A stretch of DNA of 64,000 nt. Source: [Mycobacterium] nativiensis. Lineage in GTDB: Bacteria; Actinomycetota; Actinomycetes; Mycobacteriales; Mycobacteriaceae. The notes below the pieces were generated by a model. The model saw nothing but the letters and a program-made list of their open reading frames with translations. It searched no databases and was not told the DNA's origin. Where the stretch lies: contig NZ_CP083986.1 of NCBI RefSeq assembly GCF_020172685.1, forward strand, positions 1,340,630-1,404,629, written 5' to 3'. The position numbers were made by a program, and so were the translations under genes. Shown one piece after another: positions 1 to 64,000 of this stretch (position 1 is its first letter; every line of letters starts with the position of its first letter).

Positions 1-1847
1 GCCTTACGCAGCGGCAGCAACTCGCGCAGCGCCGGCTCGTCGACCTGGATCACCGCGATACCGGCCGCCTCCAGGTCCACCGTCTCATCGCGAATGGCCA
101 GCGCCACCTGGTTGGCGGTGTCGGCCAGCGGCTGGTCGTCGCGGACGAACGACCAGGCCAGGATGGTCACCGGACCGGTGAGCATGCCCTTGACCGGCTT
201 GTCGGTCAGTGACTGCGCGTAGGTGGCCCAGGCAGTCGTCATCGGGTTGGGGCGGAAGACGTCGCCGAACAGCACCGGTGGACGCACGCACCGGCTTCCG
301 TAGGACTGCACCCAGCCGTTGGCGGTGGCGAAGAAGCCCTCCAGCTGCTCGGCGAAGTACTGCACCATGTCGTTGCGTTCCGGCTCGCCGTGCACCAGCA
401 CGTCCAGGCCGAGCTGCTCCTGCAGCTTGATCACGTCGGCGATCTCGGCCTTCATCCGGCGGGTGTACTCCGCCTCGTCGATCTCCCCGGCGACCAGTGC
501 GGCCCGGGCCTTGCGGATGTCGACGGTCTGTGGGAACGACCCGATGGTGGTGGTCGGCAGCGGCGGCAGGTGCAACCGCTCGTCCTGGGCGGCACGCCGG
601 GCCGCGGCGCTGCCCCGGTGCGCACCGGCCGCGGTGATCCTCGCGATCCGGCCACGGACGTCGGCGTTGTTCAACCGCGGGTCCGACTTGCGGGACGCGA
701 CCGCGGCATTGGACGCGGCGATCTCGTCAGCGATCGCTTCTCGGCCCTCCTTCAGGGCGCGAGCCAGTGCCGCGACCTCGGTCACCTTCTCGGCCCCGAA
801 CGCCAGCCAGCTGCGCAGGTCGTCGTCCAGGGACGGGTCGGTCTCATACGACAGCGAGTAGGGCACGTGCAACAGCGAGCAGGACGTGCCCACGGCCAGC
901 GAGCCGACCGAGCCGAGCAGGCTGGCCAGCTTGGCCAGGGCGGACTGGAGGTCGGTGCGCCAGATGTTGTGGCCGTCGACGACGCCGGCGACCAGCGTCT
1001 TGGAGGCCAGCTCCGGCACCGTGACAACCGAGCCGACCGAGCCGCACACCAGGTCGACCCCGATCGCCTCGACCGGGGTTCGGGCCAGTGCGGGCAGCGC
1101 CGCACCCGCGTCACCGAAGTAGGTGGCGACGAAGATCGACGGCCGGTCCGTCACTCCCGCGAGGCGGCTGTAGACCTGCTCGGCCAGCCCCGGGGCGTCG
1201 GCAGCGATGTCGGTCACCAGCACCGGCTCATCGATCTGCACCCACTGCGCGCCGGCCTCGGCCAGCCTGGAAAGCAGCTCGGCGTAGACGTCGGTCAGCT
1301 CGTCGAGGCGGAGGATCGGTGCCGGCGCGCCGTCGACGGCCTTGCTCAGCAGCAGGAACGTGATGGGCCCAACGATCACCGGGCGAGCCGGAATCCCTTG
1401 CTCCTGTGCCTCTTTGAGCTCAGCAAGTACCTTGGCCGGGTTCAGCTCGAACTTGGTGTCCGGACCGATCTCGGCAACGATGTAGTGGTAGTTGGTGTCG
1501 AACCACTTCGTCATCTCCAGCGGGGCGATGTCGGCGTTGCCCCGGGCCGCGGCGAAGTAACGATCCAGCTCGTCGGCCACGCCGGCGACCCGCTGCGGGA
1601 GGGCGCCGAGCAGCACGGCGGTGTCGAGCATCTGGTCGTAGTAGGAGAACGTGTTGACCGGTACCGAGTCCAGGCCGGCGGCGACCAACTGCGCCCAGGT
1701 GTCGCGGCGCAGGCCGGCAGCCACCTTCTTCAGTTCGTCTCGGCCTATCCGGCCTGCCCAGTAGCTCTCGGTGGCGCGCTTGAGTTCGCGGCGCGGCCCG
1801 ATTCGGGGCGATCCGAGAACGGTGGCGGTAAAGGGTTGAGCGGTCAC
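1..1847 (-). CDS. metE: Cobalamin-independent methionine synthase (MetE), 3'-truncated by window edge
   Basis: The enzyme transfers a methyl group from 5-methyltetrahydropteroyltriglutamate to homocysteine, the last step of methionine synthesis, in the cytosol. About 615 codons are visible of a family length near 760, so the C-terminal end of the zinc-binding catalytic barrel lies outside the window. Recognisable segments are the N-terminal barrel ([19 protein letters not shown]) and the [13 protein letters not shown] block of the C-terminal barrel. The start is GTG at 1847 ([10 protein letters not shown]...); no nearer in-frame ATG fits. A cobalamin riboswitch lies directly upstream on the same strand, so the gene should be shut down when vitamin B12 is available. 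The gene corresponds in position and neighbours to M. tuberculosis Rv1133c. Confidence 0.96.
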
Positions 1848-1989
1848 GATGTGATCCTTCGATTCCAGAGGGTGGGTCACCGCCGGCGGTCGTCCAGCCA
1901 ATCCGGTTCCATGCAATTTAATGCACTACAACCCTCAAAACCAGACGCCCATTCCGCGAGGCGTTGATCCGCCGGGCGCGGCGCGCCCG

Positions 1990-2190
1990 ACACAACAGGC
2001 AGGTCTTCGGACTCGCAGGCGCGCACCGGGGTGCTCCTAGTGGCCGTCGCTTCCCAGTCGTGGGCGAACCCTTGACCAGTGCCTTTGACGGCGGTCGTTC
2101 CTGCATACCGCTGCGGGACAGTCCCGGATTCTCACCGGGTTCCCTCTCGCGCTCCACGGAAAACCGTTGTGCGCTCGATGCCGACGCCGC
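1990..2190 (-). ncRNA. Cobalamin riboswitch in the metE leader
   Basis: Read on the minus strand, the region contains the conserved cobalamin-riboswitch elements in order: a GGGAA..GGTGAGAATCC core segment, the GGGACTGTCCCGCAGCGGTA block, and a 3' B12-box-like GAAGACCTGCCTG near 1995-2010. It ends about 140 nt before the metE start and there is no gene between. B12 riboswitches in front of metE are established in mycobacteria; binding of adenosylcobalamin represses the B12-independent enzyme. Exact ends are approximate. The 390-nt stretch 1848-2238 holds nothing else that I can support. Confidence 0.93.
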
Positions 2191-2238
2191 CCCTATCGAC
2201 GATGTCGGCAAACCAGTTGCGTGATCGAGGTTACCCGG

Positions 2239-2898
2239 TCAATCACCCGCGAGGGCCGCGAGAGCGTCCGGGATGGGCACATCACCGTCGTTGAACTCGA
2301 GGGTGCGGTGAATCGTCGAGGCGTCGGGTAGGCAGGCGGCGACCATCAGTGCGACATTGCCCCGGGACACCTCACCCTTGCCGGTACGCGGGCCGAGGTC
2401 GATCCGGCCGGTCGCCGGCTCCAAGGTCAGCCGGCTCGGCCCCAGCACCGTCCAATCCAGGTCGGTGGCTCGCAGGTGGGCATCGGCGGCGGCCTTGGCC
2501 TGCGCGTACGGGAAGAACGGATTATCTTCCGCGACACCGTGATCGGGGCCGGCTCCGAAGTAGGACACCATCACGAAACGCCGGACCCCGGCTTTCGCGG
2601 CGGCGTCGATGGTGCGGATCGCGGCGTCACGGTCGACGGCGTAGGTGCGCTCCGGGTTACCGCCCCCGGCGCCGGCGGAGAACACCACCGCATCGTGGCC
2701 GGCCAACAGGGCGGCCAGCGCGTCGATGTCGAGTTGCTCGATATCGGCCACCACCGGGATCGCCCCGGTGACCGCGACCTCTTCGGAGTGGTCGGGATTG
2801 CGGAACACCGAACTCACCTCATCGGCGCGTTCGGTCAGGATGCGGCTGAGCTGAAGGGCAACCTTGCCGTGGCCGCCGAAGATCACGATGTGCGCCAT
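2239..2898 (-). CDS. NAD(P)-binding atypical SDR family protein
   Basis: A 219-residue protein beginning MAHIVIFGGHGKVALQ, a Rossmann fold with a glycine-rich GGHGKVA dinucleotide-binding loop near residues 8-14. A second signature is the VSYFGAG...YAQAKAAAD segment, which resembles the NAD(P)H-binding/NmrA-like atypical short-chain dehydrogenases. Length is normal for that group. The substrate cannot be deduced. It lies between the metE riboswitch and the mycofactocin-type SDR, all on the minus strand, with 49 nt to the upstream gene, so co-transcription with the SDR is possible. No truncation is seen. Confidence 0.85.
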   Translation of the reverse strand: MAHIVIFGGHGKVALQLSRILTERADEVSSVFRNPDHSEEVAVTGAIPVVADIEQLDIDALAALLAGHDAVVFSAGAGGGNPERTYAVDRDAAIRTIDAAAKAGVRRFVMVSYFGAGPDHGVAEDNPFFPYAQAKAAADAHLRATDLDWTVLGPSRLTLEPATGRIDLGPRTGKGEVSRGNVALMVAACLPDASTIHRTLEFNDGDVPIPDALAALAGD

Positions 2899-2947
2899 GA
2901 TTTCGACGGTACCTGCCGCCTGTGGTCAGGCCGTTGCGAAATCCGGG

Positions 2948-3826
2948 TTACCCGCCCGGCCCGTTCGGCCACTTGAGCAGGGAACCGGCGTCGACGCGGA
3001 TGTGCTGGCCGGTGATGTAACGGGCGTCTTCGCTGGCCAGGAAGACCCCGAGGTTGGCCATGTCCTCTGGCTCCACGTAGGGGATCGGCATGGCCTGGAA
3101 GAGGGTGAACAGCGGTTCGGCGTCTTCGCGAGTTGCCTTCTTGCCCTGCGCGGTCAGGTCCGGGCGGAACATCGAATACATGCCGTCGTTCTGCAACAGG
3201 TGGGTGTTGCAGTTGGTCGGATGGATGGCGTTGACCCGGATCATTCGGGGCGCCAGGTGCAACGACATCTCGTCGACGTACTCCATCACGATGCGCTTGC
3301 TCCACCCGTATCCCGCGCCGCCCGGCCCCATGTTCGGGTTATCGGTGGTGCCGCGGATCATGCCGGCGGTCGAACCGGTGACGATGATGGACGCGCCGTC
3401 CGGCAGGTGCGGAATGGCGACCGCGACGGTGTTCATCACGCCGAGCAGGTCCACATCGGAGGCGTCGACGAACTGCATCGGATCCGGCTTGCCCATTGCC
3501 ATGGGCAGGATGCCGGCGTTGGCGACGACGATGTCGATCCGGCCCAGATCGGCCAGACCTGCTTCGACCGCATCGCGCAACTCATGCCGCTCCCGGACAT
3601 CGGCGATCCGGGCGACCACCCGGCGGCCCAGTTCTTTGACCGCTCTTTCGGTCTCGGCGAGATCGTCGGGAGTCGCCAGGGGATAGGGGTTCGACTCGAT
3701 CTGGCGACAGATGTCGATCGCGATGATGTCGGCGCCTTCCCTGGCCATCGCCAGGGCGTGGGCACGACCCTGTCCGCGGGCCGCGCCAGTGATGAACGCG
3801 ACTTTGCCGCTGAGCTTTCCGGGCAT
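2948..3826 (-). CDS. Mycofactocin-coupled SDR family oxidoreductase
   Basis: A 292-residue short-chain dehydrogenase. The N-terminal TGAARGQGRAHA glycine motif and the insertion after it match the mycofactocin-coupled SDR subfamily, whose members hold NAD tightly and pass electrons to the peptide-derived cofactor mycofactocin. Further signatures are VANAGI, the catalytic serine in TGSTAGM, and the YGWSKR (YxxxK) catalytic pair. It ends with ITGQHIRVDAGSLLKWP, typical of the family. Substrates of such enzymes are usually alcohols derived from lipids or terpenoids. A copy of the cluster's 16-bp motif lies 44 bp upstream of the start, so it probably belongs to the same regulon as the mce operon. 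Confidence 0.92.
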   Translation of the reverse strand: MPGKLSGKVAFITGAARGQGRAHALAMAREGADIIAIDICRQIESNPYPLATPDDLAETERAVKELGRRVVARIADVRERHELRDAVEAGLADLGRIDIVVANAGILPMAMGKPDPMQFVDASDVDLLGVMNTVAVAIPHLPDGASIIVTGSTAGMIRGTTDNPNMGPGGAGYGWSKRIVMEYVDEMSLHLAPRMIRVNAIHPTNCNTHLLQNDGMYSMFRPDLTAQGKKATREDAEPLFTLFQAMPIPYVEPEDMANLGVFLASEDARYITGQHIRVDAGSLLKWPNGPGG

Positions 3827-3869
3827 GGATAGAACGTATGCGACGGCCTCGCCTTAATCAATAGATTTC

Positions 3870-3885
3870 GGAACAAAACTTTGGT
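3870..3885. promoter_or_regulatory. Putative operator, site F of the shared 16-bp motif
   Basis: GGAACAAAACTTTGGT. It matches the cluster consensus (GGAACARATATTTGGT) with changes in the centre and lies just upstream of the mycofactocin-type SDR. I found no convincing -35/-10 pair here. Confidence 0.5.
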
Positions 3886-3914
3886 AGCGAACCCGCGGGA
3901 TCGCGCTGCCCGGT

Positions 3915-5207
3915 CTAACTGCGCTCCGCGGCGCCGCGGACCAGGGTGTCGCGGGCCAGGATCAACGCGGCACGAGTGCCCTGCGCCCGCACGATGTTCT
4001 CCGGAATCCACAGCAGGTCCATCACGCAACGCGACAGCATCGCCATGGAGGGGGCATCGACCCGGATGTCACCGGACTTGGTTCCCTCGGACAGCAGCGA
4101 CTTGAGCTGCCGTAGCCGGGTGGTGAACGCCAGACCGGGATTGGGCGTGTCGGGTGGGGAATGACGCATCCAGGCGAGTTGGATCTTCCACTCGTCCGGG
4201 AACTGTTCCAGGGCATTGATATTGATCCAGCTCAGCGCGTCGAGCTTCTCGATCGGTGTGGCGTCGGCCCGCAGGGCGGCCGCGAACCCGCCGCCGGCCT
4301 TGGTGCCGAATGACATCATGATCGAAGCCAGCAGCTCATCCTTCGAGCCGATCAGCCGGTAGACCGTCCCGGTCCCCATCCCCGCTGCGGAAGCGATATC
4401 GCGGACGGTGGTGACCTCGTAGCCTTTGCTGCCGAACTCGGCGCGGGCCACCGCGCGGATGTGTGCGGCCTTGTCGTCCTCCGCCGGTTGGTCGTCAGTC
4501 CAGGTCGTGATCGCCTCTTCTGCCGCAGCGAACGCGGGGGAGCGATCCAATTCCACATCGCTGTACGGCCGAGTGGCCAAGCCCTCCAACATGATGCGGC
4601 TGAGCACCGCCGCCGTCTGGTCAGCGGCCGACTTGTGCCTGATGACGTCGAGACCGACGTGCATCATCGACTGACAGATCCGGTCGGACAGCGTCGGCAG
4701 ATCGATCTCGGGGCGGATGTAACCGCTCCACCGCGCGGCCCGCAGCGTCTGCAGCATCGCTCGCTGCGCGTCGGTGGGCGGCTCCTGAAGCAGCTTGACC
4801 AATTCGGGGTTCGCGCTGGGCGCCTCATAGAACGACATCTGCAGGGCGGCGCGATGGTCGACCGCGCAGCGCGCGATCGCCGAACCCAGTTCCACGATCG
4901 AGTCGGCGACCGGTTGGGAACCCAGCTCGTCCAACCGCTCATCCGCCAGGTCGCCGATCCGCTCCAGATCGGCGTGGTAGCGCCGGACCAACTCGACCAG
5001 GATGGCTTCCTTGGAGTCGAAATGGTGGTACAGGCTGCCGGGCAGGATGCCCGCCGCGTCGGCGATCTCCTGCAGCGAGGTCCGCAGACCCGAGGAGGCG
5101 ATCAGCGTGGCGGCGGTCTGCAGGATCTCGGTGCGGCGTGAACCATCGTCATAGCCGCCGGCGCGATTCGCGGAAGTTCCCGCTCCGGCTGACTTTTGGC
5201 GCCCCAC
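3915..5207 (-). CDS. Two-domain TetR-family transcriptional regulator (Mce3R-like architecture)
   Basis: About 430 residues, twice the usual TetR length. There are two complete TetR DNA-binding helix-turn-helix domains. The first is RTEILQTAATLIASSG...TSLQEIADAAGILPGSLYHHF; the second, near the middle, is AHIRAVARAEFGSKGY...TVRDIASAAGMGTGTVYRLI. Each is followed by a ligand-domain-like helical segment. Tandem TetR proteins are known in mycobacteria, the best example being Mce3R, repressor of an mce operon. I take GTG at 5207 as start because GGAGGAG precedes it; an ATG at 5252 is the alternative. A motif copy (site E) lies upstream, which suggests autoregulation. It is the best candidate regulator of the cluster, by inference. 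Confidence 0.88.
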   Translation of the reverse strand: MGRQKSAGAGTSANRAGGYDDGSRRTEILQTAATLIASSGLRTSLQEIADAAGILPGSLYHHFDSKEAILVELVRRYHADLERIGDLADERLDELGSQPVADSIVELGSAIARCAVDHRAALQMSFYEAPSANPELVKLLQEPPTDAQRAMLQTLRAARWSGYIRPEIDLPTLSDRICQSMMHVGLDVIRHKSAADQTAAVLSRIMLEGLATRPYSDVELDRSPAFAAAEEAITTWTDDQPAEDDKAAHIRAVARAEFGSKGYEVTTVRDIASAAGMGTGTVYRLIGSKDELLASIMMSFGTKAGGGFAAALRADATPIEKLDALSWININALEQFPDEWKIQLAWMRHSPPDTPNPGLAFTTRLRQLKSLLSEGTKSGDIRVDAPSMAMLSRCVMDLLWIPENIVRAQGTRAALILARDTLVRGAAERS

Positions 5208-5256
5208 CGCTCCTCCACTGCTCCTGTGATGAGCCGGGATCGACCCGAGCATCCAG

Positions 5257-5272
5257 CGACCGAATGTTTGGC
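5257..5272. promoter_or_regulatory. Putative operator, site E of the shared 16-bp motif
   Basis: CGACCGAATGTTTGGC, closest to site B at the yrbE promoter. A -10-like TAGCGT lies on the minus strand at 5276-5281, so the predicted transcription start of the two-domain TetR gene would fall inside the motif. That geometry fits autorepression. Confidence 0.5.
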
Positions 5273-5325
5273 TAAACGCTACCAGAGGGCGGCCGGGGGA
5301 CCGCGCCGTTCGGGGCGGACACCGA

Positions 5326-6612
5326 TCACGTTCCGGTCGGCAGCTTTGCGGCGAGATCCAAGACGGTGACCGTGTCCGTCCCGGTCTTCTTCAGCCGTTG
5401 CGAGGAGCGATAGCCCAGGTCCACATCGCGTGCCTGCGCTCGCAGCGCCCCGACGGTGAGCTGCTGTCTGGGCAGCTTCCCGAACATGTCAAAGGAGAAG
5501 AGCCGCAGCGCGTTCTCATGCGTGATCTTGTTGATCTCGTCCTCGGGCACACCCTTGAGATAGCCGGCGAGCGACTCGGGGGCCAACGGCCACGTCGAAT
5601 CCGAGTGGGGGTAGTCGCACTCCCAGGTGATCATGTCGAGGTTGAGCTTGTGCCGGCTCTCGACGCCGAAGCCGTCGTCGATGAAGCAGGTCACAATCCG
5701 CTCCAGGAACACCTCGCTGGGCAGCTTGTCGCCGAAATCCTGGTGGGTCCAGGCACGGTGCATCTTGTAGACCCGGTCGACGCGCTCCAAGAAGTACGGA
5801 ATCCAGCCGATGCCGCCCTCGGACAGTGCGAAGGTCAGGTCGGGAAACTTGCGCAGCGTCGGTGACCAGACCAGGTCCGCCGCCGCATTGACGATGCTCA
5901 TCGGCTGCAACGTGATCATCGTGTCGACGGGGGCGTCGATCGAGGTGATCACGACCGACGACGATGAGCCGATGTGCAGGCAGACGACGGTGTTCTCGTC
6001 ACTGCAGGCCTGCCAGAACGGATCCCAATGCGGGTCGTGCAGCGAGGGATACTCGAGCTTGGTGGGGTTCTCCGAGAAGGTGACGGCGTGGCAGCCCTTC
6101 TTGGCCACCCGCCGGACCTCGTCGGCCATCAGTTGGGGATCCCAGATCGGCGGCAGCGCCAGCGGGATCATCCGCCCCGGATAGGTGGCGCACCACTCGT
6201 CGATATGCCAGTCGTTGTACGCGCGCAGCACGGCCAGGCCGAGGTCCTTGTCCTTGGCCCGCGCGAAGTACTGTCCGCAGAACTGCGGGTACGAAGGGAA
6301 GTTCATCGCAGCCGCGACGCCGTTGACATTCATGTCGCGGATCCGCTCGTGAATGTTGTAGCAGCCTTCCCGAATCTCGCTCAGTTTGGTCGGTTCGGCG
6401 CCGTACTCGTCCGGTGGTCGGCCGGCGACCGCATTGAGGCCGACGTTGGTGGCCTCCTGGCCCTCGAAGACCCAGGCGTCGGTGCCGTCGGCCCGCTGGA
6501 TCAACTTGGGCACGTCGTCTTTGTACTTGTCGGGAATGTGGCCGTCGAACATGTCCGGTGGTTCCACGAGATGATCGTCGACGGAGACGAGGACGAAGTC
6601 GTCCAGCTGCAT
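5326..6612 (-). CDS. Amidohydrolase family protein (ACMSD-like metal-dependent hydrolase/decarboxylase)
   Basis: A 428-residue protein of the amidohydrolase-2 superfamily, starting MQLDDFVLVSVDDHLVEPPDMF. The VDDHLVEP motif replaces the usual HxH of the first barrel strand, as in many mycobacterial members. VVCLHIGSSS and a WECDYPHSDSTWP segment near residue 315 supply the later metal-binding His and catalytic Asp. The family includes decarboxylases and C-C or C-N hydrolases; the substrate is unknown. AAGGAG sits 6 nt before the ATG. It has its own strong promoter with an overlapping copy of the cluster motif, so it is probably co-regulated with the mce operon but starts a separate transcript. 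Confidence 0.88.
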   Translation of the reverse strand: MQLDDFVLVSVDDHLVEPPDMFDGHIPDKYKDDVPKLIQRADGTDAWVFEGQEATNVGLNAVAGRPPDEYGAEPTKLSEIREGCYNIHERIRDMNVNGVAAAMNFPSYPQFCGQYFARAKDKDLGLAVLRAYNDWHIDEWCATYPGRMIPLALPPIWDPQLMADEVRRVAKKGCHAVTFSENPTKLEYPSLHDPHWDPFWQACSDENTVVCLHIGSSSSVVITSIDAPVDTMITLQPMSIVNAAADLVWSPTLRKFPDLTFALSEGGIGWIPYFLERVDRVYKMHRAWTHQDFGDKLPSEVFLERIVTCFIDDGFGVESRHKLNLDMITWECDYPHSDSTWPLAPESLAGYLKGVPEDEINKITHENALRLFSFDMFGKLPRQQLTVGALRAQARDVDLGYRSSQRLKKTGTDTVTVLDLAAKLPTGT

Positions 6613-6680
6613 TGCGGGCTCCTTGTGCTGTGGGCGCGATTTCGCGTCGGCCGCATTGGCTGAAGGCGTCAGCGCCTCCG

Positions 6681-6710
6681 ACTGTACGCGCGGAACAGAT
6701 ATTTGGTCAA
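6681..6710 (-). promoter_or_regulatory. Promoter of the amidohydrolase gene with overlapping operator (site A)
   Basis: On the minus strand, TTGACC (6705-6710) and TACAGT (6681-6686) are 18 bp apart, a good housekeeping-sigma promoter. The 16-bp motif GGAACAGATATTTGGT (plus-strand reading, 6692-6707) fills the space between them and overlaps the -35 box. A protein bound there would block RNA polymerase. Confidence 0.7.
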
Positions 6711-6720
6711 CCGTTTTCCG

Positions 6721-7416
6721 TCAGCCGGTGATCGGAAGGAATTCCGGTGCGATCAAGTCGCCTACCGCCGCCCACGGGACGGTCACGATCTTGAGCCCGC
6801 GGCCGAATTGGACTTCGGGAATCTGCAACGCAATACCTTCAGAGGTGGGGATCCAGTGCTTGAAGTTCACATCGACGGGGGCGAACTGGCCGGCGCGCCG
6901 CCAGGTTCGCAGCTCGGTCGGCGAGGCGACGGTGGTCACCTGGGCTTCCAGCTGCTCGCCGAGGCGCGTCAAACCTGCTGTCTTGTCGCGGAATAGGTTG
7001 TCCCAGGTGATGACGATGCCGCTGCGGGTGTCGCAGACGACGCTGCCGAGGCTGTGCATCGGCATATGTGGCTCGGCGGTGTTGTAGACCCCGGTGAACA
7101 CTTCGGAGACCGTGATGGCCCACGTCCTCAATGTTCCGGTTGCGTCGAAGGTCCAGGGCCGTCGGGTTGATCCGTCCCACATCGCTTGCGTGACGGCGCG
7201 GTTCGCTTCGGCATCGATATGTTCGTTGATGGCATCCGCCGTCGGTGAATCGGCGGCCCCGAGGCGTTGGTAGTGCACCGTCGCGGTTCCCAGGCCGTCG
7301 GGACTGGCCGCGGAGATCACCGCTTCGGAGGTTTCGGCCCGGGCCACGTCCGCGAACGCGGTGCCGCCCAGCGTGAGCAGCACCAGTATCAGTGCGGCGA
7401 GCCTTGTGACGTTCAC
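6721..7416 (-). CDS. Secreted MPT64/RsiV-like (DUF3298) protein
   Basis: A 231-residue protein with a clear Sec signal peptide (VNVTRLAALILVLLTLGGTAFA). The mature part resembles the DUF3298/RsiV fold of the secreted antigen MPT64: MPMHSLGSVVCDTRSGIVIT, then WDNLF and, near the C-terminus, VNFKHWIPTSEGIALQIPEV. It starts at GTG 7416, overlapping the mceF stop by 4 bp, so it is translationally coupled as the last gene of the mce operon. In M. tuberculosis mpt64 also lies close to the mce3 operon. Function is not established; an envelope accessory of the Mce complex is an inference. Confidence 0.8.
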   Translation of the reverse strand: MNVTRLAALILVLLTLGGTAFADVARAETSEAVISAASPDGLGTATVHYQRLGAADSPTADAINEHIDAEANRAVTQAMWDGSTRRPWTFDATGTLRTWAITVSEVFTGVYNTAEPHMPMHSLGSVVCDTRSGIVITWDNLFRDKTAGLTRLGEQLEAQVTTVASPTELRTWRRAGQFAPVDVNFKHWIPTSEGIALQIPEVQFGRGLKIVTVPWAAVGDLIAPEFLPITG

Positions 7417-8696
7417 GGCGGGTCCGGGGGCAGTCGGACCGGCAGCGGTGTCCCGCCGAACGGCGTGAGCAGGGTGACGGGGTCGGAGGGAACCGGGTCT
7501 GCCTGGGTTTCGGGGTCATAGCCCGGCGGCGGACCGGCGGTGTCGTCTCCGGGCGGGCGTGGTGCGTTGCGGGCGCCGCGGACCAGGACCGATGGATCGG
7601 GGTTGTTGCAGTAGGTGTACAGATACGGCTCGGGATAGTTCGGCAGCGCCGGCGGCGGCGCCGGCAGCCCGTAGTCGCAGCTGTATCGGGGATACAGGTC
7701 GATGATCACCCACACGGCCCCGTCGCGCACTACACTGCTCAACGCCTCCACCGCCGAACCGCCGCGATTGGAGTTGACGACCTCGGTGAGGGCGGGCAGT
7801 CGGTCGGATGACATCTGTGCGGTGGTGGCGAGATTGCCGAGCAGCTTGACCATGGTGTCGGAGTTGTCGTCGATGATCTTGTCCAGCACCGTGAGTGGGC
7901 GGCCGCCGTTGTCGACCAGCGTTCGGTATCCGCCATCCATCGAACGGGCGCCGCGCATAATGCCCTGCAGGTTGTCCGAGGCCTGAACCAGACCGGCGTT
8001 GCTGTCGACGACGGTGGTCAACACGGTTCGGCTGGTGCGCAGAATGCTCACGGTCTGGGGAAGTACCTCCTCGAGGGTCGATATCAGGAACGCCCCACCG
8101 TCGAGCAGCGCCGCCAGCTTGGCCGGTCCCTGATTCGACACCCGAAGTTCGGTGGTGATCGCTGCCAGTTTCTGTGGATCCACTTGAGCCAGCAGGCCGT
8201 TGGCATCTCCCAACAGCTGGGCCAGTGACACCGGCACGGCGGTGCTGTCCTCATCGATGACGGCACCGTTGGTCAGGGCCGGCCCGCCGGCCTGCTCGGG
8301 CCGGAAGTCCAGGTATTGCTCGCCTGCCGCTGACAGCGCTGAAACACGAACGTGGCTGCTACGCGGAACCCGTGTCCGGCTGTCGATCTCGATCGAGGCC
8401 ACCACACCGGTGTCGCCGAGTCGTACCGCGTTGACGCGCCCGATCCGCACGCCCCGAAGCGTGACATCCTGGTTGGGCAGCAGGCCCCCCGACTCGTGCA
8501 GCCGCACCTGCACCGAGATGGTGGAGCGAACGGGGCTGATGCCCAGCGTCCCGCCGACGATGTAGACCGTCACGAGAATCAGCGTCACCACGATGCCGGC
8601 CACCGACACCACGACCCGGTGGCGCCGCAACAGGCCCGCCGAATCGACCAGCAGTTGTGCCGGCAGTTCCAGCAGGCGCAGGGTGCGGTTGGTCAT
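7413..8696 (-). CDS. MCE family protein MceF
   Basis: A 427-residue substrate-binding subunit of an Mce lipid importer. A membrane anchor (VVSVAGIVVTLILVTVYIV) is followed by the MlaD/MCE domain at about residues 45-120 (VRLHESGGLLPNQDVTLRGV), then a long helical segment and a Pro-rich tail. The ATG at 8696 overlaps the mceE stop by 4 bp, and the gene is sixth in mceA-F order. Mce proteins are thought to form a periplasm-spanning hexameric tube that feeds lipid to the YrbE permeases. I give no paralogue number, because mce numbering cannot be settled from sequence reading alone. Confidence 0.93.
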   Translation of the reverse strand: MTNRTLRLLELPAQLLVDSAGLLRRHRVVVSVAGIVVTLILVTVYIVGGTLGISPVRSTISVQVRLHESGGLLPNQDVTLRGVRIGRVNAVRLGDTGVVASIEIDSRTRVPRSSHVRVSALSAAGEQYLDFRPEQAGGPALTNGAVIDEDSTAVPVSLAQLLGDANGLLAQVDPQKLAAITTELRVSNQGPAKLAALLDGGAFLISTLEEVLPQTVSILRTSRTVLTTVVDSNAGLVQASDNLQGIMRGARSMDGGYRTLVDNGGRPLTVLDKIIDDNSDTMVKLLGNLATTAQMSSDRLPALTEVVNSNRGGSAVEALSSVVRDGAVWVIIDLYPRYSCDYGLPAPPPALPNYPEPYLYTYCNNPDPSVLVRGARNAPRPPGDDTAGPPPGYDPETQADPVPSDPVTLLTPFGGTPLPVRLPPDPP

Positions 8697-9826
8697 CGGG
8701 GCTGATGTTCGGGTCCATAGATGCGGCTCAACAACAGATTCCACTCGTATCGGAGGCTGCCGATCATGGCGTGCCAGTCGGTACCGTCGGCGCCGTGTGA
8801 TCCGGGGTCGCCGGGGTAGTTCTTATCGGGCAGTGCGCCGAACGCCAACTGGGTGACGGTTCCGACCGCGTGGACGTTGGGCCCGCTGGTGATGTGGGTG
8901 AATGCGGGGATCATCCGATTCCACTTGTTCAGGCTCAGTTCGGGGTCGGTGGAGATCTGGTTGAAGACATCAGAGAGCCGGTTGAGATCGTGCAGGGTGC
9001 TGCGCTGATCGGTTCCCCGCATCGACGGGAATCGGCCGAGCTGATCGGTGATCCGGGCGGCCGCGGAGATCATGTCGGCGACGTTCGTGGCGTTGTCGGC
9101 CAGTGTTTCCGTCGCCGGTGCGGCCGCCGCCAGCGCCGCATTGAGGGTGTCCCGGCGATTCGAGAGGGTGACCGCCAGGTCCGAGGTGTTGCGCAGCGCG
9201 GTGTCGATCTGCTCCGTGCGGGCGTTCAGCCGCGACAGCAGTGCATTGGAATTGTGCAGTAGTGCGGCGACTTTCGAACCGCGCCCGCCCATCGCCGTGC
9301 CCGCCCCGTTGACCGTCGAGACCAGCCGGCGGATCGCGCCGCCGTTGACCAGCAGAGCAGCCGAGCTCAGCACATCTTCGATGGTCGCGGCCGAGGTGGT
9401 GTGGTCCAGGTCGATGGTGTCGCCGTCGCGCAGGCGAGCGGCATCGGCAGTCGCATTCGGTCCGCGCCGCACGGCGATGAAGATGTCGCCGAGCGGAGTC
9501 GCCGACCGCAACTCGGCGATGGTGTCGGTGTACAGGGGGGCGCCGGCACTGATCTTCATGGCCACGCGGGCCGAGAAATTCTGAGCGCTGATGGATTCGA
9601 CCTCGCCGATGTCGGCGCCGTTGAGTTTGACCTTGGCTTTGACGGGAAGATTCAACGCATTGGCGAACACGGCTGACAGCGCGATGTCCCCGTCGATTCG
9701 GCCCGGTGCGGGCAGGGGAATGCTCGCCAGTCCACCGGCGCAACCGGCCAGCGTGACCGCCAATGCGGCGGCGAGCGCGGATCGGAGCACCCGACGAACC
9801 CAGGCCGTCCCGTGGCGTCGCCTCAT
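8693..9826 (-). CDS. MCE family lipoprotein MceE
   Basis: A 377-residue Mce subunit and the lipoprotein of the set. The signal peptide ends in a lipobox, VTLAGCAGG, with the acylated Cys near residue 28. The MCE domain follows (VFANALNLPVKAKVKLNGADIGEV). The ATG at 9826 overlaps the mceD stop by 4 bp (ATGA). Position five in the mceA-F order matches lprK/lprM/lprN-type genes of M. tuberculosis mce operons. The frame is also open far upstream, but that extension lies antiparallel to nothing and has no start of its own that fits, so I exclude it. Confidence 0.93.
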   Translation of the reverse strand: MRRRHGTAWVRRVLRSALAAALAVTLAGCAGGLASIPLPAPGRIDGDIALSAVFANALNLPVKAKVKLNGADIGEVESISAQNFSARVAMKISAGAPLYTDTIAELRSATPLGDIFIAVRRGPNATADAARLRDGDTIDLDHTTSAATIEDVLSSAALLVNGGAIRRLVSTVNGAGTAMGGRGSKVAALLHNSNALLSRLNARTEQIDTALRNTSDLAVTLSNRRDTLNAALAAAAPATETLADNATNVADMISAAARITDQLGRFPSMRGTDQRSTLHDLNRLSDVFNQISTDPELSLNKWNRMIPAFTHITSGPNVHAVGTVTQLAFGALPDKNYPGDPGSHGADGTDWHAMIGSLRYEWNLLLSRIYGPEHQPR

Positions 9827-10959
9827 TTCTCGGCCCCTGCCATACGTTCCAGCAGTCCCGTCATTCCCTCGACGAAGAAGGTGGTGCCGAACTGGGGCGC
9901 ATTGTCGGCGACAGTGCCGGTGGCACAGCCCAGATCCTTGATCCCGGCGAGATTGCAGATCTCCTTGGCCATCTGACCGTTGAGCATCAGTTTGTCCAGG
10001 GTGGGATGCAGGCGCAGGGTGTGGCCGCTGGGATCCACCGCGTTGTAGATGTTGGTGCCCACCAGCGGAAGGACGTCGAGGATCTCTTCGAGTTGACGGC
10101 GACTGTCGGTCATGACGGTCGTGAGCTGACCGAAGTCGCCGACGGTGCCTTTGAGCTTGTCCCGGTTGTTCTCCAACAGCCGGGTGGCCTGGTCGAGAAT
10201 CTGATTCGCCTTGGCGCCGGTGCTGCCCGCGCCGAGATTCTCGACGGCGACGATGTCGCTGAGCGCGCGGACGTTCGACCCGAACTCCCTGATCGCGGTG
10301 TCGTTGTCGGCGGCCGCCTGGGTCAGGTCGGCGAGGCTGGCCGCGATCGACTCGATGGTCTTGTGGGTGGCCGCCCCGTTGTCCGAGGTGAGACGCAAGG
10401 CCTGGGAGAGCTGATCGAGGGCGGCCTTGATGTCGGGTCCGCTGCCGGTTGAGATCTTCGCGCCGATTCCGATCAGGTCGGCCAATGGGCCGTGGCCCTC
10501 GCCGTCGCCGCTCAGGGCGCGAGAGAGCTTGTCCGCCATGGCCAGTGTTCGATCGAACTCGACCGGAGTTCGGGTGCGGGTAAGGCCCACGATGTCCCCG
10601 TCGCGCAGCGTGGGCCCGCCACCGTAGGCCGGAGTCAACTCGACGTGCCGGTCGGTCAGGATGGACGTGGCGACGGTGACCGCCTGAACGTCGGCGGGGA
10701 TGTCGACGTCCTTGTCGATGACCATCGTCACCTGGACGTAGCTGTCTTTGGGCGCGATCTCGGTGACCTTGCCGATCGGCATGCCCAGCACCGACACCGC
10801 GTTGCCGACGTAGAGTCCCACCGCGTCCTCGAACTGTGCGGTGACGGTCAGGGGTCGGTGGTGTTCGCCGGAGATGAAGTGCCAGATGAGGACTCCGGCG
10901 AGGGCGACGACGGCCATCCCGGCCGCGATCGATCTGGCGCGGGTGATTCGACGGCTCAT
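9823..10959 (-). CDS. MCE family protein MceD
   Basis: A 378-residue Mce subunit. The N-terminal anchor (ARSIAAGMAVVALAGVLIWHF) precedes the MCE domain at about residues 38-115 (FEDAVGLYVGNAVSVLGMPIG), then a long alpha-helical stretch with heptad-like spacing. The C-terminus carries two Cys (CNLAGIKDLGC). I place the start at ATG 10959 (MSRRITRARS), which overlaps the mceC stop as ATGA; the frame is open further upstream but there it overlaps mceC deeply. Translational coupling throughout the operon suggests equal subunit production. Confidence 0.92.
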   Translation of the reverse strand: MSRRITRARSIAAGMAVVALAGVLIWHFISGEHHRPLTVTAQFEDAVGLYVGNAVSVLGMPIGKVTEIAPKDSYVQVTMVIDKDVDIPADVQAVTVATSILTDRHVELTPAYGGGPTLRDGDIVGLTRTRTPVEFDRTLAMADKLSRALSGDGEGHGPLADLIGIGAKISTGSGPDIKAALDQLSQALRLTSDNGAATHKTIESIAASLADLTQAAADNDTAIREFGSNVRALSDIVAVENLGAGSTGAKANQILDQATRLLENNRDKLKGTVGDFGQLTTVMTDSRRQLEEILDVLPLVGTNIYNAVDPSGHTLRLHPTLDKLMLNGQMAKEICNLAGIKDLGCATGTVADNAPQFGTTFFVEGMTGLLERMAGAEK

Positions 10960-12038
10960 CCCGGCAACCTCGCCGGGTCCGGCGGCGGCCAACCCGGGAA
11001 CGGATCCGCGGTCGGTTTGCAGTCGGTGAAGTACTGCGCCAGGCCGAACTGTTTGCCACGTCCGCTGAGCGCGCACATCCACGAGTCGACGAGCATTCCG
11101 GCCGGCAGATTGATATCGAGTGCGGTGCCGCTGCCGCTGGCGTTGGCCAGATTGCGGAAGGTCACCGGCATCACCTGCAGGGTGTTGCGGACCAGGGCGT
11201 CATGGGAGGCGGCCATTTGCGCGAACTGCTGCATATTGGCAAGAAGGTCGTTGATCGCGGGGTCGTCGTCAAGAATGATCTTCAACGTGTCGACCAGCGC
11301 GGTGGTGCCTTCGAGCAGGCGGTGCACGGCGGCCTGCCGAGCGGTGACCGTCTGCAGCAGATCCCGGCCCTGCAGGACCAGTGCGCCCAGGTCGGCCTTC
11401 TGGTCGCGGACCACCCCGGTGATGGTGTCCACGTTCTTCAGCAGTGATCCCATCTGATCGCGTCGCGCCGCGATCACGGCCGCCAGGGACCTGACGTTCT
11501 GCAGTGCCTCCGGCAGCGCCTCGGGTACTCCCGAGAGGCCGTTGCTCATCTCCGACATCGATGCGGCGATGCGGTCGGCATCCACCTGCTCGAAGGTGCT
11601 GGTCGCGTCGGCCAGCGTGTCCTGCAGGTTGTACGGGACCGCCGTATTGGCCAATGTGATGGTGCGGGAGGGGAGTTCGCCGCCGCCGGCGGGGGACAAC
11701 TCGATGTAACGCCGCCCCAGCAGGGTGGTCAGCTTGATCGCCGCGCGTGACGCGTCGCCCACCCGCACCCCGTTGTCGACGGTGAACTTCACCGTGACGT
11801 GGTCGCCGGTCAGGGCGACGTCCTTCACGGTGCCGACTTCGATACCCGCCACGGTGACCTGATCACCCGGACTGAGCTGGGCGGCCTGGGCGAACTCGGC
11901 CTGATACCCGATGCGGCTCAGGGACAGCTTGCCGATGCCGACCAGGGCCATGATGACCACGGCCAGCACCGCCACCGAGATGGTTCCAACCCAGATCGTG
12001 TTATAGCTCTCGATCGGGCGCTTGGGCCGAAGCGACAT
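10956..12038 (-). CDS. MCE family protein MceC
   Basis: A 360-residue Mce subunit with an N-terminal anchor (TIWVGTISVAVLAVVIMALVG) and the MCE domain (FAQAAQLSPGDQVTVAGIEV) near residues 45-125. It ends in a Pro-rich segment. Seven nucleotides separate it from mceB upstream and four overlap mceD downstream. Third position in the operon and domain content identify it as the C subunit of a presumed heterohexameric lipid-transfer tube. Confidence 0.92.
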   Translation of the reverse strand: MSLRPKRPIESYNTIWVGTISVAVLAVVIMALVGIGKLSLSRIGYQAEFAQAAQLSPGDQVTVAGIEVGTVKDVALTGDHVTVKFTVDNGVRVGDASRAAIKLTTLLGRRYIELSPAGGGELPSRTITLANTAVPYNLQDTLADATSTFEQVDADRIAASMSEMSNGLSGVPEALPEALQNVRSLAAVIAARRDQMGSLLKNVDTITGVVRDQKADLGALVLQGRDLLQTVTARQAAVHRLLEGTTALVDTLKIILDDDPAINDLLANMQQFAQMAASHDALVRNTLQVMPVTFRNLANASGSGTALDINLPAGMLVDSWMCALSGRGKQFGLAQYFTDCKPTADPFPGWPPPDPARLPG

Positions 12039-12045
12039 CGGGTGC

Positions 12046-13086
12046 CTACCTGCAGATCGGGGAGTGTTGGACGATGTTGCCCGGTGAGGCGAGCTTGACG
12101 GTGCCGGGGATCACCCGGCCCAGGAACGCGAAGACGGTGGAGTTGATGTCGCAGATATAGCCGTCGATGTAGCTCCCGTTCTGGGTTGCGCGAGCGAGAC
12201 CCTTGAGAACCAGCACCAGATTGGCGCCGTAGAAGGCGAATCGCTCACGTCCCTCGCCGGTGAGATGACCGACGAATCCCGGCTCGCGCAAAAGGAATTC
12301 GTGAAACTCGGGATAGACGGCGCTCAGAATCGTCGACAGCCGATCCGTCGCCTGGGTGATCGAACCGGTCGACGCCACCAGTTCGTCGCGCCGGCCGGCC
12401 AGCGTCGCCAACGCGGCGCGGGAATTCCGGATGACGGACTGCAGGTCGCGATCCTGGCGAGCCAGGACCGCGGTGACCTCGTCGAGGTCGGCGATCACAT
12501 CGCCGAGCACCTGGTCGGGCCCGGCGAGTGATTCGGCCAGCGCCGAGGTCTGACTGATCAGGGTCACCACCGATGCGGAATCACCTTGCAGCGCCGCGAT
12601 GATGCCGCCGGTGAGATTGTCCACCTGCCGCGGGCTCAGCAGGGTGAACAGCGGTTCGAACCCACTGAGCAGATGGGAGATGTCGAACGAGGGGCTGGTG
12701 CGCTCGACCGGGATGCTGCCCCGGTCCGGTAATGCCTTGCGGAACTCCGACGTTCCGGGGGCGAGTCCCAGATAGCGTTGGCCGATGATGTTCTGATACG
12801 TCACCGATGCGGTGGTGTCGTCGTAGAGGATGTGGCTCTTCGGCACTCGGAACGTGACCTTGGCGAGTGTGCCGTCCAAGTCGACTCTGTCGACGCGTCC
12901 TACCCGCACCCCCGCGGTACGGACATCGTCGCCGCTGTGCAGCCCGGATACGTCGGTGAACATGGCGTGGTAGATGTTCGTCGGACCGCTGACCTCGCGG
13001 CGCAGTGTGACGAACACCAGATACGTCGCGGTGATGGAGAGCGCCAGGAACAGGCTCAACCCGATCAGCGACTTGCGGTATCTCAT
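12046..13086 (-). CDS. MCE family protein MceB
   Basis: A 346-residue Mce subunit starting MRYRKSLIGLSLFLALSITA, a single membrane anchor, followed by the MCE domain (MFTDVSGLHSGDDVRTAGVRV) and a helical C-terminal part ending ASPGNIVQHSPICR. ATG at 13086 overlaps the mceA stop by 4 bp. The reading frame continues upstream inside mceA but has no supported start there. Order and spacing place it in one transcript with the other mce genes. Confidence 0.92.
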   Translation of the reverse strand: MRYRKSLIGLSLFLALSITATYLVFVTLRREVSGPTNIYHAMFTDVSGLHSGDDVRTAGVRVGRVDRVDLDGTLAKVTFRVPKSHILYDDTTASVTYQNIIGQRYLGLAPGTSEFRKALPDRGSIPVERTSPSFDISHLLSGFEPLFTLLSPRQVDNLTGGIIAALQGDSASVVTLISQTSALAESLAGPDQVLGDVIADLDEVTAVLARQDRDLQSVIRNSRAALATLAGRRDELVASTGSITQATDRLSTILSAVYPEFHEFLLREPGFVGHLTGEGRERFAFYGANLVLVLKGLARATQNGSYIDGYICDINSTVFAFLGRVIPGTVKLASPGNIVQHSPICR

Positions 13087-14528
13087 CGTCGGCCGCCCGC
13101 GGGCGCCGCAAGGCGGACGGTGGCGCCGCGCACCACCGGCGCGAACAGGATCTGGGTGGCGGTGCTGACCTGTTCGCCCATGATGACCTCCAACTGCTGC
13201 TTCTCCATCCGACTGCCGACCGGCCCGACGTTTCCGCCGATCACCGCTGCCTGTGGCTGGGCGGGGTCTGCGGGAAGGGGATCTGGTGGTGCCGGCGGCG
13301 GTTCCGCGGGTGGGCCGGCTTCGGGCGGCAGAACCGAGCCGCGTGGCGGGGCGAAGTTGGGGCGGTTCTCGGTGATACCCGGGGGCAGCGGAAACCCGCG
13401 GGACTCGAGCGACGGTGTGAGAGCCGGGGCGGTCGGGACCTCGGGAGCGGTGAAGCAACTCGGCCCGGCCATGTCGCCGTAGCGCGGGCAGTCCGATCGC
13501 ACGTAGGTCCGGGTCGGCGTCAACGAGATGACGGCCTTGGCCTGGAGCTGATTCGTATCGGCGTTCCACGCCACGTCGATGACCCTGGCGATCAGCGTCG
13601 TCAGCCGAGTCGCAATGTCATGGATCGTCTCGCCGTTGTCGCCCAGTACGCCCAGCACCGGAGTCAGCTTCGTGGAGATGTCGATCATCCGGTCGGTGTT
13701 GTGGTCGAAGGCCTCGCCGAGCACACCGGATGTTCCCAGTCCGACGGACAGCAGATTCGTTAACTGCGTGCGCTTTTCGGCGAGCGTACGCATCGGCTGG
13801 ACCGCGCCCTCGAGCGCGTCGAGAAGCTCCGGTGCGGCCTGGCCCAGTGCGGACGTGGCTGCGGTGAGCGCCGACATCGTCGAGGGTCCCATCACGTCGT
13901 CGGCAACGACGGTGTTGAGCTCATTGACGATCTCGTTCAGATCTCGCCCGGCGTCCTCCAGTCGCCTGCCCCGGCCGCTGGTGGCGTCGCCCAGCGCGGT
14001 GAGCCATCCGACGCTGTCGGCACTGACCTGGCGGCCGACGGCCGAGAGCACTTGGCGGAACTTGTTGAGTGTGGTTTGGAAGAGCACCGTCGGCAACGTC
14101 TGGTCTTCGCCGATCACCGCTCCGGACCGCAGCGGAGCCGAGCGCCGGCCGTTGTCGACCAGCTGGACCGATGAGACCGCGAAGACGTTGGACGGCACCA
14201 CTCGCGCGGTGACCGTGTCGGGAATACCGGGGGCGTGTTCGGGGTGCAGGTCGATGCGCACGATGTTGGGACGCCCGACGGCGGCGGGCGTGACGGCCGA
14301 GACGAACCCCACCAGGACCCCGCGGAACTTGACGTCGGATTTGACCGGCAGGCCGTCACCGACGTTGGTGATCTCAGCGCTGACGCGCACCGAATGTTGC
14401 AGTACACCCTGGGATTGCGCGATCAGCAGAGTCACGGCGACCGTCACGATCACCAGCAGGGCCAGGCCGGTGAAGAACAGTCGGCGGTTGGATGGGCCGC
14501 GGTCGTCGGACTCGAAGGAATTCGGCAC
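13083..14528 (-). CDS. MCE family protein MceA
   Basis: A 481-residue protein, longest of the Mce subunits here. The anchor is FFTGLALLVIVTVAVTLLIA and the MCE domain follows (VSAEITNVGDGLPVKSDVKF). A low-complexity Pro-rich region near residue 430 (PPEAGPPAEPPPAPPDPLPA) precedes the C-terminus. The start is GTG 14528 (VPNSFESDD), two bases after the yrbEB stop. As in other mce operons it is the first mce gene after the two permease genes. Confidence 0.92.
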   Translation of the reverse strand: MPNSFESDDRGPSNRRLFFTGLALLVIVTVAVTLLIAQSQGVLQHSVRVSAEITNVGDGLPVKSDVKFRGVLVGFVSAVTPAAVGRPNIVRIDLHPEHAPGIPDTVTARVVPSNVFAVSSVQLVDNGRRSAPLRSGAVIGEDQTLPTVLFQTTLNKFRQVLSAVGRQVSADSVGWLTALGDATSGRGRRLEDAGRDLNEIVNELNTVVADDVMGPSTMSALTAATSALGQAAPELLDALEGAVQPMRTLAEKRTQLTNLLSVGLGTSGVLGEAFDHNTDRMIDISTKLTPVLGVLGDNGETIHDIATRLTTLIARVIDVAWNADTNQLQAKAVISLTPTRTYVRSDCPRYGDMAGPSCFTAPEVPTAPALTPSLESRGFPLPPGITENRPNFAPPRGSVLPPEAGPPAEPPPAPPDPLPADPAQPQAAVIGGNVGPVGSRMEKQQLEVIMGEQVSTATQILFAPVVRGATVRLAAPAGGRR

Positions 14529-14530
14529 GC

Positions 14531-15388
14531 TCAGCCACCGAACCTCGCGCCGGCGTTGACGCCCCACATCGCCATTGTCAGCAGCGCGTTCAAGATGATC
14601 ACCACCGTGATGGTGGCCCGCATCGCGTGGCCGGCGGCCACGCCGACCCCTTGCGGCCCGCCCGCGGCGAAATAGCCGTAGTAGCACTGGATCATGGCGG
14701 CGAAGAAGATGAAGATGACTCCCTTGAGGGTCGCGTAGAAAACATCACGCCCGCTGCTGAACAGCGAGAAGTAGTGCTCGTAGGTTCCCGCGGAGGTATG
14801 AGCGATGATGCCGACCACCACCTGCGCGGACAGGTATGCCGCCGCCAGGCAGACCAGGAACAGTGGGATGGCGGCCAGCACCGACGCCGCGACCCGGGTG
14901 GTCACCAGGTAGGGAATGGGTTTGATCGCCAGCGCATCCATCGCGTCGATCTCTTCGGCGATGCGCATGGCACCCAACTGGGCGGTGAATCGGCAGCCCG
15001 CCTGCGTGGTGAAGGCGATGGCGATCATCACGGGCACCAACTCGCGGGTCGAGCCCCACGAGGACAGCAGGCCGGTGGCCGGGCCCAGGCCCAAGAGGTT
15101 CAGCGCGTTGTAACCCTCGATCGCGAGCAGCGCGCCGGCGGTGATACCCAACACCACCGACACACCCATAGTTCCGCCGCCGACGACGAGCGCCCCGTTG
15201 CCCCAGGCGATATCGGACAGATTGCGGACGAACTCGCGACGGTAGCGAGCCAGCATGACGGGCACCGCGAACACGACGCGACAGATGAAGTCCAGAATGT
15301 GGCCGGCCCTCGCCACCGGCACCCACACGACCTCGGTCGCTCGAAGGACGTGCTGGAACACCCGGGGGCGGTGGACGGCGACGGTCAT
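14531..15388 (-). CDS. YrbE/MlaE-type ABC permease B
   Basis: A 285-residue integral membrane protein of the MlaE family, with the conserved segment FTTQAGCRFTAQLGAMRIAEE followed by IDAMDALAIKP, the family signature. Six or so hydrophobic helices are visible, among them ALVVGGGTMGVSVVLGITAG and VAASVLAAIPLFLVCLAAAY. It pairs with YrbEA to form the permease of the Mce lipid importer; the ATPase (MceG) is normally encoded elsewhere and is not in this window. Six nucleotides separate it from yrbEA. Confidence 0.94.
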   Translation of the reverse strand: MTVAVHRPRVFQHVLRATEVVWVPVARAGHILDFICRVVFAVPVMLARYRREFVRNLSDIAWGNGALVVGGGTMGVSVVLGITAGALLAIEGYNALNLLGLGPATGLLSSWGSTRELVPVMIAIAFTTQAGCRFTAQLGAMRIAEEIDAMDALAIKPIPYLVTTRVAASVLAAIPLFLVCLAAAYLSAQVVVGIIAHTSAGTYEHYFSLFSSGRDVFYATLKGVIFIFFAAMIQCYYGYFAAGGPQGVGVAAGHAMRATITVVIILNALLTMAMWGVNAGARFGG

Positions 15389-15394
15389 CTGCGT

Positions 15395-16156
15395 CTACAG
15401 GCTCGCTTTGGGAAAGAGCAGCAGATAGAGCTGACTCATTCCGACGTTGACGATCATCAACAGCAGAATCGATTCGACCACCGCGGCATTGACCGAGTTG
15501 GCAACCCCGGCCGGCCCGCCATGGGTGGCCAAGCCCTTATGGCAGGCCACTACCGCCACGATCGCCCCGAAGGCGATGGCCTTGGCCAGGGCCAGGACGA
15601 GGTCATCGACGGTCGCGAACGACGCGAAGGTTGCGACGAAGGATCCCGGGGTGCCGTCCTGGACGAACACGTTGAACAGGTAGCCGACGAAGAAGCCGGC
15701 GCAGGTCGCCAGCCCGGTCAACGCGACGCCGACCAGGATCAGTGCGGCGAAGCGCGGAACGACGAGCCGGCGGACCGCCGAAACGCCCATCACCTCCATC
15801 GCGTCGATCTCTTCGCGCATGGTCCGGGAGCCGAGGTCGGCGCTCACCGCCGAGCCGACTGCGGCGGCAAGCAATATCGCCGCCACCAGGGGAGCGCCCT
15901 GGCGGATCACCACCAGTCCGTTGGCGGCACCGGACAGCGACTCGGCGCCCACCTGCCCGGCGAGTACGGCGAATTGAATCGACAGCGTGACCCCGACGGG
16001 GATGGTCACCAGCAGAGTCGGCAGCAACGCGGTACCCGCCATGAACGCCGCCTGTTTTACGAACTCCGACACCGCGAAGCGTCCGGTGAACAGGTCGATG
16101 AACAGATACTGGACGGTGCGCAGGCCAAGGGTCGTCTGACCGCCCACGGTTCCCAA
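15395..16156 (-). CDS. YrbE/MlaE-type ABC permease A (start uncertain)
   Basis: At least 253 residues, MlaE-family permease with AVGSAVSADLGSRTMREEID followed by AMEVMGVSAVRRLVVPRFA, the cytoplasmic signature. It is first of the eight yrbE/mce genes. TTG at 16156 is the nearest accepted start codon, but the frame remains open upstream. It encodes a plausible segment (EVGAWVRSYTRSHPLQALG) reaching a CTG at 16261 that has GGGGAGGG five bases before it. Starting there gives 288 residues, equal to YrbEB. The operon promoter with an operator copy lies at 16387-16442. Confidence 0.9.
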   Translation of the reverse strand: MGTVGGQTTLGLRTVQYLFIDLFTGRFAVSEFVKQAAFMAGTALLPTLLVTIPVGVTLSIQFAVLAGQVGAESLSGAANGLVVIRQGAPLVAAILLAAAVGSAVSADLGSRTMREEIDAMEVMGVSAVRRLVVPRFAALILVGVALTGLATCAGFFVGYLFNVFVQDGTPGSFVATFASFATVDDLVLALAKAIAFGAIVAVVACHKGLATHGGPAGVANSVNAAVVESILLLMIVNVGMSQLYLLLFPKASL

Positions 16157-16386
16157 TGCCTGCAGCGGATGCGACCGGGTGTAGGACCGAACCCACGCTC
16201 CGACTTCGGCGAGCGGTGAACCTCCGTCGATGCGTTCTTCGCGTTCCGATGAGACAGTCAGCGGACCCTCCCCGTTCTGCTCGACGAGTGCGATCCGAAG
16301 GTCGCCCTCGGTCGCAGGCCGGTGACCGACCCGCTGACGAAACCCGCCCTGAGTACGGCACCGGTCCGCCGCCGTCCCGATGCGGT

Positions 16387-16442
16387 GGACCGAATATTTG
16401 GTTTCGTCAGCGGAGCCTATCGTGCAGTCGGGGTGTGGTCAA
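16387..16442 (-). promoter_or_regulatory. Promoter and operator (site B) of the yrbE/mce operon
   Basis: On the minus strand, TTGACC (16437-16442), a 17-bp spacer and TAGGCT (16414-16419) form a near-ideal promoter, predicting a transcript start near 16407. The motif GGACCGAATATTTGGT lies at 16387-16402, immediately downstream of that start. On the minus strand it reads ACCAAATATTCGGT, a dyad (ACC-N-AATATT-N-GGT). A repressor at that position would block promoter clearance. The leader to the first gene is 145-250 nt, depending on the start codon used. Confidence 0.75.
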
Positions 16443-16491
16443 CGCTTTCGCCCGCAATGGGATTTCGCGTGGCGCGGAGTCCGGGAGCCGG

Positions 16492-17289
16492 TCAGCGACC
16501 CATGAGTGGCTGGTTGGGTACGCCCGGGAAGAGTTGCTCGGTGGGCCCCACATTCACCCAGCCGCCGAGCTTGGTGACGAGGTGGGGAGCGAATACCGCA
16601 CCGTAGAGCCCGTTGCCGATCACGATGACGGCGACGATGGACAGCATCGACGACTGCAGTCGGCTCGTCGACCGGTTGTCGGCCCACATCTCGATGACGT
16701 TGCGGCCCCGGGTGTCCGTTCGTCCCAGCAGGTAGGTGAAGACCATCATCTGCACGCCCATGGCCAACGAGTCATAGAGCGGGTACTGGTGTGCGGTGCC
16801 CTCCCACAGTGCCAGCCCGGGGATCACGTAGCCGTAGGAGAAGTTGCCGAGCCGGGCCCCCAGAATGCCGTTGAACAGAAACGCCCAGCAGCAGCCGACG
16901 GCCAGGCCGACCGTCAGCAGTGTGACCGGTCGGCGCCAGCCGTACTTCGCGGCCACCCGACGCCCGAGCCAGGCCCCGATCAGGGCCGGCGTCACGAAGT
17001 AGGAGATGTATCCGATGGGCACGGCCAACGGCAGGCCGCCGCCCCAGGTCATGTTCAGCGGCCACCACGACGGCATCCGGGGCAGCGCCGGCGGAAACTG
17101 CGCGTACACCGCCCAGTCGTAGGGCGCCTCGATCCAGGAGAACGAGATCGCCGAAATGCTGAGCAGCAACAGCGGGTGCAGATGCCGTCGGCGACAACTC
17201 AGGTAGACGCCTATCGCGAAGAACGCGATTCCGCTGACGTAGGAGAACGTTTGGGCGGCCTGCAGCGAGGGTGCCAGCCCGGCGCTCAT
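16492..17289 (-). CDS. AveC-family (spirocyclase-like) membrane protein
   Basis: A 265-residue polytopic membrane protein. Sequence features such as ISFSWIEAPYDWAVYAQFPP, FNGILGARLGNFSYGYVIPG and about six hydrophobic helices resemble proteins annotated as spirocyclase AveC family in mycobacteria. AveC itself acts in spiroketal formation in avermectin synthesis; what mycobacterial members do is unknown. The gene overlaps the 32-residue ORF upstream by 4 bp and points toward yrbEA, so it may be made together with the importer, although the mce operon also has its own promoter downstream. A second family member lies at 24094. Confidence 0.82.
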   Translation of the reverse strand: MSAGLAPSLQAAQTFSYVSGIAFFAIGVYLSCRRRHLHPLLLLSISAISFSWIEAPYDWAVYAQFPPALPRMPSWWPLNMTWGGGLPLAVPIGYISYFVTPALIGAWLGRRVAAKYGWRRPVTLLTVGLAVGCCWAFLFNGILGARLGNFSYGYVIPGLALWEGTAHQYPLYDSLAMGVQMMVFTYLLGRTDTRGRNVIEMWADNRSTSRLQSSMLSIVAVIVIGNGLYGAVFAPHLVTKLGGWVNVGPTEQLFPGVPNQPLMGR

Positions 17290-17384
17290 CGGCGTGCCTC
17301 CGGGTCGAAGTGCAGCACCGCGCCGTAGATCAGTGCGATGAGCCCGAACAGCGTGCCCAGCATGATGACAGCTCCCACGTTCAC
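17286..17384 (-). CDS. Small single-helix membrane peptide, 32 residues
   Basis: Reads V/MNVGAVIMLGTLFGLIAL then IYGAVLHFDPEARR: one hydrophobic helix with a short charged C-terminal tail. Its TGA overlaps the ATG of the AveC-like gene (ATGA), a translational-coupling arrangement. AAGGAG precedes both possible GTG starts (17384 and 17378); the spacing is better for 17378. I do not recognise a family. Its conserved-looking coupling suggests a partner subunit of the AveC-like protein, by inference. Confidence 0.6.
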   Translation of the reverse strand: MNVGAVIMLGTLFGLIALIYGAVLHFDPEARR

Positions 17385-17410
17385 GACTCCTTCGGCAGCA
17401 TCTTCTTGTA

Positions 17411-17447
17411 GATAGTGGATACTATCCAAACTGGATAGTGGATACTA
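17411..17447. promoter_or_regulatory. Operator: 14-bp direct repeats and inverted repeat in a divergent intergenic region
   Basis: GATAGTGGATACTA occurs at 17411-17424 and again at 17434-17447, a 23-bp period. Each copy contains the small dyad TAGT-N4-ACTA, and between them ACTATCC-AAACT-GGATAGT (17421-17439) is a perfect inverted repeat. It lies between the AveC-like unit (minus) and the TetR gene at 17495 (plus), the expected place for that regulator's operator. Confidence 0.75.
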
Positions 17448-17494
17448 GCCTCGATCTGTCGTCGTTCGATTGCGATTTTCAGGAGTGAGCCACG

Positions 17495-18145
17495 GTGACC
17501 CAGCGACGTTCCGATGCCGAACGAGCGGGTTCGGGTTCTCGCAGGGCCCGCGGTGAACCGCGCCGGCTGCTGCTCGACGCCGCGCGAGACCTGTTCGCGC
17601 GCCAGGACTATCGCAGCACCACCACCCGCGAGATCGCCAAAGCGGCCGGTGTCACCGAACCGCTGCTGTTCCGTCACTTCGGTTCGAAGGCGGCATTGTT
17701 CCGTGAGGCGCTGGTGGTGCCGTTCACCAGCTTCATCGACGAGTTCGGCGCGACGTGGTCCGCGCTGGATCCGGATCGGACCAGTGAGGAGGATCTGGCC
17801 CGGCATTTCGTCGGCCGGCTCTACGACGTGTTCGTGCGGCATCAGGGTCTGCTGGTCACGCTCATGGCGTCGGACTCGCTCGCCGAGGACGAGATCGTCG
17901 AAGCCGGCATCGCCGACGTGCGACGGGCGATCGCCCTGCTCGGCCAGATCAGCGCCGAGGGCATGAACCTGCGGTCGATCGGGTCGGCGCACCCGCAGCT
18001 GCCGGCCCATTCCACGGTGGCGATGATCGCCGGAATGGCCGCGCTGCGGTCGACCTACTTCGGGTCCAGGCCACCGTCGAGAAAGGTGATCGTGGAGGAG
18101 CTCACCCAGGCGAGCCTGCACGGCTTCCTGCACCGCAACGACTGA
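17495..18145 (+). CDS. TetR/AcrR family transcriptional regulator
   Basis: A 216-residue regulator. The N-terminal helix-turn-helix is plain: RRLLLDAARDLFARQDY then TTREIAKAAGVTEPLLFRHF. The rest is the helical ligand domain, and the length is typical. AGGAG precedes the GTG start. It is divergent from the AveC-like unit and 30 bp ahead of a P450 gene. The repeat-rich operator at 17411-17447 lies in front of it. It probably represses its own gene, the P450 gene and the divergent membrane-protein unit. Confidence 0.92.
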   Translation: MTQRRSDAERAGSGSRRARGEPRRLLLDAARDLFARQDYRSTTTREIAKAAGVTEPLLFRHFGSKAALFREALVVPFTSFIDEFGATWSALDPDRTSEEDLARHFVGRLYDVFVRHQGLLVTLMASDSLAEDEIVEAGIADVRRAIALLGQISAEGMNLRSIGSAHPQLPAHSTVAMIAGMAALRSTYFGSRPPSRKVIVEELTQASLHGFLHRND

Positions 18146-18175
18146 CGCTTTCGATCTGCCGAAGGGATGCGACAC

Positions 18176-19375
18176 ATGACAGGTGCCGAAGCGGTCGCGT
18201 TGTACTACGACCCGTTCGACCACGACATTGACGACGATCCGTACCCGGTGTGGAAGCGGATGCGTGAGGAAACACCGTTGTACTACAACGAAAAGTACAA
18301 CTTTCATGCGCTGAGCCGGTACGAGGACGTCGCCCGCGAACTGCCGAACTGGCAGACCTACCGGTCCGGTCGCGGGACCACCGCCGACATTCTGTTCAAC
18401 AACATCGAGGTCCCGCCGGGAATCCTGCTGTTCGAGGATCCGCCCCTGCACGATCTGCACCGCAGCCTGCTCTCGCGGGTGTTCACCCCGCGGCGGATGC
18501 TGGCCGTGGAACCACTGGTGCGCGACTTCTGTGTCAGGGAGCTGGACCCGCTCGTCGATGCCGGTGGCTTCGACTTCATCGCGGATCTCGGGGCGATGAT
18601 GCCGATGCGGACCATCGGTTACCTGCTGGGCATCCCGGAGAAGGACCAGGAGGCGATCCGGGACCGAGCCGGTTCCTTCATCGAAGTGGCGGCCGGCGGC
18701 GAACCCGGCGACATCAGCCAGAAGATATTCTCCGACACCATCGTCATGTTCGCCGAGTACATCGAATGGCGTGCCAACCATCCGTCCGACGATCTGATGA
18801 CCGACCTGTTACGGGCCGAGATCGAGGATGCCGACGGCACCCGACGTCCGTTGTCGCGTACCGAGGTGCTCGCCTATACCGCAATGATCGCCGGCGCCGG
18901 CAACGAGACCACGGCCCGGCTGATCGGTTTCATGGCACAGCTGCTGGCGGATCACCCCGATCAACGCCATGAGCTCCGCGCCGATCCGAGCCTGATCCCC
19001 GGCGCTATCGAGGAGACGCTGCGCTACGAGCCCCCGTCGCCGGTGCAGGCGCGCTACGTCGCCCGGGACGCCGAGCTCTACGGTCGCCTGATTCCGGAAG
19101 GGTCGTTCATGCTGCTGCTCAACGGATCCGCCAACCGCGACCACCGGCAGTTCGCCGACCCGGATCGCTTCGACATTCACCGCGAGGGCGGTCATCTCAG
19201 TTTCGGCAAGGGCGTGCACTTCTGCCTCGGTTCGGCGCTGGCCCGGTTAGAGGCCCGGGTTGCCTTCGAGGAGGTGCTCAAGCGTTGGCCCGATTGGGAA
19301 GTCGACTACACAGGCGCGCAACGCGCGCACACCGCAAGTGTGCGGGGCTGGGCGAGGTTGCCGGTGGTCACCTGA
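18176..19375 (+). CDS. Cytochrome P450 (first of three in the cluster)
   Basis: A 399-residue soluble bacterial P450. It has the I-helix oxygen-activation motif AGAGNETT, the K-helix EETLR (ExxR) and the heme loop FGKGVHFCLG with the axial Cys near residue 350. Such enzymes hydroxylate substrates with electrons from a ferredoxin, which is not encoded nearby. I use the ATG at 18176 because AAGGGA is well spaced before it; an ATG at 18167 is too close to that site. The gene follows the TetR gene by 30 bp and converges with the next SDR, the ends overlapping by 8 bp. The P450 family number cannot be read safely. Confidence 0.94.
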   Translation: MTGAEAVALYYDPFDHDIDDDPYPVWKRMREETPLYYNEKYNFHALSRYEDVARELPNWQTYRSGRGTTADILFNNIEVPPGILLFEDPPLHDLHRSLLSRVFTPRRMLAVEPLVRDFCVRELDPLVDAGGFDFIADLGAMMPMRTIGYLLGIPEKDQEAIRDRAGSFIEVAAGGEPGDISQKIFSDTIVMFAEYIEWRANHPSDDLMTDLLRAEIEDADGTRRPLSRTEVLAYTAMIAGAGNETTARLIGFMAQLLADHPDQRHELRADPSLIPGAIEETLRYEPPSPVQARYVARDAELYGRLIPEGSFMLLLNGSANRDHRQFADPDRFDIHREGGHLSFGKGVHFCLGSALARLEARVAFEEVLKRWPDWEVDYTGAQRAHTASVRGWARLPVVT

Positions 19376-20294
19376 TTCCGATCCGGTCGCAGACCTCGAA
19401 CACCTCCTCGAAGATGGAGGCCGGAACGGTGAACGGTTCGGTGGCGGACACCTGCGCCAGATGCGTCGCGATATCGTCGGCCGTGGGGTCGCGGTCGGAT
19501 CCGGCAAGCCAGCCCTGACCGAGACCGACGAAGACGCGCGCGAACCGGCCGGCGCAGGCCGAGTAGTTCTGATGGGTGAGAGCGCAGTCGCGACTGGCCA
19601 GGTACACGACCATCGGTACTACCAGCTCGGGCCGGATCGCCCGGAGGAATCCAGCTTCTTCGATCGCCTTCGGGTCGTCGACCGTATCGGTGACCATTCG
19701 GGAAAACCCGAACGGCAGCACGGTATTGGAGCCGATCCCGTGCGGGGCGCCCTCGATCGCGATGATGTTGGACAGTCCCACCAGCCCGGCCTTGGCGGCG
19801 CCGTAATGGGCTTCCCGCGGTTGGCCGAACATGCCGCCCGACGATGAGATGAACACGAACCGCCCATAACCCTGGTTCTTCATCACCCGGTAGGCGGGCC
19901 GACTCAGATAGAACGCGCCGTCCAGATGCACCGCCAGCATGCGTCGCCAGTCATCGTCGGACATCTCCTCGAACGCAATGCTGTTGAAGATGCCCGCATT
20001 GCTGATCACGGCGTCGAGCCGGCCGAATCGCCGGACGGCGGTCGCGACGATGGCTTCACCGCCTGCGGGGCTGTCCACCGACTCATAGGAGGCGACGGCT
20101 GTCCCGCCGGCGGTGGTGATCTCGTCGACCACCAGGTCGGCGATGGCACTGTCCGCGCCCTCGCCGTGCATCGACCCGCCCAGGTCGTTGACCACCACCG
20201 AGGCGCCGCGGTTGGCCAGCTCGATCGCGTAGAGCCGGCCCAGACCCCGGCCCGCTCCGGTGACGACGACGACCTGGCCCTCGAAATCGATCAC
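19368..20294 (-). CDS. SDR family oxidoreductase
   Basis: A 308-residue short-chain dehydrogenase: TGAGRGLGRLYA cofactor loop, NDLGGS acidic/NAD-specific turn, SNAGIF, catalytic Ser in ISSSGGM and Tyr-Lys in HYGAAKAG. The fold and the C-terminal extension (about 50 residues after the core) resemble the hydroxyacyl-CoA dehydrogenase domain of multifunctional enzyme 2 and the related SDR at 28857. Start is GTG 20294. It is transcribed divergently from the VWA gene, from a promoter pair that shares one operator (site C). Confidence 0.9.
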   Translation of the reverse strand: MIDFEGQVVVVTGAGRGLGRLYAIELANRGASVVVNDLGGSMHGEGADSAIADLVVDEITTAGGTAVASYESVDSPAGGEAIVATAVRRFGRLDAVISNAGIFNSIAFEEMSDDDWRRMLAVHLDGAFYLSRPAYRVMKNQGYGRFVFISSSGGMFGQPREAHYGAAKAGLVGLSNIIAIEGAPHGIGSNTVLPFGFSRMVTDTVDDPKAIEEAGFLRAIRPELVVPMVVYLASRDCALTHQNYSACAGRFARVFVGLGQGWLAGSDRDPTADDIATHLAQVSATEPFTVPASIFEEVFEVCDRIGIR

Positions 20295-20317
20295 CGCGGT
20301 GCCTACCCCTCGACCGA

Positions 20318-20365
20318 TTGACTGTGGCCGAAGTGGACTCTACGGTGGAACAGATATTTGGTCAA
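20318..20365. promoter_or_regulatory. Divergent promoter pair with one shared operator (site C)
   Basis: Plus strand: TTGACT (20318-20323), 17 bp, TACGGT (20341-20346), predicting a transcript start near 20353 for the VWA gene. Minus strand: TTGACC (20360-20365), 17 bp, TAGAGT (20337-20342), for the SDR gene. The motif GGAACAGATATTTGGT at 20347-20362 covers the plus transcript start and the minus spacer and -35 edge. One bound protein could silence both directions. Confidence 0.75.
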
Positions 20366-20384
20366 CCGGTGGATGGGGGAGTCC

Positions 20385-22058
20385 GTGACGGACCGCCACG
20401 AGCCTGCTGAGTCGCTGCAGCGCTGGAACATGTTGGTGTCGGCGTTATCCGGGCGTGCGATGAAGGTGGCCGCGGGAGAGGCCGGCCATCCCGCATGGAC
20501 CGACGGCAAGAGCGTCTTCGTCGACCCGGGCATCGACGCGGCCCACCAACTCGAGGCGGTGACCGTCCAGGCCTGCCTGTTGTCGGCCGGGAGTCTGGAC
20601 CCCGGCCTGGTGCGCAAGCTGAACCGGCGGCGCGGTCTGGCCGCCCGCTATCTCGCCGTCGAAGGGCATCGGGCGCTGGCCGCCAACGCCGAACTGTTGC
20701 CGCCTGCGGTGGTGTCCCTGATCGACCATTGCGTCGCGGCCCGCACCGATTCGCCGGCCGCATCGCTGATGCTGGCCGACGCTCGCGAGTTCTCACCGCA
20801 GTCGCCGGATGCCTTCGGGGTGATTCGGCCGCGAAAGTTGCTGGCCGAGAGCAGGAGCAGTGAGAGTCCGGGTGGTGACAAAACGCATCAGCCGCGCCAA
20901 CAGCACGCGCCGCTGGCCGACCTGGATGACAATGACGCCGACGCCGAGATGGACATGTTCTCCAGCCCGGTCGGCGGCAGCGGCGCGCTGGGCCGGCTGG
21001 TCGCCAAGATGCTCGAGGTGACCCGCCGGCTGGGAGGCAACGGGCCGCCCGGGGCAGACGCGCCCACCCATAAGACCCGGTCCGGCGTGCGCGGCGGCGG
21101 AAGCGTGGTGTCTTCGGCCGGTGTCGGGACCCTCGAGGACGACACCGCCGCGGGCGGGGCCGTCGGGACTACCTATCACGAATGGGACGTTCATCGCCGC
21201 AGCTACCGGCAGAACTGGTGCACCGTATTGGAAGTGATGCCGAACGCAGCCGGCGAACCACCGGTGCGGCCGGCGGACCACGGATTGCGGCGACCGCTGG
21301 CGCGGCTCGGCGTGGGCTTGGACCGCTACCACCGGCAGGCCCAGGGCGACGACGTCGATATCGATGCGGCGATCGAGGCCCGGATCGAATTGCTGGCCGG
21401 ATCGGCGCCCGACGAGGCGGTCTACCTGGACAGCCTGCGTCGCCGACGGGATCTGTCGGTGCTGATTCTGCTGGATGTCTCCGGTTCGGCAGCCGAACCC
21501 GGCACTGTCGGTCAGACTGTGCACGAACTGCAGCGCGCGGCGGCCGCCGCGTTGGCCACCGCGCTGCATGAGCTGGGGGATCGGCTGGCACTCTACGCCT
21601 TTCACTCGCAAGGCAGAACCGCGGTGCATGTCACCCCGGTGAAGCGCTTCGACGACGCCCTGGACGCGCGCGCCATGATGCGGTTGAACAGCCTCAAGCC
21701 CGGCGCCTACTCGCGACTGGGTGCTGCGATCCGGCACGGCTCGGACGTCTTGGAGCGCCGTGGTGGCACACCGCGCCGCCTGCTGGTCGTGGTCTCGGAC
21801 GGGCTGGCCTACGACCACGGCTATGAGCGGGTGTACGGCGCCGCCGATGCCCGACGTGCCCTGGCCGAGGCGCGCCGGCGGGGCATGGGGTGCCTGTGTC
21901 TGACGGTCGGGGCGGCCACCGATGTCGACGAGCTGCGCCGGGTGTTCGGCAGTGCCGCACACGCGACCATTCCGCGGCTTGACCAGCTCAGCCGCGAGAT
22001 CGGACCGCTGTTCCGGTCCGCGCTGCGCTCGGCCGACTTGCGACGACGGGTCGCATGA
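20385..22058 (+). CDS. VWA-domain protein (NorD/CoxE/CobT-like)
   Basis: A 557-residue protein with a von Willebrand factor A domain in its C-terminal third. The metal-ion-dependent adhesion site DVSGS is at about residue 364, with VVSDG further on. The N-terminal part is helical and acidic, as in NorD and CobT. Such proteins work with a MoxR/CbbQ-type AAA ATPase, encoded next, to activate or load metal into a target enzyme. I choose GTG 20385, preceded by GGGGGAG, over a TTG at 20358 that lies within a few bases of the predicted transcript start. Its client here is unknown. Confidence 0.88.
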   Translation: MTDRHEPAESLQRWNMLVSALSGRAMKVAAGEAGHPAWTDGKSVFVDPGIDAAHQLEAVTVQACLLSAGSLDPGLVRKLNRRRGLAARYLAVEGHRALAANAELLPPAVVSLIDHCVAARTDSPAASLMLADAREFSPQSPDAFGVIRPRKLLAESRSSESPGGDKTHQPRQQHAPLADLDDNDADAEMDMFSSPVGGSGALGRLVAKMLEVTRRLGGNGPPGADAPTHKTRSGVRGGGSVVSSAGVGTLEDDTAAGGAVGTTYHEWDVHRRSYRQNWCTVLEVMPNAAGEPPVRPADHGLRRPLARLGVGLDRYHRQAQGDDVDIDAAIEARIELLAGSAPDEAVYLDSLRRRRDLSVLILLDVSGSAAEPGTVGQTVHELQRAAAAALATALHELGDRLALYAFHSQGRTAVHVTPVKRFDDALDARAMMRLNSLKPGAYSRLGAAIRHGSDVLERRGGTPRRLLVVVSDGLAYDHGYERVYGAADARRALAEARRRGMGCLCLTVGAATDVDELRRVFGSAAHATIPRLDQLSREIGPLFRSALRSADLRRRVA

Positions 22059-22077
22059 ACAGAAGGGTAGGAACAAC

Positions 22078-22878
22078 ATGGCAACTGCGGTCGGAGGTCC
22101 GCGCCCCTACTACGTGTCGGTCGGCAACGAGGAGCATGTCTTCAAAGCGGCTTACCGGCAAGGGTTGTCGGTCGTCCTCAAGGGCCCCACGGGCTGTGGG
22201 AAAACCCGATTCGTGGAGGCCATGGCCCATGACCTGGACCGGCCGCTGATCACCGTCGCCTGCCACGACGACCTGACGACGGCGGATCTGGTCGGCCGGT
22301 TCCTGCTGCGGGGCGGCGAGACCGAGTGGGTGGACGGGCCGCTGACGCGGGCTGTGCGCGAGGGTGCGATCTGCTACCTCGACGAAGTGGTGGAGGCGCG
22401 GCAGGACACCATCGTGGTGCTGCACCCGCTGGCCGACCACCGGCGCCAGCTGCCGATCGACCGGCTGGGGCTGACGCTGGATGCCGCACCGGGGTTCGGG
22501 CTGGTGATGTCCTACAACCCGGGGTATCAAAGTGTGCTCAAAGACCTCAAGGACTCCACTCGTCAACGCATGGTCGCCATCGAATTCGGGTTTCCGGCAG
22601 GCGATGTCGAGGAGAAGATCGTCGCATGCGAAGCAGGTGTCGATCATGAGCGCGCCGCAAAACTGGTGCGGTTGGGGCAGGCGATCAGGCGGGTGGAGAC
22701 CGGCGGATTGCGGGAGGTTGCTTCGACACGCGTGTTGATCGCTGCCGGGCGGCTGATCGCTGAGGGGCTGGCTCCCCGCGAAGCCGGCCGGGCTGCCATC
22801 GCGGGCCCGCTCACCGATGACTCGCTGGCGACCGCCGGCCTGATGGAAATGATCGAGGTGTACCTGGCCGATCGATGA
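22078..22878 (+). CDS. MoxR-group AAA+ ATPase, CbbQ/NirQ/NorQ family
   Basis: A 266-residue ATPase. Walker A GPTGCGKT lies at residues 36-43, Walker B is AICYLDEVVEA, and SYNPGYQ is the sensor-1 region. The order, spacing and length match CbbQ/NorQ proteins, which partner VWA proteins such as CbbO and NorD to remodel enzymes and assist metal-centre activation. It follows the VWA gene by 19 bp with an AAGGGTAGGA ribosome-binding region. No canonical client (nitric oxide reductase, RuBisCO, CO dehydrogenase) is present nearby. Confidence 0.93.
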   Translation: MATAVGGPRPYYVSVGNEEHVFKAAYRQGLSVVLKGPTGCGKTRFVEAMAHDLDRPLITVACHDDLTTADLVGRFLLRGGETEWVDGPLTRAVREGAICYLDEVVEARQDTIVVLHPLADHRRQLPIDRLGLTLDAAPGFGLVMSYNPGYQSVLKDLKDSTRQRMVAIEFGFPAGDVEEKIVACEAGVDHERAAKLVRLGQAIRRVETGGLREVASTRVLIAAGRLIAEGLAPREAGRAAIAGPLTDDSLATAGLMEMIEVYLADR

Positions 22879-22924
22879 TTGACGGTCGGCCGACTGCACG
22901 CTAGGGTCGGAACAAATATTAGGT
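22879..22924 (+). promoter_or_regulatory. Promoter and operator (site D) upstream of the LivJ-like gene
   Basis: TTGACG (22879-22884), a 17-bp spacer and TAGGGT (22902-22907) predict a transcript start near 22914. The motif GGAACAAATATTAGGT (22909-22924) covers it. The -35 box begins right after the stop codon of the AAA gene. The layout is the same as at site C on the plus strand: the operator sits directly on the start point. Confidence 0.75.
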
Positions 22925-22977
22925 TGTGTGGCCAGGGCTGGTCGCAGTTCTGCGGCTCCGGTATTCGGGGAGGTGAG

Positions 22978-24090
22978 ATGTCCTACGAGAGTGCGGCAGA
23001 ACCGATCAAGATCGGATATCTGATGGACTTCCGGCTCCCCGAAGGCTTCCCGAAGACCTATTTCGAAGACCTGACCCAGCCGTTCGACCTGGTCTTCAAA
23101 CAGGCGACCGAACAGGGGCTGCTGGATCGGCCCATCGAGATCGTCTACCGCGAGGTCGAAGGGCTGCCGAAGGGCTCGGTCAAGGCTGTCATCGACGCCT
23201 ACGGCGAGCTCTGCGAAGAGGGCTGCCTGGCAGTGTTCGGACCGCACATCACCGACAACTGTGTGCCGACCCGGGAGGCGATCGAGGAACGCTTCAAGGT
23301 GCCGTGCATCAGCGTCACCGGTTCGGATGCGGCGCTGGGAGAGTGGTTCTTCGCGTTCCCGCAGGGGTCACTGACCGATGAGCCGATCTTCTGGACGGAT
23401 CTGCTGATCAAAGACGGGCACACCGAGGTCGGGGTGCTCAAAGAGCAGTCCCTGGTGGGCGAAACCTATCTGAAGAACTTCCGCGACGCGTGTGCCCGCA
23501 GGGGCATCCGGATCGTCGCCGAGGCGACGATCGCTCAGACGGCGCAGGATGTCTCGGCGGCGGTTCGCGCACTGCACGAAGCCAAGGCGCCGGCGATCGT
23601 GCACTGCGGCTTCGGATTCGGCATCGTGTTCGTCAACCCGGCGTTGCAGGAGCTGAACTGGGATCCGCCCCGCTTCACCAGCACCGCATTTCAGAACGCC
23701 TGGATCAACCCGATCATGTGGAACGCGTTCCTGGGCTGGGTCGGCATCGACCAGTACGACGAGGGCAATCCGGTCGGTCAGGCGTTTCTCGACGAATACC
23801 AGCAGGCCTACGGCCGGCGTACCGAATGGTGTGTGTCGGTGGTGAACCGGGACGTCGCGATGACACTGGTGCGGGCCCTGGGCGATGCCCATCCGCTGAG
23901 CCCGCGCGGGGTCAAGGATGCCTTGGAGCGGGTGAAGATGATGCCCGCCGCCTCCGGGGCTCCCGGTACCCGGGTGTCGTTCGGGAACTGGACGCGCCGG
24001 GCCTGGATGGGCGCCGGCTATCTGGTGGCTCGCAAGCTCGACGCCGACGGCGTCAACTCCCATCTGGTGAACCGTTTCGGAGAGGAATGA
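22978..24090 (+). CDS. LivJ-type periplasmic-binding-fold protein without signal peptide
   Basis: A 370-residue protein of the branched-chain-amino-acid/amide-binding (peripla_BP_6) fold: IKIGYLMDF at the first strand, then CLAVFGPHITDNCVPTREA, VTGSDAALGEWFF and the hinge region. Unlike transporter receptors it has no signal peptide or lipobox; the first strand starts at residue 9. GGGGAGGTGAG precedes the ATG. It therefore seems to act in the cytosol, perhaps as a ligand sensor. Genes for a partner ABC permease or ATPase are absent. It has its own operator-bearing promoter and is followed 3 bp later by an AveC-like gene. Confidence 0.85.
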   Translation: MSYESAAEPIKIGYLMDFRLPEGFPKTYFEDLTQPFDLVFKQATEQGLLDRPIEIVYREVEGLPKGSVKAVIDAYGELCEEGCLAVFGPHITDNCVPTREAIEERFKVPCISVTGSDAALGEWFFAFPQGSLTDEPIFWTDLLIKDGHTEVGVLKEQSLVGETYLKNFRDACARRGIRIVAEATIAQTAQDVSAAVRALHEAKAPAIVHCGFGFGIVFVNPALQELNWDPPRFTSTAFQNAWINPIMWNAFLGWVGIDQYDEGNPVGQAFLDEYQQAYGRRTEWCVSVVNRDVAMTLVRALGDAHPLSPRGVKDALERVKMMPAASGAPGTRVSFGNWTRRAWMGAGYLVARKLDADGVNSHLVNRFGEE

Positions 24091-24093
24091 CTG

Positions 24094-25233
24094 ATGACCG
24101 CAGAGCAGACCGTGCCGGCCTCGGCAGACGGGGCCACCGCACCCGCCGAACCCCGAAAGGGATCGCCGTGGGTATGGGCTTGGGCGGCAGCAGCATTCGG
24201 CTTCCTTGCCTTCCTGCTCGCCAATGCCCGCACCGGCTTGGAGTCCGATCGGGTGCGAGATGTGGCGTACACGGCGACACCGCCGGAACGGCCGGTACCG
24301 GTGTTGTTCGGCTTCGAGCACTGGCTCGGGGTGTTGGAGACGTTCACGGTGGTGGTGATGATCCTGATCATCACCACCTACGTGATCGCGTGGCGCCGCC
24401 ATCCCTACCATCCGGTCCTCTTGATGGGCATCGTCACGACGTTGATCGTCTGGCAGGACCCGATCATGAACTGGGCGCCCTTCGCGGTATACAACCCGGA
24501 GTTGCACCACCTGCCCGAAGACTGGCCGCTGGTGTCGCTGTCACCCACCGTCGAGCCGTTCGTGGTCCTGGGCTACATCATGTTCTATCTGCTGCCCTAC
24601 TTCCCGGGCATCTGGCTGCTGCGCAAGATCCAGGCCCGCCGGCCGGTGGACTCGTTCGTGTGGCGTCACCCGTTGATCAGCCTGGCGTTCTGCATCCTGC
24701 CGTTCGGGATGCTGCTGGACGCGGCACTGGAGATCACGCTGGTGCAGACCGGGATGTACATCTATTCGCAGGTCCCGTTCGGGTCGATCTTCGTCGGCCA
24801 GACGCACCAATTCCCGTTCATCTTCGAGATATTCGCGGTGAACTTCGTGATGGTCCCGGCCGGGGTGCTGCTGTACCGCGACGACACCGGCCGCACGATG
24901 GCCGAGAAACTGGCGCAGCGAGCGAAAATCTTCGCCGGCCGCCCCACACTGGGCATGTTCACGGTGATGCTGGTGCTGATCAACCTCGGCTACTTCTGCT
25001 ATGGCGGCACCTTCGCCCTGGTCAAGATGGCGCACCTGTCCAACACCGTCGCCTGCCCGTGGCCCTACCCCGAGGCGAAGATCTATGACCCGCAGGGCTT
25101 CTACGAATCCGAAGGCCAGCCCGGCCCGTACTCGGTGGGCATCTGGTCGACCTGGGCCAGCGGCCAGCCCGACGGGCGGCCGGCCGTCGAGGCGCCGGCC
25201 GACGGCGGACGCTGCGGACCGGGCAATGGGTGA
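24094..25233 (+). CDS. AveC-family (spirocyclase-like) membrane protein, second copy
   Basis: A 379-residue polytopic membrane protein with an N-terminal Ala/Pro-rich cytosolic lead and about seven hydrophobic helices (VWAWAAAAFGFLAFLLANA, TVVVMILIITTYVIAW and others). The segments QDPIMNWAPFAVYNPE and VACPWPYPEAKI with IWSTWASGQPD resemble mycobacterial spirocyclase AveC family proteins. It is longer than the copy at 16492. It is coupled to the LivJ-like gene upstream (3 bp) and overlaps the SDR downstream by 8 bp. Function is unknown; its company suggests lipid modification or transport. Confidence 0.82.
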   Translation: MTAEQTVPASADGATAPAEPRKGSPWVWAWAAAAFGFLAFLLANARTGLESDRVRDVAYTATPPERPVPVLFGFEHWLGVLETFTVVVMILIITTYVIAWRRHPYHPVLLMGIVTTLIVWQDPIMNWAPFAVYNPELHHLPEDWPLVSLSPTVEPFVVLGYIMFYLLPYFPGIWLLRKIQARRPVDSFVWRHPLISLAFCILPFGMLLDAALEITLVQTGMYIYSQVPFGSIFVGQTHQFPFIFEIFAVNFVMVPAGVLLYRDDTGRTMAEKLAQRAKIFAGRPTLGMFTVMLVLINLGYFCYGGTFALVKMAHLSNTVACPWPYPEAKIYDPQGFYESEGQPGPYSVGIWSTWASGQPDGRPAVEAPADGGRCGPGNG

Positions 25234-26113
25234 ACCGCGCAGCGTCGTCATCACCGGCGCTTCGCGTGGGCTCGGATTGGCCTCGGCGGTGAACCTGTAT
25301 CACCGCGGATGGCAGGTGGTCGCCGCGATGCGATCGCCGGAGATCGGGCTGGCGGAGCTGCGTCGTGGCACCGGCGCACCCGACGCCGACCCGCGGATGA
25401 TCGGGATCCCGCTGGACCTGACCGACCTGGCGTCGGTGGCCGCCGCTGCCAAGGCGATCGAGGCGGCCGTCGGCGCCCCGTACGCGGTGGTGCACAACGC
25501 CGGGATCTCGGCGGCGGGGATGGCCGAGGAGACCCCGGCGGACCTGTGGGAGAGGATGTTTCACACCACGGTCTTCGGACCCGTGGCACTGACCAATGCG
25601 TTGTTGCCCGGGATGCGTGCGGCGGGCCGCGGGCGCGTCGTCGTGGTGTCCAGCGCGGGCGGTGTCCGGGGCATGCCCGCCACCGCGGCGTATTCCGCGG
25701 CCAAGGGCGCATCGGAGCGGTGGGCTGAATCCCTGGCCAACGAGATCGCGCCGTTCGGGCTGGGCGTGACGATCCTGGTGACCGGCACCTACGACACCGA
25801 GATCATCACCGATGCGGGGACCACGGATTGCCGTGACCTCACCGGCCCCTATGCGCGCCACCACAGCACCATGGATCGGCGGGGACGGGCGGCGGTGAAA
25901 CGCGCCGCCCGGTCTCCGGAACGCTTTGCCGCCGGACTCGCGGCCGCGCTGGAATCCCGGGCCCCGTTCGTCCGGCAGCCGGTCGGCCCCGACGCCCGGA
26001 TGTTGTTGATCGCCAACCGACTGCTCCCCGGCGCCGGGTTCCATCACGCGATTCGCCTGATGATGGGACTGCCGCGGTTCGGGGCATTGACGGACAGGGA
26101 CACCGATGCCTGA
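25226..26113 (+). CDS. SDR family NAD(P)-dependent oxidoreductase
   Basis: A 295-residue classical short-chain dehydrogenase: TGASRGLGLASA cofactor loop, NAGISAAG, catalytic Ser in VVSSAGG, and AYSAAKGA with the Tyr-Lys pair. It starts at ATG 25226, overlapping the AveC-like gene by 8 bp, and its end overlaps the aldehyde dehydrogenase start by 8 bp. These overlaps make a tight operon 22978-29768. With the adjacent ALDH it could oxidise an alcohol made by a P450 to the acid; substrate not determined. Confidence 0.92.
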   Translation: MGEPRSVVITGASRGLGLASAVNLYHRGWQVVAAMRSPEIGLAELRRGTGAPDADPRMIGIPLDLTDLASVAAAAKAIEAAVGAPYAVVHNAGISAAGMAEETPADLWERMFHTTVFGPVALTNALLPGMRAAGRGRVVVVSSAGGVRGMPATAAYSAAKGASERWAESLANEIAPFGLGVTILVTGTYDTEIITDAGTTDCRDLTGPYARHHSTMDRRGRAAVKRAARSPERFAAGLAAALESRAPFVRQPVGPDARMLLIANRLLPGAGFHHAIRLMMGLPRFGALTDRDTDA

Positions 26114-27662
26114 GCTTCCCCGCTTTGAATCCCAGATGATGATCGACGGCAAGCTCGTCGGCGGGCAGAACGGTACGTTCGTCAATCTCAATCCGGCCAC
26201 CGAGGAAGTGGTGGGCGAGGTCGCGGACGCATCGACGGCGGACATGCACCGCGCCATCGACGCTGCGCGGCGTGCTTTCGACGACACCGACTGGTCGACC
26301 AATCATGCTTTCCGGCAACGCTGTCTGCTGCAACTGCAGGAGGCCCTGGAAGCGGAGCGGGAGGAGCTGCGCGAAGAGCTCATCCTCGAAGCCGGCTGCC
26401 CGCGGGCCATCACCGCGGGCCCGCAGCTCGACGCACCACTGTCGGACGGCCTGAGATACCCGGCGCAGCTGATCGACAGCTACCCGTGGGAGACGTCGCT
26501 GGGTGACGCGTTCGTCTCGGTGACCGGCGTCAACACCACCCGCAAGGTCTGGCGGGAACCCGTCGGGGTGGTCGGGGCGATCGTGCCGTGGAACTTCCCG
26601 TTCGAAGTCGCCATCCACAAGATCGGTCAGGCGCTGGCGACCGGCAACACCGTCGTACTCAAACCCGCACCCGACACCCCGTTCAACGCAACCCGGTTGG
26701 GGCGGCTGATCGCGGAGAACACCGATATCCCAGCGGGTGTGGCCAACGTGGTCACCGCATCCGATCACCTGGTCGGCGAGGAACTGACCCTGTCGCCCAA
26801 GGTCGATCTGATCTCGTTCACCGGGTCCACCGCCGTCGGGCAGCGGATCATGGAGAAGGGTGCGGCGACCATGAAGCGCCTCTTCCTGGAGCTGGGTGGC
26901 AAGTCGGCGACCATCGTGCTGGAAGACGCCGACTTGGCGTTGGGCGCCATGATGGGCATCGCACCGTGCATGCACGCCGGTCAGGGCTGTGCCAACCCGA
27001 CACGGCTGCTGTTGCCGCGGTCACGCTACGACGAAGGCGTCGCCATGCTGCAGGCGATGTACGCGGGCATCGCACCCGGTGATCCGCAAGACGCCTCGAC
27101 ACTGTGCGGCCCGGTGATCTCGGCCAAGCAGCGCAACCGGATTCGCGGGTACATCCAGAAGGGCATCGACGACGGCGCCCGGCTCCTGGTCGGGGGAGTC
27201 GAGGCTCCCGACGGCTTGGACCGCGGATACTTCGTCCGGCCGACGTTGTTCGTCGACGTCGACAACTCGATGACGATCGCCCAGGAAGAGATCTTCGGGC
27301 CGGTGCTGGCCGTCATTGCCTACACCGACGAAGACGACGCGGTGCGCATCGCCAACGACAGCCCGTACGGCCTGGCCGGCAACGTCATGTCGGGGAGCCT
27401 GGATCACGCACTGGCCGTGGCCAAGCGGCTGCGCGCCGGATTCATCGGCCTCAACGGCGCCGCCGGTTACGGCGCCGACACACCATTCGGCGGTTACAAA
27501 GCCAGCGGCGTCGGCCGCCAGAACGGCACCGCCGGATTCGACCAGTACACCGAGATCAAGTCGGTCGCCTACCCGGCGGTTAGCGAGCCTCGACGAAGGA
27601 GAGACGAAGCTGGACCGCCGAACCAACCCGGCCGGTTAGGGGAGAGCCATGCAGTTGTTTGA
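26106..27662 (+). CDS. Aldehyde dehydrogenase family protein
   Basis: A 518-residue NAD(P)-dependent aldehyde dehydrogenase. VPWNFPFE is the cofactor-binding N motif, SFTGSTAVG the Rossmann turn, Glu262 in LELGGKSA the general base and Cys295 in HAGQGCANP the nucleophile; all are present, so it should be active. The C-terminus runs past the usual end by a Pro/Arg-rich tail because the stop lies 14 bp inside the next P450 gene. It would convert an aldehyde from the P450/SDR steps to a carboxylic acid. Confidence 0.95.
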   Translation: MPELPRFESQMMIDGKLVGGQNGTFVNLNPATEEVVGEVADASTADMHRAIDAARRAFDDTDWSTNHAFRQRCLLQLQEALEAEREELREELILEAGCPRAITAGPQLDAPLSDGLRYPAQLIDSYPWETSLGDAFVSVTGVNTTRKVWREPVGVVGAIVPWNFPFEVAIHKIGQALATGNTVVLKPAPDTPFNATRLGRLIAENTDIPAGVANVVTASDHLVGEELTLSPKVDLISFTGSTAVGQRIMEKGAATMKRLFLELGGKSATIVLEDADLALGAMMGIAPCMHAGQGCANPTRLLLPRSRYDEGVAMLQAMYAGIAPGDPQDASTLCGPVISAKQRNRIRGYIQKGIDDGARLLVGGVEAPDGLDRGYFVRPTLFVDVDNSMTIAQEEIFGPVLAVIAYTDEDDAVRIANDSPYGLAGNVMSGSLDHALAVAKRLRAGFIGLNGAAGYGADTPFGGYKASGVGRQNGTAGFDQYTEIKSVAYPAVSEPRRRRDEAGPPNQPGRLGESHAVV

Positions 27663-28860
27663 CGACCTGGAGGATTTCGGCGCCTTCGACGACGTGGTGT
27701 CCGGGGATGTCCGAGACCCCTACACCGAGTTGGCCCGGTTGCGCCGCGAGGAGCCGGTGCAGCGCATCGACATCTCGGGGATGCCGCACGAGGAATCCAA
27801 ACCGGTGTTCATGGTCTACCGCCACGAAGACGTGATAAAGATGTTGCGCGACAACGAGACCTACTCCTCGGCGATCATCATCGACACCTTCGGCGATGTG
27901 CTCGGCAAGCAGGTGATGCTGGGCATGGACGAACCCGCGCACGGCCGGCACCGGGCGCTGGTGTCCAAGGCCTTCTCGCCGCGCGCGGTGGCCGGCTGGG
28001 AGCAGGAACTGGTGATACCGGTCGCCAATCTGCTGATCGACCGGTTCGCCGACCGCGGACGCGCTGATCTGGTCAAGGAGTTCAACTTCGAGTATCCGAC
28101 CCGGATCATCGCCCGGATTCTGGGCCTGCCCGAGCAGGACTACGAGCAGTTCCAGCGCTGGTCCATCTCGCTGCTGTCCTTCACCATCAACCCCGAGCGG
28201 GGACGGACCGCATCGCTGGCCCTGCGCGACTACTTCACCCCGATCCTGGCCGCGCGCCGGGTCGAGCCGCGCAACGACCTGATCAGCCGGCTTGCCGACG
28301 CGGAGATCGATGGGCAGAAGCTGTCCGACGAGGAGATCTTCTCGTTCCTGCGACTGCTGCTGCCGGCGGGCATCGAGACCACCTACCGCTCGCTGGGCAA
28401 CCTGCTGTTCGCCCTGCTCACCCACACCGATCAACTCGACGCCGTACTCGCCGACCGGGCGCTGTTGCCGCAGGCGATCGAAGAGGGAGTGCGCTGGGAT
28501 GCGCCGCTGTTGACCATCACCCGGGTGGCCACCTGCGACACCGAGTTGGGCGGCGTGGCCATTCCGGCCGGTTCCGCGGTGATGCCGATGCTGGGGGCCG
28601 CCAACCGGCAGGACGACCGCTACGCCAACCCGAACCTGTTCGACATCTTCCGCGAATCCAAGGTCCACGCGTCGTGGGGCCACGGCGCCCATGTCTGCCT
28701 CGGCAGCCACCTGGCCCGGATGGAGATGCGGGACGCGCTCGGCCTGATGTTCGACCGGCTGCCGAACCTGCGGCTGGATCCCGACGGCGGAGACCCGCAC
28801 ATCCGCGGCCAGGTGTTCCGGTCACCGACCTCGCTGCCCGTGCTGTTCGATGCCCCATGA
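27649..28860 (+). CDS. Cytochrome P450 (second)
   Basis: A 403-residue P450. The I-helix motif is AGIETT, so the usual acid-alcohol pair is kept as Glu-Thr. The K-helix motif here is EEGVR, and the heme loop is WGHGAHVCLG with Cys350; Trp replaces the usual Phe at the first position. GGGGAGAG precedes the ATG. It overlaps the ALDH by 14 bp and the next SDR by 4 bp. Sequence differs clearly from the P450 at 18176, so it is not a recent duplication. Confidence 0.94.
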   Translation: MQLFDDLEDFGAFDDVVSGDVRDPYTELARLRREEPVQRIDISGMPHEESKPVFMVYRHEDVIKMLRDNETYSSAIIIDTFGDVLGKQVMLGMDEPAHGRHRALVSKAFSPRAVAGWEQELVIPVANLLIDRFADRGRADLVKEFNFEYPTRIIARILGLPEQDYEQFQRWSISLLSFTINPERGRTASLALRDYFTPILAARRVEPRNDLISRLADAEIDGQKLSDEEIFSFLRLLLPAGIETTYRSLGNLLFALLTHTDQLDAVLADRALLPQAIEEGVRWDAPLLTITRVATCDTELGGVAIPAGSAVMPMLGAANRQDDRYANPNLFDIFRESKVHASWGHGAHVCLGSHLARMEMRDALGLMFDRLPNLRLDPDGGDPHIRGQVFRSPTSLPVLFDAP

Positions 28861-29768
28861 CCGGGCTGCGGTTCGACGGGCGAGTCGCCGTCATCACCGG
28901 CGCCGGGCGCGGGGTGGGACGCAGCCACGCGATGCTGTTGGCGGCCAAGGGCGCCAGCGTGGTCGTGGCCGATCACGGGGTCGGCATCGACGGCGGCGGA
29001 TCGTCGTCGGACCCGGCCGACGAGGTGGTGGGTGAGATCACCGCTGCCGGAGGACGGGCCGTGGCGTGCTACGCCTCGGTCGCCGAACCGCAAGGTGCGC
29101 AATCCATTGTCGACACGGCGATCGGGACCTTCGGCCGAATCGATGCGTTGATCAACAACGCCGGCATCCACGATCCGGGCCTGTTCGCCGACCTGTCGGT
29201 GCAGCAGTTCCGCACCATGCTGGACGTCCACTACCTCGGCACGCTGTTGGTTTCCCGGGCCGCCTGGCCGCACTTTGTCGACGCCGGGTACGGACGCATC
29301 GTCAACACCGTGTCCGAGGCGATGCTGGGCGGCATCAGCGAATTGACCAGCTACGGCGCCGCCAAGGGGGCGGTCTTCGGACTCACCCGCAACCTGGCCA
29401 CCGAAGGCGCCGCCCACGGCATCCGGGTGAACGCGATCTCACCGCGTGCCTATACCCGGATGTCGGCGTCGCACTCGGATTCGGTGGCGGCTCAGCTGTC
29501 CATTCCCGCCGAGCTGATGGAGGCAGTCAACGTCAGCATGCCCCCGGAATTATGCGCTCCGGCAGCGGCGTTCCTCGCCCACCCGGACTGCCCGCTCAAC
29601 GGCGAGGTCCTGCAGATCGGCATGGGCAACATTGCGCGCGTCGCCGTCGTGCGCACCGCGGGGATCACGAAATCGGCTCTCACCGCCGAGGACATCGCCG
29701 AAAACCTCGAGGAGATCATGAACATTTCGGACGCACAGGTGGCCGAAGTCACCCAGATGGTGCTGTGA
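28857..29768 (+). CDS. SDR family oxidoreductase
   Basis: A 303-residue dehydrogenase with TGAGRGVGRSHA, NNAGIHDPG, a catalytic Ser in NTVSEAM and SYGAAKGA. Overall form, including the DHGVGIDGGG region and an extended C-terminus, resembles the SDR at 19368 and the MFE-2 hydroxyacyl-CoA dehydrogenase group. It starts with ATGA overlap on the P450 stop. A 19-bp gap with AGGAGG leads to the third P450. Confidence 0.9.
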   Translation: MTGLRFDGRVAVITGAGRGVGRSHAMLLAAKGASVVVADHGVGIDGGGSSSDPADEVVGEITAAGGRAVACYASVAEPQGAQSIVDTAIGTFGRIDALINNAGIHDPGLFADLSVQQFRTMLDVHYLGTLLVSRAAWPHFVDAGYGRIVNTVSEAMLGGISELTSYGAAKGAVFGLTRNLATEGAAHGIRVNAISPRAYTRMSASHSDSVAAQLSIPAELMEAVNVSMPPELCAPAAAFLAHPDCPLNGEVLQIGMGNIARVAVVRTAGITKSALTAEDIAENLEEIMNISDAQVAEVTQMVL

Positions 29769-29787
29769 CGGATTCAGGAGGTTCGCA

Positions 29788-31053
29788 GTGAGCGATTTTG
29801 ATTCGATCGACTTCTTCACCGACCAGTCGTTGATCCCCGACCCGTACCCGTACTTCGATCACCTGCGAGCCAAGTGTCCGATGGTGCACGAACCGCATCA
29901 AGGGGTCCTCGCCGTCACCGGACATGCCGAAGCCGTTGCCGTGTACCGAGATCCGGCGTTCTCCTCGTGCGTGTCGGTGGCCGGGCCGTTCTCGGGGCTG
30001 CCGTTCACGCCGGTCGGTGACGATATCGGTGACCTCATCGAGGCACACCGCGAGCAGATCCCGATGAGCGAGCACATCGTCACCCAGGACCCGCCGCTGC
30101 ACACCCGCACCCGCGGCCTGTTGAGCCGGCTGCTGACCCCCAAGCGCCTCAAGGAGAACGAGGAGTTCATGTGGCGGCTGGCTGACCAGCAACTCGATGA
30201 GTTCGTCGCGCGCGGCCGGTGCGAGTTCATCGAGGACTACGCCAAACCCTTCTCGATGCTCGTCATCGCGGACCTGCTCGGGGTGCCCGCGGCCGATCAC
30301 CGCGAATTCCGCAAGGTGCTGGCCACGGAGCTGGTGGGGGCGGTCGACGACGAGGACCCGGTTCACCACAATCCGCTGCAGTGGCTCGACGACAAGTTCT
30401 ACGCCTACATCGAAGACCGACGTATGCAACCGCGCGGGGACGTGCTGACCGAACTGGCGCAGGCGAAATACGAGGACGGGTCGACCCCCGAGGTCATCGA
30501 TGTGGTCCGGGTTTCCACCTTCCTGTTCGCCGCCGGCCAGGAGACCACGGTCAAGCTGCTGTCCGCCGGGCTGCGGGTGATCGCCGAACGCCCCGACATC
30601 CAGGCGTTGCTGCGCAGCGACCGCGACCGGATCCCCGCGTTCTTGGAGGAGACGCTGCGCACCGAAAGCCCGGTCAAATCCCACTTCCGCATGGCGCGTA
30701 CCACGACCACCGTCGGGGACACGACGGTGCCGGCCGGCACCACGGTGATGCTGCTGCCGGGGGCCAGCAACCGGGACCCCCGCAAGTTCGACGACCCCGA
30801 CCAGTTCCGGGTCGACCGGGCCAACGTCCGCGAGCATGTGGCGTTCGGCCGCGGGGTGCACTCGTGCCCCGGCTCGCCGCTGGCCCGCGCCGAGGGACGG
30901 ATCTCGCTGAACCGGATTCTGGACCGGATGGCCGATATCAGCATCTGCGAACAGCGGCACGGCCCGCCGGAAGATCGTCACTACAGCTACGAGCCGACCT
31001 TCATCATGCGGGGGCTCCAAGAACTGCACCTGGAGTTCAATCCGGGCGGCTGA
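29788..31053 (+). CDS. Cytochrome P450 (third)
   Basis: A 421-residue P450. The I-helix motif is AAGQETT, K-helix EETLR, and the heme loop FGRGVHSCPG with Cys360. AGGAGG lies 7 bp before the GTG start at 29788. Three different P450s within 13 kb imply several oxidations of one imported compound or of related compounds. A dedicated ferredoxin is not seen. Confidence 0.94.
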   Translation: MSDFDSIDFFTDQSLIPDPYPYFDHLRAKCPMVHEPHQGVLAVTGHAEAVAVYRDPAFSSCVSVAGPFSGLPFTPVGDDIGDLIEAHREQIPMSEHIVTQDPPLHTRTRGLLSRLLTPKRLKENEEFMWRLADQQLDEFVARGRCEFIEDYAKPFSMLVIADLLGVPAADHREFRKVLATELVGAVDDEDPVHHNPLQWLDDKFYAYIEDRRMQPRGDVLTELAQAKYEDGSTPEVIDVVRVSTFLFAAGQETTVKLLSAGLRVIAERPDIQALLRSDRDRIPAFLEETLRTESPVKSHFRMARTTTTVGDTTVPAGTTVMLLPGASNRDPRKFDDPDQFRVDRANVREHVAFGRGVHSCPGSPLARAEGRISLNRILDRMADISICEQRHGPPEDRHYSYEPTFIMRGLQELHLEFNPGG

Positions 31054-31088
31054 TCTCCGACCGGCACCCCGGCCGTGGGTGCCCTCGA

Positions 31089-31121
31089 AGGGTTGGTTGA
31101 CAATCGACGTCAAGCAACCCT
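31089..31121. promoter_or_regulatory. Inverted repeat upstream of the thiolase operon
   Basis: AGGGTTGGTTGAC, a 7-bp spacer, then GTCAAGCAACCCT: 13-bp arms with one mismatch. It contains a -35-like TTGACA. It is unlike the 16-bp cluster motif, so another regulator probably controls the thiolase genes. Confidence 0.55.
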
Positions 31122-31142
31122 CGTGATCTAAGGAGAGCAGTC

Positions 31143-32288
31143 ATGGCCGAAGCCGTCATCGTCGAAGCGGTGCGCTCGCCTATCGGCAAGCGCAACGGCG
31201 GACTGTCGGGGGTCCATCCCGCCGAGCTGTCCGCCCAGGTGCTCAACGGGCTGGTCAACCGGGCCGGCGTGGACCCGGCCCTGGTCGACGACGTGATCTG
31301 GGGCTGCGTCATGCAGGCCGGGGAGCAGGCGCTGGACATCGGGCGCACCGCCCTGCTGACCGCGGGTTGGCCGGAGACCGTGCCCGGGGTGACGGTGGAC
31401 CGCCAGTGCGGGTCCAGTCAGCAGTCGGTGCACTTCGCCGCCGCCGGTGTGGTCGCCGGACACTACGACGTCGTCGTCGCCGGTGGTGTCGAGTCGATGT
31501 CGCGCACCCCGATGGGCTCGTCGCTGGCCAACGGCGGACGCCCCTACCCGGACTCCTTCAAGGCGCGTTACAGCCAGACCCCCAACCAGGGCACCGGCGC
31601 GGAGATGATGGCCGCGAACTGGGGACTGAGCCGCACCGCGCTGGATGAGTTCGCCCTGGCCTCGCACGAGAAGGCAGCTGCCGCACAGGATTCCGGTGCG
31701 TTCAAGGACGAGATCGTCGGCATCAACGACGGTGAGGGCAACACCGTGCTCGCCGACGAGGGCATCCGGCGCGGCACCACCCTGGAGAAGATGGGCCAGC
31801 TCAAGCCCGCCTTCAAAGAGGACGGCGTGATCCACGCGGGCAACTCCTCACAGATCTCCGACGGCTCGGCGGCACTGCTGTTCATGTCGGCGGCCAAGGC
31901 TCGGGAACTGGGCTGTACCCCGTTGGCGCGGGTGCACACCGCCACTCTGGCCGGTGCCGACCCGGTGCTGATGCTCAGTGCGCCCATCCCGGCCACTCAG
32001 AAGGCGTTGCAGCGGTCCGGCCTGAGCGTCGACGACATCGGGGTGTTCGAGGTCAACGAGGCCTTCGCCCCGGTACCGATGGCGTGGCTGGCTGACATCG
32101 GCGCCGATCCGAAGAAGCTCAACCCCAACGGTGGGGCGATCGCGCTCGGTCACCCGCTTGGCGGTTCCGGCGCCCGGATCATGACCACCATGCTGTATCA
32201 CATGCGCGCCAACGGGATTCGCTACGGTTTGCAGACCATGTGCGAAGGCGGTGGCCAGGCCAACGCCACCATCCTGGAGCTGCTGTGA
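31143..32288 (+). CDS. Thiolase family protein (acetyl-CoA acetyltransferase)
   Basis: A 381-residue thiolase that would cleave 3-ketoacyl-CoA. Catalytic residues are all present: nucleophile Cys89 in DRQCGSSQQS, His337 in ALGHPLGGSGAR and Cys367 in MCEGGGQAN. AAGGAGAG precedes the ATG. It is first of three overlapping genes (thiolase, enoyl-CoA hydratase, gamma-CA-like), with an inverted repeat in the promoter region. Which FadA paralogue it matches is not clear; it could serve the side-chain or ring-derived acyl-CoA of the imported substrate. Confidence 0.95.
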   Translation: MAEAVIVEAVRSPIGKRNGGLSGVHPAELSAQVLNGLVNRAGVDPALVDDVIWGCVMQAGEQALDIGRTALLTAGWPETVPGVTVDRQCGSSQQSVHFAAAGVVAGHYDVVVAGGVESMSRTPMGSSLANGGRPYPDSFKARYSQTPNQGTGAEMMAANWGLSRTALDEFALASHEKAAAAQDSGAFKDEIVGINDGEGNTVLADEGIRRGTTLEKMGQLKPAFKEDGVIHAGNSSQISDGSAALLFMSAAKARELGCTPLARVHTATLAGADPVLMLSAPIPATQKALQRSGLSVDDIGVFEVNEAFAPVPMAWLADIGADPKKLNPNGGAIALGHPLGGSGARIMTTMLYHMRANGIRYGLQTMCEGGGQANATILELL

Positions 32289-33073
32289 GCGAGTCAGCCG
32301 TTCTGGTGGAACGGCGCGGCAACGTACAGCTCATCACGATCAACCGACCCGAAGCCCGCAACGCGGTCAACGGTGCGGTCAGCACCGGCATCGGCGACGC
32401 CCTGGCTCAGGCTCAGGCCGACGACGAGGTGCGCGCGGTGGTGATCACCGGTGCCGGTGACAAATCGTTCTGTGCCGGAGCCGATCTCAAGGCGGTGGCC
32501 AGCCGGGAGAACATCTTCCACGCCGACCATCCGGAGTGGGGCTTCGCCGGCTACGTACAGCACTTCATCGACAAGCCGACCATCGCGGCGGTCAACGGCA
32601 CCGCGCTCGGCGGCGGCACCGAGCTGGCATTGGCCAGCGACCTGGTGGTCGCCGAGCAGCGCGCGCAGTTCGGGCTCCCGGAGGTCAAGCGCGGCCTGAT
32701 CGCGGGTGCGGGCGGGGTGTTCCGCATCGTCGATCAGCTGCCCCGCAAGGTCGCCCTGGAACTGCTCTACACCGGGGAGCCGATCTCGGCCGCCGACGCC
32801 GCCCACTGGGGACTGGTCAATCGGGTGGTCGAGGACGGCGCGGCATTGGATACCGCCCTCGAGCTGGCAGCCAAGATCACCAGCAATGCGCCGCTGTCGG
32901 TGCGGGCCAGCAAGCGAATCGCCTACGGTGTCGACGACGGCGCCATCACCGGCGAGGTCGCCGACTGGGCCCGCAGCGCTCGGGAGTTCTCCGTGCTGTT
33001 GCGCTCCGAGGACGCCAAGGAAGGACCGCGGGCGTTCGCCGAGAAGCGGGCGCCGGTGTGGAAGGCGCGTTGA
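32285..33073 (+). CDS. Enoyl-CoA hydratase/isomerase family protein (crotonase)
   Basis: A 262-residue crotonase. The CAGADLKA oxyanion segment, GGGTELALASD with the first catalytic Glu, and GLPEVKRGLIAGAGG with the second are all present, so hydratase activity is likely. It starts with GTG 32285, overlapping the thiolase stop by 4 bp (GTGA). Together with the thiolase it provides two of the four beta-oxidation steps. Confidence 0.94.
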   Translation: MSESAVLVERRGNVQLITINRPEARNAVNGAVSTGIGDALAQAQADDEVRAVVITGAGDKSFCAGADLKAVASRENIFHADHPEWGFAGYVQHFIDKPTIAAVNGTALGGGTELALASDLVVAEQRAQFGLPEVKRGLIAGAGGVFRIVDQLPRKVALELLYTGEPISAADAAHWGLVNRVVEDGAALDTALELAAKITSNAPLSVRASKRIAYGVDDGAITGEVADWARSAREFSVLLRSEDAKEGPRAFAEKRAPVWKAR

Positions 33074-33597
33074 GCGAAGTGCAAGACCCGCTGATCATTC
33101 CGATTCGTGGGCGCTCTCCGCAGTTGCACGCGGAGTCCTGGGTGGCGCCCAACGCCAGCCTCATCGGCCAGGTCACCCTGGCCGCCCGGGCCAGCGTCTG
33201 GTATTCGGCCACGTTGCGCGCCGAGGTGGAGCCGATCGAGATCGGCGTCGACTCCAACATCCAGGACGGCGTGACCATCCACGTCGACAAGGAGTTCCCG
33301 GTGCGGGTCGGGGCCAGGGTCAGTGTGGGGCACAACGCGGTGCTGCACGGCTGCACCATCGGCGACGACTGCCTGATCGGGATGGGTGCGATCGTCCTCA
33401 ACGGGGCCGTGGTGGGGGATGGGTCGTTGATCGCCGCCGGTGCCGTCATCCCGCAGGGCATGGTGGTGCCGCCCCGCTCTCTGGTGTCGGGGGTGCCGGG
33501 CCGGGTGCGACGGGAACTCAGTGAGGCCGAAGTCCGCAACAACCGGCACAACGCGGCGGCGTATCGCAGGTTGATCGAAGTCCACCGGGCGAACTGA
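33070..33597 (+). CDS. Gamma-carbonic anhydrase-like left-handed beta-helix protein
   Basis: A 175-residue hexapeptide-repeat protein of the gamma-carbonic anhydrase family (CaiE/PaaY-like). The three expected zinc-binding His occur in TIHVDKE and VGHNAVLHG. The start is probably TTG 33070, overlapping the hydratase stop (TTGA); a GTG at 33079 is an alternative. Relatives near acyl-CoA genes, such as PaaY, act as thioesterases or carbonic anhydrases, so a role in releasing stalled CoA esters is conceivable. Confidence 0.9.
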   Translation: MSEVQDPLIIPIRGRSPQLHAESWVAPNASLIGQVTLAARASVWYSATLRAEVEPIEIGVDSNIQDGVTIHVDKEFPVRVGARVSVGHNAVLHGCTIGDDCLIGMGAIVLNGAVVGDGSLIAAGAVIPQGMVVPPRSLVSGVPGRVRRELSEAEVRNNRHNAAAYRRLIEVHRAN

Positions 33598-33676
33598 CGC
33601 ATTCAGGCCACCGACCGCGGTTCGGCCGCTACGTTTTAAGGACGTTGATCAACCCGCTGCCGAGGGGACGTCCTGA

Positions 33677-34396
33677 ATGACCCAGACCAGCCCGACCCGA
33701 CCCGGCCTGATTCGCGAGTTCACCGACATCATCACCAGGATCTCCGCGCCGTACCACGAACCCAAGGCCGTCGTGCTGCGTCGGCGCATCGTGGTCGGCG
33801 TGGTGCTGGTGCTCGGCGCCGCGGTGCTGGCAACCATGCATACCAAGCAACCCGGCGAAGCGTGGTTCTACTGGTCGTCACTGCTGCTCGGAGCGATCTG
33901 GGCGGTGGGCGCGATGCTGTCCGGCCCGCTGCACCTGGGTTTGGTGCGGTTCCGTGGGCGCAACGAACGGCCGGTGTTCACCGGCACCGGGGTCGGGCTG
34001 GCGCTCGGTGGGTTCTTCATCCTGGGTGCGCTTGCGGTGCAGCAGATTCCGCTACTGGCCGACCAGGTGACCGCGGTCCTGGAGTTCACCACCCAGGTGT
34101 CCTGGCGGCTGGTGGTCCTGATCGCCATCGTCAACGCGATCGCCGAGGAGATGTTCTTCCGCGGCGCGTTGTTCAGTGCCTTCGGCCGCCACCACCCGCT
34201 GGTGTTGTCGACCCTGCTCTACATCGCGGCGATGATGGCCGCCGGCAATCTGATGGTGGGCGTCGCCGCGCTGGTGCTCGGCACCGTCTGTGCCATCGAG
34301 CGCCGCGCCACCGGCGGTGTGCTGGCGCCGGTGCTGACCCACTTGGTGTGGGGTCTGATGATGGTGCTCGCGTTGCCGCCGATCTTCGGGATGTAG
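33677..34396 (+). CDS. CPBP family intramembrane metalloprotease
   Basis: A 239-residue membrane protein with the Abi/CPBP signature EEMFFRG (EExxxR) in the middle and later H residues near HHPLV and LTHLVWG. Several hydrophobic helices are visible (VVGVVLVLGAAVLATMH, GLALGGFFILGALAV). The family contains prenyl-protease-like enzymes; the target here is unknown. It stands alone: an 80-bp gap upstream and convergent with the next gene, 15 bp apart. Confidence 0.88.
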   Translation: MTQTSPTRPGLIREFTDIITRISAPYHEPKAVVLRRRIVVGVVLVLGAAVLATMHTKQPGEAWFYWSSLLLGAIWAVGAMLSGPLHLGLVRFRGRNERPVFTGTGVGLALGGFFILGALAVQQIPLLADQVTAVLEFTTQVSWRLVVLIAIVNAIAEEMFFRGALFSAFGRHHPLVLSTLLYIAAMMAAGNLMVGVAALVLGTVCAIERRATGGVLAPVLTHLVWGLMMVLALPPIFGM

Positions 34397-34411
34397 CGGC
34401 TCGCGCCACCC

Positions 34412-35221
34412 TCAGGAGTCGGTGAAGGTCGGGGTGCGCCGATCCTGGAACGCCCGGGCACCCTCACGAAAGTCGTGGGAGTTCAGCAACACCGACTGCC
34501 CGACGAATTCGCGGTCCAGCGCCGAGTCCAGCTCCGTCAGCGTTGCCGAGTTGATCGCATGCTTGGTCTTGGCGAACGCGACCGCCGGCCCGGCCAACAG
34601 GGCGGCCAGCACCTTGTCCACCTCGGCGTCGAACTGTTCGGCCGGGTACACCGCGCTGATCAGCCCGGCCTCCAGGGCCTCGGCCGCCGGCAGTCGCTCG
34701 GCCAGCAGCGCCATCCGCATGGCCCGGGCCCGGCCGATCGCCGCGGCCACCAGCGCTGAGGCGCCGCCGTCGGGCATCAGCCCGATCTTGGTGAACGCCA
34801 ACATGAAAAACGCTGTGTCGGAGGCCAGCACCAGGTCGCAGGCCAGCGCCAGTGACACCCCGACACCGGCGGCCGGGCCCTGCACCACGGCCACCACCGG
34901 ACGCGGCATCGCGACGATCGACCGGATCGCGCGGTTGGCCTCGACGATGATCTCTGTCGGCACCCCGTCGGCGGCGTCTTCGGCGCCGATACCAGCTCCG
35001 GAGCTGAACCCACGCCCGGCGCCGCCGAGCCGCACCGCGCGGACCCGGGGATCGCGGGCGGCGCCCTCCATGGCGTCGGCGATTCCGGCCAACACACCGG
35101 TGGTCAACGAGTTCAGGCTGTCAGGGCGGTCGATGGTCACCGAGAGCACCCCGTCGGCCAGAGTGACGGACAAGCCGTCGACCGGTGCCAGGGTGTCGAT
35201 GCCGGAGTCGATTGCAGTCAT
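34412..35221 (-). CDS. Enoyl-CoA hydratase/isomerase family protein
   Basis: A 269-residue crotonase ([16 protein letters not shown]...). Oxyanion segment [11 protein letters not shown], then [15 protein letters not shown] in which the usual first catalytic Glu position is Val/Ser, and [11 protein letters not shown] where the second is Asp. The lack of the two glutamates suggests isomerase or another crotonase activity rather than plain hydration. AAGGTG precedes ATG 35221. It is divergent from the racemase gene, as echA10 is from mcr in M. tuberculosis, to which it probably corresponds. Confidence 0.9.
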
Positions 35222-35272
35222 AGCGTTCACCTTAGGATGCAGATCACACACTGTTACTACGAGGAGGCACAC

Positions 35273-36358
35273 ATGGCGGGTCCACTGGCGGGGTTGCGGG
35301 TCATCGAGCTGGCCGGGATCGGTCCGGGACCGCACGCGGCGATGATCCTCGGCGACCTGGGTGCCGACGTGGTCCGGGTGGACCGGCCGCCGAAATTCGG
35401 TGGCGGAGCCAGCAAGGACACCATGCTGCGCAACCGGCGCTCGGTGACGGCCGACCTGAAGACGCCCGAAGGCCGTGACCTGGTGCTGGCGCTGGTCGCC
35501 AAGGCCGATGTGCTGATCGAGGGTTTCCGGCCCGGAGTCACCGAGCGGCTCGGCCTCGGCCCGGAGGACTGTGCCAAGGTCAACGAGCGGCTGATCTACG
35601 GCCGCATGACCGGCTGGGGACAGACCGGCCCGCGCGCCCAGCAAGCCGGCCACGACATCAACTACATCTCGCTCAACGGCACCTTGCACTCCATCGGCCG
35701 CAAGGGTGAGCGCCCGGTCCCGCCGCTGAATCTGGTCGGCGACTTCGGCGGCGGCTCGATGTTCCTGCTGGTCGGGATCCTTTCCGCGTTGTGGGAGCTG
35801 CAGCGCTCCGGCAAGGGGCAGGTGATCGACGCGGCCATGGTGGACGGGTCGAGCATGCTCGGGGCGATGATGTGGAGCTTCCGCGCGCAAGGCGTGTGGA
35901 GTGACGAGCGCGGTGTCAACATGCTCGACACCGGTGCGCCCTACTACGACACCTACGAATGCTCCGACGGACGGTATATGTCGGTGGGCTCGATCGAGCC
36001 GCAGTTCTACGCCGAACTGCTGGCCAAGCTGGAGCTGGATCCCGCCGAGTTGCCGGCGCAGAACGACGTCAGCGGTTGGCCGGTGTTGCGGGAGAGGTTC
36101 ACCGCGGCATTCGCAGCACAGGACCGTGACCACTGGGCCAAGGTGTTCGCGACCTCCGATGCCTGTGTGGCGCCGGTGTTGGCGTTCAACGAGGTGCAGA
36201 CCGACTCGCACATCGCCGATCGCGGCACCTTCTACGACGCCAACGGCTATCTGCAGCCGATGCCGGCGCCGCGATTCTCTCGCAGCGTTCCCGAGGTCCC
36301 GACTCCGCCGGCGGTTCTGGGAGCCGACAACGAGACCATCCTGGACGACTGGGTATAG
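35273..36358 (+). CDS. mcr: CaiB/BaiF CoA-transferase family, alpha-methylacyl-CoA racemase
   Basis: A 361-residue class III CoA-transferase-fold protein, the same length as M. tuberculosis MCR (Rv1143). GHDINYI holds the catalytic His and LVGDFGGG the catalytic Asp known in MCR. It interconverts R and S 2-methylacyl-CoA so that branched chains, such as sterol side chains, can enter beta-oxidation. GAGGAGG precedes ATG 35273. Neighbours (crotonase upstream, SDR downstream) match Rv1142c and Rv1144. Confidence 0.93.
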
Positions 36359-36364
36359 TCCCGA

Positions 36365-36380
36365 CCAACCAGACGGTTGG
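36365..36380. promoter_or_regulatory. Inverted repeat CCAACC-AGAC-GGTTGG before the SDR gene
   Basis: A perfect 6-bp-arm dyad with a 4-bp spacer, 20 bp upstream of the SDR start and just after the racemase stop. The size and position suit a TetR-type operator. The regulator is not identified. Confidence 0.45.
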
Positions 36381-36399
36381 GAACGAGAGGGGCTAGCGA

Positions 36400-38191
<1,792 letters not shown>

Positions 38192-38209
38192 GGCTGGTCG
38201 AGGAGTTGG

Positions 38210-38818
38210 TCACACCGCCGCGGCGGCTGAGCGAGCACTCCGGTCCCGCCGGGCGGTGACCACGCGTCGCGTCACGCCGACGATCGGCACGAGCAGCGCC
38301 AGCACCGGCATCGCGAACAGCAGCGCGCTGCCACCGGCATAGCTGCCGGCGACGATGGCGAGTCCCCACACCAGGCTCGCCACGGCGGAACAGGCCACGA
38401 ATGCGCCGAAGGGCTTGTGGGCGGCGCCCAGTCGTGCAGGCACAAAACCCCGTGTCGGGGGAATCCAGCGTTGCACGAACAGCGCGCCCATCATGCCCCG
38501 ATGTGGGGCAGCGGCGGCTTTACGGGTGATCCGCTTCGCGCGTCTGGCCAGGTGTGTTCGCAGCAACCTCGGGCCGAACCGCCTGCCGACTGCGTAGCTC
38601 AGCGCATCGCCGAGCACCGCCGCAGCGATCGTGACGATCACCAGCGCCACGACAGACAACCGGCCATGCGGGCTGAGAACGATCACCGTCATCAGAATCG
38701 GTTCGGCCGCAACCACTATCGGTAGCACCGGGAGGCTGGAGGCAACCACTATGGCCGCCAGCACGAGATACAAGACGGGACCGTCGGGCAGCTCGGGCAG
38801 CTGGGGGAACGGGGGCAT
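38210..38818 (-). CDS. DedA/VTT-domain membrane protein
   Basis: A 202-residue membrane protein. Signatures of the DedA family are GDALSYAVGRRFG, the FVQRWIPPTRGFVPARLGA segment in place of the classic FxRxxPxxR, and terminal helices (LLFAMPVLALLVPIVGV). Start chosen at ATG 38818 (MPPFPQLPELPDGP). DedA proteins act as lipid scramblases or flippases. It ends 18 bp from the convergent nitronate-monooxygenase gene and lies 29 bp downstream of the acyltransferase gene, so the two probably form one operon. Confidence 0.85.
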   Translation of the reverse strand: MPPFPQLPELPDGPVLYLVLAAIVVASSLPVLPIVVAAEPILMTVIVLSPHGRLSVVALVIVTIAAAVLGDALSYAVGRRFGPRLLRTHLARRAKRITRKAAAAPHRGMMGALFVQRWIPPTRGFVPARLGAAHKPFGAFVACSAVASLVWGLAIVAGSYAGGSALLFAMPVLALLVPIVGVTRRVVTARRDRSARSAAAAV

Positions 38819-38847
38819 GGGTGTCCTGGTCCCGGGATTGAAGCCGG

Positions 38848-39702
38848 TTATCGCCGGGGCTGGGTGGCCCGGCGCCAGGCCAGTGGATTCAGCGCGCGGT
38901 AGGGGTCGTCGGTGCGGATCCTCAGCAGGTCGGCAAGGGTGTCCTCCAACGAGGTCTGCGTCGTCTGTTTGACGGTGTTCGTCCATTCGTCATCGGAGGC
39001 GTCCGCCGGTTTCGTGGTGTCGATCGGAGTGCCGAAACGCAAGTACATGCGACGGGGCCGGGGGATCAGGGTGGGGCCGATTCCCCGCATCAGCGGCACC
39101 GGAGCGTCCTTGTGCCCGGTCATCTTTGCGCTCACGGCAAGGCTGAGTTGTCCCAGCCGGCTGTCGCGGGAGAACAGGCCCTCGTACATGTCGTCGCTGC
39201 CGACCAGACCCACCGGCACGATCGGATAGCCGTTGGCGATCGCGACGCGCGCAAACCCCGCACGCCCCTGCCAGCTGAGCCGGTGTTCTTCGCCCTTGAA
39301 CTTGGCGATCTCACGTCCCCCGCCCGGGAACACCAGAACGGTTTGATCGTGCCGCATCAATTCCCCGGCGTTGTCCGGGCTGCCGACGACCGCGCCGAAA
39401 GCGGCAGCGATGTCGCGCAGCGGTCCGCGCATCTTGCCGATCCCGCGCTCGGCCAACGGTCGCACCCGGGTGCCGATGGACTGCCTGACGAAGTGGGGGA
39501 TCAACAAGATCTCCATCCAGCCTTGGGTGTGATTGGCCACCAGCAGGAATCGCCCGTCGGAGGGCAGCTGATCGGTGCCCTCCGACGGGCGGCACGCGTC
39601 GACCGCAGCAGCGGAGGCGTCGCTGATCGACGCGAAGGCGCGCCGCAGCGCCCGCACCTGTGCGGGCTGATCGATGATCGGTGAGTCGGCGAGTGCGCTC
39701 AT
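38848..39702 (-). CDS. Lysophospholipid acyltransferase family protein
   Basis: A 284-residue acyltransferase of the PlsC/DAGAT-like group. VANHTQGWMEILLIP corresponds to the NHxxxxD catalytic box, but with Glu one residue late. FPGGGREIAKFKGEE is the second box and IVPVGLVGSDD the third. Start is ATG 39702 (MSALADSPIID). It probably transfers an acyl chain to a lipid acceptor at the membrane. A DedA-type gene follows. The TetR gene at 39809 is divergent and may control it. Confidence 0.85.
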   Translation of the reverse strand: MSALADSPIIDQPAQVRALRRAFASISDASAAAVDACRPSEGTDQLPSDGRFLLVANHTQGWMEILLIPHFVRQSIGTRVRPLAERGIGKMRGPLRDIAAAFGAVVGSPDNAGELMRHDQTVLVFPGGGREIAKFKGEEHRLSWQGRAGFARVAIANGYPIVPVGLVGSDDMYEGLFSRDSRLGQLSLAVSAKMTGHKDAPVPLMRGIGPTLIPRPRRMYLRFGTPIDTTKPADASDDEWTNTVKQTTQTSLEDTLADLLRIRTDDPYRALNPLAWRRATQPRR

Positions 39703-39758
39703 GATCGTTTGGTGCCCCTTATCGGTGATGGCGTAGCCGTAATGGGCACAGCCTACCG

Positions 39759-39770
39759 AACCAACTGGTT
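39759..39770. promoter_or_regulatory. Operator-like dyad AACCA-AC-TGGTT
   Basis: A perfect short dyad in the 106-bp divergent region between the acyltransferase gene (minus) and the TetR gene (plus), the expected operator position for that regulator. Confidence 0.45.
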
Positions 39771-39808
39771 TGTTTGTCAATGCGCCCGCCCGGTGAGTTC
39801 GGGTCGTT

Positions 39809-40399
39809 ATGATCCCCGGTGTGGCCAACAGAACCGGCAGCCAGTTGCGTGATGAGATCTTGGCTGCCGCTCGTGCCGAGTTCGCGCAGTATGGTCTGAC
39901 CGGCGCCCGCATAGAACGGATCGCCAAGGGCGCCAACGCAAGTAAAGAACGCTTGTACGCGCACTTCGGCGATAAGGAATCCCTTTTTCGACTGGTGGCG
40001 CTCACTGACGCCGCCGAGTTCTTCGAGGCCTTGACGTTGCGGCCCGACGCGGTGCCCGAATTCGTCGGCGAGATCTTCGATGTCCTTCGGGCGCATCCCG
40101 AGCATTTGCGGATGATGACCTGGGCGCGCCTGGAAGGTCTGTCGTTTCCCGAACCTCAATCTCTCGGCCACGATATTCCCGGCCGCGAGCTTTCCGCGAT
40201 CGAGGCAGCGCAGGCCGGCGGCCACGTCGACGCGCATTGGAAGCCGCTGGACCTGTTGGTGATGCTGTTCGGTATCGGCACCGCCTGGGCGGACTGGCCC
40301 CATCAAGACGTCCTCGACGACGCCGATGTCGCCGCGCATCGCGCCGCGGCCGTCGAAGCCGCCGCGCGGATCATCGCGCCGCGCCGGCGTGAGTCGTGA
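39809..40399 (+). CDS. TetR/AcrR family transcriptional regulator
   Basis: A 196-residue regulator. The helix-turn-helix is LRDEILAAARAEFAQYG then RIERIAKGANASKERLYAHF. The C-terminal ligand domain has the usual helical pattern. Start is ATG 39809, with GTG 39821 as alternative. It is divergent from the acyltransferase-DedA pair. Its last codons run to 42 bp before the toxin-antitoxin genes. Confidence 0.9.
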   Translation: MIPGVANRTGSQLRDEILAAARAEFAQYGLTGARIERIAKGANASKERLYAHFGDKESLFRLVALTDAAEFFEALTLRPDAVPEFVGEIFDVLRAHPEHLRMMTWARLEGLSFPEPQSLGHDIPGRELSAIEAAQAGGHVDAHWKPLDLLVMLFGIGTAWADWPHQDVLDDADVAAHRAAAVEAAARIIAPRRRES

Positions 40400-40414
40400 C
40401 GCCCCCTTCCAGGT

Positions 40415-40432
40415 GGTATCAATCCGGTATCA
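40415..40432. promoter_or_regulatory. Direct repeats (GGTATCA x2) and -10 box of the toxin-antitoxin operon
   Basis: GGTATCA occurs at 40415-40421 and 40426-40432, an 11-bp period, typical for ribbon-helix-helix antitoxin binding. A -10-like TATCAT (40428-40433) overlaps the second copy and lies 7 bp before the antitoxin ATG, so the transcript may be leaderless and autorepressed. Confidence 0.6.
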
Positions 40433-40440
40433 TGCTTGTC

Positions 40441-40647
40441 ATGGGAATGACGCTGCGCACCAGCGATGAGCAGACCGAGGCGCTGCGCCGGCAGGCTGCC
40501 GCCGAGGGGCGATCAATGCAGGCCGTCGCATTGGCGGCCATCGACGAGTACATCGCGCGGCGGACGCATAAGGCCATGGTTGCCGACGCGCTGCAGCGGG
40601 TGGTGCGCGAGGAGGCCGGGGTGTTGGAGCGTCTCCGGGACGCGTGA
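40441..40647 (+). CDS. Ribbon-helix-helix antitoxin of a Doc-type toxin-antitoxin pair
   Basis: A 68-residue protein, MGMTLRTSDEQTEALRRQAA, whose N-terminal beta strand and following helices match Arc/CopG-type ribbon-helix-helix DNA-binding antitoxins. The C-terminal half is helical and charged, the part that usually binds the toxin. It is followed 6 bp later by the Doc gene. Direct repeats in its promoter fit autoregulation. Confidence 0.88.
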   Translation: MGMTLRTSDEQTEALRRQAAAEGRSMQAVALAAIDEYIARRTHKAMVADALQRVVREEAGVLERLRDA

Positions 40648-40653
40648 CGCCGC

Positions 40654-41037
40654 ATGATCGAGTACCTGGACCTCGAGGACCTGCTCGACATCGCCCGCGC
40701 CGCCGCCGGCGACGATGTTGCGGTCAGAGACTACGGCTTGCTGCAATCAGCGTTGGCGCGTCCGCGTGCATCAGTGTTCGGTGAAGACGCCTACCCGGAT
40801 CTGCACCTCAAGGCCGCGGCGTTGATGCAGTCGCTGGCGGGCAATCACGCGCTGATGGACGGGAACAAGAGGCTGGCGTGGACCGCATGCCGAACCTTCT
40901 TGGCGATCAACGGATTTTGGATCAGCGCACCCGAAGACTCCCGCTTCGAATTCGTGATCGCGGTTGCCACCGGCGCGCTGTCCGAACTCGATGAGATCGC
41001 CGGGCGGCTACGCGCTTGGAGCTGCGGCGCGGACTGA
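40654..41037 (+). CDS. Doc-family toxin (death-on-curing, Fic fold)
   Basis: A 127-residue Doc toxin. The Fic/Doc motif is HALMDGNKRLAWT with His65, corresponding to HxFx(D/E)GNKR; Leu stands at the Phe position. Doc proteins phosphorylate and inactivate elongation factor EF-Tu, and the antitoxin encoded upstream neutralises them. The pair is compact and complete. It ends 9 bp from the convergent TetR gene. Confidence 0.93.
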   Translation: MIEYLDLEDLLDIARAAAGDDVAVRDYGLLQSALARPRASVFGEDAYPDLHLKAAALMQSLAGNHALMDGNKRLAWTACRTFLAINGFWISAPEDSRFEFVIAVATGALSELDEIAGRLRAWSCGAD

Positions 41038-41046
41038 TCGCTCTGC

Positions 41047-41649
41047 TCAGTGCGCGGGCAACGCCGGCAGGTCGGTGGTGCAGATCTGGCGGGCCTCAAC
41101 GGGTTTGATTCCCATCGCGCGCAGAACGAGTTCGGCCGCGGACGAGCCAGCCTCGCGCCAGGTCTGATGTCCTTCCAGCACCATCCACATCGCGCTGACA
41201 GTGGTGCCCACGATGAGGGAGGCGACGCTGTCGATGCTGGTGGCGCCGAGGTCGTATCGGCCGCCGGCGATTCCGGCGTCGATGTCATTCATGGCGGGGC
41301 CGGTCATTAGCGAGCGCAGCGTTTCCTGGCTGAGGCCGAACTTCACCGCGAAGCGGCCCACGGTGGGGTTCTCGTGACTGTAGCGAATCCATAGTCGTAC
41401 GCCGGTGGCCAAGCGGGTGGCTGGGTCATCGATGCCGGTGAAGGCGTGCGACACCCGTCGATGTAGATCGTCGGAGAGGTCGGCCACCACGCGGTGAAAC
41501 AGGGTGTCGACCGAGCCGATATTGCGGTAGAGGGTGCCGCGGGCCACCTGCGCCTGTTGGGCCAGTTCGCTGATGGTGACCTGGGTGGTGCCTTTCTCCA
41601 CGAAGAGGCGTACGGCGGCGGCGTTGATCCGTTGTTCGGTCGACGTCAC
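41047..41649 (-). CDS. TetR family regulator of the first ring-cleavage operon
   Basis: A 200-residue TetR protein: QRINAAAVRLFVEKGTTQVT then ISELAQQAQVARGTLYRNI. It is divergent from the extradiol dioxygenase gene at 41783, with a perfect inverted repeat between them (41726-41747). It therefore most likely represses itself and that three-gene operon, and is released by an aromatic compound or an intermediate; this last point is inference. Confidence 0.92.
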   Translation of the reverse strand: MTSTEQRINAAAVRLFVEKGTTQVTISELAQQAQVARGTLYRNIGSVDTLFHRVVADLSDDLHRRVSHAFTGIDDPATRLATGVRLWIRYSHENPTVGRFAVKFGLSQETLRSLMTGPAMNDIDAGIAGGRYDLGATSIDSVASLIVGTTVSAMWMVLEGHQTWREAGSSAAELVLRAMGIKPVEARQICTTDLPALPAH

Positions 41650-41725
41650 GGTGCGCCCCTCCCTGCGGATACCAGTCCTGTTCGGCCTGAGCCTATAGCA
41701 GCCATGTTAGGACATAATTGATGTG

Positions 41726-41747
41726 TATTGAACAATAGTGTTCAATA
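41726..41747. promoter_or_regulatory. Perfect inverted repeat TATTGAACA-ATAG-TGTTCAATA
   Basis: Nine-base arms with a 4-base spacer, in the divergent region between the TetR gene (minus) and the dioxygenase gene (plus). A TetR dimer operator of normal size. Confidence 0.75.
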
Positions 41748-41782
41748 ACGAGAGCGGGAAGTGAGGCGAAAGGGGAGCGGCG

Positions 41783-42898
41783 ATGGCAGCCCACACCGAC
41801 CTGCACAGCGCGCAAGGCCCGCGCCCGGGCGAACACCTCGGTCGCTCGACAAACCCGATGATCAAGGTCGCGGACGTGGCGTGGCTGGAGTTCGCCAAGC
41901 CCGACCTGGCCCGGGCCGAAGCGTTCGCGCACGCCTTCGGTTTCGCCACCGCGCTGCGCACCGACACCGAGTTGCAGCTGCGCGGCACCGATCCCGGCGC
42001 GCCGTGCGTGATCATCCGCCGCGGCGGCACCCGGTTCACCGGCATGGCCTTCACCGCGGCCGAGGACGCCGACCTGCTGCGGCTGGCCGACGCGGCCGGT
42101 TCGCGGGTACGCCCGCTCCCGGAGAGCATCGGCGGATCGGCAGTCGACCTGGTCGATCCCGGCGGCCTGCCGGTGCGTGTGGTGTCGGGAACCCATCCGC
42201 TGGCGCCGCTGCCCGCCCAGTTGCCACACGTCCTGAACTTCGGCCACGACATCGACCGGGCCAACGCCAGGCAGCGCCCGCCACGCGTGCCCGCCTCGGT
42301 GCAGCGGCTCGGCCATGTCGTCTTGCAGAGCGCGCACTACGGTGCGGCACTGGACTGGTATCTGGACACCCTGGGGATGATCGTCAGCGACTTTCAGTTC
42401 TTCCCCGGCCAGCGCGACCGCGGCCCGACGATGAGCTTCATCCGCTGCGACCGCGCCGCCACGCCCAGCGATCACCACACCCTGGCGATGGCGCTCGGGC
42501 CGGTGAACCGCTACGTACATTCGGCGTATCAAGTCTGCGACCTCGACGCACTTGCCGCCGGCGGCGAGTACCTGAAAGGTCGGGGCTACCAACGCTCCTG
42601 GGGGATCGGCCGCCACATCCAGGGCAGTCAGATCTTCGACTACTGGCGCGACCCCGACGGCTTCCTGGTCGAACACTTCACCGACGGTGACATGTTCGAC
42701 AACACCGTCGAACCGGGTTGGGCGCCGTTCACCGCCTCCGGCCTGGCGCAGTGGGGGCCGCCGGCGACCGGCGACTTCCTCGGCACCAGCCCCCGACACC
42801 TGCGAGCCGAAGCCATGGCGCTTATGAACGGGCTTCGCGGCGACAACGACTTCGACCTCCGCCGCCTCGTCGGCCTAGTGAAAGCAGCGAGATCATGA
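41783..42898 (+). CDS. Type I extradiol ring-cleavage dioxygenase (VOC family)
   Basis: A 371-residue two-module VOC protein. The iron ligands of extradiol dioxygenases appear in the second module: His in LGHVVLQS, His in RYVHSAYQV and Glu in FLVEHFTDGD; DHHTLAM supplies a second-shell His. It should cleave a catechol-type ring next to the hydroxyls. The first module is degenerate, as usual. ATG 41783 gives a roughly 25-residue lead; ATG 41861 (MIKVADVAW) is an alternative start. It overlaps the FAH-family gene by 4 bp. Confidence 0.88.
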   Translation: MAAHTDLHSAQGPRPGEHLGRSTNPMIKVADVAWLEFAKPDLARAEAFAHAFGFATALRTDTELQLRGTDPGAPCVIIRRGGTRFTGMAFTAAEDADLLRLADAAGSRVRPLPESIGGSAVDLVDPGGLPVRVVSGTHPLAPLPAQLPHVLNFGHDIDRANARQRPPRVPASVQRLGHVVLQSAHYGAALDWYLDTLGMIVSDFQFFPGQRDRGPTMSFIRCDRAATPSDHHTLAMALGPVNRYVHSAYQVCDLDALAAGGEYLKGRGYQRSWGIGRHIQGSQIFDYWRDPDGFLVEHFTDGDMFDNTVEPGWAPFTASGLAQWGPPATGDFLGTSPRHLRAEAMALMNGLRGDNDFDLRRLVGLVKAARS

Positions 42899-43848
42899 CC
42901 ACCGCAATCCTGCGCTCCGCCGACGGCTGGTGGGTGCGGACCCCGACCGGCGCCGCCAAGATCGACACGAACGCCAGCACCACCGGCGAGCTGCTCGCGG
43001 ACCGCACCGCTATCACCGCCGCCAACACATCCGACTCGGTGCCGGTCGACACCCTGGCATTGCTGTCGCCGGTGAGCACACCGTGCCGGGTGATCGCCCA
43101 GATGACCAACTTCGCCTCGCATGTCAAAGATTCCGGCATGGACCCCGCGAAGATCCCGTTGACGTTCTTCCGCAAGTCCTCGGCGTCGATCACCGGGCCG
43201 TTCGGCGACATCGTCAAACCCGCACACGTCCGATTCCTGGACTATGAGGTCGAGATCGGTCTGGTCATCGGCCGCGACGTCCCGGTCGGTACGACGATCA
43301 CCGAACAGAACCTGTCGGAGGTCGTCGCCGGTGTCGTGGTGACCAACGACGTGTCCGCCCGCGACATCCAACTGCCCCAAACGCAGTTCTACGAGGCGAA
43401 GTCCTACCCGAGTTTCACCCCGGTCGGACCGGCGCTGGTGCTGCTCGACGCCGACGAACTGCGCAGGTTCGGTGAGCTGCGGCTGCGGTTGCGGGTGAAC
43501 GGCGCTGTGCGCCAAGACATGCTGGTGGGCGGCGACATGATCTACCCGCCGCTGCAAGCCCTGCGGTCACTGACCCGCTTCCAGGGCCTGGCCGCCGGTG
43601 ACCTGGTCATGACCGGCACCCCCGCCGGCACCGCACTGAGCGCCCCGCCCAAGCCGATCGAGATCATCGGCTCGCTGCTGCCGCCGGCGGTCAAGTGGAA
43701 GGCGTTCTTCAGACGCCAAGCCGGCAACACCAAATACCTGCACGACGGTGACGTGGTGGAGGCCAGTATCGCCACCGACGACGGCGCCATCGATCTCGGC
43801 GCCCAACGCAACATCGTCCGCTACCCGCAATCGGGAGGAACGCCATGA
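42895..43848 (+). CDS. Fumarylacetoacetate hydrolase family protein
   Basis: A 317-residue FAH-domain protein. LDYEVEIGLVIGRDV holds the metal-binding acidic residues, and VVTNDVSARDIQ and MTGTPAGTA are later family blocks. In ring-cleavage pathways such enzymes act as hydratases, decarboxylases or C-C hydrolases on the oxo-acid products. It overlaps the dioxygenase upstream and the PPOX gene downstream by 4 bp each, so the three form one operon. Confidence 0.9.
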   Translation: MTTAILRSADGWWVRTPTGAAKIDTNASTTGELLADRTAITAANTSDSVPVDTLALLSPVSTPCRVIAQMTNFASHVKDSGMDPAKIPLTFFRKSSASITGPFGDIVKPAHVRFLDYEVEIGLVIGRDVPVGTTITEQNLSEVVAGVVVTNDVSARDIQLPQTQFYEAKSYPSFTPVGPALVLLDADELRRFGELRLRLRVNGAVRQDMLVGGDMIYPPLQALRSLTRFQGLAAGDLVMTGTPAGTALSAPPKPIEIIGSLLPPAVKWKAFFRRQAGNTKYLHDGDVVEASIATDDGAIDLGAQRNIVRYPQSGGTP

Positions 43849-44408
43849 GACTGTTACCGCCGGCGGCCGAGCCGTTCACGCCCTCTACCGAACGCGACAT
43901 GCTTCCATCGGAGCGCCGCGAATTCGTCCGAACCCACCGGACGTGTGTGTTCGGCTACCCCCGCCGCCATGACGGACCGGCGATGTCGATCGTGTACTAC
44001 GTTCCCACCGACGGCGACGAGCTCCTGGTGTCCACCATGGCCGGACGCGCCAAGGCGAAGGCCGTGACACGGGATGGGAAAGTGAGCCTGTGCGTGCTCG
44101 ACGAGCGCTGGCCATTCGCCTTCCTGCAGGTCTACGCCGACGCGGTCATCGACCGCGACCCCGATCTCACCGTCGACGTGATGATGGCCGTCGGCTGGCG
44201 GATGTCCGGGCAACAGACCCCCGAGGACGCCCGGCCGTTCGTGCATGAGATGGCGGCACGGGAAGACAGACTGGTCATCCGCTGCCGCCCCTACGCGACA
44301 TTCGGCCAGCCGCCGCGTCACCTGTACGCCAATGAGCAGGCAACCGAACTGACGCACTGGAAATCGGCATCGGTCGCCTGGGATGCGACGGATTCAGTCG
44401 CCCATTGA
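43845..44408 (+). CDS. Pyridoxamine 5'-phosphate oxidase-fold (PPOX) flavin/F420-binding protein
   Basis: A 187-residue split-barrel protein: TCVFGYPRRHDGPAMSIVYY, TMAGRAKAKAVTRDGKVSLC. Members bind FMN, F420 or heme; the cofactor cannot be told here. It is the last gene of the 41783-44408 operon and converges with the next TetR gene, 2 bp apart. A reductase role toward a ring intermediate is inference. Confidence 0.87.
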   Translation: MRLLPPAAEPFTPSTERDMLPSERREFVRTHRTCVFGYPRRHDGPAMSIVYYVPTDGDELLVSTMAGRAKAKAVTRDGKVSLCVLDERWPFAFLQVYADAVIDRDPDLTVDVMMAVGWRMSGQQTPEDARPFVHEMAAREDRLVIRCRPYATFGQPPRHLYANEQATELTHWKSASVAWDATDSVAH

Positions 44409-44409
44409 G

Positions 44410-45033
44410 TCATTCGGCCTGTTCGTCGAGCATGCGCATCGCAGTGTCGTAGAGGACGCGCGCATGCAACTCGAACAACTCGATGAGATCCACGGCGTCA
44501 CCGCCGATCTCCTTGGCGATGAACAGGCCGTCGGCGCCGGCCATGGAGTAGGTCACGAGTTGGTGGATCTGTGCCTCGGTGAGCCCGGCGGCGAGTTCAG
44601 CCAAAGTACTGGTGAGCTCGACGTATGTCTGCGTCCGGACTTGGATGAACATCGCCCGGGCTCGCGCCTCGACCGGACGTCGCTCCAGCGCCAACATCAG
44701 CCCGAGGCGGATGAAGTCCGGCGAGTCCAGCAGGGCCTTGGCGATCTGCATCGCCAAACCCTGTAGGCGTTCCTGTGCGGCGCCATCCGCGGGGAGCTGC
44801 CACGCGCGCCGCCAATCGGCGAAGCTGCGTTCGATCACCGCCGCGATCAGATCGTCCTTGTTCTTGAAGTGCCAATAGATCGAACTGGCCGGCAACCCGC
44901 ACTTGGCGCTGACCAGCGCGATGCTGGTGCCCTCGTAGCCGCGTTCGGCGGCGATCTCGGTGGCGGCGTCCAGGATGCGGGTTCGCGACAGCTCGCCGTC
45001 GGCCCGCCGTTTCGGCTGGTTCTTCCCCGCCAT
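44410..45033 (-). CDS. TetR family regulator of the second ring-cleavage operon
   Basis: A 207-residue TetR protein: SRTRILDAATEIAAERGYEG then IALVSAKCGLPASSIYWHF, followed by a helical ligand domain. It is divergent from the flavin monooxygenase gene at 45112. The very long inverted repeat at 45057-45096 between them overlaps the monooxygenase promoter, so repression of that operon is likely. Confidence 0.92.
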   Translation of the reverse strand: MAGKNQPKRRADGELSRTRILDAATEIAAERGYEGTSIALVSAKCGLPASSIYWHFKNKDDLIAAVIERSFADWRRAWQLPADGAAQERLQGLAMQIAKALLDSPDFIRLGLMLALERRPVEARARAMFIQVRTQTYVELTSTLAELAAGLTEAQIHQLVTYSMAGADGLFIAKEIGGDAVDLIELFELHARVLYDTAMRMLDEQAE

Positions 45034-45056
45034 CTCGGCTCTCCTCGGCTATTGAC

Positions 45057-45096
45057 TCTGTAGTGATCGCTACATTACCGTAGCGATCACTACAGA
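45057..45096. promoter_or_regulatory. 17-bp-arm perfect palindromic operator over a promoter
   Basis: TCTGTAGTGATCGCTAC, 6-bp spacer, GTAGCGATCACTACAGA: arms are perfect over 17 bp. Each arm is itself nearly palindromic (GTAG-N-GATC-N-CTAC), so it may hold two regulator dimers. On the plus strand, TTGACT (45052-45057) and TACCGT (45076-45081), 18 bp apart, form a promoter whose spacer is filled by the left arm. Confidence 0.82.
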
Positions 45097-45111
45097 ACAA
45101 GCTCTCTGCGG

Positions 45112-46653
45112 ATGACGGGTGCGATAGTGACCACCACAACCACGTATGACGTCGCGGTGATCGGCTACGGCCCGACCGGTGCCACCGCCGCGAATCTCTT
45201 GGGTCAACTCGGCCTCAAAGTTCTTGTGGTTGAGCGTGATCCCGACGTCTACGGCCGAGCGCGGGCGATCTCCACTGACGAGGAGGTCATGCGGATCTGG
45301 CAGTCGGTCGGCCTGGCGGAAAGGCTGCAGCGCGACATGCTGCCCGACCGGCCACTGAACTTCGTCGACGCCGACGGTGTGCCGTTCATCGACCTGAAGA
45401 TCAGACCCCGCGGGACCGGGCACCCGCCGCAGCAGTTTCTGTATCAGCCGGCCGTGGATCACGTCCTGCGTGAAGGGGTGCAGCGATTCGCAGGCGTCGA
45501 CGTTCTGCTGGAACACGAATGCCTGCGGGTGCTGCCCGACGGAGATGATATCGAGTTGATGCTGGCCGATCTGCGCGCCGACACGTTCACCAGAGTCCGG
45601 GCGTCCTACGTGATCGCCGCCGACGGCGGATCGTCACCGACCCGCGGCCAGTTGGGCATCGGCTACACCGGGCGTACCTACTCGCAGCGGTGGGTGGTCA
45701 TCGACACCAAGGTGCTCAAGGAGTGGGATGGCCACGACCGGTTGCGGTTTCACTGCAATCCGTCTCGGCCCACCGTCGACTGCCCGACGCCGCTGGGTCA
45801 CCACCGCTGGGAATACCCGGCGCGTGCCGATGAGGACGAGCGCGAGTTGCTGCACGACGAGGCGATCTGGAAAGTGCTGGGGGATCAGGGCATCACCGGC
45901 GACCACGTCAAGATCCTGCGTGCGGTGATCTACAGCCACCACGTCCGGGTCGCCGACCGCTGGCGGGTGGGGCGGGTCTTCTTGGCCGGCGACGCCGCGC
46001 ACGCGATGCCGCCGTGGATCGGCCAGGGCATGTCGGCCGGGGTGCGCGATATGGCCAACCTGTGCTGGAAGCTGGCCGCGGTGATCAATGGCCATGCCCC
46101 GGATGCGCTGCTGGACTCCTATCAGGTCGAACGCAAGCCGCATGTCACCGAAACCACCCGGCGCGCATGTATGGCCGGCCGGTTGATCACCGAACGTAAC
46201 CGTGCCATCGCCGCCGTCCGCAACCACGCCATGCGAGCGCTGACCCACATCCCGGGTGCGGAGGCCGCCGCACAGAAGCGGATGTGGGTCCCCGATGCCC
46301 GCTACCCCGCGGGCTTCCTCGCCGCCCAGAGCCACCGGGCCGTCGGCTGGCAGATCCCGCAACCGTGGGTGACGGACACCGACGGAGCCAAGATGCGGCT
46401 GGACGATCTGTTGGGAGGCCGGTGGGCCATCCTGCACACCGGTGCCGTGCCGGCCGGCGCCTCCGCTTGGACGGGGCTGGGGGCACCCATGATCGCGATC
46501 AGCGAACCCGGCCTGGTGCGCTGGCTGCACCGAAAGAGGGCGGCTGCCGTGGTGCTTCGTCCAGACGGATTCATCTATGCCGCAATCAAATCCGGACAAT
46601 CGCTCCCGGCGCCGCCCGCCGGATTCACCCTCAAGATCGGAGTCGCCGCATGA
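45112..46653 (+). CDS. FAD-dependent aromatic monooxygenase (MhpA-like)
   Basis: A 513-residue group A flavoprotein hydroxylase. GYGPTGATAANLLGQLG is the FAD-binding GxGxxG loop, AADGGSSPTR the conserved DG motif and FLAGDAAHAMPPWIGQGM the GD motif. It is closest to 3-(3-hydroxyphenyl)propionate and resorcinol-type hydroxylases, which add a hydroxyl to a phenol. The product would be the catechol for the dioxygenase at 47516. It is first of four genes and overlaps the hydrolase by 4 bp. GTG 45127 is an alternative start. Confidence 0.92.
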   Translation: MTGAIVTTTTTYDVAVIGYGPTGATAANLLGQLGLKVLVVERDPDVYGRARAISTDEEVMRIWQSVGLAERLQRDMLPDRPLNFVDADGVPFIDLKIRPRGTGHPPQQFLYQPAVDHVLREGVQRFAGVDVLLEHECLRVLPDGDDIELMLADLRADTFTRVRASYVIAADGGSSPTRGQLGIGYTGRTYSQRWVVIDTKVLKEWDGHDRLRFHCNPSRPTVDCPTPLGHHRWEYPARADEDERELLHDEAIWKVLGDQGITGDHVKILRAVIYSHHVRVADRWRVGRVFLAGDAAHAMPPWIGQGMSAGVRDMANLCWKLAAVINGHAPDALLDSYQVERKPHVTETTRRACMAGRLITERNRAIAAVRNHAMRALTHIPGAEAAAQKRMWVPDARYPAGFLAAQSHRAVGWQIPQPWVTDTDGAKMRLDDLLGGRWAILHTGAVPAGASAWTGLGAPMIAISEPGLVRWLHRKRAAAVVLRPDGFIYAAIKSGQSLPAPPAGFTLKIGVAA

Positions 46654-47519
46654 CCACGACACTGACCGAGCACACCGTCACCGTTGCCGGAAAACAGATC
46701 TTCGTCGCCGAGGCCGGCACCGGGCCCGCGGTGGTCATGCTGCACGGCGGGGGACCCGGTGCGTCCGGGGTATCCAACTACTCGCGCAACATCGACGCAC
46801 TGGCGCAACACTTTCGGGTGATCGTGCCCGACATGCCCGGCTACGGCCGCTCGACCAAGAGCGTCGACCAGGCCGATCCGTTCGGCTATCTGGCCGACAT
46901 GACCCGCGGCCTGCTCGATGGACTCGGCATCGACACCGCGCATCTGGTGGGCAACTCCTACGGCGGCGCGGCCGCGCTGCGACTGGCGCTGGACACCGGC
47001 CACCGGGTGGGAAAGCTGGTGCTGATGGGGCCCGGCGGGATCGGGACCACCCGCGGGGCCCCGACGGCCGGGCTGAACAGCCTGCTGTCCTACTACGGCG
47101 GCAACGGCCCCAGCCGCGACAAACTCGAAGCCTTCATCCGTACCTTCCTGGTCTACGACGGCGCCTCGGTTCCCGACGAGCTGATCGATCTGCGGTATCA
47201 GGCTTCCATCGACCCGGAGGTGGTGGCCAATCCGCCGCTGCGACGCCCGTCGGGGCCGACGGCGCTGCGCACGTTGTGGCGCATGGACCTCACCCGTGAC
47301 AAGCGGCTCCGAGGCCTGCAGACACCTACCCTGGTGCTGTGGGGCCGCGACGACAAGGTCAACAAGCCGGCCGGCGGCCCGATGCTGCTCAACACCATGC
47401 CCAACGCCGAGCTGGTGATGACCTCGCAGACAGGCCACTGGATGCAATGGGAGCGCGCCGACCTGTTCAACCGGCTCGTCACCGAATTTCTCGGCGCGTC
47501 CTCGGTTTTCGACCGATGA
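46650..47519 (+). CDS. Alpha/beta hydrolase, meta-cleavage product hydrolase (MhpC/BphD/HsaD-like)
   Basis: A 289-residue C-C bond hydrolase. HGGGPGASG is the oxyanion segment, Ser103 in GNSYGGAAA the nucleophile, Asp in GRDDKVNKP and His in TGHWMQWE complete the triad. This is the pattern of meta-cleavage product hydrolases. It overlaps both neighbours by 4 bp. It would split the ring-opened dienoate made by the dioxygenase encoded next. Confidence 0.94.
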   Translation: MTTTLTEHTVTVAGKQIFVAEAGTGPAVVMLHGGGPGASGVSNYSRNIDALAQHFRVIVPDMPGYGRSTKSVDQADPFGYLADMTRGLLDGLGIDTAHLVGNSYGGAAALRLALDTGHRVGKLVLMGPGGIGTTRGAPTAGLNSLLSYYGGNGPSRDKLEAFIRTFLVYDGASVPDELIDLRYQASIDPEVVANPPLRRPSGPTALRTLWRMDLTRDKRLRGLQTPTLVLWGRDDKVNKPAGGPMLLNTMPNAELVMTSQTGHWMQWERADLFNRLVTEFLGASSVFDR

Positions 47520-48511
47520 ATGTGTTCGGCGCGGTGAATCTCGGCTACATCGTCATACAGACCGACAAGTTCGCCGACTGGCGTCGCTTCGGGCGCGACG
47601 CCATCGGCATGCACGTCGACGACACCGAGTCGGGCGTGATGAGGTTTCGGCTCGATGAGCACCCGTGCCGTTTCCTGTTGCAGCGTGGCCCGGCCGAAGA
47701 CGTCACCGCGCTGGGGTGGCAACTCGACGACCACGCGCTGTTCGACGAGGTCGTCTCCCGCGTCACCCGACACGGCGTACCCGTCGCCGAGGGCACCGGG
47801 GAGGAGGCGGCGCTGCGCGGTGTCGAACGACTGGCGCGGTTCCCCGGACCCAACGGTCTGACCCAGGAGATCTTCACCCGCGCCGGCACCGGCGCCACGC
47901 CGCCCGACATGGCGGTGCGTGGCGGATTCGTCACCGGGGAGGACGGGATCGGGCACGTCGCTCTCACCACCACCAAGCCGCACCAGGTTCGCGGCTACTA
48001 CAACGCCGTCTTCGACGCCCGACTGAGCGACTTCATCGACGAGACGATCAACGGCCTCAAACTCAAGATCCGGTTCCTGCGCGTGAACCGGCGCCACCAC
48101 TCGGTGGCGATCGCCTCGGTGAACCGGTTGCCGATCAACCCGATCCGCACCCGCATCCAGCACCTCAACATCCAGGTCGCCGACCTCGACGACATGACCG
48201 CCTCCTACCAACGGGTCAAGGACCTCGGCTTCCGGATGGCGTTGGGGGTTGGCCAGCACACCAACGACCGAGAACTGTCCTACTACGCGATGACGCCGTC
48301 GGGCTTCGAATGGGAAGTCGGCTGGAACCCGATCGTCGTCGACGAAAGAACCTGGGAACCCACGGCCTATCAGGGCATCAGCATCTGGGGCCACACCCCG
48401 GCGGGGCAGACCATCATCGACAAGCTCACCCAATTCAAATCCGCAGCCGCCTCGCTGCGGCACCGCGAAGACACCGTTCCGGCGCTGTCCGGCGCCGGCA
48501 TCCCCGACTGA
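47516..48511 (+). CDS. Type I extradiol dioxygenase (BphC/HsaC-like)
   Basis: A 331-residue two-module extradiol dioxygenase. Iron ligands are His in IGHVALTT, His in IQHLNIQV and Glu in FEWEVGWNP; HHSVAIA gives the second-shell His. The length and C-terminal block resemble 2,3-dihydroxybiphenyl dioxygenase and steroid HsaC. It starts with an ATGA overlap on the hydrolase gene. It differs from the dioxygenase at 41783, so two ring-cleavage enzymes act in this region. Confidence 0.93.
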   Translation: MNVFGAVNLGYIVIQTDKFADWRRFGRDAIGMHVDDTESGVMRFRLDEHPCRFLLQRGPAEDVTALGWQLDDHALFDEVVSRVTRHGVPVAEGTGEEAALRGVERLARFPGPNGLTQEIFTRAGTGATPPDMAVRGGFVTGEDGIGHVALTTTKPHQVRGYYNAVFDARLSDFIDETINGLKLKIRFLRVNRRHHSVAIASVNRLPINPIRTRIQHLNIQVADLDDMTASYQRVKDLGFRMALGVGQHTNDRELSYYAMTPSGFEWEVGWNPIVVDERTWEPTAYQGISIWGHTPAGQTIIDKLTQFKSAAASLRHREDTVPALSGAGIPD

Positions 48512-48526
48512 ATCGAGGGGCCCATC

Positions 48527-49558
48527 ATGCAACGCATCGACACCCATCACCATCTGATCCCACCGGACTACCGAAAAGCCTTACAGCGAGCCGGTATCGA
48601 CGAAGCCGGCGGGCGGGCGATGCCCGACTGGAGCCCCGAGGGATCGTTGGAGGCGATGGCCGACCTGGACGTCGGCACCGCGATCCTGTCGGTGTCGACG
48701 CCGGGGACCACGTTCCTGCCGGCCGCGGCCGACGCCGCCGCTCTGGCACGGGATCTCAACGACTACACGACACAATTGGTCGCCGCGCATCCCGACCGGT
48801 TCGGATTCTTCGCCACCGTTCCGATGCCCCATGTCGATGCGGCCGTCGCGGAGTCGGTGCGCGCACTCGACGAACTGCACGCCGACGGTGTGGTGCTGCT
48901 GGCCAACAGTGCCGGCGTGTACCTCGGCCAGGACGGTCAAGACGAACTGTTCGCTGCGCTGGACGCGCGCTCGGCGGTGGTGTTCATCCACCCGGCCGAC
49001 CTGCCCGGTCCGGCCGTCCCCGGCGTCGTCCCGTTCGCCGCGGACTTTCTGCTCGACACCACCCGCGCCGCTTACCTGCTGGTGCGCCACGGCATTCGGC
49101 GCAAGTATCCGAGGATCAGGTTCATCTTGAGCCACGCTGGAGGATTCGTACCCTACGCCAGCCACCGGATGGCGGTCGCGATCACCGGTGACACCGGCGC
49201 CAGCCCCGCCGACAGCCTCGACGATTTCGCCGGCTTCTACTTCGACACCGCGCTGTCGTCCAGCGCCGCCGCGCTGCCCAGCCTGCTGGCCTTCGCTCAA
49301 CCGGGCCACATCACGTTCGGCTCGGACTGGCCGTTCGCGCCGATTGCCGCCGGGAAATTGTTCGCCGCCGGACTGGAGACCTATGCCGGTCTGGACGGAA
49401 CGACGCGCGAGGCGATCCACCGGACCAACGCCCTGGCGCTCTTCCCTCGGTTTGGAACTGTGACGGCGCCGATCCGGCAGCCGGTGATTGAACGTCTACG
49501 GCGCTCGGCTAGCCGCCACGCAGTAAGAACTCTGTCGCGCATGGTCAGCCGCAGCTGA
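48527..49558 (+). CDS. Amidohydrolase family protein, ACMSD-like decarboxylase
   Basis: A 343-residue metal-dependent barrel protein. DTHHHLIPP is the HxH metal motif of the first strand, FIHPAD and LSHAGGF hold later His ligands, and FGSDWPF the catalytic Asp. This is the pattern of 2-amino-3-carboxymuconate-semialdehyde decarboxylase and gamma-resorcylate decarboxylase. As last gene of the operon it could remove a carboxyl group from an aromatic acid or a ring-opened product. A perfect hairpin follows 21 bp after the stop. Confidence 0.9.
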   Translation: MQRIDTHHHLIPPDYRKALQRAGIDEAGGRAMPDWSPEGSLEAMADLDVGTAILSVSTPGTTFLPAAADAAALARDLNDYTTQLVAAHPDRFGFFATVPMPHVDAAVAESVRALDELHADGVVLLANSAGVYLGQDGQDELFAALDARSAVVFIHPADLPGPAVPGVVPFAADFLLDTTRAAYLLVRHGIRRKYPRIRFILSHAGGFVPYASHRMAVAITGDTGASPADSLDDFAGFYFDTALSSSAAALPSLLAFAQPGHITFGSDWPFAPIAAGKLFAAGLETYAGLDGTTREAIHRTNALALFPRFGTVTAPIRQPVIERLRRSASRHAVRTLSRMVSRS

Positions 49559-49579
49559 GATGCGCACGCGACACTGAAA

Positions 49580-49599
49580 GGCGCCGCTCTCGCGGCGCC
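49580..49599. terminator. Perfect hairpin GGCGCCGC-TCTC-GCGGCGCC
   Basis: An 8-bp GC-only stem with a 4-base loop, between the amidohydrolase stop (plus) and a small minus-strand ORF. There is no T-run, as is common for mycobacterial terminators. It could stop transcription from both sides. Confidence 0.6.
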
Positions 49600-49605
49600 C
49601 GTCAG

Positions 49606-49731
49606 TCAGCTGGCCAGCGGGTGCCAGTCGTCGAACTGCTCCGAGGTGTCGCCCTCGACCAGGACATCGCCGTGGTACAGAGCCTCGAAGTCAACCTTGA
49701 TTACGTCGGCGCTTGAGTCGTCGATCCACAT
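49606..49731 (-). CDS. Small acidic protein, 41 residues, unknown
   Basis: Reads MWIDDSSADVIKVDFEALYH then GDVLVEGDTSEQFDDWHPLAS, a strongly acidic, well-ordered short protein with no membrane segment. No Shine-Dalgarno is obvious. It is the only coding candidate in the 351-bp gap 49559-49909, and the flanking hairpin ends right at its stop. I do not recognise a family. The remaining gap, with AT-rich sequence near 49740-49800, may hold its promoter. Confidence 0.5.
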   Translation of the reverse strand: MWIDDSSADVIKVDFEALYHGDVLVEGDTSEQFDDWHPLAS

Positions 49732-49909
49732 GACACTGAGAGTATTGGTCACTATTAAGGGATCATTGAGTCACGATTCGGGAAATGATGGCAATCCTAC
49801 TGACGGGTAGCGTTTGCCGGCCGTTTCGCCCGAGACGGAGCCGGCAAGAGCCGCATCGCTGCGATCGGGGTCACCGCAGCGCGCTTGCGATCGCCGCTAG
49901 GGTGGCTGC

Positions 49910-50548
49910 ATGGCATCACCGGTGACTCTGGACAACCCGCTTTTCGCCCGGATCTGGACCTTCATGTCCAGCCACGAGACCGACTGGCTGCGGGATCGCC
50001 GCCGAGAGAACCTGGACGGCCTGTCCGGAAGGGTTCTGGAGGTCGGCGCCGGCACCGGAAGCAACTTCGCGTTCTACCCCGAGACCGTGGCCGAGGTGGT
50101 GGCCGTCGAGCCCGAGTCCCAGCTGCGGGAGGCCGCCACCGCGGCGGCGGCCGGGGCGCCGGTACCGGTCACCGTGTTGGCCAGCACCGTGGAGGCGCTG
50201 GATGCGACCCAGCCGTTCGACGCGATTGTTTGCTCGCTGGTGCTGTGCTCGGTCGAGGAACCCGAAGAAGTACTGCGCCAGCTATTCGCATTGCTTAAGC
50301 CCGGCGGACAGCTGCGCTATTTCGAACATGTCGCCAGCCGTGGGGCACGTGGCGGACTGCAGCGGCTGGCCGATGCCACCATCTGGCCGAGGCTGTTCGG
50401 CAACTGCCACACCCACCGTGACACCGAGCAGATGATCACCGACACCGGCTTCACGGTCCAGGCGTCTCGGCGCGGCCACCAGTTCCCGGCGTGGGCGCCG
50501 GTGCCGGTGTCGGAGTTCGCGCTGGGCACCGCCAGCCGCCCGGCCTGA
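49910..50548 (+). CDS. Class I SAM-dependent methyltransferase
   Basis: A 212-residue methyltransferase. VLEVGAGTGSNF is motif I, VAVEPESQL the acidic loop, FDAIVCSLVLCSV motif II and LLKPGGQLRYFEH motif III. It resembles METTL7-like and ubiquinone/phospholipid-type methyltransferases. A -10-like TAGGGT (49898-49903) lies 6 bp before the ATG, so translation may be leaderless. The substrate is unknown. It converges with the sirtuin gene, 6 bp apart. Confidence 0.9.
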   Translation: MASPVTLDNPLFARIWTFMSSHETDWLRDRRRENLDGLSGRVLEVGAGTGSNFAFYPETVAEVVAVEPESQLREAATAAAAGAPVPVTVLASTVEALDATQPFDAIVCSLVLCSVEEPEEVLRQLFALLKPGGQLRYFEHVASRGARGGLQRLADATIWPRLFGNCHTHRDTEQMITDTGFTVQASRRGHQFPAWAPVPVSEFALGTASRPA

Positions 50549-50554
50549 GCCCGG

Positions 50555-51262
50555 TCAGCCCAGCAGGAAGGGCAACCGCTGCACCATTCCCGGCAGTGCC
50601 GCCGACGCGGTGGTGCGCAGGTGCACCGTGACTCGATCTGACAGCGGGGTCGGCTCGGGGTTGACCTGGATCACGGTCTTGCCCTGCTCCAGCGCCCGTT
50701 CCGGCAGGCTGGCCGCCGGATAGACCACCCCCGAGGTGCCGACCACGATCAGCACGTCGGCGGCGTCGATGGCCTCGACGGCTGCGTTCCATGGCCCCTC
50801 GGGCAGATCTTCGCCGAACCAGACGATGTCCGGGCGGATCAGGCCACCGCAATCGCACACCGGCGGTGTCACTTCGAGCACCGGCTCCGGCATCTCCGGC
50901 AGCTCCGCGTTGTACGGGTGATCGCAATCGGCGCAACGGAATTTGAACATGCTGCCGTGCAGATGGTGAACCGTGGAACTGCCGCCGCGCTCGTGCAGGT
51001 TGTCGACGTTCTGGGTGATGACGTGAACGTCGGCGTGCTGCTCCCAGTCCGCGATCGCGCGATGGCCGAGGTTCGGTTCGACGCGGCGGGTCAGCTGGTG
51101 GCGCCACAGGTACCAGCCCCAGACCAGTTCGGGGTGCCGGTTCCAGCCGTCGATGCTGGACACCTCGTAGGGGTCGTATTGCGCCCACAGACCGTTCTTG
51201 TCGTCACGGAAGGTCGGCACCCCGCTCTCCGCCGAAATCCCCGCGCCGCTGAACACCGCCAC
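50555..51262 (-). CDS. NAD-dependent protein deacylase, sirtuin family
   Basis: A sirtuin of about 235 residues. [16 protein letters not shown] is the NAD-binding motif, [12 protein letters not shown] the second NAD motif, and the catalytic His is in VHHLHGS. Zinc ligands are CADC and CDC. It removes acyl groups from lysines, regulating for example acyl-CoA synthetases. I choose GTG 51262, with GAGGAG six bases before it; GTG 51268 is possible. It matches M. tuberculosis Rv1151c in sequence and in its divergent GntR neighbour. Confidence 0.93.
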
Positions 51263-51296
51263 CTGCACCTCCTCAACATAGCGGGATACTGAGCGC

Positions 51297-51665
51297 ATGG
51301 ACTTCACCGAGTTGCTGAAGACCGACCTGCGACAGGACGGGCCGCTGTTCGAGCAGATCAGGGTGCGGATGATCGACGCGGTGCGAGCCGGGGACCTGCC
51401 GGCGGGAACCCGGTTGCCGACCGTGCGTGAGCTGGCCGGTCAGCTGGGCCTGGCGGTCAATACGGTGGCCCGGGCGTATCGGGAGTTGGAGGCGGCCGGG
51501 ATCGTCGAAACCCGGGGCCGATTCGGCAGTTTCGTGGCAAGCACCGATCCGGTCGACGCGGCCATGACGGTGGCAGCGGGTGACTTCGTCGCCGCGGCCC
51601 GGGCGGTCGGCCTGGGCCGCGATGACGCGCTGCGTTACCTCGATGCCGCGTTCGGGACGGCTTAG
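51297..51665 (+). CDS. GntR family transcriptional regulator, short YtrA-like type
   Basis: A 122-residue protein: a winged helix-turn-helix ([55 protein letters not shown]) plus a short C-terminal helix, with no large effector domain, as in the YtrA subgroup. It corresponds to Rv1152. The ATG follows a -10-like GATACT by 6 bp, which suggests a leaderless transcript. It is divergent from the sirtuin gene, 34 bp apart. Confidence 0.93.
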
Positions 51666-51673
51666 AAAAGAAC

Positions 51674-52495
51674 TTAGCCGAACTCCAGCAGGGTCAGAGA
51701 CGGGCGCCCGTCGGCCAGCAACGGTAGCCGGTAGGCGTTCTGCAACACGGCGTTGAACAGCAGACCGCGGCCCCGCGGCAACGGCAGCTCGTGGACGGCC
51801 CGGATGCCCGGCACGGTGTCCACCAACTTGGCGGTCTCGGCGGCAGACAGAGTGAACGGCATCGACGGCGCCCGATAGCGCAGCGATGTCGGCACGCCGA
51901 GGCGGAGCAGCCAGCCGATCCAGGCGGGCGGGAGGTCGAAGATCATGCGGCCACCCGGAAAACGTCGGGCGCACTCGGCGATCAGTCCGAGGGACTGCTC
52001 GGGCTGCAGGTACATCAGCAGCCCCTCGGCGCTGATGAACACCCCGTCGGACGCGTCGACCCGATCCATCCAGCTGTAGTCCAGCGCGGACTGGGCGCAG
52101 ACCGACACCCGCGGCGCCGCCGGGAGCAGGCGTTCGCGGATCTCGACGATAGGCGGCAGATCAACTGTGAGCCAGCGGAATTGCGGATCCGAGACCGCCT
52201 CGCTCAGTCGCCAGAAGCTGGTCTGCAGGCCCTCGGCCAAGGCGACCACGGTGCCCGTCGGGTGCTGCCGAAGGAAGCGGAGGGCCTCGGTGTCAATGCC
52301 CAGCGCGCGGACGGCGATGTCCTGGCGGGTCGAGCCGAACTTCGCGAAGTCGAAGTCGATCGAGTCCGCGAGGCTGACCGCCATCGGATCGTCGAGAATC
52401 CGGTCGGGACGGCGGGCTTCGGTGGCCCGCGCGTTCAACGTCAGCAATGCGGTCTCGGAGACACCGGTCAAGGTGACTTTCTCTGCCTGGCTCAC
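51674..52495 (-). CDS. SAM-dependent methyltransferase, leucine-carboxymethyltransferase-like (Omt type)
   Basis: A 273-residue methyltransferase of the LCMT/TcmP-like group: LNARATEARRPDRILDDPMA, VVALAEGLQTSFWRL, VDLPPIVEIRERLLP and FISAEGLLMYLQPEQ are the family blocks. It matches the position of M. tuberculosis Rv1153c (omt). Its substrate is not known. It converges with the GntR gene, the stops 8 bp apart. Confidence 0.9.
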   Translation of the reverse strand: MSQAEKVTLTGVSETALLTLNARATEARRPDRILDDPMAVSLADSIDFDFAKFGSTRQDIAVRALGIDTEALRFLRQHPTGTVVALAEGLQTSFWRLSEAVSDPQFRWLTVDLPPIVEIRERLLPAAPRVSVCAQSALDYSWMDRVDASDGVFISAEGLLMYLQPEQSLGLIAECARRFPGGRMIFDLPPAWIGWLLRLGVPTSLRYRAPSMPFTLSAAETAKLVDTVPGIRAVHELPLPRGRGLLFNAVLQNAYRLPLLADGRPSLTLLEFG

Positions 52496-52518
52496 CTGCC
52501 CGACCTTACCGGGGAGCC

Positions 52519-53558
<1,040 letters not shown>

Positions 53559-53572
53559 GCTAAGCTCCGGGC

Positions 53573-53746
53573 ATGGCCGAATCAGATGCCGCTGCGGACG
53601 ACACCAAGCGCAAGTTCCGAGAGGCATTGGAGCGCAAGAAGGCGAAGGCTGCGGGCGGCTCCGACCACAAGGACGCCGGCTCCAAGCAGTCGAGGTCGCA
53701 TGGATCGCTGGAGAGCCGCCGGGAGTTCCGCCGTAAGAGCGGGTAG
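53573..53746 (+). CDS. DUF5302-like small basic protein
   Basis: A 57-residue protein: MAESDAAADDTKRKFREALE then RKKAKAAGGSDHKDAG... ending RREFRRKSG. The DDxKRKFREALERKKAK block is typical of the actinobacterial DUF5302 family, highly charged and probably disordered. A -10-like TAAGCT (53561-53566) is 6 bp before the ATG. Its stop abuts the stop of the convergent DUF732 gene with no gap. Confidence 0.85.
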   Translation: MAESDAAADDTKRKFREALERKKAKAAGGSDHKDAGSKQSRSHGSLESRREFRRKSG

Positions 53747-54043
53747 TTACTGAACGGGGCAGGCGTACTTGCGTGCCACGTCCATCACCCGCTGGTTCGC
53801 TCCGGGGCCGACGACCCCTTGGGCGGCGAGTTCCAACCCGATGTAGCCCGGCAGGCCGCCTTCGCAGGCCTGGTGGGCGAGACGCCAGGCGGTGTCGGGA
53901 TTCAGGTTGAACCCGTTGCGTTCCAGGCCCTGCATGTAGGTGTCGAACTCCGGGGTGCCCTGATCCGGTATCGCGCCAGCGGTGGCGGCCAAGGCAACAG
54001 CGGCAACCGCCGCTGCGATAAGAGCTTTCAGTGCACGTCCCAC
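53747..54043 (-). CDS. DUF732 domain secreted protein
   Basis: A 98-residue exported protein. A signal peptide (ALKALIAAAVAAVALAATAGA) is followed by the DUF732 domain: FDTYMQGLERNGF, AWRLAHQACEGGLPG, VMDVARKYACP, with the two conserved Cys that probably form a disulfide. AGGAGA lies 5 bp before GTG 54043. Many mycobacteria secrete several such proteins; function unknown. Confidence 0.9.
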   Translation of the reverse strand: MGRALKALIAAAVAAVALAATAGAIPDQGTPEFDTYMQGLERNGFNLNPDTAWRLAHQACEGGLPGYIGLELAAQGVVGPGANQRVMDVARKYACPVQ

Positions 54044-54191
54044 GCCTGTCTCCTGGAGATCCGTCCGCCGATGATCTGGGTATACGGTTGCACACTCCAC
54101 CGACACAGACCAACGGAACGCTTTGGTCGGCTTCGGTGGACTGCCGCAGCGCTCGGCTGTCTCGGCCGCGGACGGCCCTAGACTGGGCCGC

Positions 54192-54368
54192 ATGCCAAAG
54201 CTGCAGTTGGTGGGGGACCCGAACGCCGACGCGTTGTTGGGTGCCGACCCGTTCGCCCTGTTGGTCGGCATGCTGCTCGACCAGCAGGTGAAAATACCCT
54301 TGCAACTGTGGGGGATACCGCTAGATCATCAAGCTCGGTCGCGAACACGGCTTTGGGCGAAGTCCTAG
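54192..54368 (+). pseudogene. 5' remnant of the HhH-GPD glycosylase gene, cut by the island
   Basis: The first 32 codons (MPKLQLVGDPNADALLGADP then FALLVGMLLDQQ) are clearly homologous to the start of the intact glycosylase at 56978. After the 18-bp repeat at 54270-54287 the frame runs into unrelated sequence and stops at 54368. A -10-like TAGACT (54179-54184), 7 bp before the ATG, looks like the original leaderless promoter, now stranded with the stump. Confidence 0.85.
54270..54287 (+). repeat. Left copy of the 18-bp direct repeat flanking the KAP island
   Basis: ATGCTGCTCGACCAGCAG, in frame as MLLDQQ inside the glycosylase stump. The identical sequence recurs at 57059-57076. Flanking bases differ between the copies, so this is a probable crossover core. 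Confidence 0.85.
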
Positions 54369-54559
54369 GTTGGAGCTTGCTGCGCTTCAACCGTAGGAAG
54401 GACAGGCGCGACACCGCATAGGCGTTCAGGTCGCGGCGGAATTCGGTCACCGGCGCGATACCGCGCGGATGCCCGGTTCAGGTGATGGCTCGACTGGAAA
54501 TCAGGCTGACGGCAGATGGCCGCCCTCGTCGGCTTGCCCTCCCGATATTGCACCACCCG

Positions 54560-56716
<2,157 letters not shown>

Positions 56717-56977
56717 CGACGCACAGTTTGATGGAACAGGCGCGCCCCTGTCGAGGATCTCTCGGACACGTTGGCGCAGAACGATGTCGGTCTCGCGATC
56801 GGCGCCATGCGAGCGGCGCTTCGACCCTATGCCGTCCCGGCCGCGCTTCAACTGGAACGCAAGGGTCGATGGCGAGGCGGTCGTATAGTTCGCGCGGCCG
56901 TTCCTACTAACGTGGTTACGATCTCCACTGAGTGATGACGCGGACTGTGCGTCCGTTCCTGTCGAGAGGTGCCCCAG

Positions 56978-57580
56978 GTGACTCCGAGACTCTGCCTCGC
57001 TCAAGACCCCGAGGCTGACGAGCTTCTCTCGGAAAAGCCGTTTGCCCTGCTCACGGGAATGCTGCTCGACCAGCAGATCCCGATGGAGGTCGCGTTCGCC
57101 GGGCCGAAGAAGATCGCTGACCGGATGGGCGGGCTGGATCCGCACGAGATCGCCGCCCGCGATCCCGAGGACTTCGCCGCCCTGTGCGCGGAAAAACCTG
57201 CGATACACCGGTTTCCGGGGGCCATGGCAGCCCGCATCCAGGCCCTGGCGCAAGCCTTGGCCGACCAGTACGGCGGCGACACGGCCGCGCTGTGGACGGT
57301 CGGCGAACCCGATGGGGCCCAGCTGTACAAGCGACTCAAGGCGTTGCCGGGCTTCGGTGACCAGAAGGCGCGGATCTTCGTGGCCCTGCTCGGCAAGCAA
57401 TACGGCGTGACCCCACCGGGCTGGCGCGAAGCCGCCGGTGCCTACGGCGGTTCCGGCACGTACCTGTCGATCGCCGATGTCGTCGATGCGGCGTCGCTGC
57501 AACAGGTACGGTCCACCAAGAAGGCTCAGAAGCAGGCTGCGAAGGCCGGCCGGGAAAGCAGTGGAAAGGCGGCGACGTGA
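56978..57580 (+). CDS. HhH-GPD base excision repair family protein (Rv1156 type), with replaced 5' end
   Basis: A 200-residue protein: PFALLTGMLLDQQIPMEVAF, then AGPKKIADRMGG, and the HhH-like LKALPGFGDQKARIFVALLG near residues 127-147. It belongs to the HhH-GPD/EndoIII-like group. The first 32 codons differ markedly from the stump at 54192, while the rest is in the local high-G+C style. I choose GTG 56978, 8 bp after GAGAGG; GTG 56969 is possible. It overlaps the DUF1059 gene by 4 bp. It corresponds to M. tuberculosis Rv1156. Confidence 0.9.
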   Translation: MTPRLCLAQDPEADELLSEKPFALLTGMLLDQQIPMEVAFAGPKKIADRMGGLDPHEIAARDPEDFAALCAEKPAIHRFPGAMAARIQALAQALADQYGGDTAALWTVGEPDGAQLYKRLKALPGFGDQKARIFVALLGKQYGVTPPGWREAAGAYGGSGTYLSIADVVDAASLQQVRSTKKAQKQAAKAGRESSGKAAT

Positions 57581-57723
57581 AAACCCATCTGAATTGCCCG
57601 TGTGGCGAAGGCATTGTCGGCAAGGACGAGGACGAGCTGGTCGACCTGGCCCAGCAGCACCTTGCGGATGCGCATCCCGGTATGAGCTACGACCGGGACG
57701 CCATCCTGTTCATGGCCTACTGA
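57577..57723 (+). CDS. DUF1059-like small protein
   Basis: A 48-residue protein: MKTHLNCPCGEGIVGKDEDE then LVDLAQQHLADAHPGMSYDR and DAILFMAY. The CPCGxxI start, the charged EDELVDLAQQHLxxxHP centre and the DAILFMAY end are typical of DUF1059. GTG start overlaps the glycosylase stop (GTGA), so it is translationally coupled. Function is unknown. Confidence 0.9.
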   Translation: MKTHLNCPCGEGIVGKDEDELVDLAQQHLADAHPGMSYDRDAILFMAY

Positions 57724-57743
57724 CGCTGCCCGTGCAATAGCGC

Positions 57744-57799
57744 GAGACCGACGTTTTGCAGGGGATGTGCGAGAAGCACTCCTGCAGAACGTCGGTCTC
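57744..57799. terminator. Long hairpin between convergent genes; possible dispersed palindromic repeat
   Basis: GAGACCGACGTTTTGCAG (57744-57761) pairs with CTGCAGAACGTCGGTCTC (57782-57799) with one mismatch in 18. The 20-bp loop can itself fold partly (GTGC-GAGA-AGCAC). It lies between the DUF1059 stop and the stop of the convergent secreted-protein gene, where a two-way terminator is expected. The size is larger than usual for a terminator. Confidence 0.7.
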
Positions 57800-57824
57800 G
57801 GCGTCAGAGGCAAGGCCCCGCGGG

Positions 57825-58820
57825 TCAGGGCACCACCGTCGAGCCGATGGTGGGCAGGAAGTTGCACTGGTGATCCTTGGTGCTGACCTGGCCGAAGATC
57901 GTCGACATGATGCTGCCCGAACCGGTGTCGACGATCGCGGTGAGCGTCGTCGGTCCCTCGGCGTTGATGTCGGTCCGCGGCTGCAGGGTGGCACTGCCGG
58001 ACTTGCCGGTGGTCAGGTTCACCCAGGTGACGTTCAACGGCAGCTTCTGCGTCTCGGCCGGGCCGGGGGTGCCGACGGCGGTGAAGACGTAGGCCGTCTG
58101 GCCGGGCTTGGGGCCCGGGGTGGGAATGGTGGCCGGGCCGGCCACCGACAGCGCGGTCGCGATGACGTTGCCCCCGTCGGCCTGACAATTCGAGCCGATG
58201 GACGGGTACATGAAGTCCTGGGTCGGCGGGGCGTCCGGGCCGAACCCCGGGTTGGCTGCGGGCGCCGCGTCAGATGCCGCCACGGTCGCGGCCTCGGGGA
58301 CTGCCGGGACCGCGTCGGGCAGTGCGTCGGCGGGGGCGGGCAGGGCTTCCGGCGCGTTCGGCGCGGCCTGCGCAACCGGCCCCACCGACTTGGCCGGGTC
58401 GACGCCGCTGGGCAGGTGGGCAACCAGTCCGGGTGCCGAGCCGGCGGTCGGCACGTGCTCGCCCGGCAGGGCCTCGGGTGCCTGCACAAACTGCGCCACC
58501 GAGTCGGCCACCTGCCGGGAGCCGGCGGGTGCGGAGGAGTTTCCGGCGAACGCGGCGGCAGCGGCGGCCAGCAGCGAGGTCGCCCCGGCCGGGTCGGCAG
58601 CGGCCTGCTGGATCACCGGGCTCAACTGCTCGAGGGCCGGCAGGCCGGGGAAGCCCGCGGCGGGCAGTGGCAGGGCAGGCACGGCCGGGTCGGCGGCGGC
58701 CACACCCAGGGCGCCGAAGACCAGCACGGCCGATGATCCGGCTGCGACGGCCGCCTTGGCGGCGGTGGCACGCTGCGTCGTGAAAAACGGCGTGGCGAAC
58801 AGCGTCTGGAGGCGCGACAT
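57825..58820 (-). CDS. Ala/Pro-rich secreted protein (Rv1157c type)
   Basis: A 331-residue exported protein starting MSRLQTLFATPFFTTQRATA. A twin-hydrophobic signal segment (AVAAGSSAVLVFGALGVAAA) ends before DPAVPALPLP. The middle is low-complexity Ala/Pro, and the C-terminal 130 residues (YPSIGSNCQADGGNVIATAL through CNFLPTIGSTVVP) look folded, with two Cys. GGGGAAG precedes the ATG. Position and composition match M. tuberculosis Rv1157c. Function unknown. Confidence 0.88.
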   Translation of the reverse strand: MSRLQTLFATPFFTTQRATAAKAAVAAGSSAVLVFGALGVAAADPAVPALPLPAAGFPGLPALEQLSPVIQQAAADPAGATSLLAAAAAAFAGNSSAPAGSRQVADSVAQFVQAPEALPGEHVPTAGSAPGLVAHLPSGVDPAKSVGPVAQAAPNAPEALPAPADALPDAVPAVPEAATVAASDAAPAANPGFGPDAPPTQDFMYPSIGSNCQADGGNVIATALSVAGPATIPTPGPKPGQTAYVFTAVGTPGPAETQKLPLNVTWVNLTTGKSGSATLQPRTDINAEGPTTLTAIVDTGSGSIMSTIFGQVSTKDHQCNFLPTIGSTVVP

Positions 58821-58904
58821 GACTTCCCCAATCGTCGGCGGTGGCTTCCTGAAAACCGAAGCTAGCCTGTTACTGGTGAGGCTCAAGTGACACGTGTGTG
58901 ATTT

Positions 58905-60191
58905 ATGGAACCGTTACAGACCCGATCCGAGATGGTGATCCGCACGCTCTTCGCTAGAGTCGTGCCGGTAGACACCACCCTCGACACCCCGGCCGCGCGT
59001 TCACGGACGCACCGATTGATCGCTTCGGCGCCGCTGCTTCTGGCGCTCAGCATCGCGGCGCGACTCGCCTGGACCTACCTGACCCCGCGCGGCGCCAACT
59101 TCGTCGACCTGCACGTCTACATCAGCGGTGCGGCCGCGCTGGGCCAGCCCGGCGCTCTGTATGACTACGTCTACGCCGATCAGACGCCGGACTTCCCGCT
59201 GCCGTTCACCTACCCGCCATTCGCCGCGGTGGTGTTCTATCCGCTGCACCTGCTGCCGTTCGGGCTGGTCGCCTTCCTCTGGCAGATCGGGACGATGGCC
59301 GCGCTCTACGGCGTGGTCCGACTCAGTCAGCGGCTGCTCGGGGGCTCGGCGACCACCGGCCGGCGGGTCGCGATGCTGTGGACGGCCATCGGAATCTGGA
59401 CTGAACCGCTGCGCAGCACGTTCGACTACGGCCAGATCAACGTGATCCTGGCGCTGGCGGTGCTCTATGCGGTCTACAGCACCCGGTGGTGGCTGTCGGG
59501 CCTGCTGGTCGGCCTGGCTGCCGGGGTGAAACTGACTCCCGCGATCGCCGGGGTCTACCTGGCCGGGGCGCGGCGCTGGGCGGCCGCCGGGTTCTCGGCC
59601 GTCGTGTTCGCCGGCACCGTCGCCGTGTCGGTGTGGGCCACCGGGGACCAGGCCCGCCGCTACTTCACCGAACTGCTCGGCGACGCCCACCGGGTGGGGC
59701 CGATCGGGACCTCGTTCAACCAGTCCTGGCGGGGCGGCATCTCGCGGATCCTCGGGCATGACGCGGGCTACAGCCTGCCGGTGCTGATCGCGATCACCGT
59801 CACTGCGGTCCTGGCCGTGCTGGCCTGGCGCGCCTTGAGCAGCAACCCCGCCGGGCCCGACCGGTTAGGACTGCTGCTGGTGGTCGAGCTGTTCGGGCTG
59901 CTGGCGTCGCCGATCTCCTGGACCCATCACTGGGTGTGGCTGCTGCCGCTGATGATCTGGCTGCTGCAGGGCCCGTACGCCGATCGCCGGGGCGCCAAGG
60001 TGCTGGGCTGGGGTTGGCTGGCGCTCACCGTCATCGGGGTGCCATGGCTGCTGAGCTTCGCCCAGCCGACCATCTGGCAGGACGGCCGGCCCTGGTACCT
60101 GGCGTGGGCCGGTCTGGTCTACATCGTCGGTGTGCTGGCCACCTTGGCCTGGATGGCGACGACGCGCGTCACGTCGTCAGCAGCCGGTTGA
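58905..60191 (+). CDS. pimE: Polyprenyl-phosphate-mannose-dependent alpha-(1->2)-mannosyltransferase
   Basis: A 428-residue GT-C (GT87) membrane glycosyltransferase. The catalytic Asp lies in the first extracellular loop, in [10 protein letters not shown] (Asp68, equal to the essential Asp of studied PimE). About ten hydrophobic helices follow, with [12 protein letters not shown] and [11 protein letters not shown] as family landmarks. It adds a mannose in the synthesis of polar phosphatidylinositol mannosides. ATG 58905 fits family length; ATG 58932 and a later GTG are alternatives. Its 3' end overlaps the phhB-type gene by 23 bp, tail to tail. Confidence 0.93.
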
Positions 60192-60453
60192 TATCGCCCG
60201 CGAGCCCGACGTCCCTTTTGGTGATGCCCCCTTCGGAATGCGTCACCAGTGCGAAAGTTACGGTGCGCCAACGAATATCGATGTCAGGGTGGTGATCCAC
60301 GGCCTCCGCGCGCTCGGCCACTCGGCGCACCGCGTCGATGCCGGCCAGAAATGAGCCGAACTTGATCGAGCGGCGCAGCACGCCGTCGGCCCGCTCCCAG
60401 CCCTCCAGGCCGGACAGCGCCGCGTCCACCTGATCATCAGTCAACAAAGCCAT
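60169..60453 (-). CDS. phhB: Pterin-4-alpha-carbinolamine dehydratase
   Basis: A 94-residue protein of the PCD/DCoH family: [16 protein letters not shown], then [17 protein letters not shown], in which DHHPDI contains the catalytic histidines, and a closing LAGDINRLL. It recycles carbinolamine pterins or has a moonlighting role. It lies between pimE and mutT2 as in M. tuberculosis (Rv1159A). Confidence 0.94.
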
Positions 60454-60486
60454 ACCCGACGGTAGGCCGGTATAGCCTCACACGCC

Positions 60487-60903
60487 ATGCCCACCCAGAT
60501 CGTCGTCGCCGGAGCCGTCATCGCCGTAAAGGAGGGCCGGCCGGCGGTGTTGATCGCCCAGCGCCGCCGCCCACCGGAGCTGGCCGGCCTCTGGGAACTG
60601 CCCGGCGGCAAGGTCATGCCGGGCGAGAGCGAACCCGCGGCTCTGGCGCGCGAACTCGCCGAGGAGCTGGGCCTGGACATCGACGCGATCACGGTGGGGG
60701 AGCGCCTCGGCGCCGATGTCGTGCTGAACCGCATCAACCCCGCCATGACGTTGCGTGCCTACCGGGTGGAGCTGGTCCGCGGTGAGCCGCGAGCCGACGA
60801 CCATCAGGCCCTGCGCTGGGTGACCTCTGTGGAGTTGCCGAACATCGCCTGGGTACCTGCCGACAGAGCTTGGCTCGTCGACCTGGCTCGGGCACTCTGG
60901 TGA
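60487..60903 (+). CDS. mutT2: Nudix hydrolase, MutT2 type
   Basis: A 138-residue Nudix protein. The Nudix box is complete: GGKVMPGESEPAALARELAE followed by ELGL (G-x5-E-x7-REUxEExGU). MutT2 enzymes hydrolyse oxidised or modified nucleotides such as 8-oxo-dGTP and dCTP-like substrates and so sanitise the nucleotide pool. The gene order pimE-phhB-mutT2-narG matches Rv1159-Rv1161. The ATG is 33 bp from the divergent phhB start. Confidence 0.93.
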   Translation: MPTQIVVAGAVIAVKEGRPAVLIAQRRRPPELAGLWELPGGKVMPGESEPAALARELAEELGLDIDAITVGERLGADVVLNRINPAMTLRAYRVELVRGEPRADDHQALRWVTSVELPNIAWVPADRAWLVDLARALW

Positions 60904-61056
60904 AACAAGCCTGTTAAATCTGCGGACAGCATCAGTCGTAGGGCGATATAGAGCGTTACCGCTCGCTACGCTCGTAATAGTCCCCAGACGGCGTGCTGCG
61001 GCGGCCGGACGGCAATGAGCCCGCCGGAGTGCGGCGACCCCTCAAAGGAGATCCGC

Positions 61057-64000
61057 ATGACAAAAGCTGTGCCCCGCATCGGCGGCCCCCTTGAGGAGCT
61101 GCTGGAACGCGGCGGCCGGTTCTTCACCCCCGGCGAATTCTCCCAGGATCTGCGCACCGTCACCCACCGTGGCGGGCGTGAAGCCGACGTGTTCTACCGC
61201 GACCGCTGGAGTCACGACAAGGTGGTCCGCTCCACCCACGGGGTGAACTGCACCGGGTCGTGCTCGTGGAAGATCTTCGTCAAGGACGGGATCATCACCT
61301 GGGAGAACCAGGCGACCGACTACCCCTCGGTGGGCCCGGACCGGCCCGAGTACGAGCCGCGGGGTTGTCCGCGCGGGGCGTCGTTCTCCTGGTACTCCTA
61401 CTCACCGACCCGGGTGCGCTACCCGTACGCCCGAGGCGTGCTGGTGGAGCTGTACCGGGAGGCCAAGCAACGGCTCGGGGACCCGGTGGAGGCCTGGGCG
61501 GACATTCAGGCCGACCCGGAACGGCGGCGACGCTACCAACAGGCGCGCGGCAAGGGCGGATTGGTCCGGGTCAGCTGGGCCGAGGCCACCGAGATGATCG
61601 CGGCCGCGCATGTGCACACCATCAAGACCTACGGCCCTGACCGGGTCGCCGGATTCTCGCCGATCCCGGCGATGTCGATGGTGTCGTTCGCCGCCGGATC
61701 CCGTTTCGTCCAGCTGCTCGGCGGGGTGATGACGTCGTTCTACGACTGGTATGCCGACCTGCCGGTCGCCTCGCCGCAGGTGTTCGGCGACCAGACCGAC
61801 GTCCCAGAGTCCGGGGACTGGTGGGACGCCGCCTACCTGATGATGTGGGGCTCCAACGTCCCGATCACCCGCACTCCCGACGCGCACTGGATGGCCGAGG
61901 TCCGCTACCGCGGCACCAAGGTGGTCACGGTCAGCCCGGACTACGCCGACAACACCAAGTTCGCCGACGAGTGGATGCCGTGCGCGGCCGGCACCGACGG
62001 CGCGCTGGCGATGGCGATGGGCCACGTCATTCTCACCGAGTGCTACGTCAAGAAGCAGGTGCCGTTCTTCACCGACTACGTGCGCCAGTACACCGACCTG
62101 CCGTTCCTGATCAAGCTGGAGGAGCGCGACGGGCAGCTGGTGCCGGGCAAGAACCTGACCGCGGCCGATCTGGGCGGGGAGCTTGCGGGAACAGAGAACG
62201 CCGCGTTCAAACCGGCCGTGCTGGATGAAGCCACCGACACCGTCGTCGTGCCGAACGGCTCGCTGGGCTTCCGCTGGGGCGATGAGGGCCTGGGCAAGTG
62301 GAACCTGGATCTCGGCGAGGTGCGCCCGGCGCTGAGCGTGGTCGGTGCTGCCGGTGTCAACGGCGGCGGCCGCCTGGTGTCGCTGCCCGGATTCGACACC
62401 GTCACCGGTGCCGGCACGGTCGTGCAACGCGGCGTTCCGGTCCGCCAGGTCGGAGACCACCTGGTCTGCACGGTTTTCGACTTGATGCTGGCCAACTACT
62501 CGGTGGGCCGTTCCGGCCTGCCCGGCGAATGGCCGACCGGCTACGACGACGGCACCGCGGTCAACACCCCGGCCTGGCAGGAGCCGATCACCGGGGTCTC
62601 GGCCACCCAGGCGATCCGGATTGCGCGCGAATTCGCCGGCAACGCAGAAGAATCCGGTGGCCGGTCGATGATCATCATGGGCAGCGGCATCTGCCAGTGG
62701 TTCCACGGCGACGCCACCTACCGGGCGGTGCTGGCGTTGCTGATGCTGACCGGGTCGATGGGCCGCAACGGCGGCGGCTGGGCACACTACGTCGGGCAGG
62801 AGAAGGTGCGTCCGCTGACCGGCTGGGCCACGATGGCCGCGGGCAACGACTGGTCGCGGCCGCCGCGGCAGGTGCCGGGCACCTCGTACTGGTATGCCCA
62901 CACCGACCAGTGGCGCTACGACGCCTACGGGGCCGACAAGCTGACCACCCCGCTGGGGCGCGGCCGGTTCGACGGCCGGCACACCATGGACATCCTGGCG
63001 TCGGCCACCGCGATGGGCTGGAGCCCGTTCTACCCGCAGTTCGACCGGTCCAGCCTGGAAGTGGCCGACGAGGCGAGCGCCGCGGGCCGGGACGCGGGGG
63101 AGTACGTCGCCGAGAAGCTCGCGGCCGGCGACCTGAAACTGTCGGTCACCGACCCGGACAACCCGGTGAACTGGCCGCGGGTACTGACAGTGTGGCGGGC
63201 CAACCTGATCGGAGCCTCGGGCAAGGGCGGCGAGTACTTCCTCAAGCACCTGCTGGGCACCGACGCCAGTGTGCTGGGCGAACCGCCTGCCGGAGGAGTG
63301 AAGCCGCAGGATGTGAACTGGTCCAACGACATTCCAGAGGGCAAGCTCGACCTGCTGATGTCGATCGATTTCCGGATGACCTCGACCACGCTGATGTCCG
63401 ACGTGGTGCTGCCCGCGGCGACCTGGTACGAGAAGGCCGACCTGTCCTCGACCGACATGCACCCCTACGTGCACTCGTTCGCCGCAGCGATCGACCCGCC
63501 GTGGGAGACCCGCAGCGACTATGACGCGTTCGGCGCCATTGCCCGCACGTTCAGTGCGCTGGCACGCAAGCACCTCGGGGTCCGCAACGACGTGGTGCTC
63601 ACCGCGATGCAGCACGACACCGCCGACGCGATGGCCTATCCGGATGGCACCGAACGGGATTGGTTGCGCAACGGTGAGACCCCGGTGCCGGGCAAGACCA
63701 TGCCGAAGGTGACGGTGGTCGAGCGCGACTACACCGCGATCCATGACAAGTGGCGGACGCTGGGCCCGCTGGTGGACACGTTGGGGATGACCACCAAGGG
63801 CTACACCGTGTTTCCGCACGAAGAGGTCGAGGAACTGTCTGCCAAGTTCGGCGTGATGACCTCCGGTGTCGCGGCCGGACGCCCGGCGCTGACCACGGCG
63901 ACGCGGATGGCCGACACCGTGCTGGCCCTGTCCGGCACCACCAACGGCCGGCTCGCGGTCGAGGGCTTCCGAGAGCTGGAGAAGCGCACCGGTCAGCGGT
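61057..64000 (+). CDS. narG: Respiratory nitrate reductase alpha subunit NarG, 3'-truncated by window edge
   Basis: About 981 codons are visible of roughly 1,230. HGVNCTGSCSWKIFVKDG followed by RGCPRGASFSW holds the His and Cys ligands of the FS0 iron-sulfur cluster. FYDWYADLP contains the Asp that binds molybdenum of the bis-MGD cofactor. MMWGSNVPITRTPDAH and QWFHGDATYR are later family blocks. AAAGGAG lies 6 bp before the ATG. With NarH and NarI, expected downstream, it reduces nitrate at the inner membrane during hypoxia. The 153-bp leader after mutT2 contains a small TTAC..GTAA dyad region near 60955-60980. Confidence 0.97.
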   Translation, partial: MTKAVPRIGGPLEELLERGGRFFTPGEFSQDLRTVTHRGGREADVFYRDRWSHDKVVRSTHGVNCTGSCSWKIFVKDGIITWENQATDYPSVGPDRPEYEPRGCPRGASFSWYSYSPTRVRYPYARGVLVELYREAKQRLGDPVEAWADIQADPERRRRYQQARGKGGLVRVSWAEATEMIAAAHVHTIKTYGPDRVAGFSPIPAMSMVSFAAGSRFVQLLGGVMTSFYDWYADLPVASPQVFGDQTDVPESGDWWDAAYLMMWGSNVPITRTPDAHWMAEVRYRGTKVVTVSPDYADNTKFADEWMPCAAGTDGALAMAMGHVILTECYVKKQVPFFTDYVRQYTDLPFLIKLEERDGQLVPGKNLTAADLGGELAGTENAAFKPAVLDEATDTVVVPNGSLGFRWGDEGLGKWNLDLGEVRPALSVVGAAGVNGGGRLVSLPGFDTVTGAGTVVQRGVPVRQVGDHLVCTVFDLMLANYSVGRSGLPGEWPTGYDDGTAVNTPAWQEPITGVSATQAIRIAREFAGNAEESGGRSMIIMGSGICQWFHGDATYRAVLALLMLTGSMGRNGGGWAHYVGQEKVRPLTGWATMAAGNDWSRPPRQVPGTSYWYAHTDQWRYDAYGADKLTTPLGRGRFDGRHTMDILASATAMGWSPFYPQFDRSSLEVADEASAAGRDAGEYVAEKLAAGDLKLSVTDPDNPVNWPRVLTVWRANLIGASGKGGEYFLKHLLGTDASVLGEPPAGGVKPQDVNWSNDIPEGKLDLLMSIDFRMTSTTLMSDVVLPAATWYEKADLSSTDMHPYVHSFAAAIDPPWETRSDYDAFGAIARTFSALARKHLGVRNDVVLTAMQHDTADAMAYPDGTERDWLRNGETPVPGKTMPKVTVVERDYTAIHDKWRTLGPLVDTLGMTTKGYTVFPHEEVEELSAKFGVMTSGVAAGRPALTTATRMADTVLALSGTTNGRLAVEGFRELEKRTGQR

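Follow-up and report, generated by a model that had tools for sequence, protein, structure and literature searches.

A double-TetR repressor encoded in the 64,000-nucleotide stretch of the [Mycobacterium] nativiensis genome analysed here (the window) very probably acts on 16-bp operators in front of the transcription units listed below, from which it would be released by a hydrophobic inducer. The evidence consists of the motif itself, its conservation, its co-occurrence with the regulator, a promoter-like geometry at four sites and a predicted fold, from which we infer binding, repression, the assignment of half-sites, the ligand and the pathway. The sites, all given on the plus strand, are the following:

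3870..3885 (+), site A, GGAACAAAACTTTGGT, with the start of the mycofactocin-type SDR gene (2948-3826, -) 43 bp downstream
5257..5272 (+), site B, CGACCGAATGTTTGGC, with the ATG of the double-TetR gene (5252, -) 4 bp downstream
6692..6707 (+), site C, GGAACAGATATTTGGT, with the amidohydrolase gene (5326-6612, -) beginning 79 bp downstream
16387..16402 (+), site D, GGACCGAATATTTGGT, with the yrbE/mce operon (-) starting about 230 bp or more downstream
20347..20362 (+), site E, GGAACAGATATTTGGT, between divergent SDR (-) and VWA (+) genes
22909..22924 (+), site F, GGAACAAATATTAGGT, 5' of the LivJ operon

The genes concerned are:

2948..3826 (-), mycofactocin-coupled SDR (TIGR03971, 332.7 bits, cut-off 300)
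3915..5252 (-), double-TetR regulator of 445 aa with two TetR_N domains and with GTG 5207 as a possible later start
5326..6612 (-), amidohydrolase (Amidohydro_2)
6721..16156 (-), yrbE/mce operon, with an MlaE permease (14531-15388) and MlaD/Mce proteins
15395-16156 (-), YrbEA, named by its position in the operon, without a Pfam scan
19368..20294 (-), SDR beside site E
20373..22058 (+), VWA-domain protein, its start read as ATG 20373 from the sequence
21922..22878 (+), MoxR/CbbQ-type AAA ATPase, possibly starting further inside this frame
22958..24090 (+), LivJ-type periplasmic binding protein, its start read as ATG 22958 from the sequence
24094..25233 (+), AveC-like protein
25001..26113 (+), SDR
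26106..27662 (+), aldehyde dehydrogenase (nearest TIGR04284, 672.6 bits, below the cut-off of 775)
27649..28860 (+), cytochrome P450 (nearest solved sequence CYP125MRCA, 8vxi)
28674..29768 (+), SDR
29788..31053 (+), CYP150A6-like P450 (6dcd, E 4.5e-190, full length)

The first-pass annotation had placed six copies of one motif at these positions, each upstream of a gene start. Each of the six sequences is found in place, neighbouring sites being 1.4 to 9.7 kb apart, and all six lie upstream of a gene, the first possible start being at least about 230 bp away in the case of D. Sites A, C, D, E and F differ by one or two mismatches from GGAACAAATATTTGGT, a pattern which, at up to three mismatches, had no match in 100 dinucleotide shuffles of the window. 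In the whole genome (one contig of 5,276,002 bp), five matches at two mismatches or fewer were found, all of them inside this cluster, and seven further ones, with exactly three mismatches, are scattered outside it; the reversed pattern, used as a control at up to three mismatches, gave two. The close matches are thus confined to the cluster and not spread over unrelated genes. The outside three-mismatch matches have been rejected for now as regulon members, since five of the seven fall in open frames of at least 80 aa and two overlap another palindrome; this frame test does not discriminate, because the cluster sites also sit in such frames. The loci of these last two matches, L008 and L009 (1501-1527; G000:C1, near 1930769 and 1945729), carry two copies of GGAGCAAATATCAGGTAATTACCTGATG, 15 kb apart, each containing the perfect palindrome ATCAGGTAATTACCTGAT; these palindromes are probably operators of another regulator.

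A scoring matrix was built from 170 unique 56-bp contexts of relatives, sites too close to a locus end for full flanks being left out; its sharpness is overstated, since the source sites were picked by similarity to the consensus. The five strong sites score 33.9, 33.9, 31.6, 21.4 and 21.0 with it. Site B scores 7.5, whereas the best scores reached in ten simulated windows span 0.1-15.6, and in the window search it did not match GGAACAAATATTTGGT at up to three mismatches. Therefore, a sixth site could not be claimed from the sequence alone, and since B is missed by the threshold of the genome search, diverged sites elsewhere in the genome are possible.

Site B is rescued, as a candidate, by its conservation at the same position 5' of the TetR gene. 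It is recognisable there in 11 of the 15 relatives aligned (the six Mycolicibacter loci L113-L117 and L119, together with L118, L073, L074, L075 and L098), where a conserved GCTACCAGA block adjoins it; it is more diverged in L078 and L079, and absent from the alignment in L076 and L077, which have a weaker match 111 and 198 bp upstream. At the pattern threshold, B is also detected in G150 (sites at 7994, 9379, 10788, 21057, 24129 and 26688) and, on the other strand, in G149. Thus, the earlier statement that the regulator's own promoter has a copy stands in that an operator-like site, suggesting autoregulation, is kept upstream of the gene in relatives, but by sequence alone this copy is weak.

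Conservation of the remaining sites in orthologous clusters is also found. Among named organisms, the closest relatives of the regulator come from Mycolicibacter: it is 95% identical to the protein of Mycolicibacter sp. MYC098 and 84-88% identical to those of M. nonchromogenicus, M. engbaekii, M. sinensis and M. senuensis. Sites A, C, D, E and F occur in the same order in six of the seven Mycolicibacter genomes searched by pattern, the counterpart of D lying between C and E with two to three mismatches; the seventh, M. longobardus (G154), has 13 matches arranged differently. Site A was found at the same place in six Mycolicibacter relatives among the 11 relatives aligned.

For a wider comparison, 74 regulator loci (L073-L146) were taken, 40 of them picked among genomes with a known regulator, most with a known motif, and 34 from a protein search; L147-L191, the 45 of 79 named protein-search loci that had distant matches only, were excluded from motif counts, and some genomes are in both sets. 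These 74 loci contain 181 matches at up to two mismatches, against none for the reversed pattern, with at least one site in 70 loci (30 of the 34 from the protein search alone) and none, at this threshold, in L132, L136, L139 and L146. With duplicates and truncated loci removed, 69 of the 74 were left, and in 48 of them the regulator gene is flanked by a site scoring 10 or more with a matrix made without that locus's own sites; of 207 random stretches taken from these loci, 14 have such a site. This compares two flanks (560 bp) with single 310-bp stretches, which may include true sites.

Two arrangements recur, namely SDR <- site -> VWA (28 contexts) and MoxR - site -> LivJ (30 contexts), the latter followed by AveC, SDR, ALDH and P450 genes. 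Gene content was judged within 20-kb stretches, and there an mce operon clearly related to that of the window is near the regulator in the six Mycolicibacter loci, L124 and L130 (at least 44% identity), more distant mce genes being near it in several other loci. The amidohydrolase is also present in L075, L096, L110, L124, L128, L130, L136 and L144. In L134 (a duplicate of L098), L137, L141 and L143, a site is found beside the regulator although the usual targets are missing from the stretch. Taking these loci together, the gene set first put forward holds for the SDR/VWA-MoxR and LivJ-AveC-SDR-ALDH-P450 units, which recur with their sites in many relatives, but the closely related mce operon is better regarded as a variable member of the predicted regulon.

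Additional sites were seen in some relatives. A reverse-oriented one (GGAACAGATGTTTGTT-like) lies near the VWA-MoxR junction in L078-L082, L084, L085, L092 and others, sites at this junction amounting to 31 contexts in two neighbour classes; no such site is present at the junction of the window among the matrix-scan matches listed. In L113, L116 and L117, an extra GGAACAAATATTAGGT is located across the mycofactocin SDR, about 3 kb from site A, which suggests one more target unit, missing from the window.

The two-domain TetR had been named as the probable regulator, and across two samples of genomes the motif tracks it. Among 148 genomes of the genus (full-length double TetR defined by E below 1e-100, motif by up to one mismatch), the regulator is present in 92, the motif in 92, both in 91 and neither in 55 (Fisher p 1.8e-38, kinship being ignored); the reversed motif was found in none of the 148. 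The exceptions are G005, a fragmented draft (84% complete) with the motif and without a full-length regulator, and G121, with the regulator and without the motif at up to one mismatch, whose locus has two-mismatch sites. A double-TetR gene lies within 25 kb of 120 of the 141 motif matches listed (87 of 94 exact ones); of the remaining 21, 17 lie on a different contig, in some cases perhaps owing to an assembly break, and the others are far away. In G143, about 480 kb separate the regulator from the sole motif listed. The second sample, 249 genomes of the order, partly overlaps the first and was searched with a regulator cut-off of E up to 1e-60; here the regulator was found in 27, the motif in 26 and both in 25 (p 6e-31), with the reversed motif in two. 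Outside the genus, these figures are four, three and two: G363, with the motif only, may be a chance match, and in G189 a distance of 54 kb lies between the motif and the closest regulator gene of that contig. The co-occurrence is partly due to shared descent, the core target genes travelling with the regulator. Taken with the conservation of the sites, it supports the earlier suggestion that these scattered genes form one predicted system.

It was also observed that 11 of the 92 regulator-bearing genomes (G004, G007, G012, G018, G024, G043, G080, G090, G097, G134 and G136) have more than one full-length double-TetR gene (two or three each), the total over the 92 being 104, and that the exact motif occurs at the loci of two second copies, L102 and L104 (56% identity).

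Regarding its structure, site B had been described as a dyad; the motif is dyad-like, but it is an asymmetric quasi-dyad and not a simple one. Its two halves differ consistently over the 170 contexts, and the proposed non-identical half-sites are GGAACARAT and, on the other strand, ACCAAAT. A reading as a palindrome only was rejected, since the forward matrix score exceeds the reverse one at the five sites with listed reverse scores (for C and E, 33.9 forward and 15.3 reverse). Among the five strong sites, D comes closest to a palindrome. Conservation is highest over a stretch of 16 contiguous bases; the flanks show a weaker signal (-10 to -1 and +16 to +19), interpreted as part of TTGAC/TAnnnT promoter-like elements.

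The 14-bp core, A-A-C-A-R-A-T-A-T-T-T-G-G-T, leaves a small chance that the sites are operators of KstR2, or of a related TetR coded elsewhere, serving the same cluster. The motif has most of the 14-bp KstR2 skeleton given in the excerpted text of PMC3068626, core positions 1, 3, 4, 10, 12 and 14 fitting the KstR2 palindrome AnCAAGnnCTTGnT nearly without exception in the 170 contexts, and G005 carries the motif without a full-length double TetR. However, agreement with that palindrome falls to 69% at position 11 and 41% at position 5, and the KstR2-specific G (position 6) and C (position 9) are replaced, among these consensus-selected sites, by A (95%) and T (99%), and on this ground membership of the KstR2 regulon was rejected. 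Moreover, 55 of the 56 genomes without the double TetR also lack the motif, although KstR2 is described in the same excerpt as highly conserved among actinomycetes. Finally, L141, L143, L137 and L134 keep a site beside the double-TetR gene within stretches that lack the usual targets, which again argues against KstR2.

The claim that four sites overlap or abut -35/-10 pairs proved right for C, D, E and F. The spacer of a minus-strand pair, TTGACC (6705-6710)-18-TACAGT (6681-6686), is occupied by site C, and D is just past another such pair, TTGACC (16437-16442)-17-TAGGCT (16414-16419). Site E comes directly after a plus-strand pair, TTGACT (20318-20323)-17-TACGGT (20341-20346), and is also inside the spacer of a minus-strand one, TTGACC (20360-20365)-17-TAGAGT (20337-20342); F directly follows TTGACG (22879-22884)-17-TAGGGT (22902-22907) on the plus strand. 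In relatives, the consensus of 28 contexts for E and of 30 for F shows the same plus-strand elements, most of the other DNA around them not being shared. A clear promoter-like pair was not found at site A, and the sole promoter-like element at B is the conserved TGGTAGCGT beside it, extended -10-like and on the minus strand. The putative geometry at C to F is what a repressor excluding RNA polymerase would need.

It is very unlikely that the double TetR is mainly an activator, or that it works as two homodimeric readers (M1M1 and M2M2) with different sites. Some TetR-family proteins activate, and site D is far 5' of the first possible mce start, but at four of the six places the site overlaps or adjoins a core promoter-like element. 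In the excerpted text of PMC11667970, Mce3R of Mycobacterium tuberculosis (PDB 9b7y) is described as binding one non-palindromic operator as a single, asymmetric M1-M2 unit. The asymmetry of the motif argues in the same direction. That the sites are promoter parts rather than operators, with GGAAC as the -35 of an ECF-sigma promoter, is scarcely credible: GGAAC resembles ECF -35 elements, but at C to F the motif is inside the spacer or 3' of the -10 of TTGAC-N17/18-TAnnnT, occurs in both orientations relative to the gene, and is most strongly conserved over its 16 contiguous bases.

Returning to the double-TetR repressor, TetR_N is matched in two stretches of the window protein and in all 25 aligned proteins, this one included, and the predicted whole-chain fold is asymmetric, with an architecture as in Mce3R 9b7y. 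The recognition helix of the first DNA-binding domain (M1), GILPGSLYHHFDSKE, has two differences from that of KstR2, GILSGSLYHHFASKE, and the counterpart stretch in the second (M2) reads GMGTGTVYRLIGSKD; M1 may thus read the ACCAAAT side and M2 the GGAACARAT side. One polypeptide with two different DNA-binding domains, folded as an Mce3R-like asymmetric unit, would place each of them on one of the two non-identical half-sites. Without inducer, the bound repressor would cover the -35/-10 spacer or the transcription start and block RNA polymerase at its own gene, the SDR, the amidohydrolase, yrbE/mce, SDR/VWA-MoxR and LivJ-AveC-SDR-ALDH-P450; binding of a hydrophobic substrate or product would release it, so that uptake and oxidation genes are switched on together. 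A tentative extension, to which we give rather low credence, is that the operator is a hybrid, with a KstR2-like half for M1 and a diverged half for M2, its directionality being a product of the fusion, and that sites A to F are looped into a 19-kb domain under joint control. Such bridging is proposed because Mce3R dimerises, each unit on its own DNA.

The gene content fits a pathway for the uptake and stepwise oxidation of a hydrophobic, perhaps terpenoid- or sterol-like compound, with thiolase and enoyl-CoA hydratase genes further along in the window; the 6721-7416 frame of the yrbE/mce operon had no Pfam match. Apart from this, a plus-strand P450 gene (18167-19375) begins within the span of an uncharacterised frame on the minus strand (17381-18781). 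This minus-strand gene probably starts inside the listed frame, because several relatives match the two as separate genes.

The relevance of these results is that a double-TetR repressor outside Mce3R gains a defined candidate operator and a conserved predicted regulon, with non-tuberculous actinobacteria offering a simple system for testing them, and that uncharacterised genes of many mycobacteria (P450, mycofactocin-SDR, AveC-like, MoxR/VWA and mce) are joined in one predicted pathway. The match of the M1 and KstR2 helices and half-sites opens a route to asking how fused TetR proteins gain asymmetric DNA recognition; if the hybrid reading is true, a gene fusion would have made a symmetric repressor into a reader of directional sites.

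Among the literature matches listed, mostly judged by titles and beginnings of abstracts, none dealt with this cluster or motif or gave an operator or regulon for this double TetR; the comparison covered motifs available as text, the 11 new mycobacterial TetR motifs of PMC4482099 being given as logos, and the 15-mer motif letters had no literature match. With KstR2 (PDB 4w1u, 4w97), the M1 domain and its recognition helix share a resemblance, and most of the operator skeleton AnCAA-N4-TTGnT is common to both. KstR2, as the excerpt of PMC3068626 presents it, is a single-domain protein with a palindromic operator and cholesterol-utilisation targets, whereas here position 5 is A or G, position 6 is A and position 9 is T.

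With Mce3R, which according to the excerpt of PMC11667970 controls itself, an mce operon and lipid-metabolism genes, the likeness is in the two TetR units of one chain and the same predicted architecture. In contrast, identity in structural alignments is 17-18%, the window protein has G72 and H76 where Mce3R has the DNA-contacting R49 and R53, and the target genes differ. Also, by the same excerpt, two 25-bp sites of Mce3R, with 53 bp between them, are found at mce3, against one 16-bp core per promoter here. An orthologous relationship was not supported, the phmmer alignment being limited to the first DNA-binding domain of the query and R49/R53 not being conserved. Taking into account that the excerpt of PMC11667970 counts 204 predicted double-TetR proteins of actinomycetes, the kind of protein found here, this cluster would represent another double-TetR system beyond Mce3R, with a defined candidate operator.
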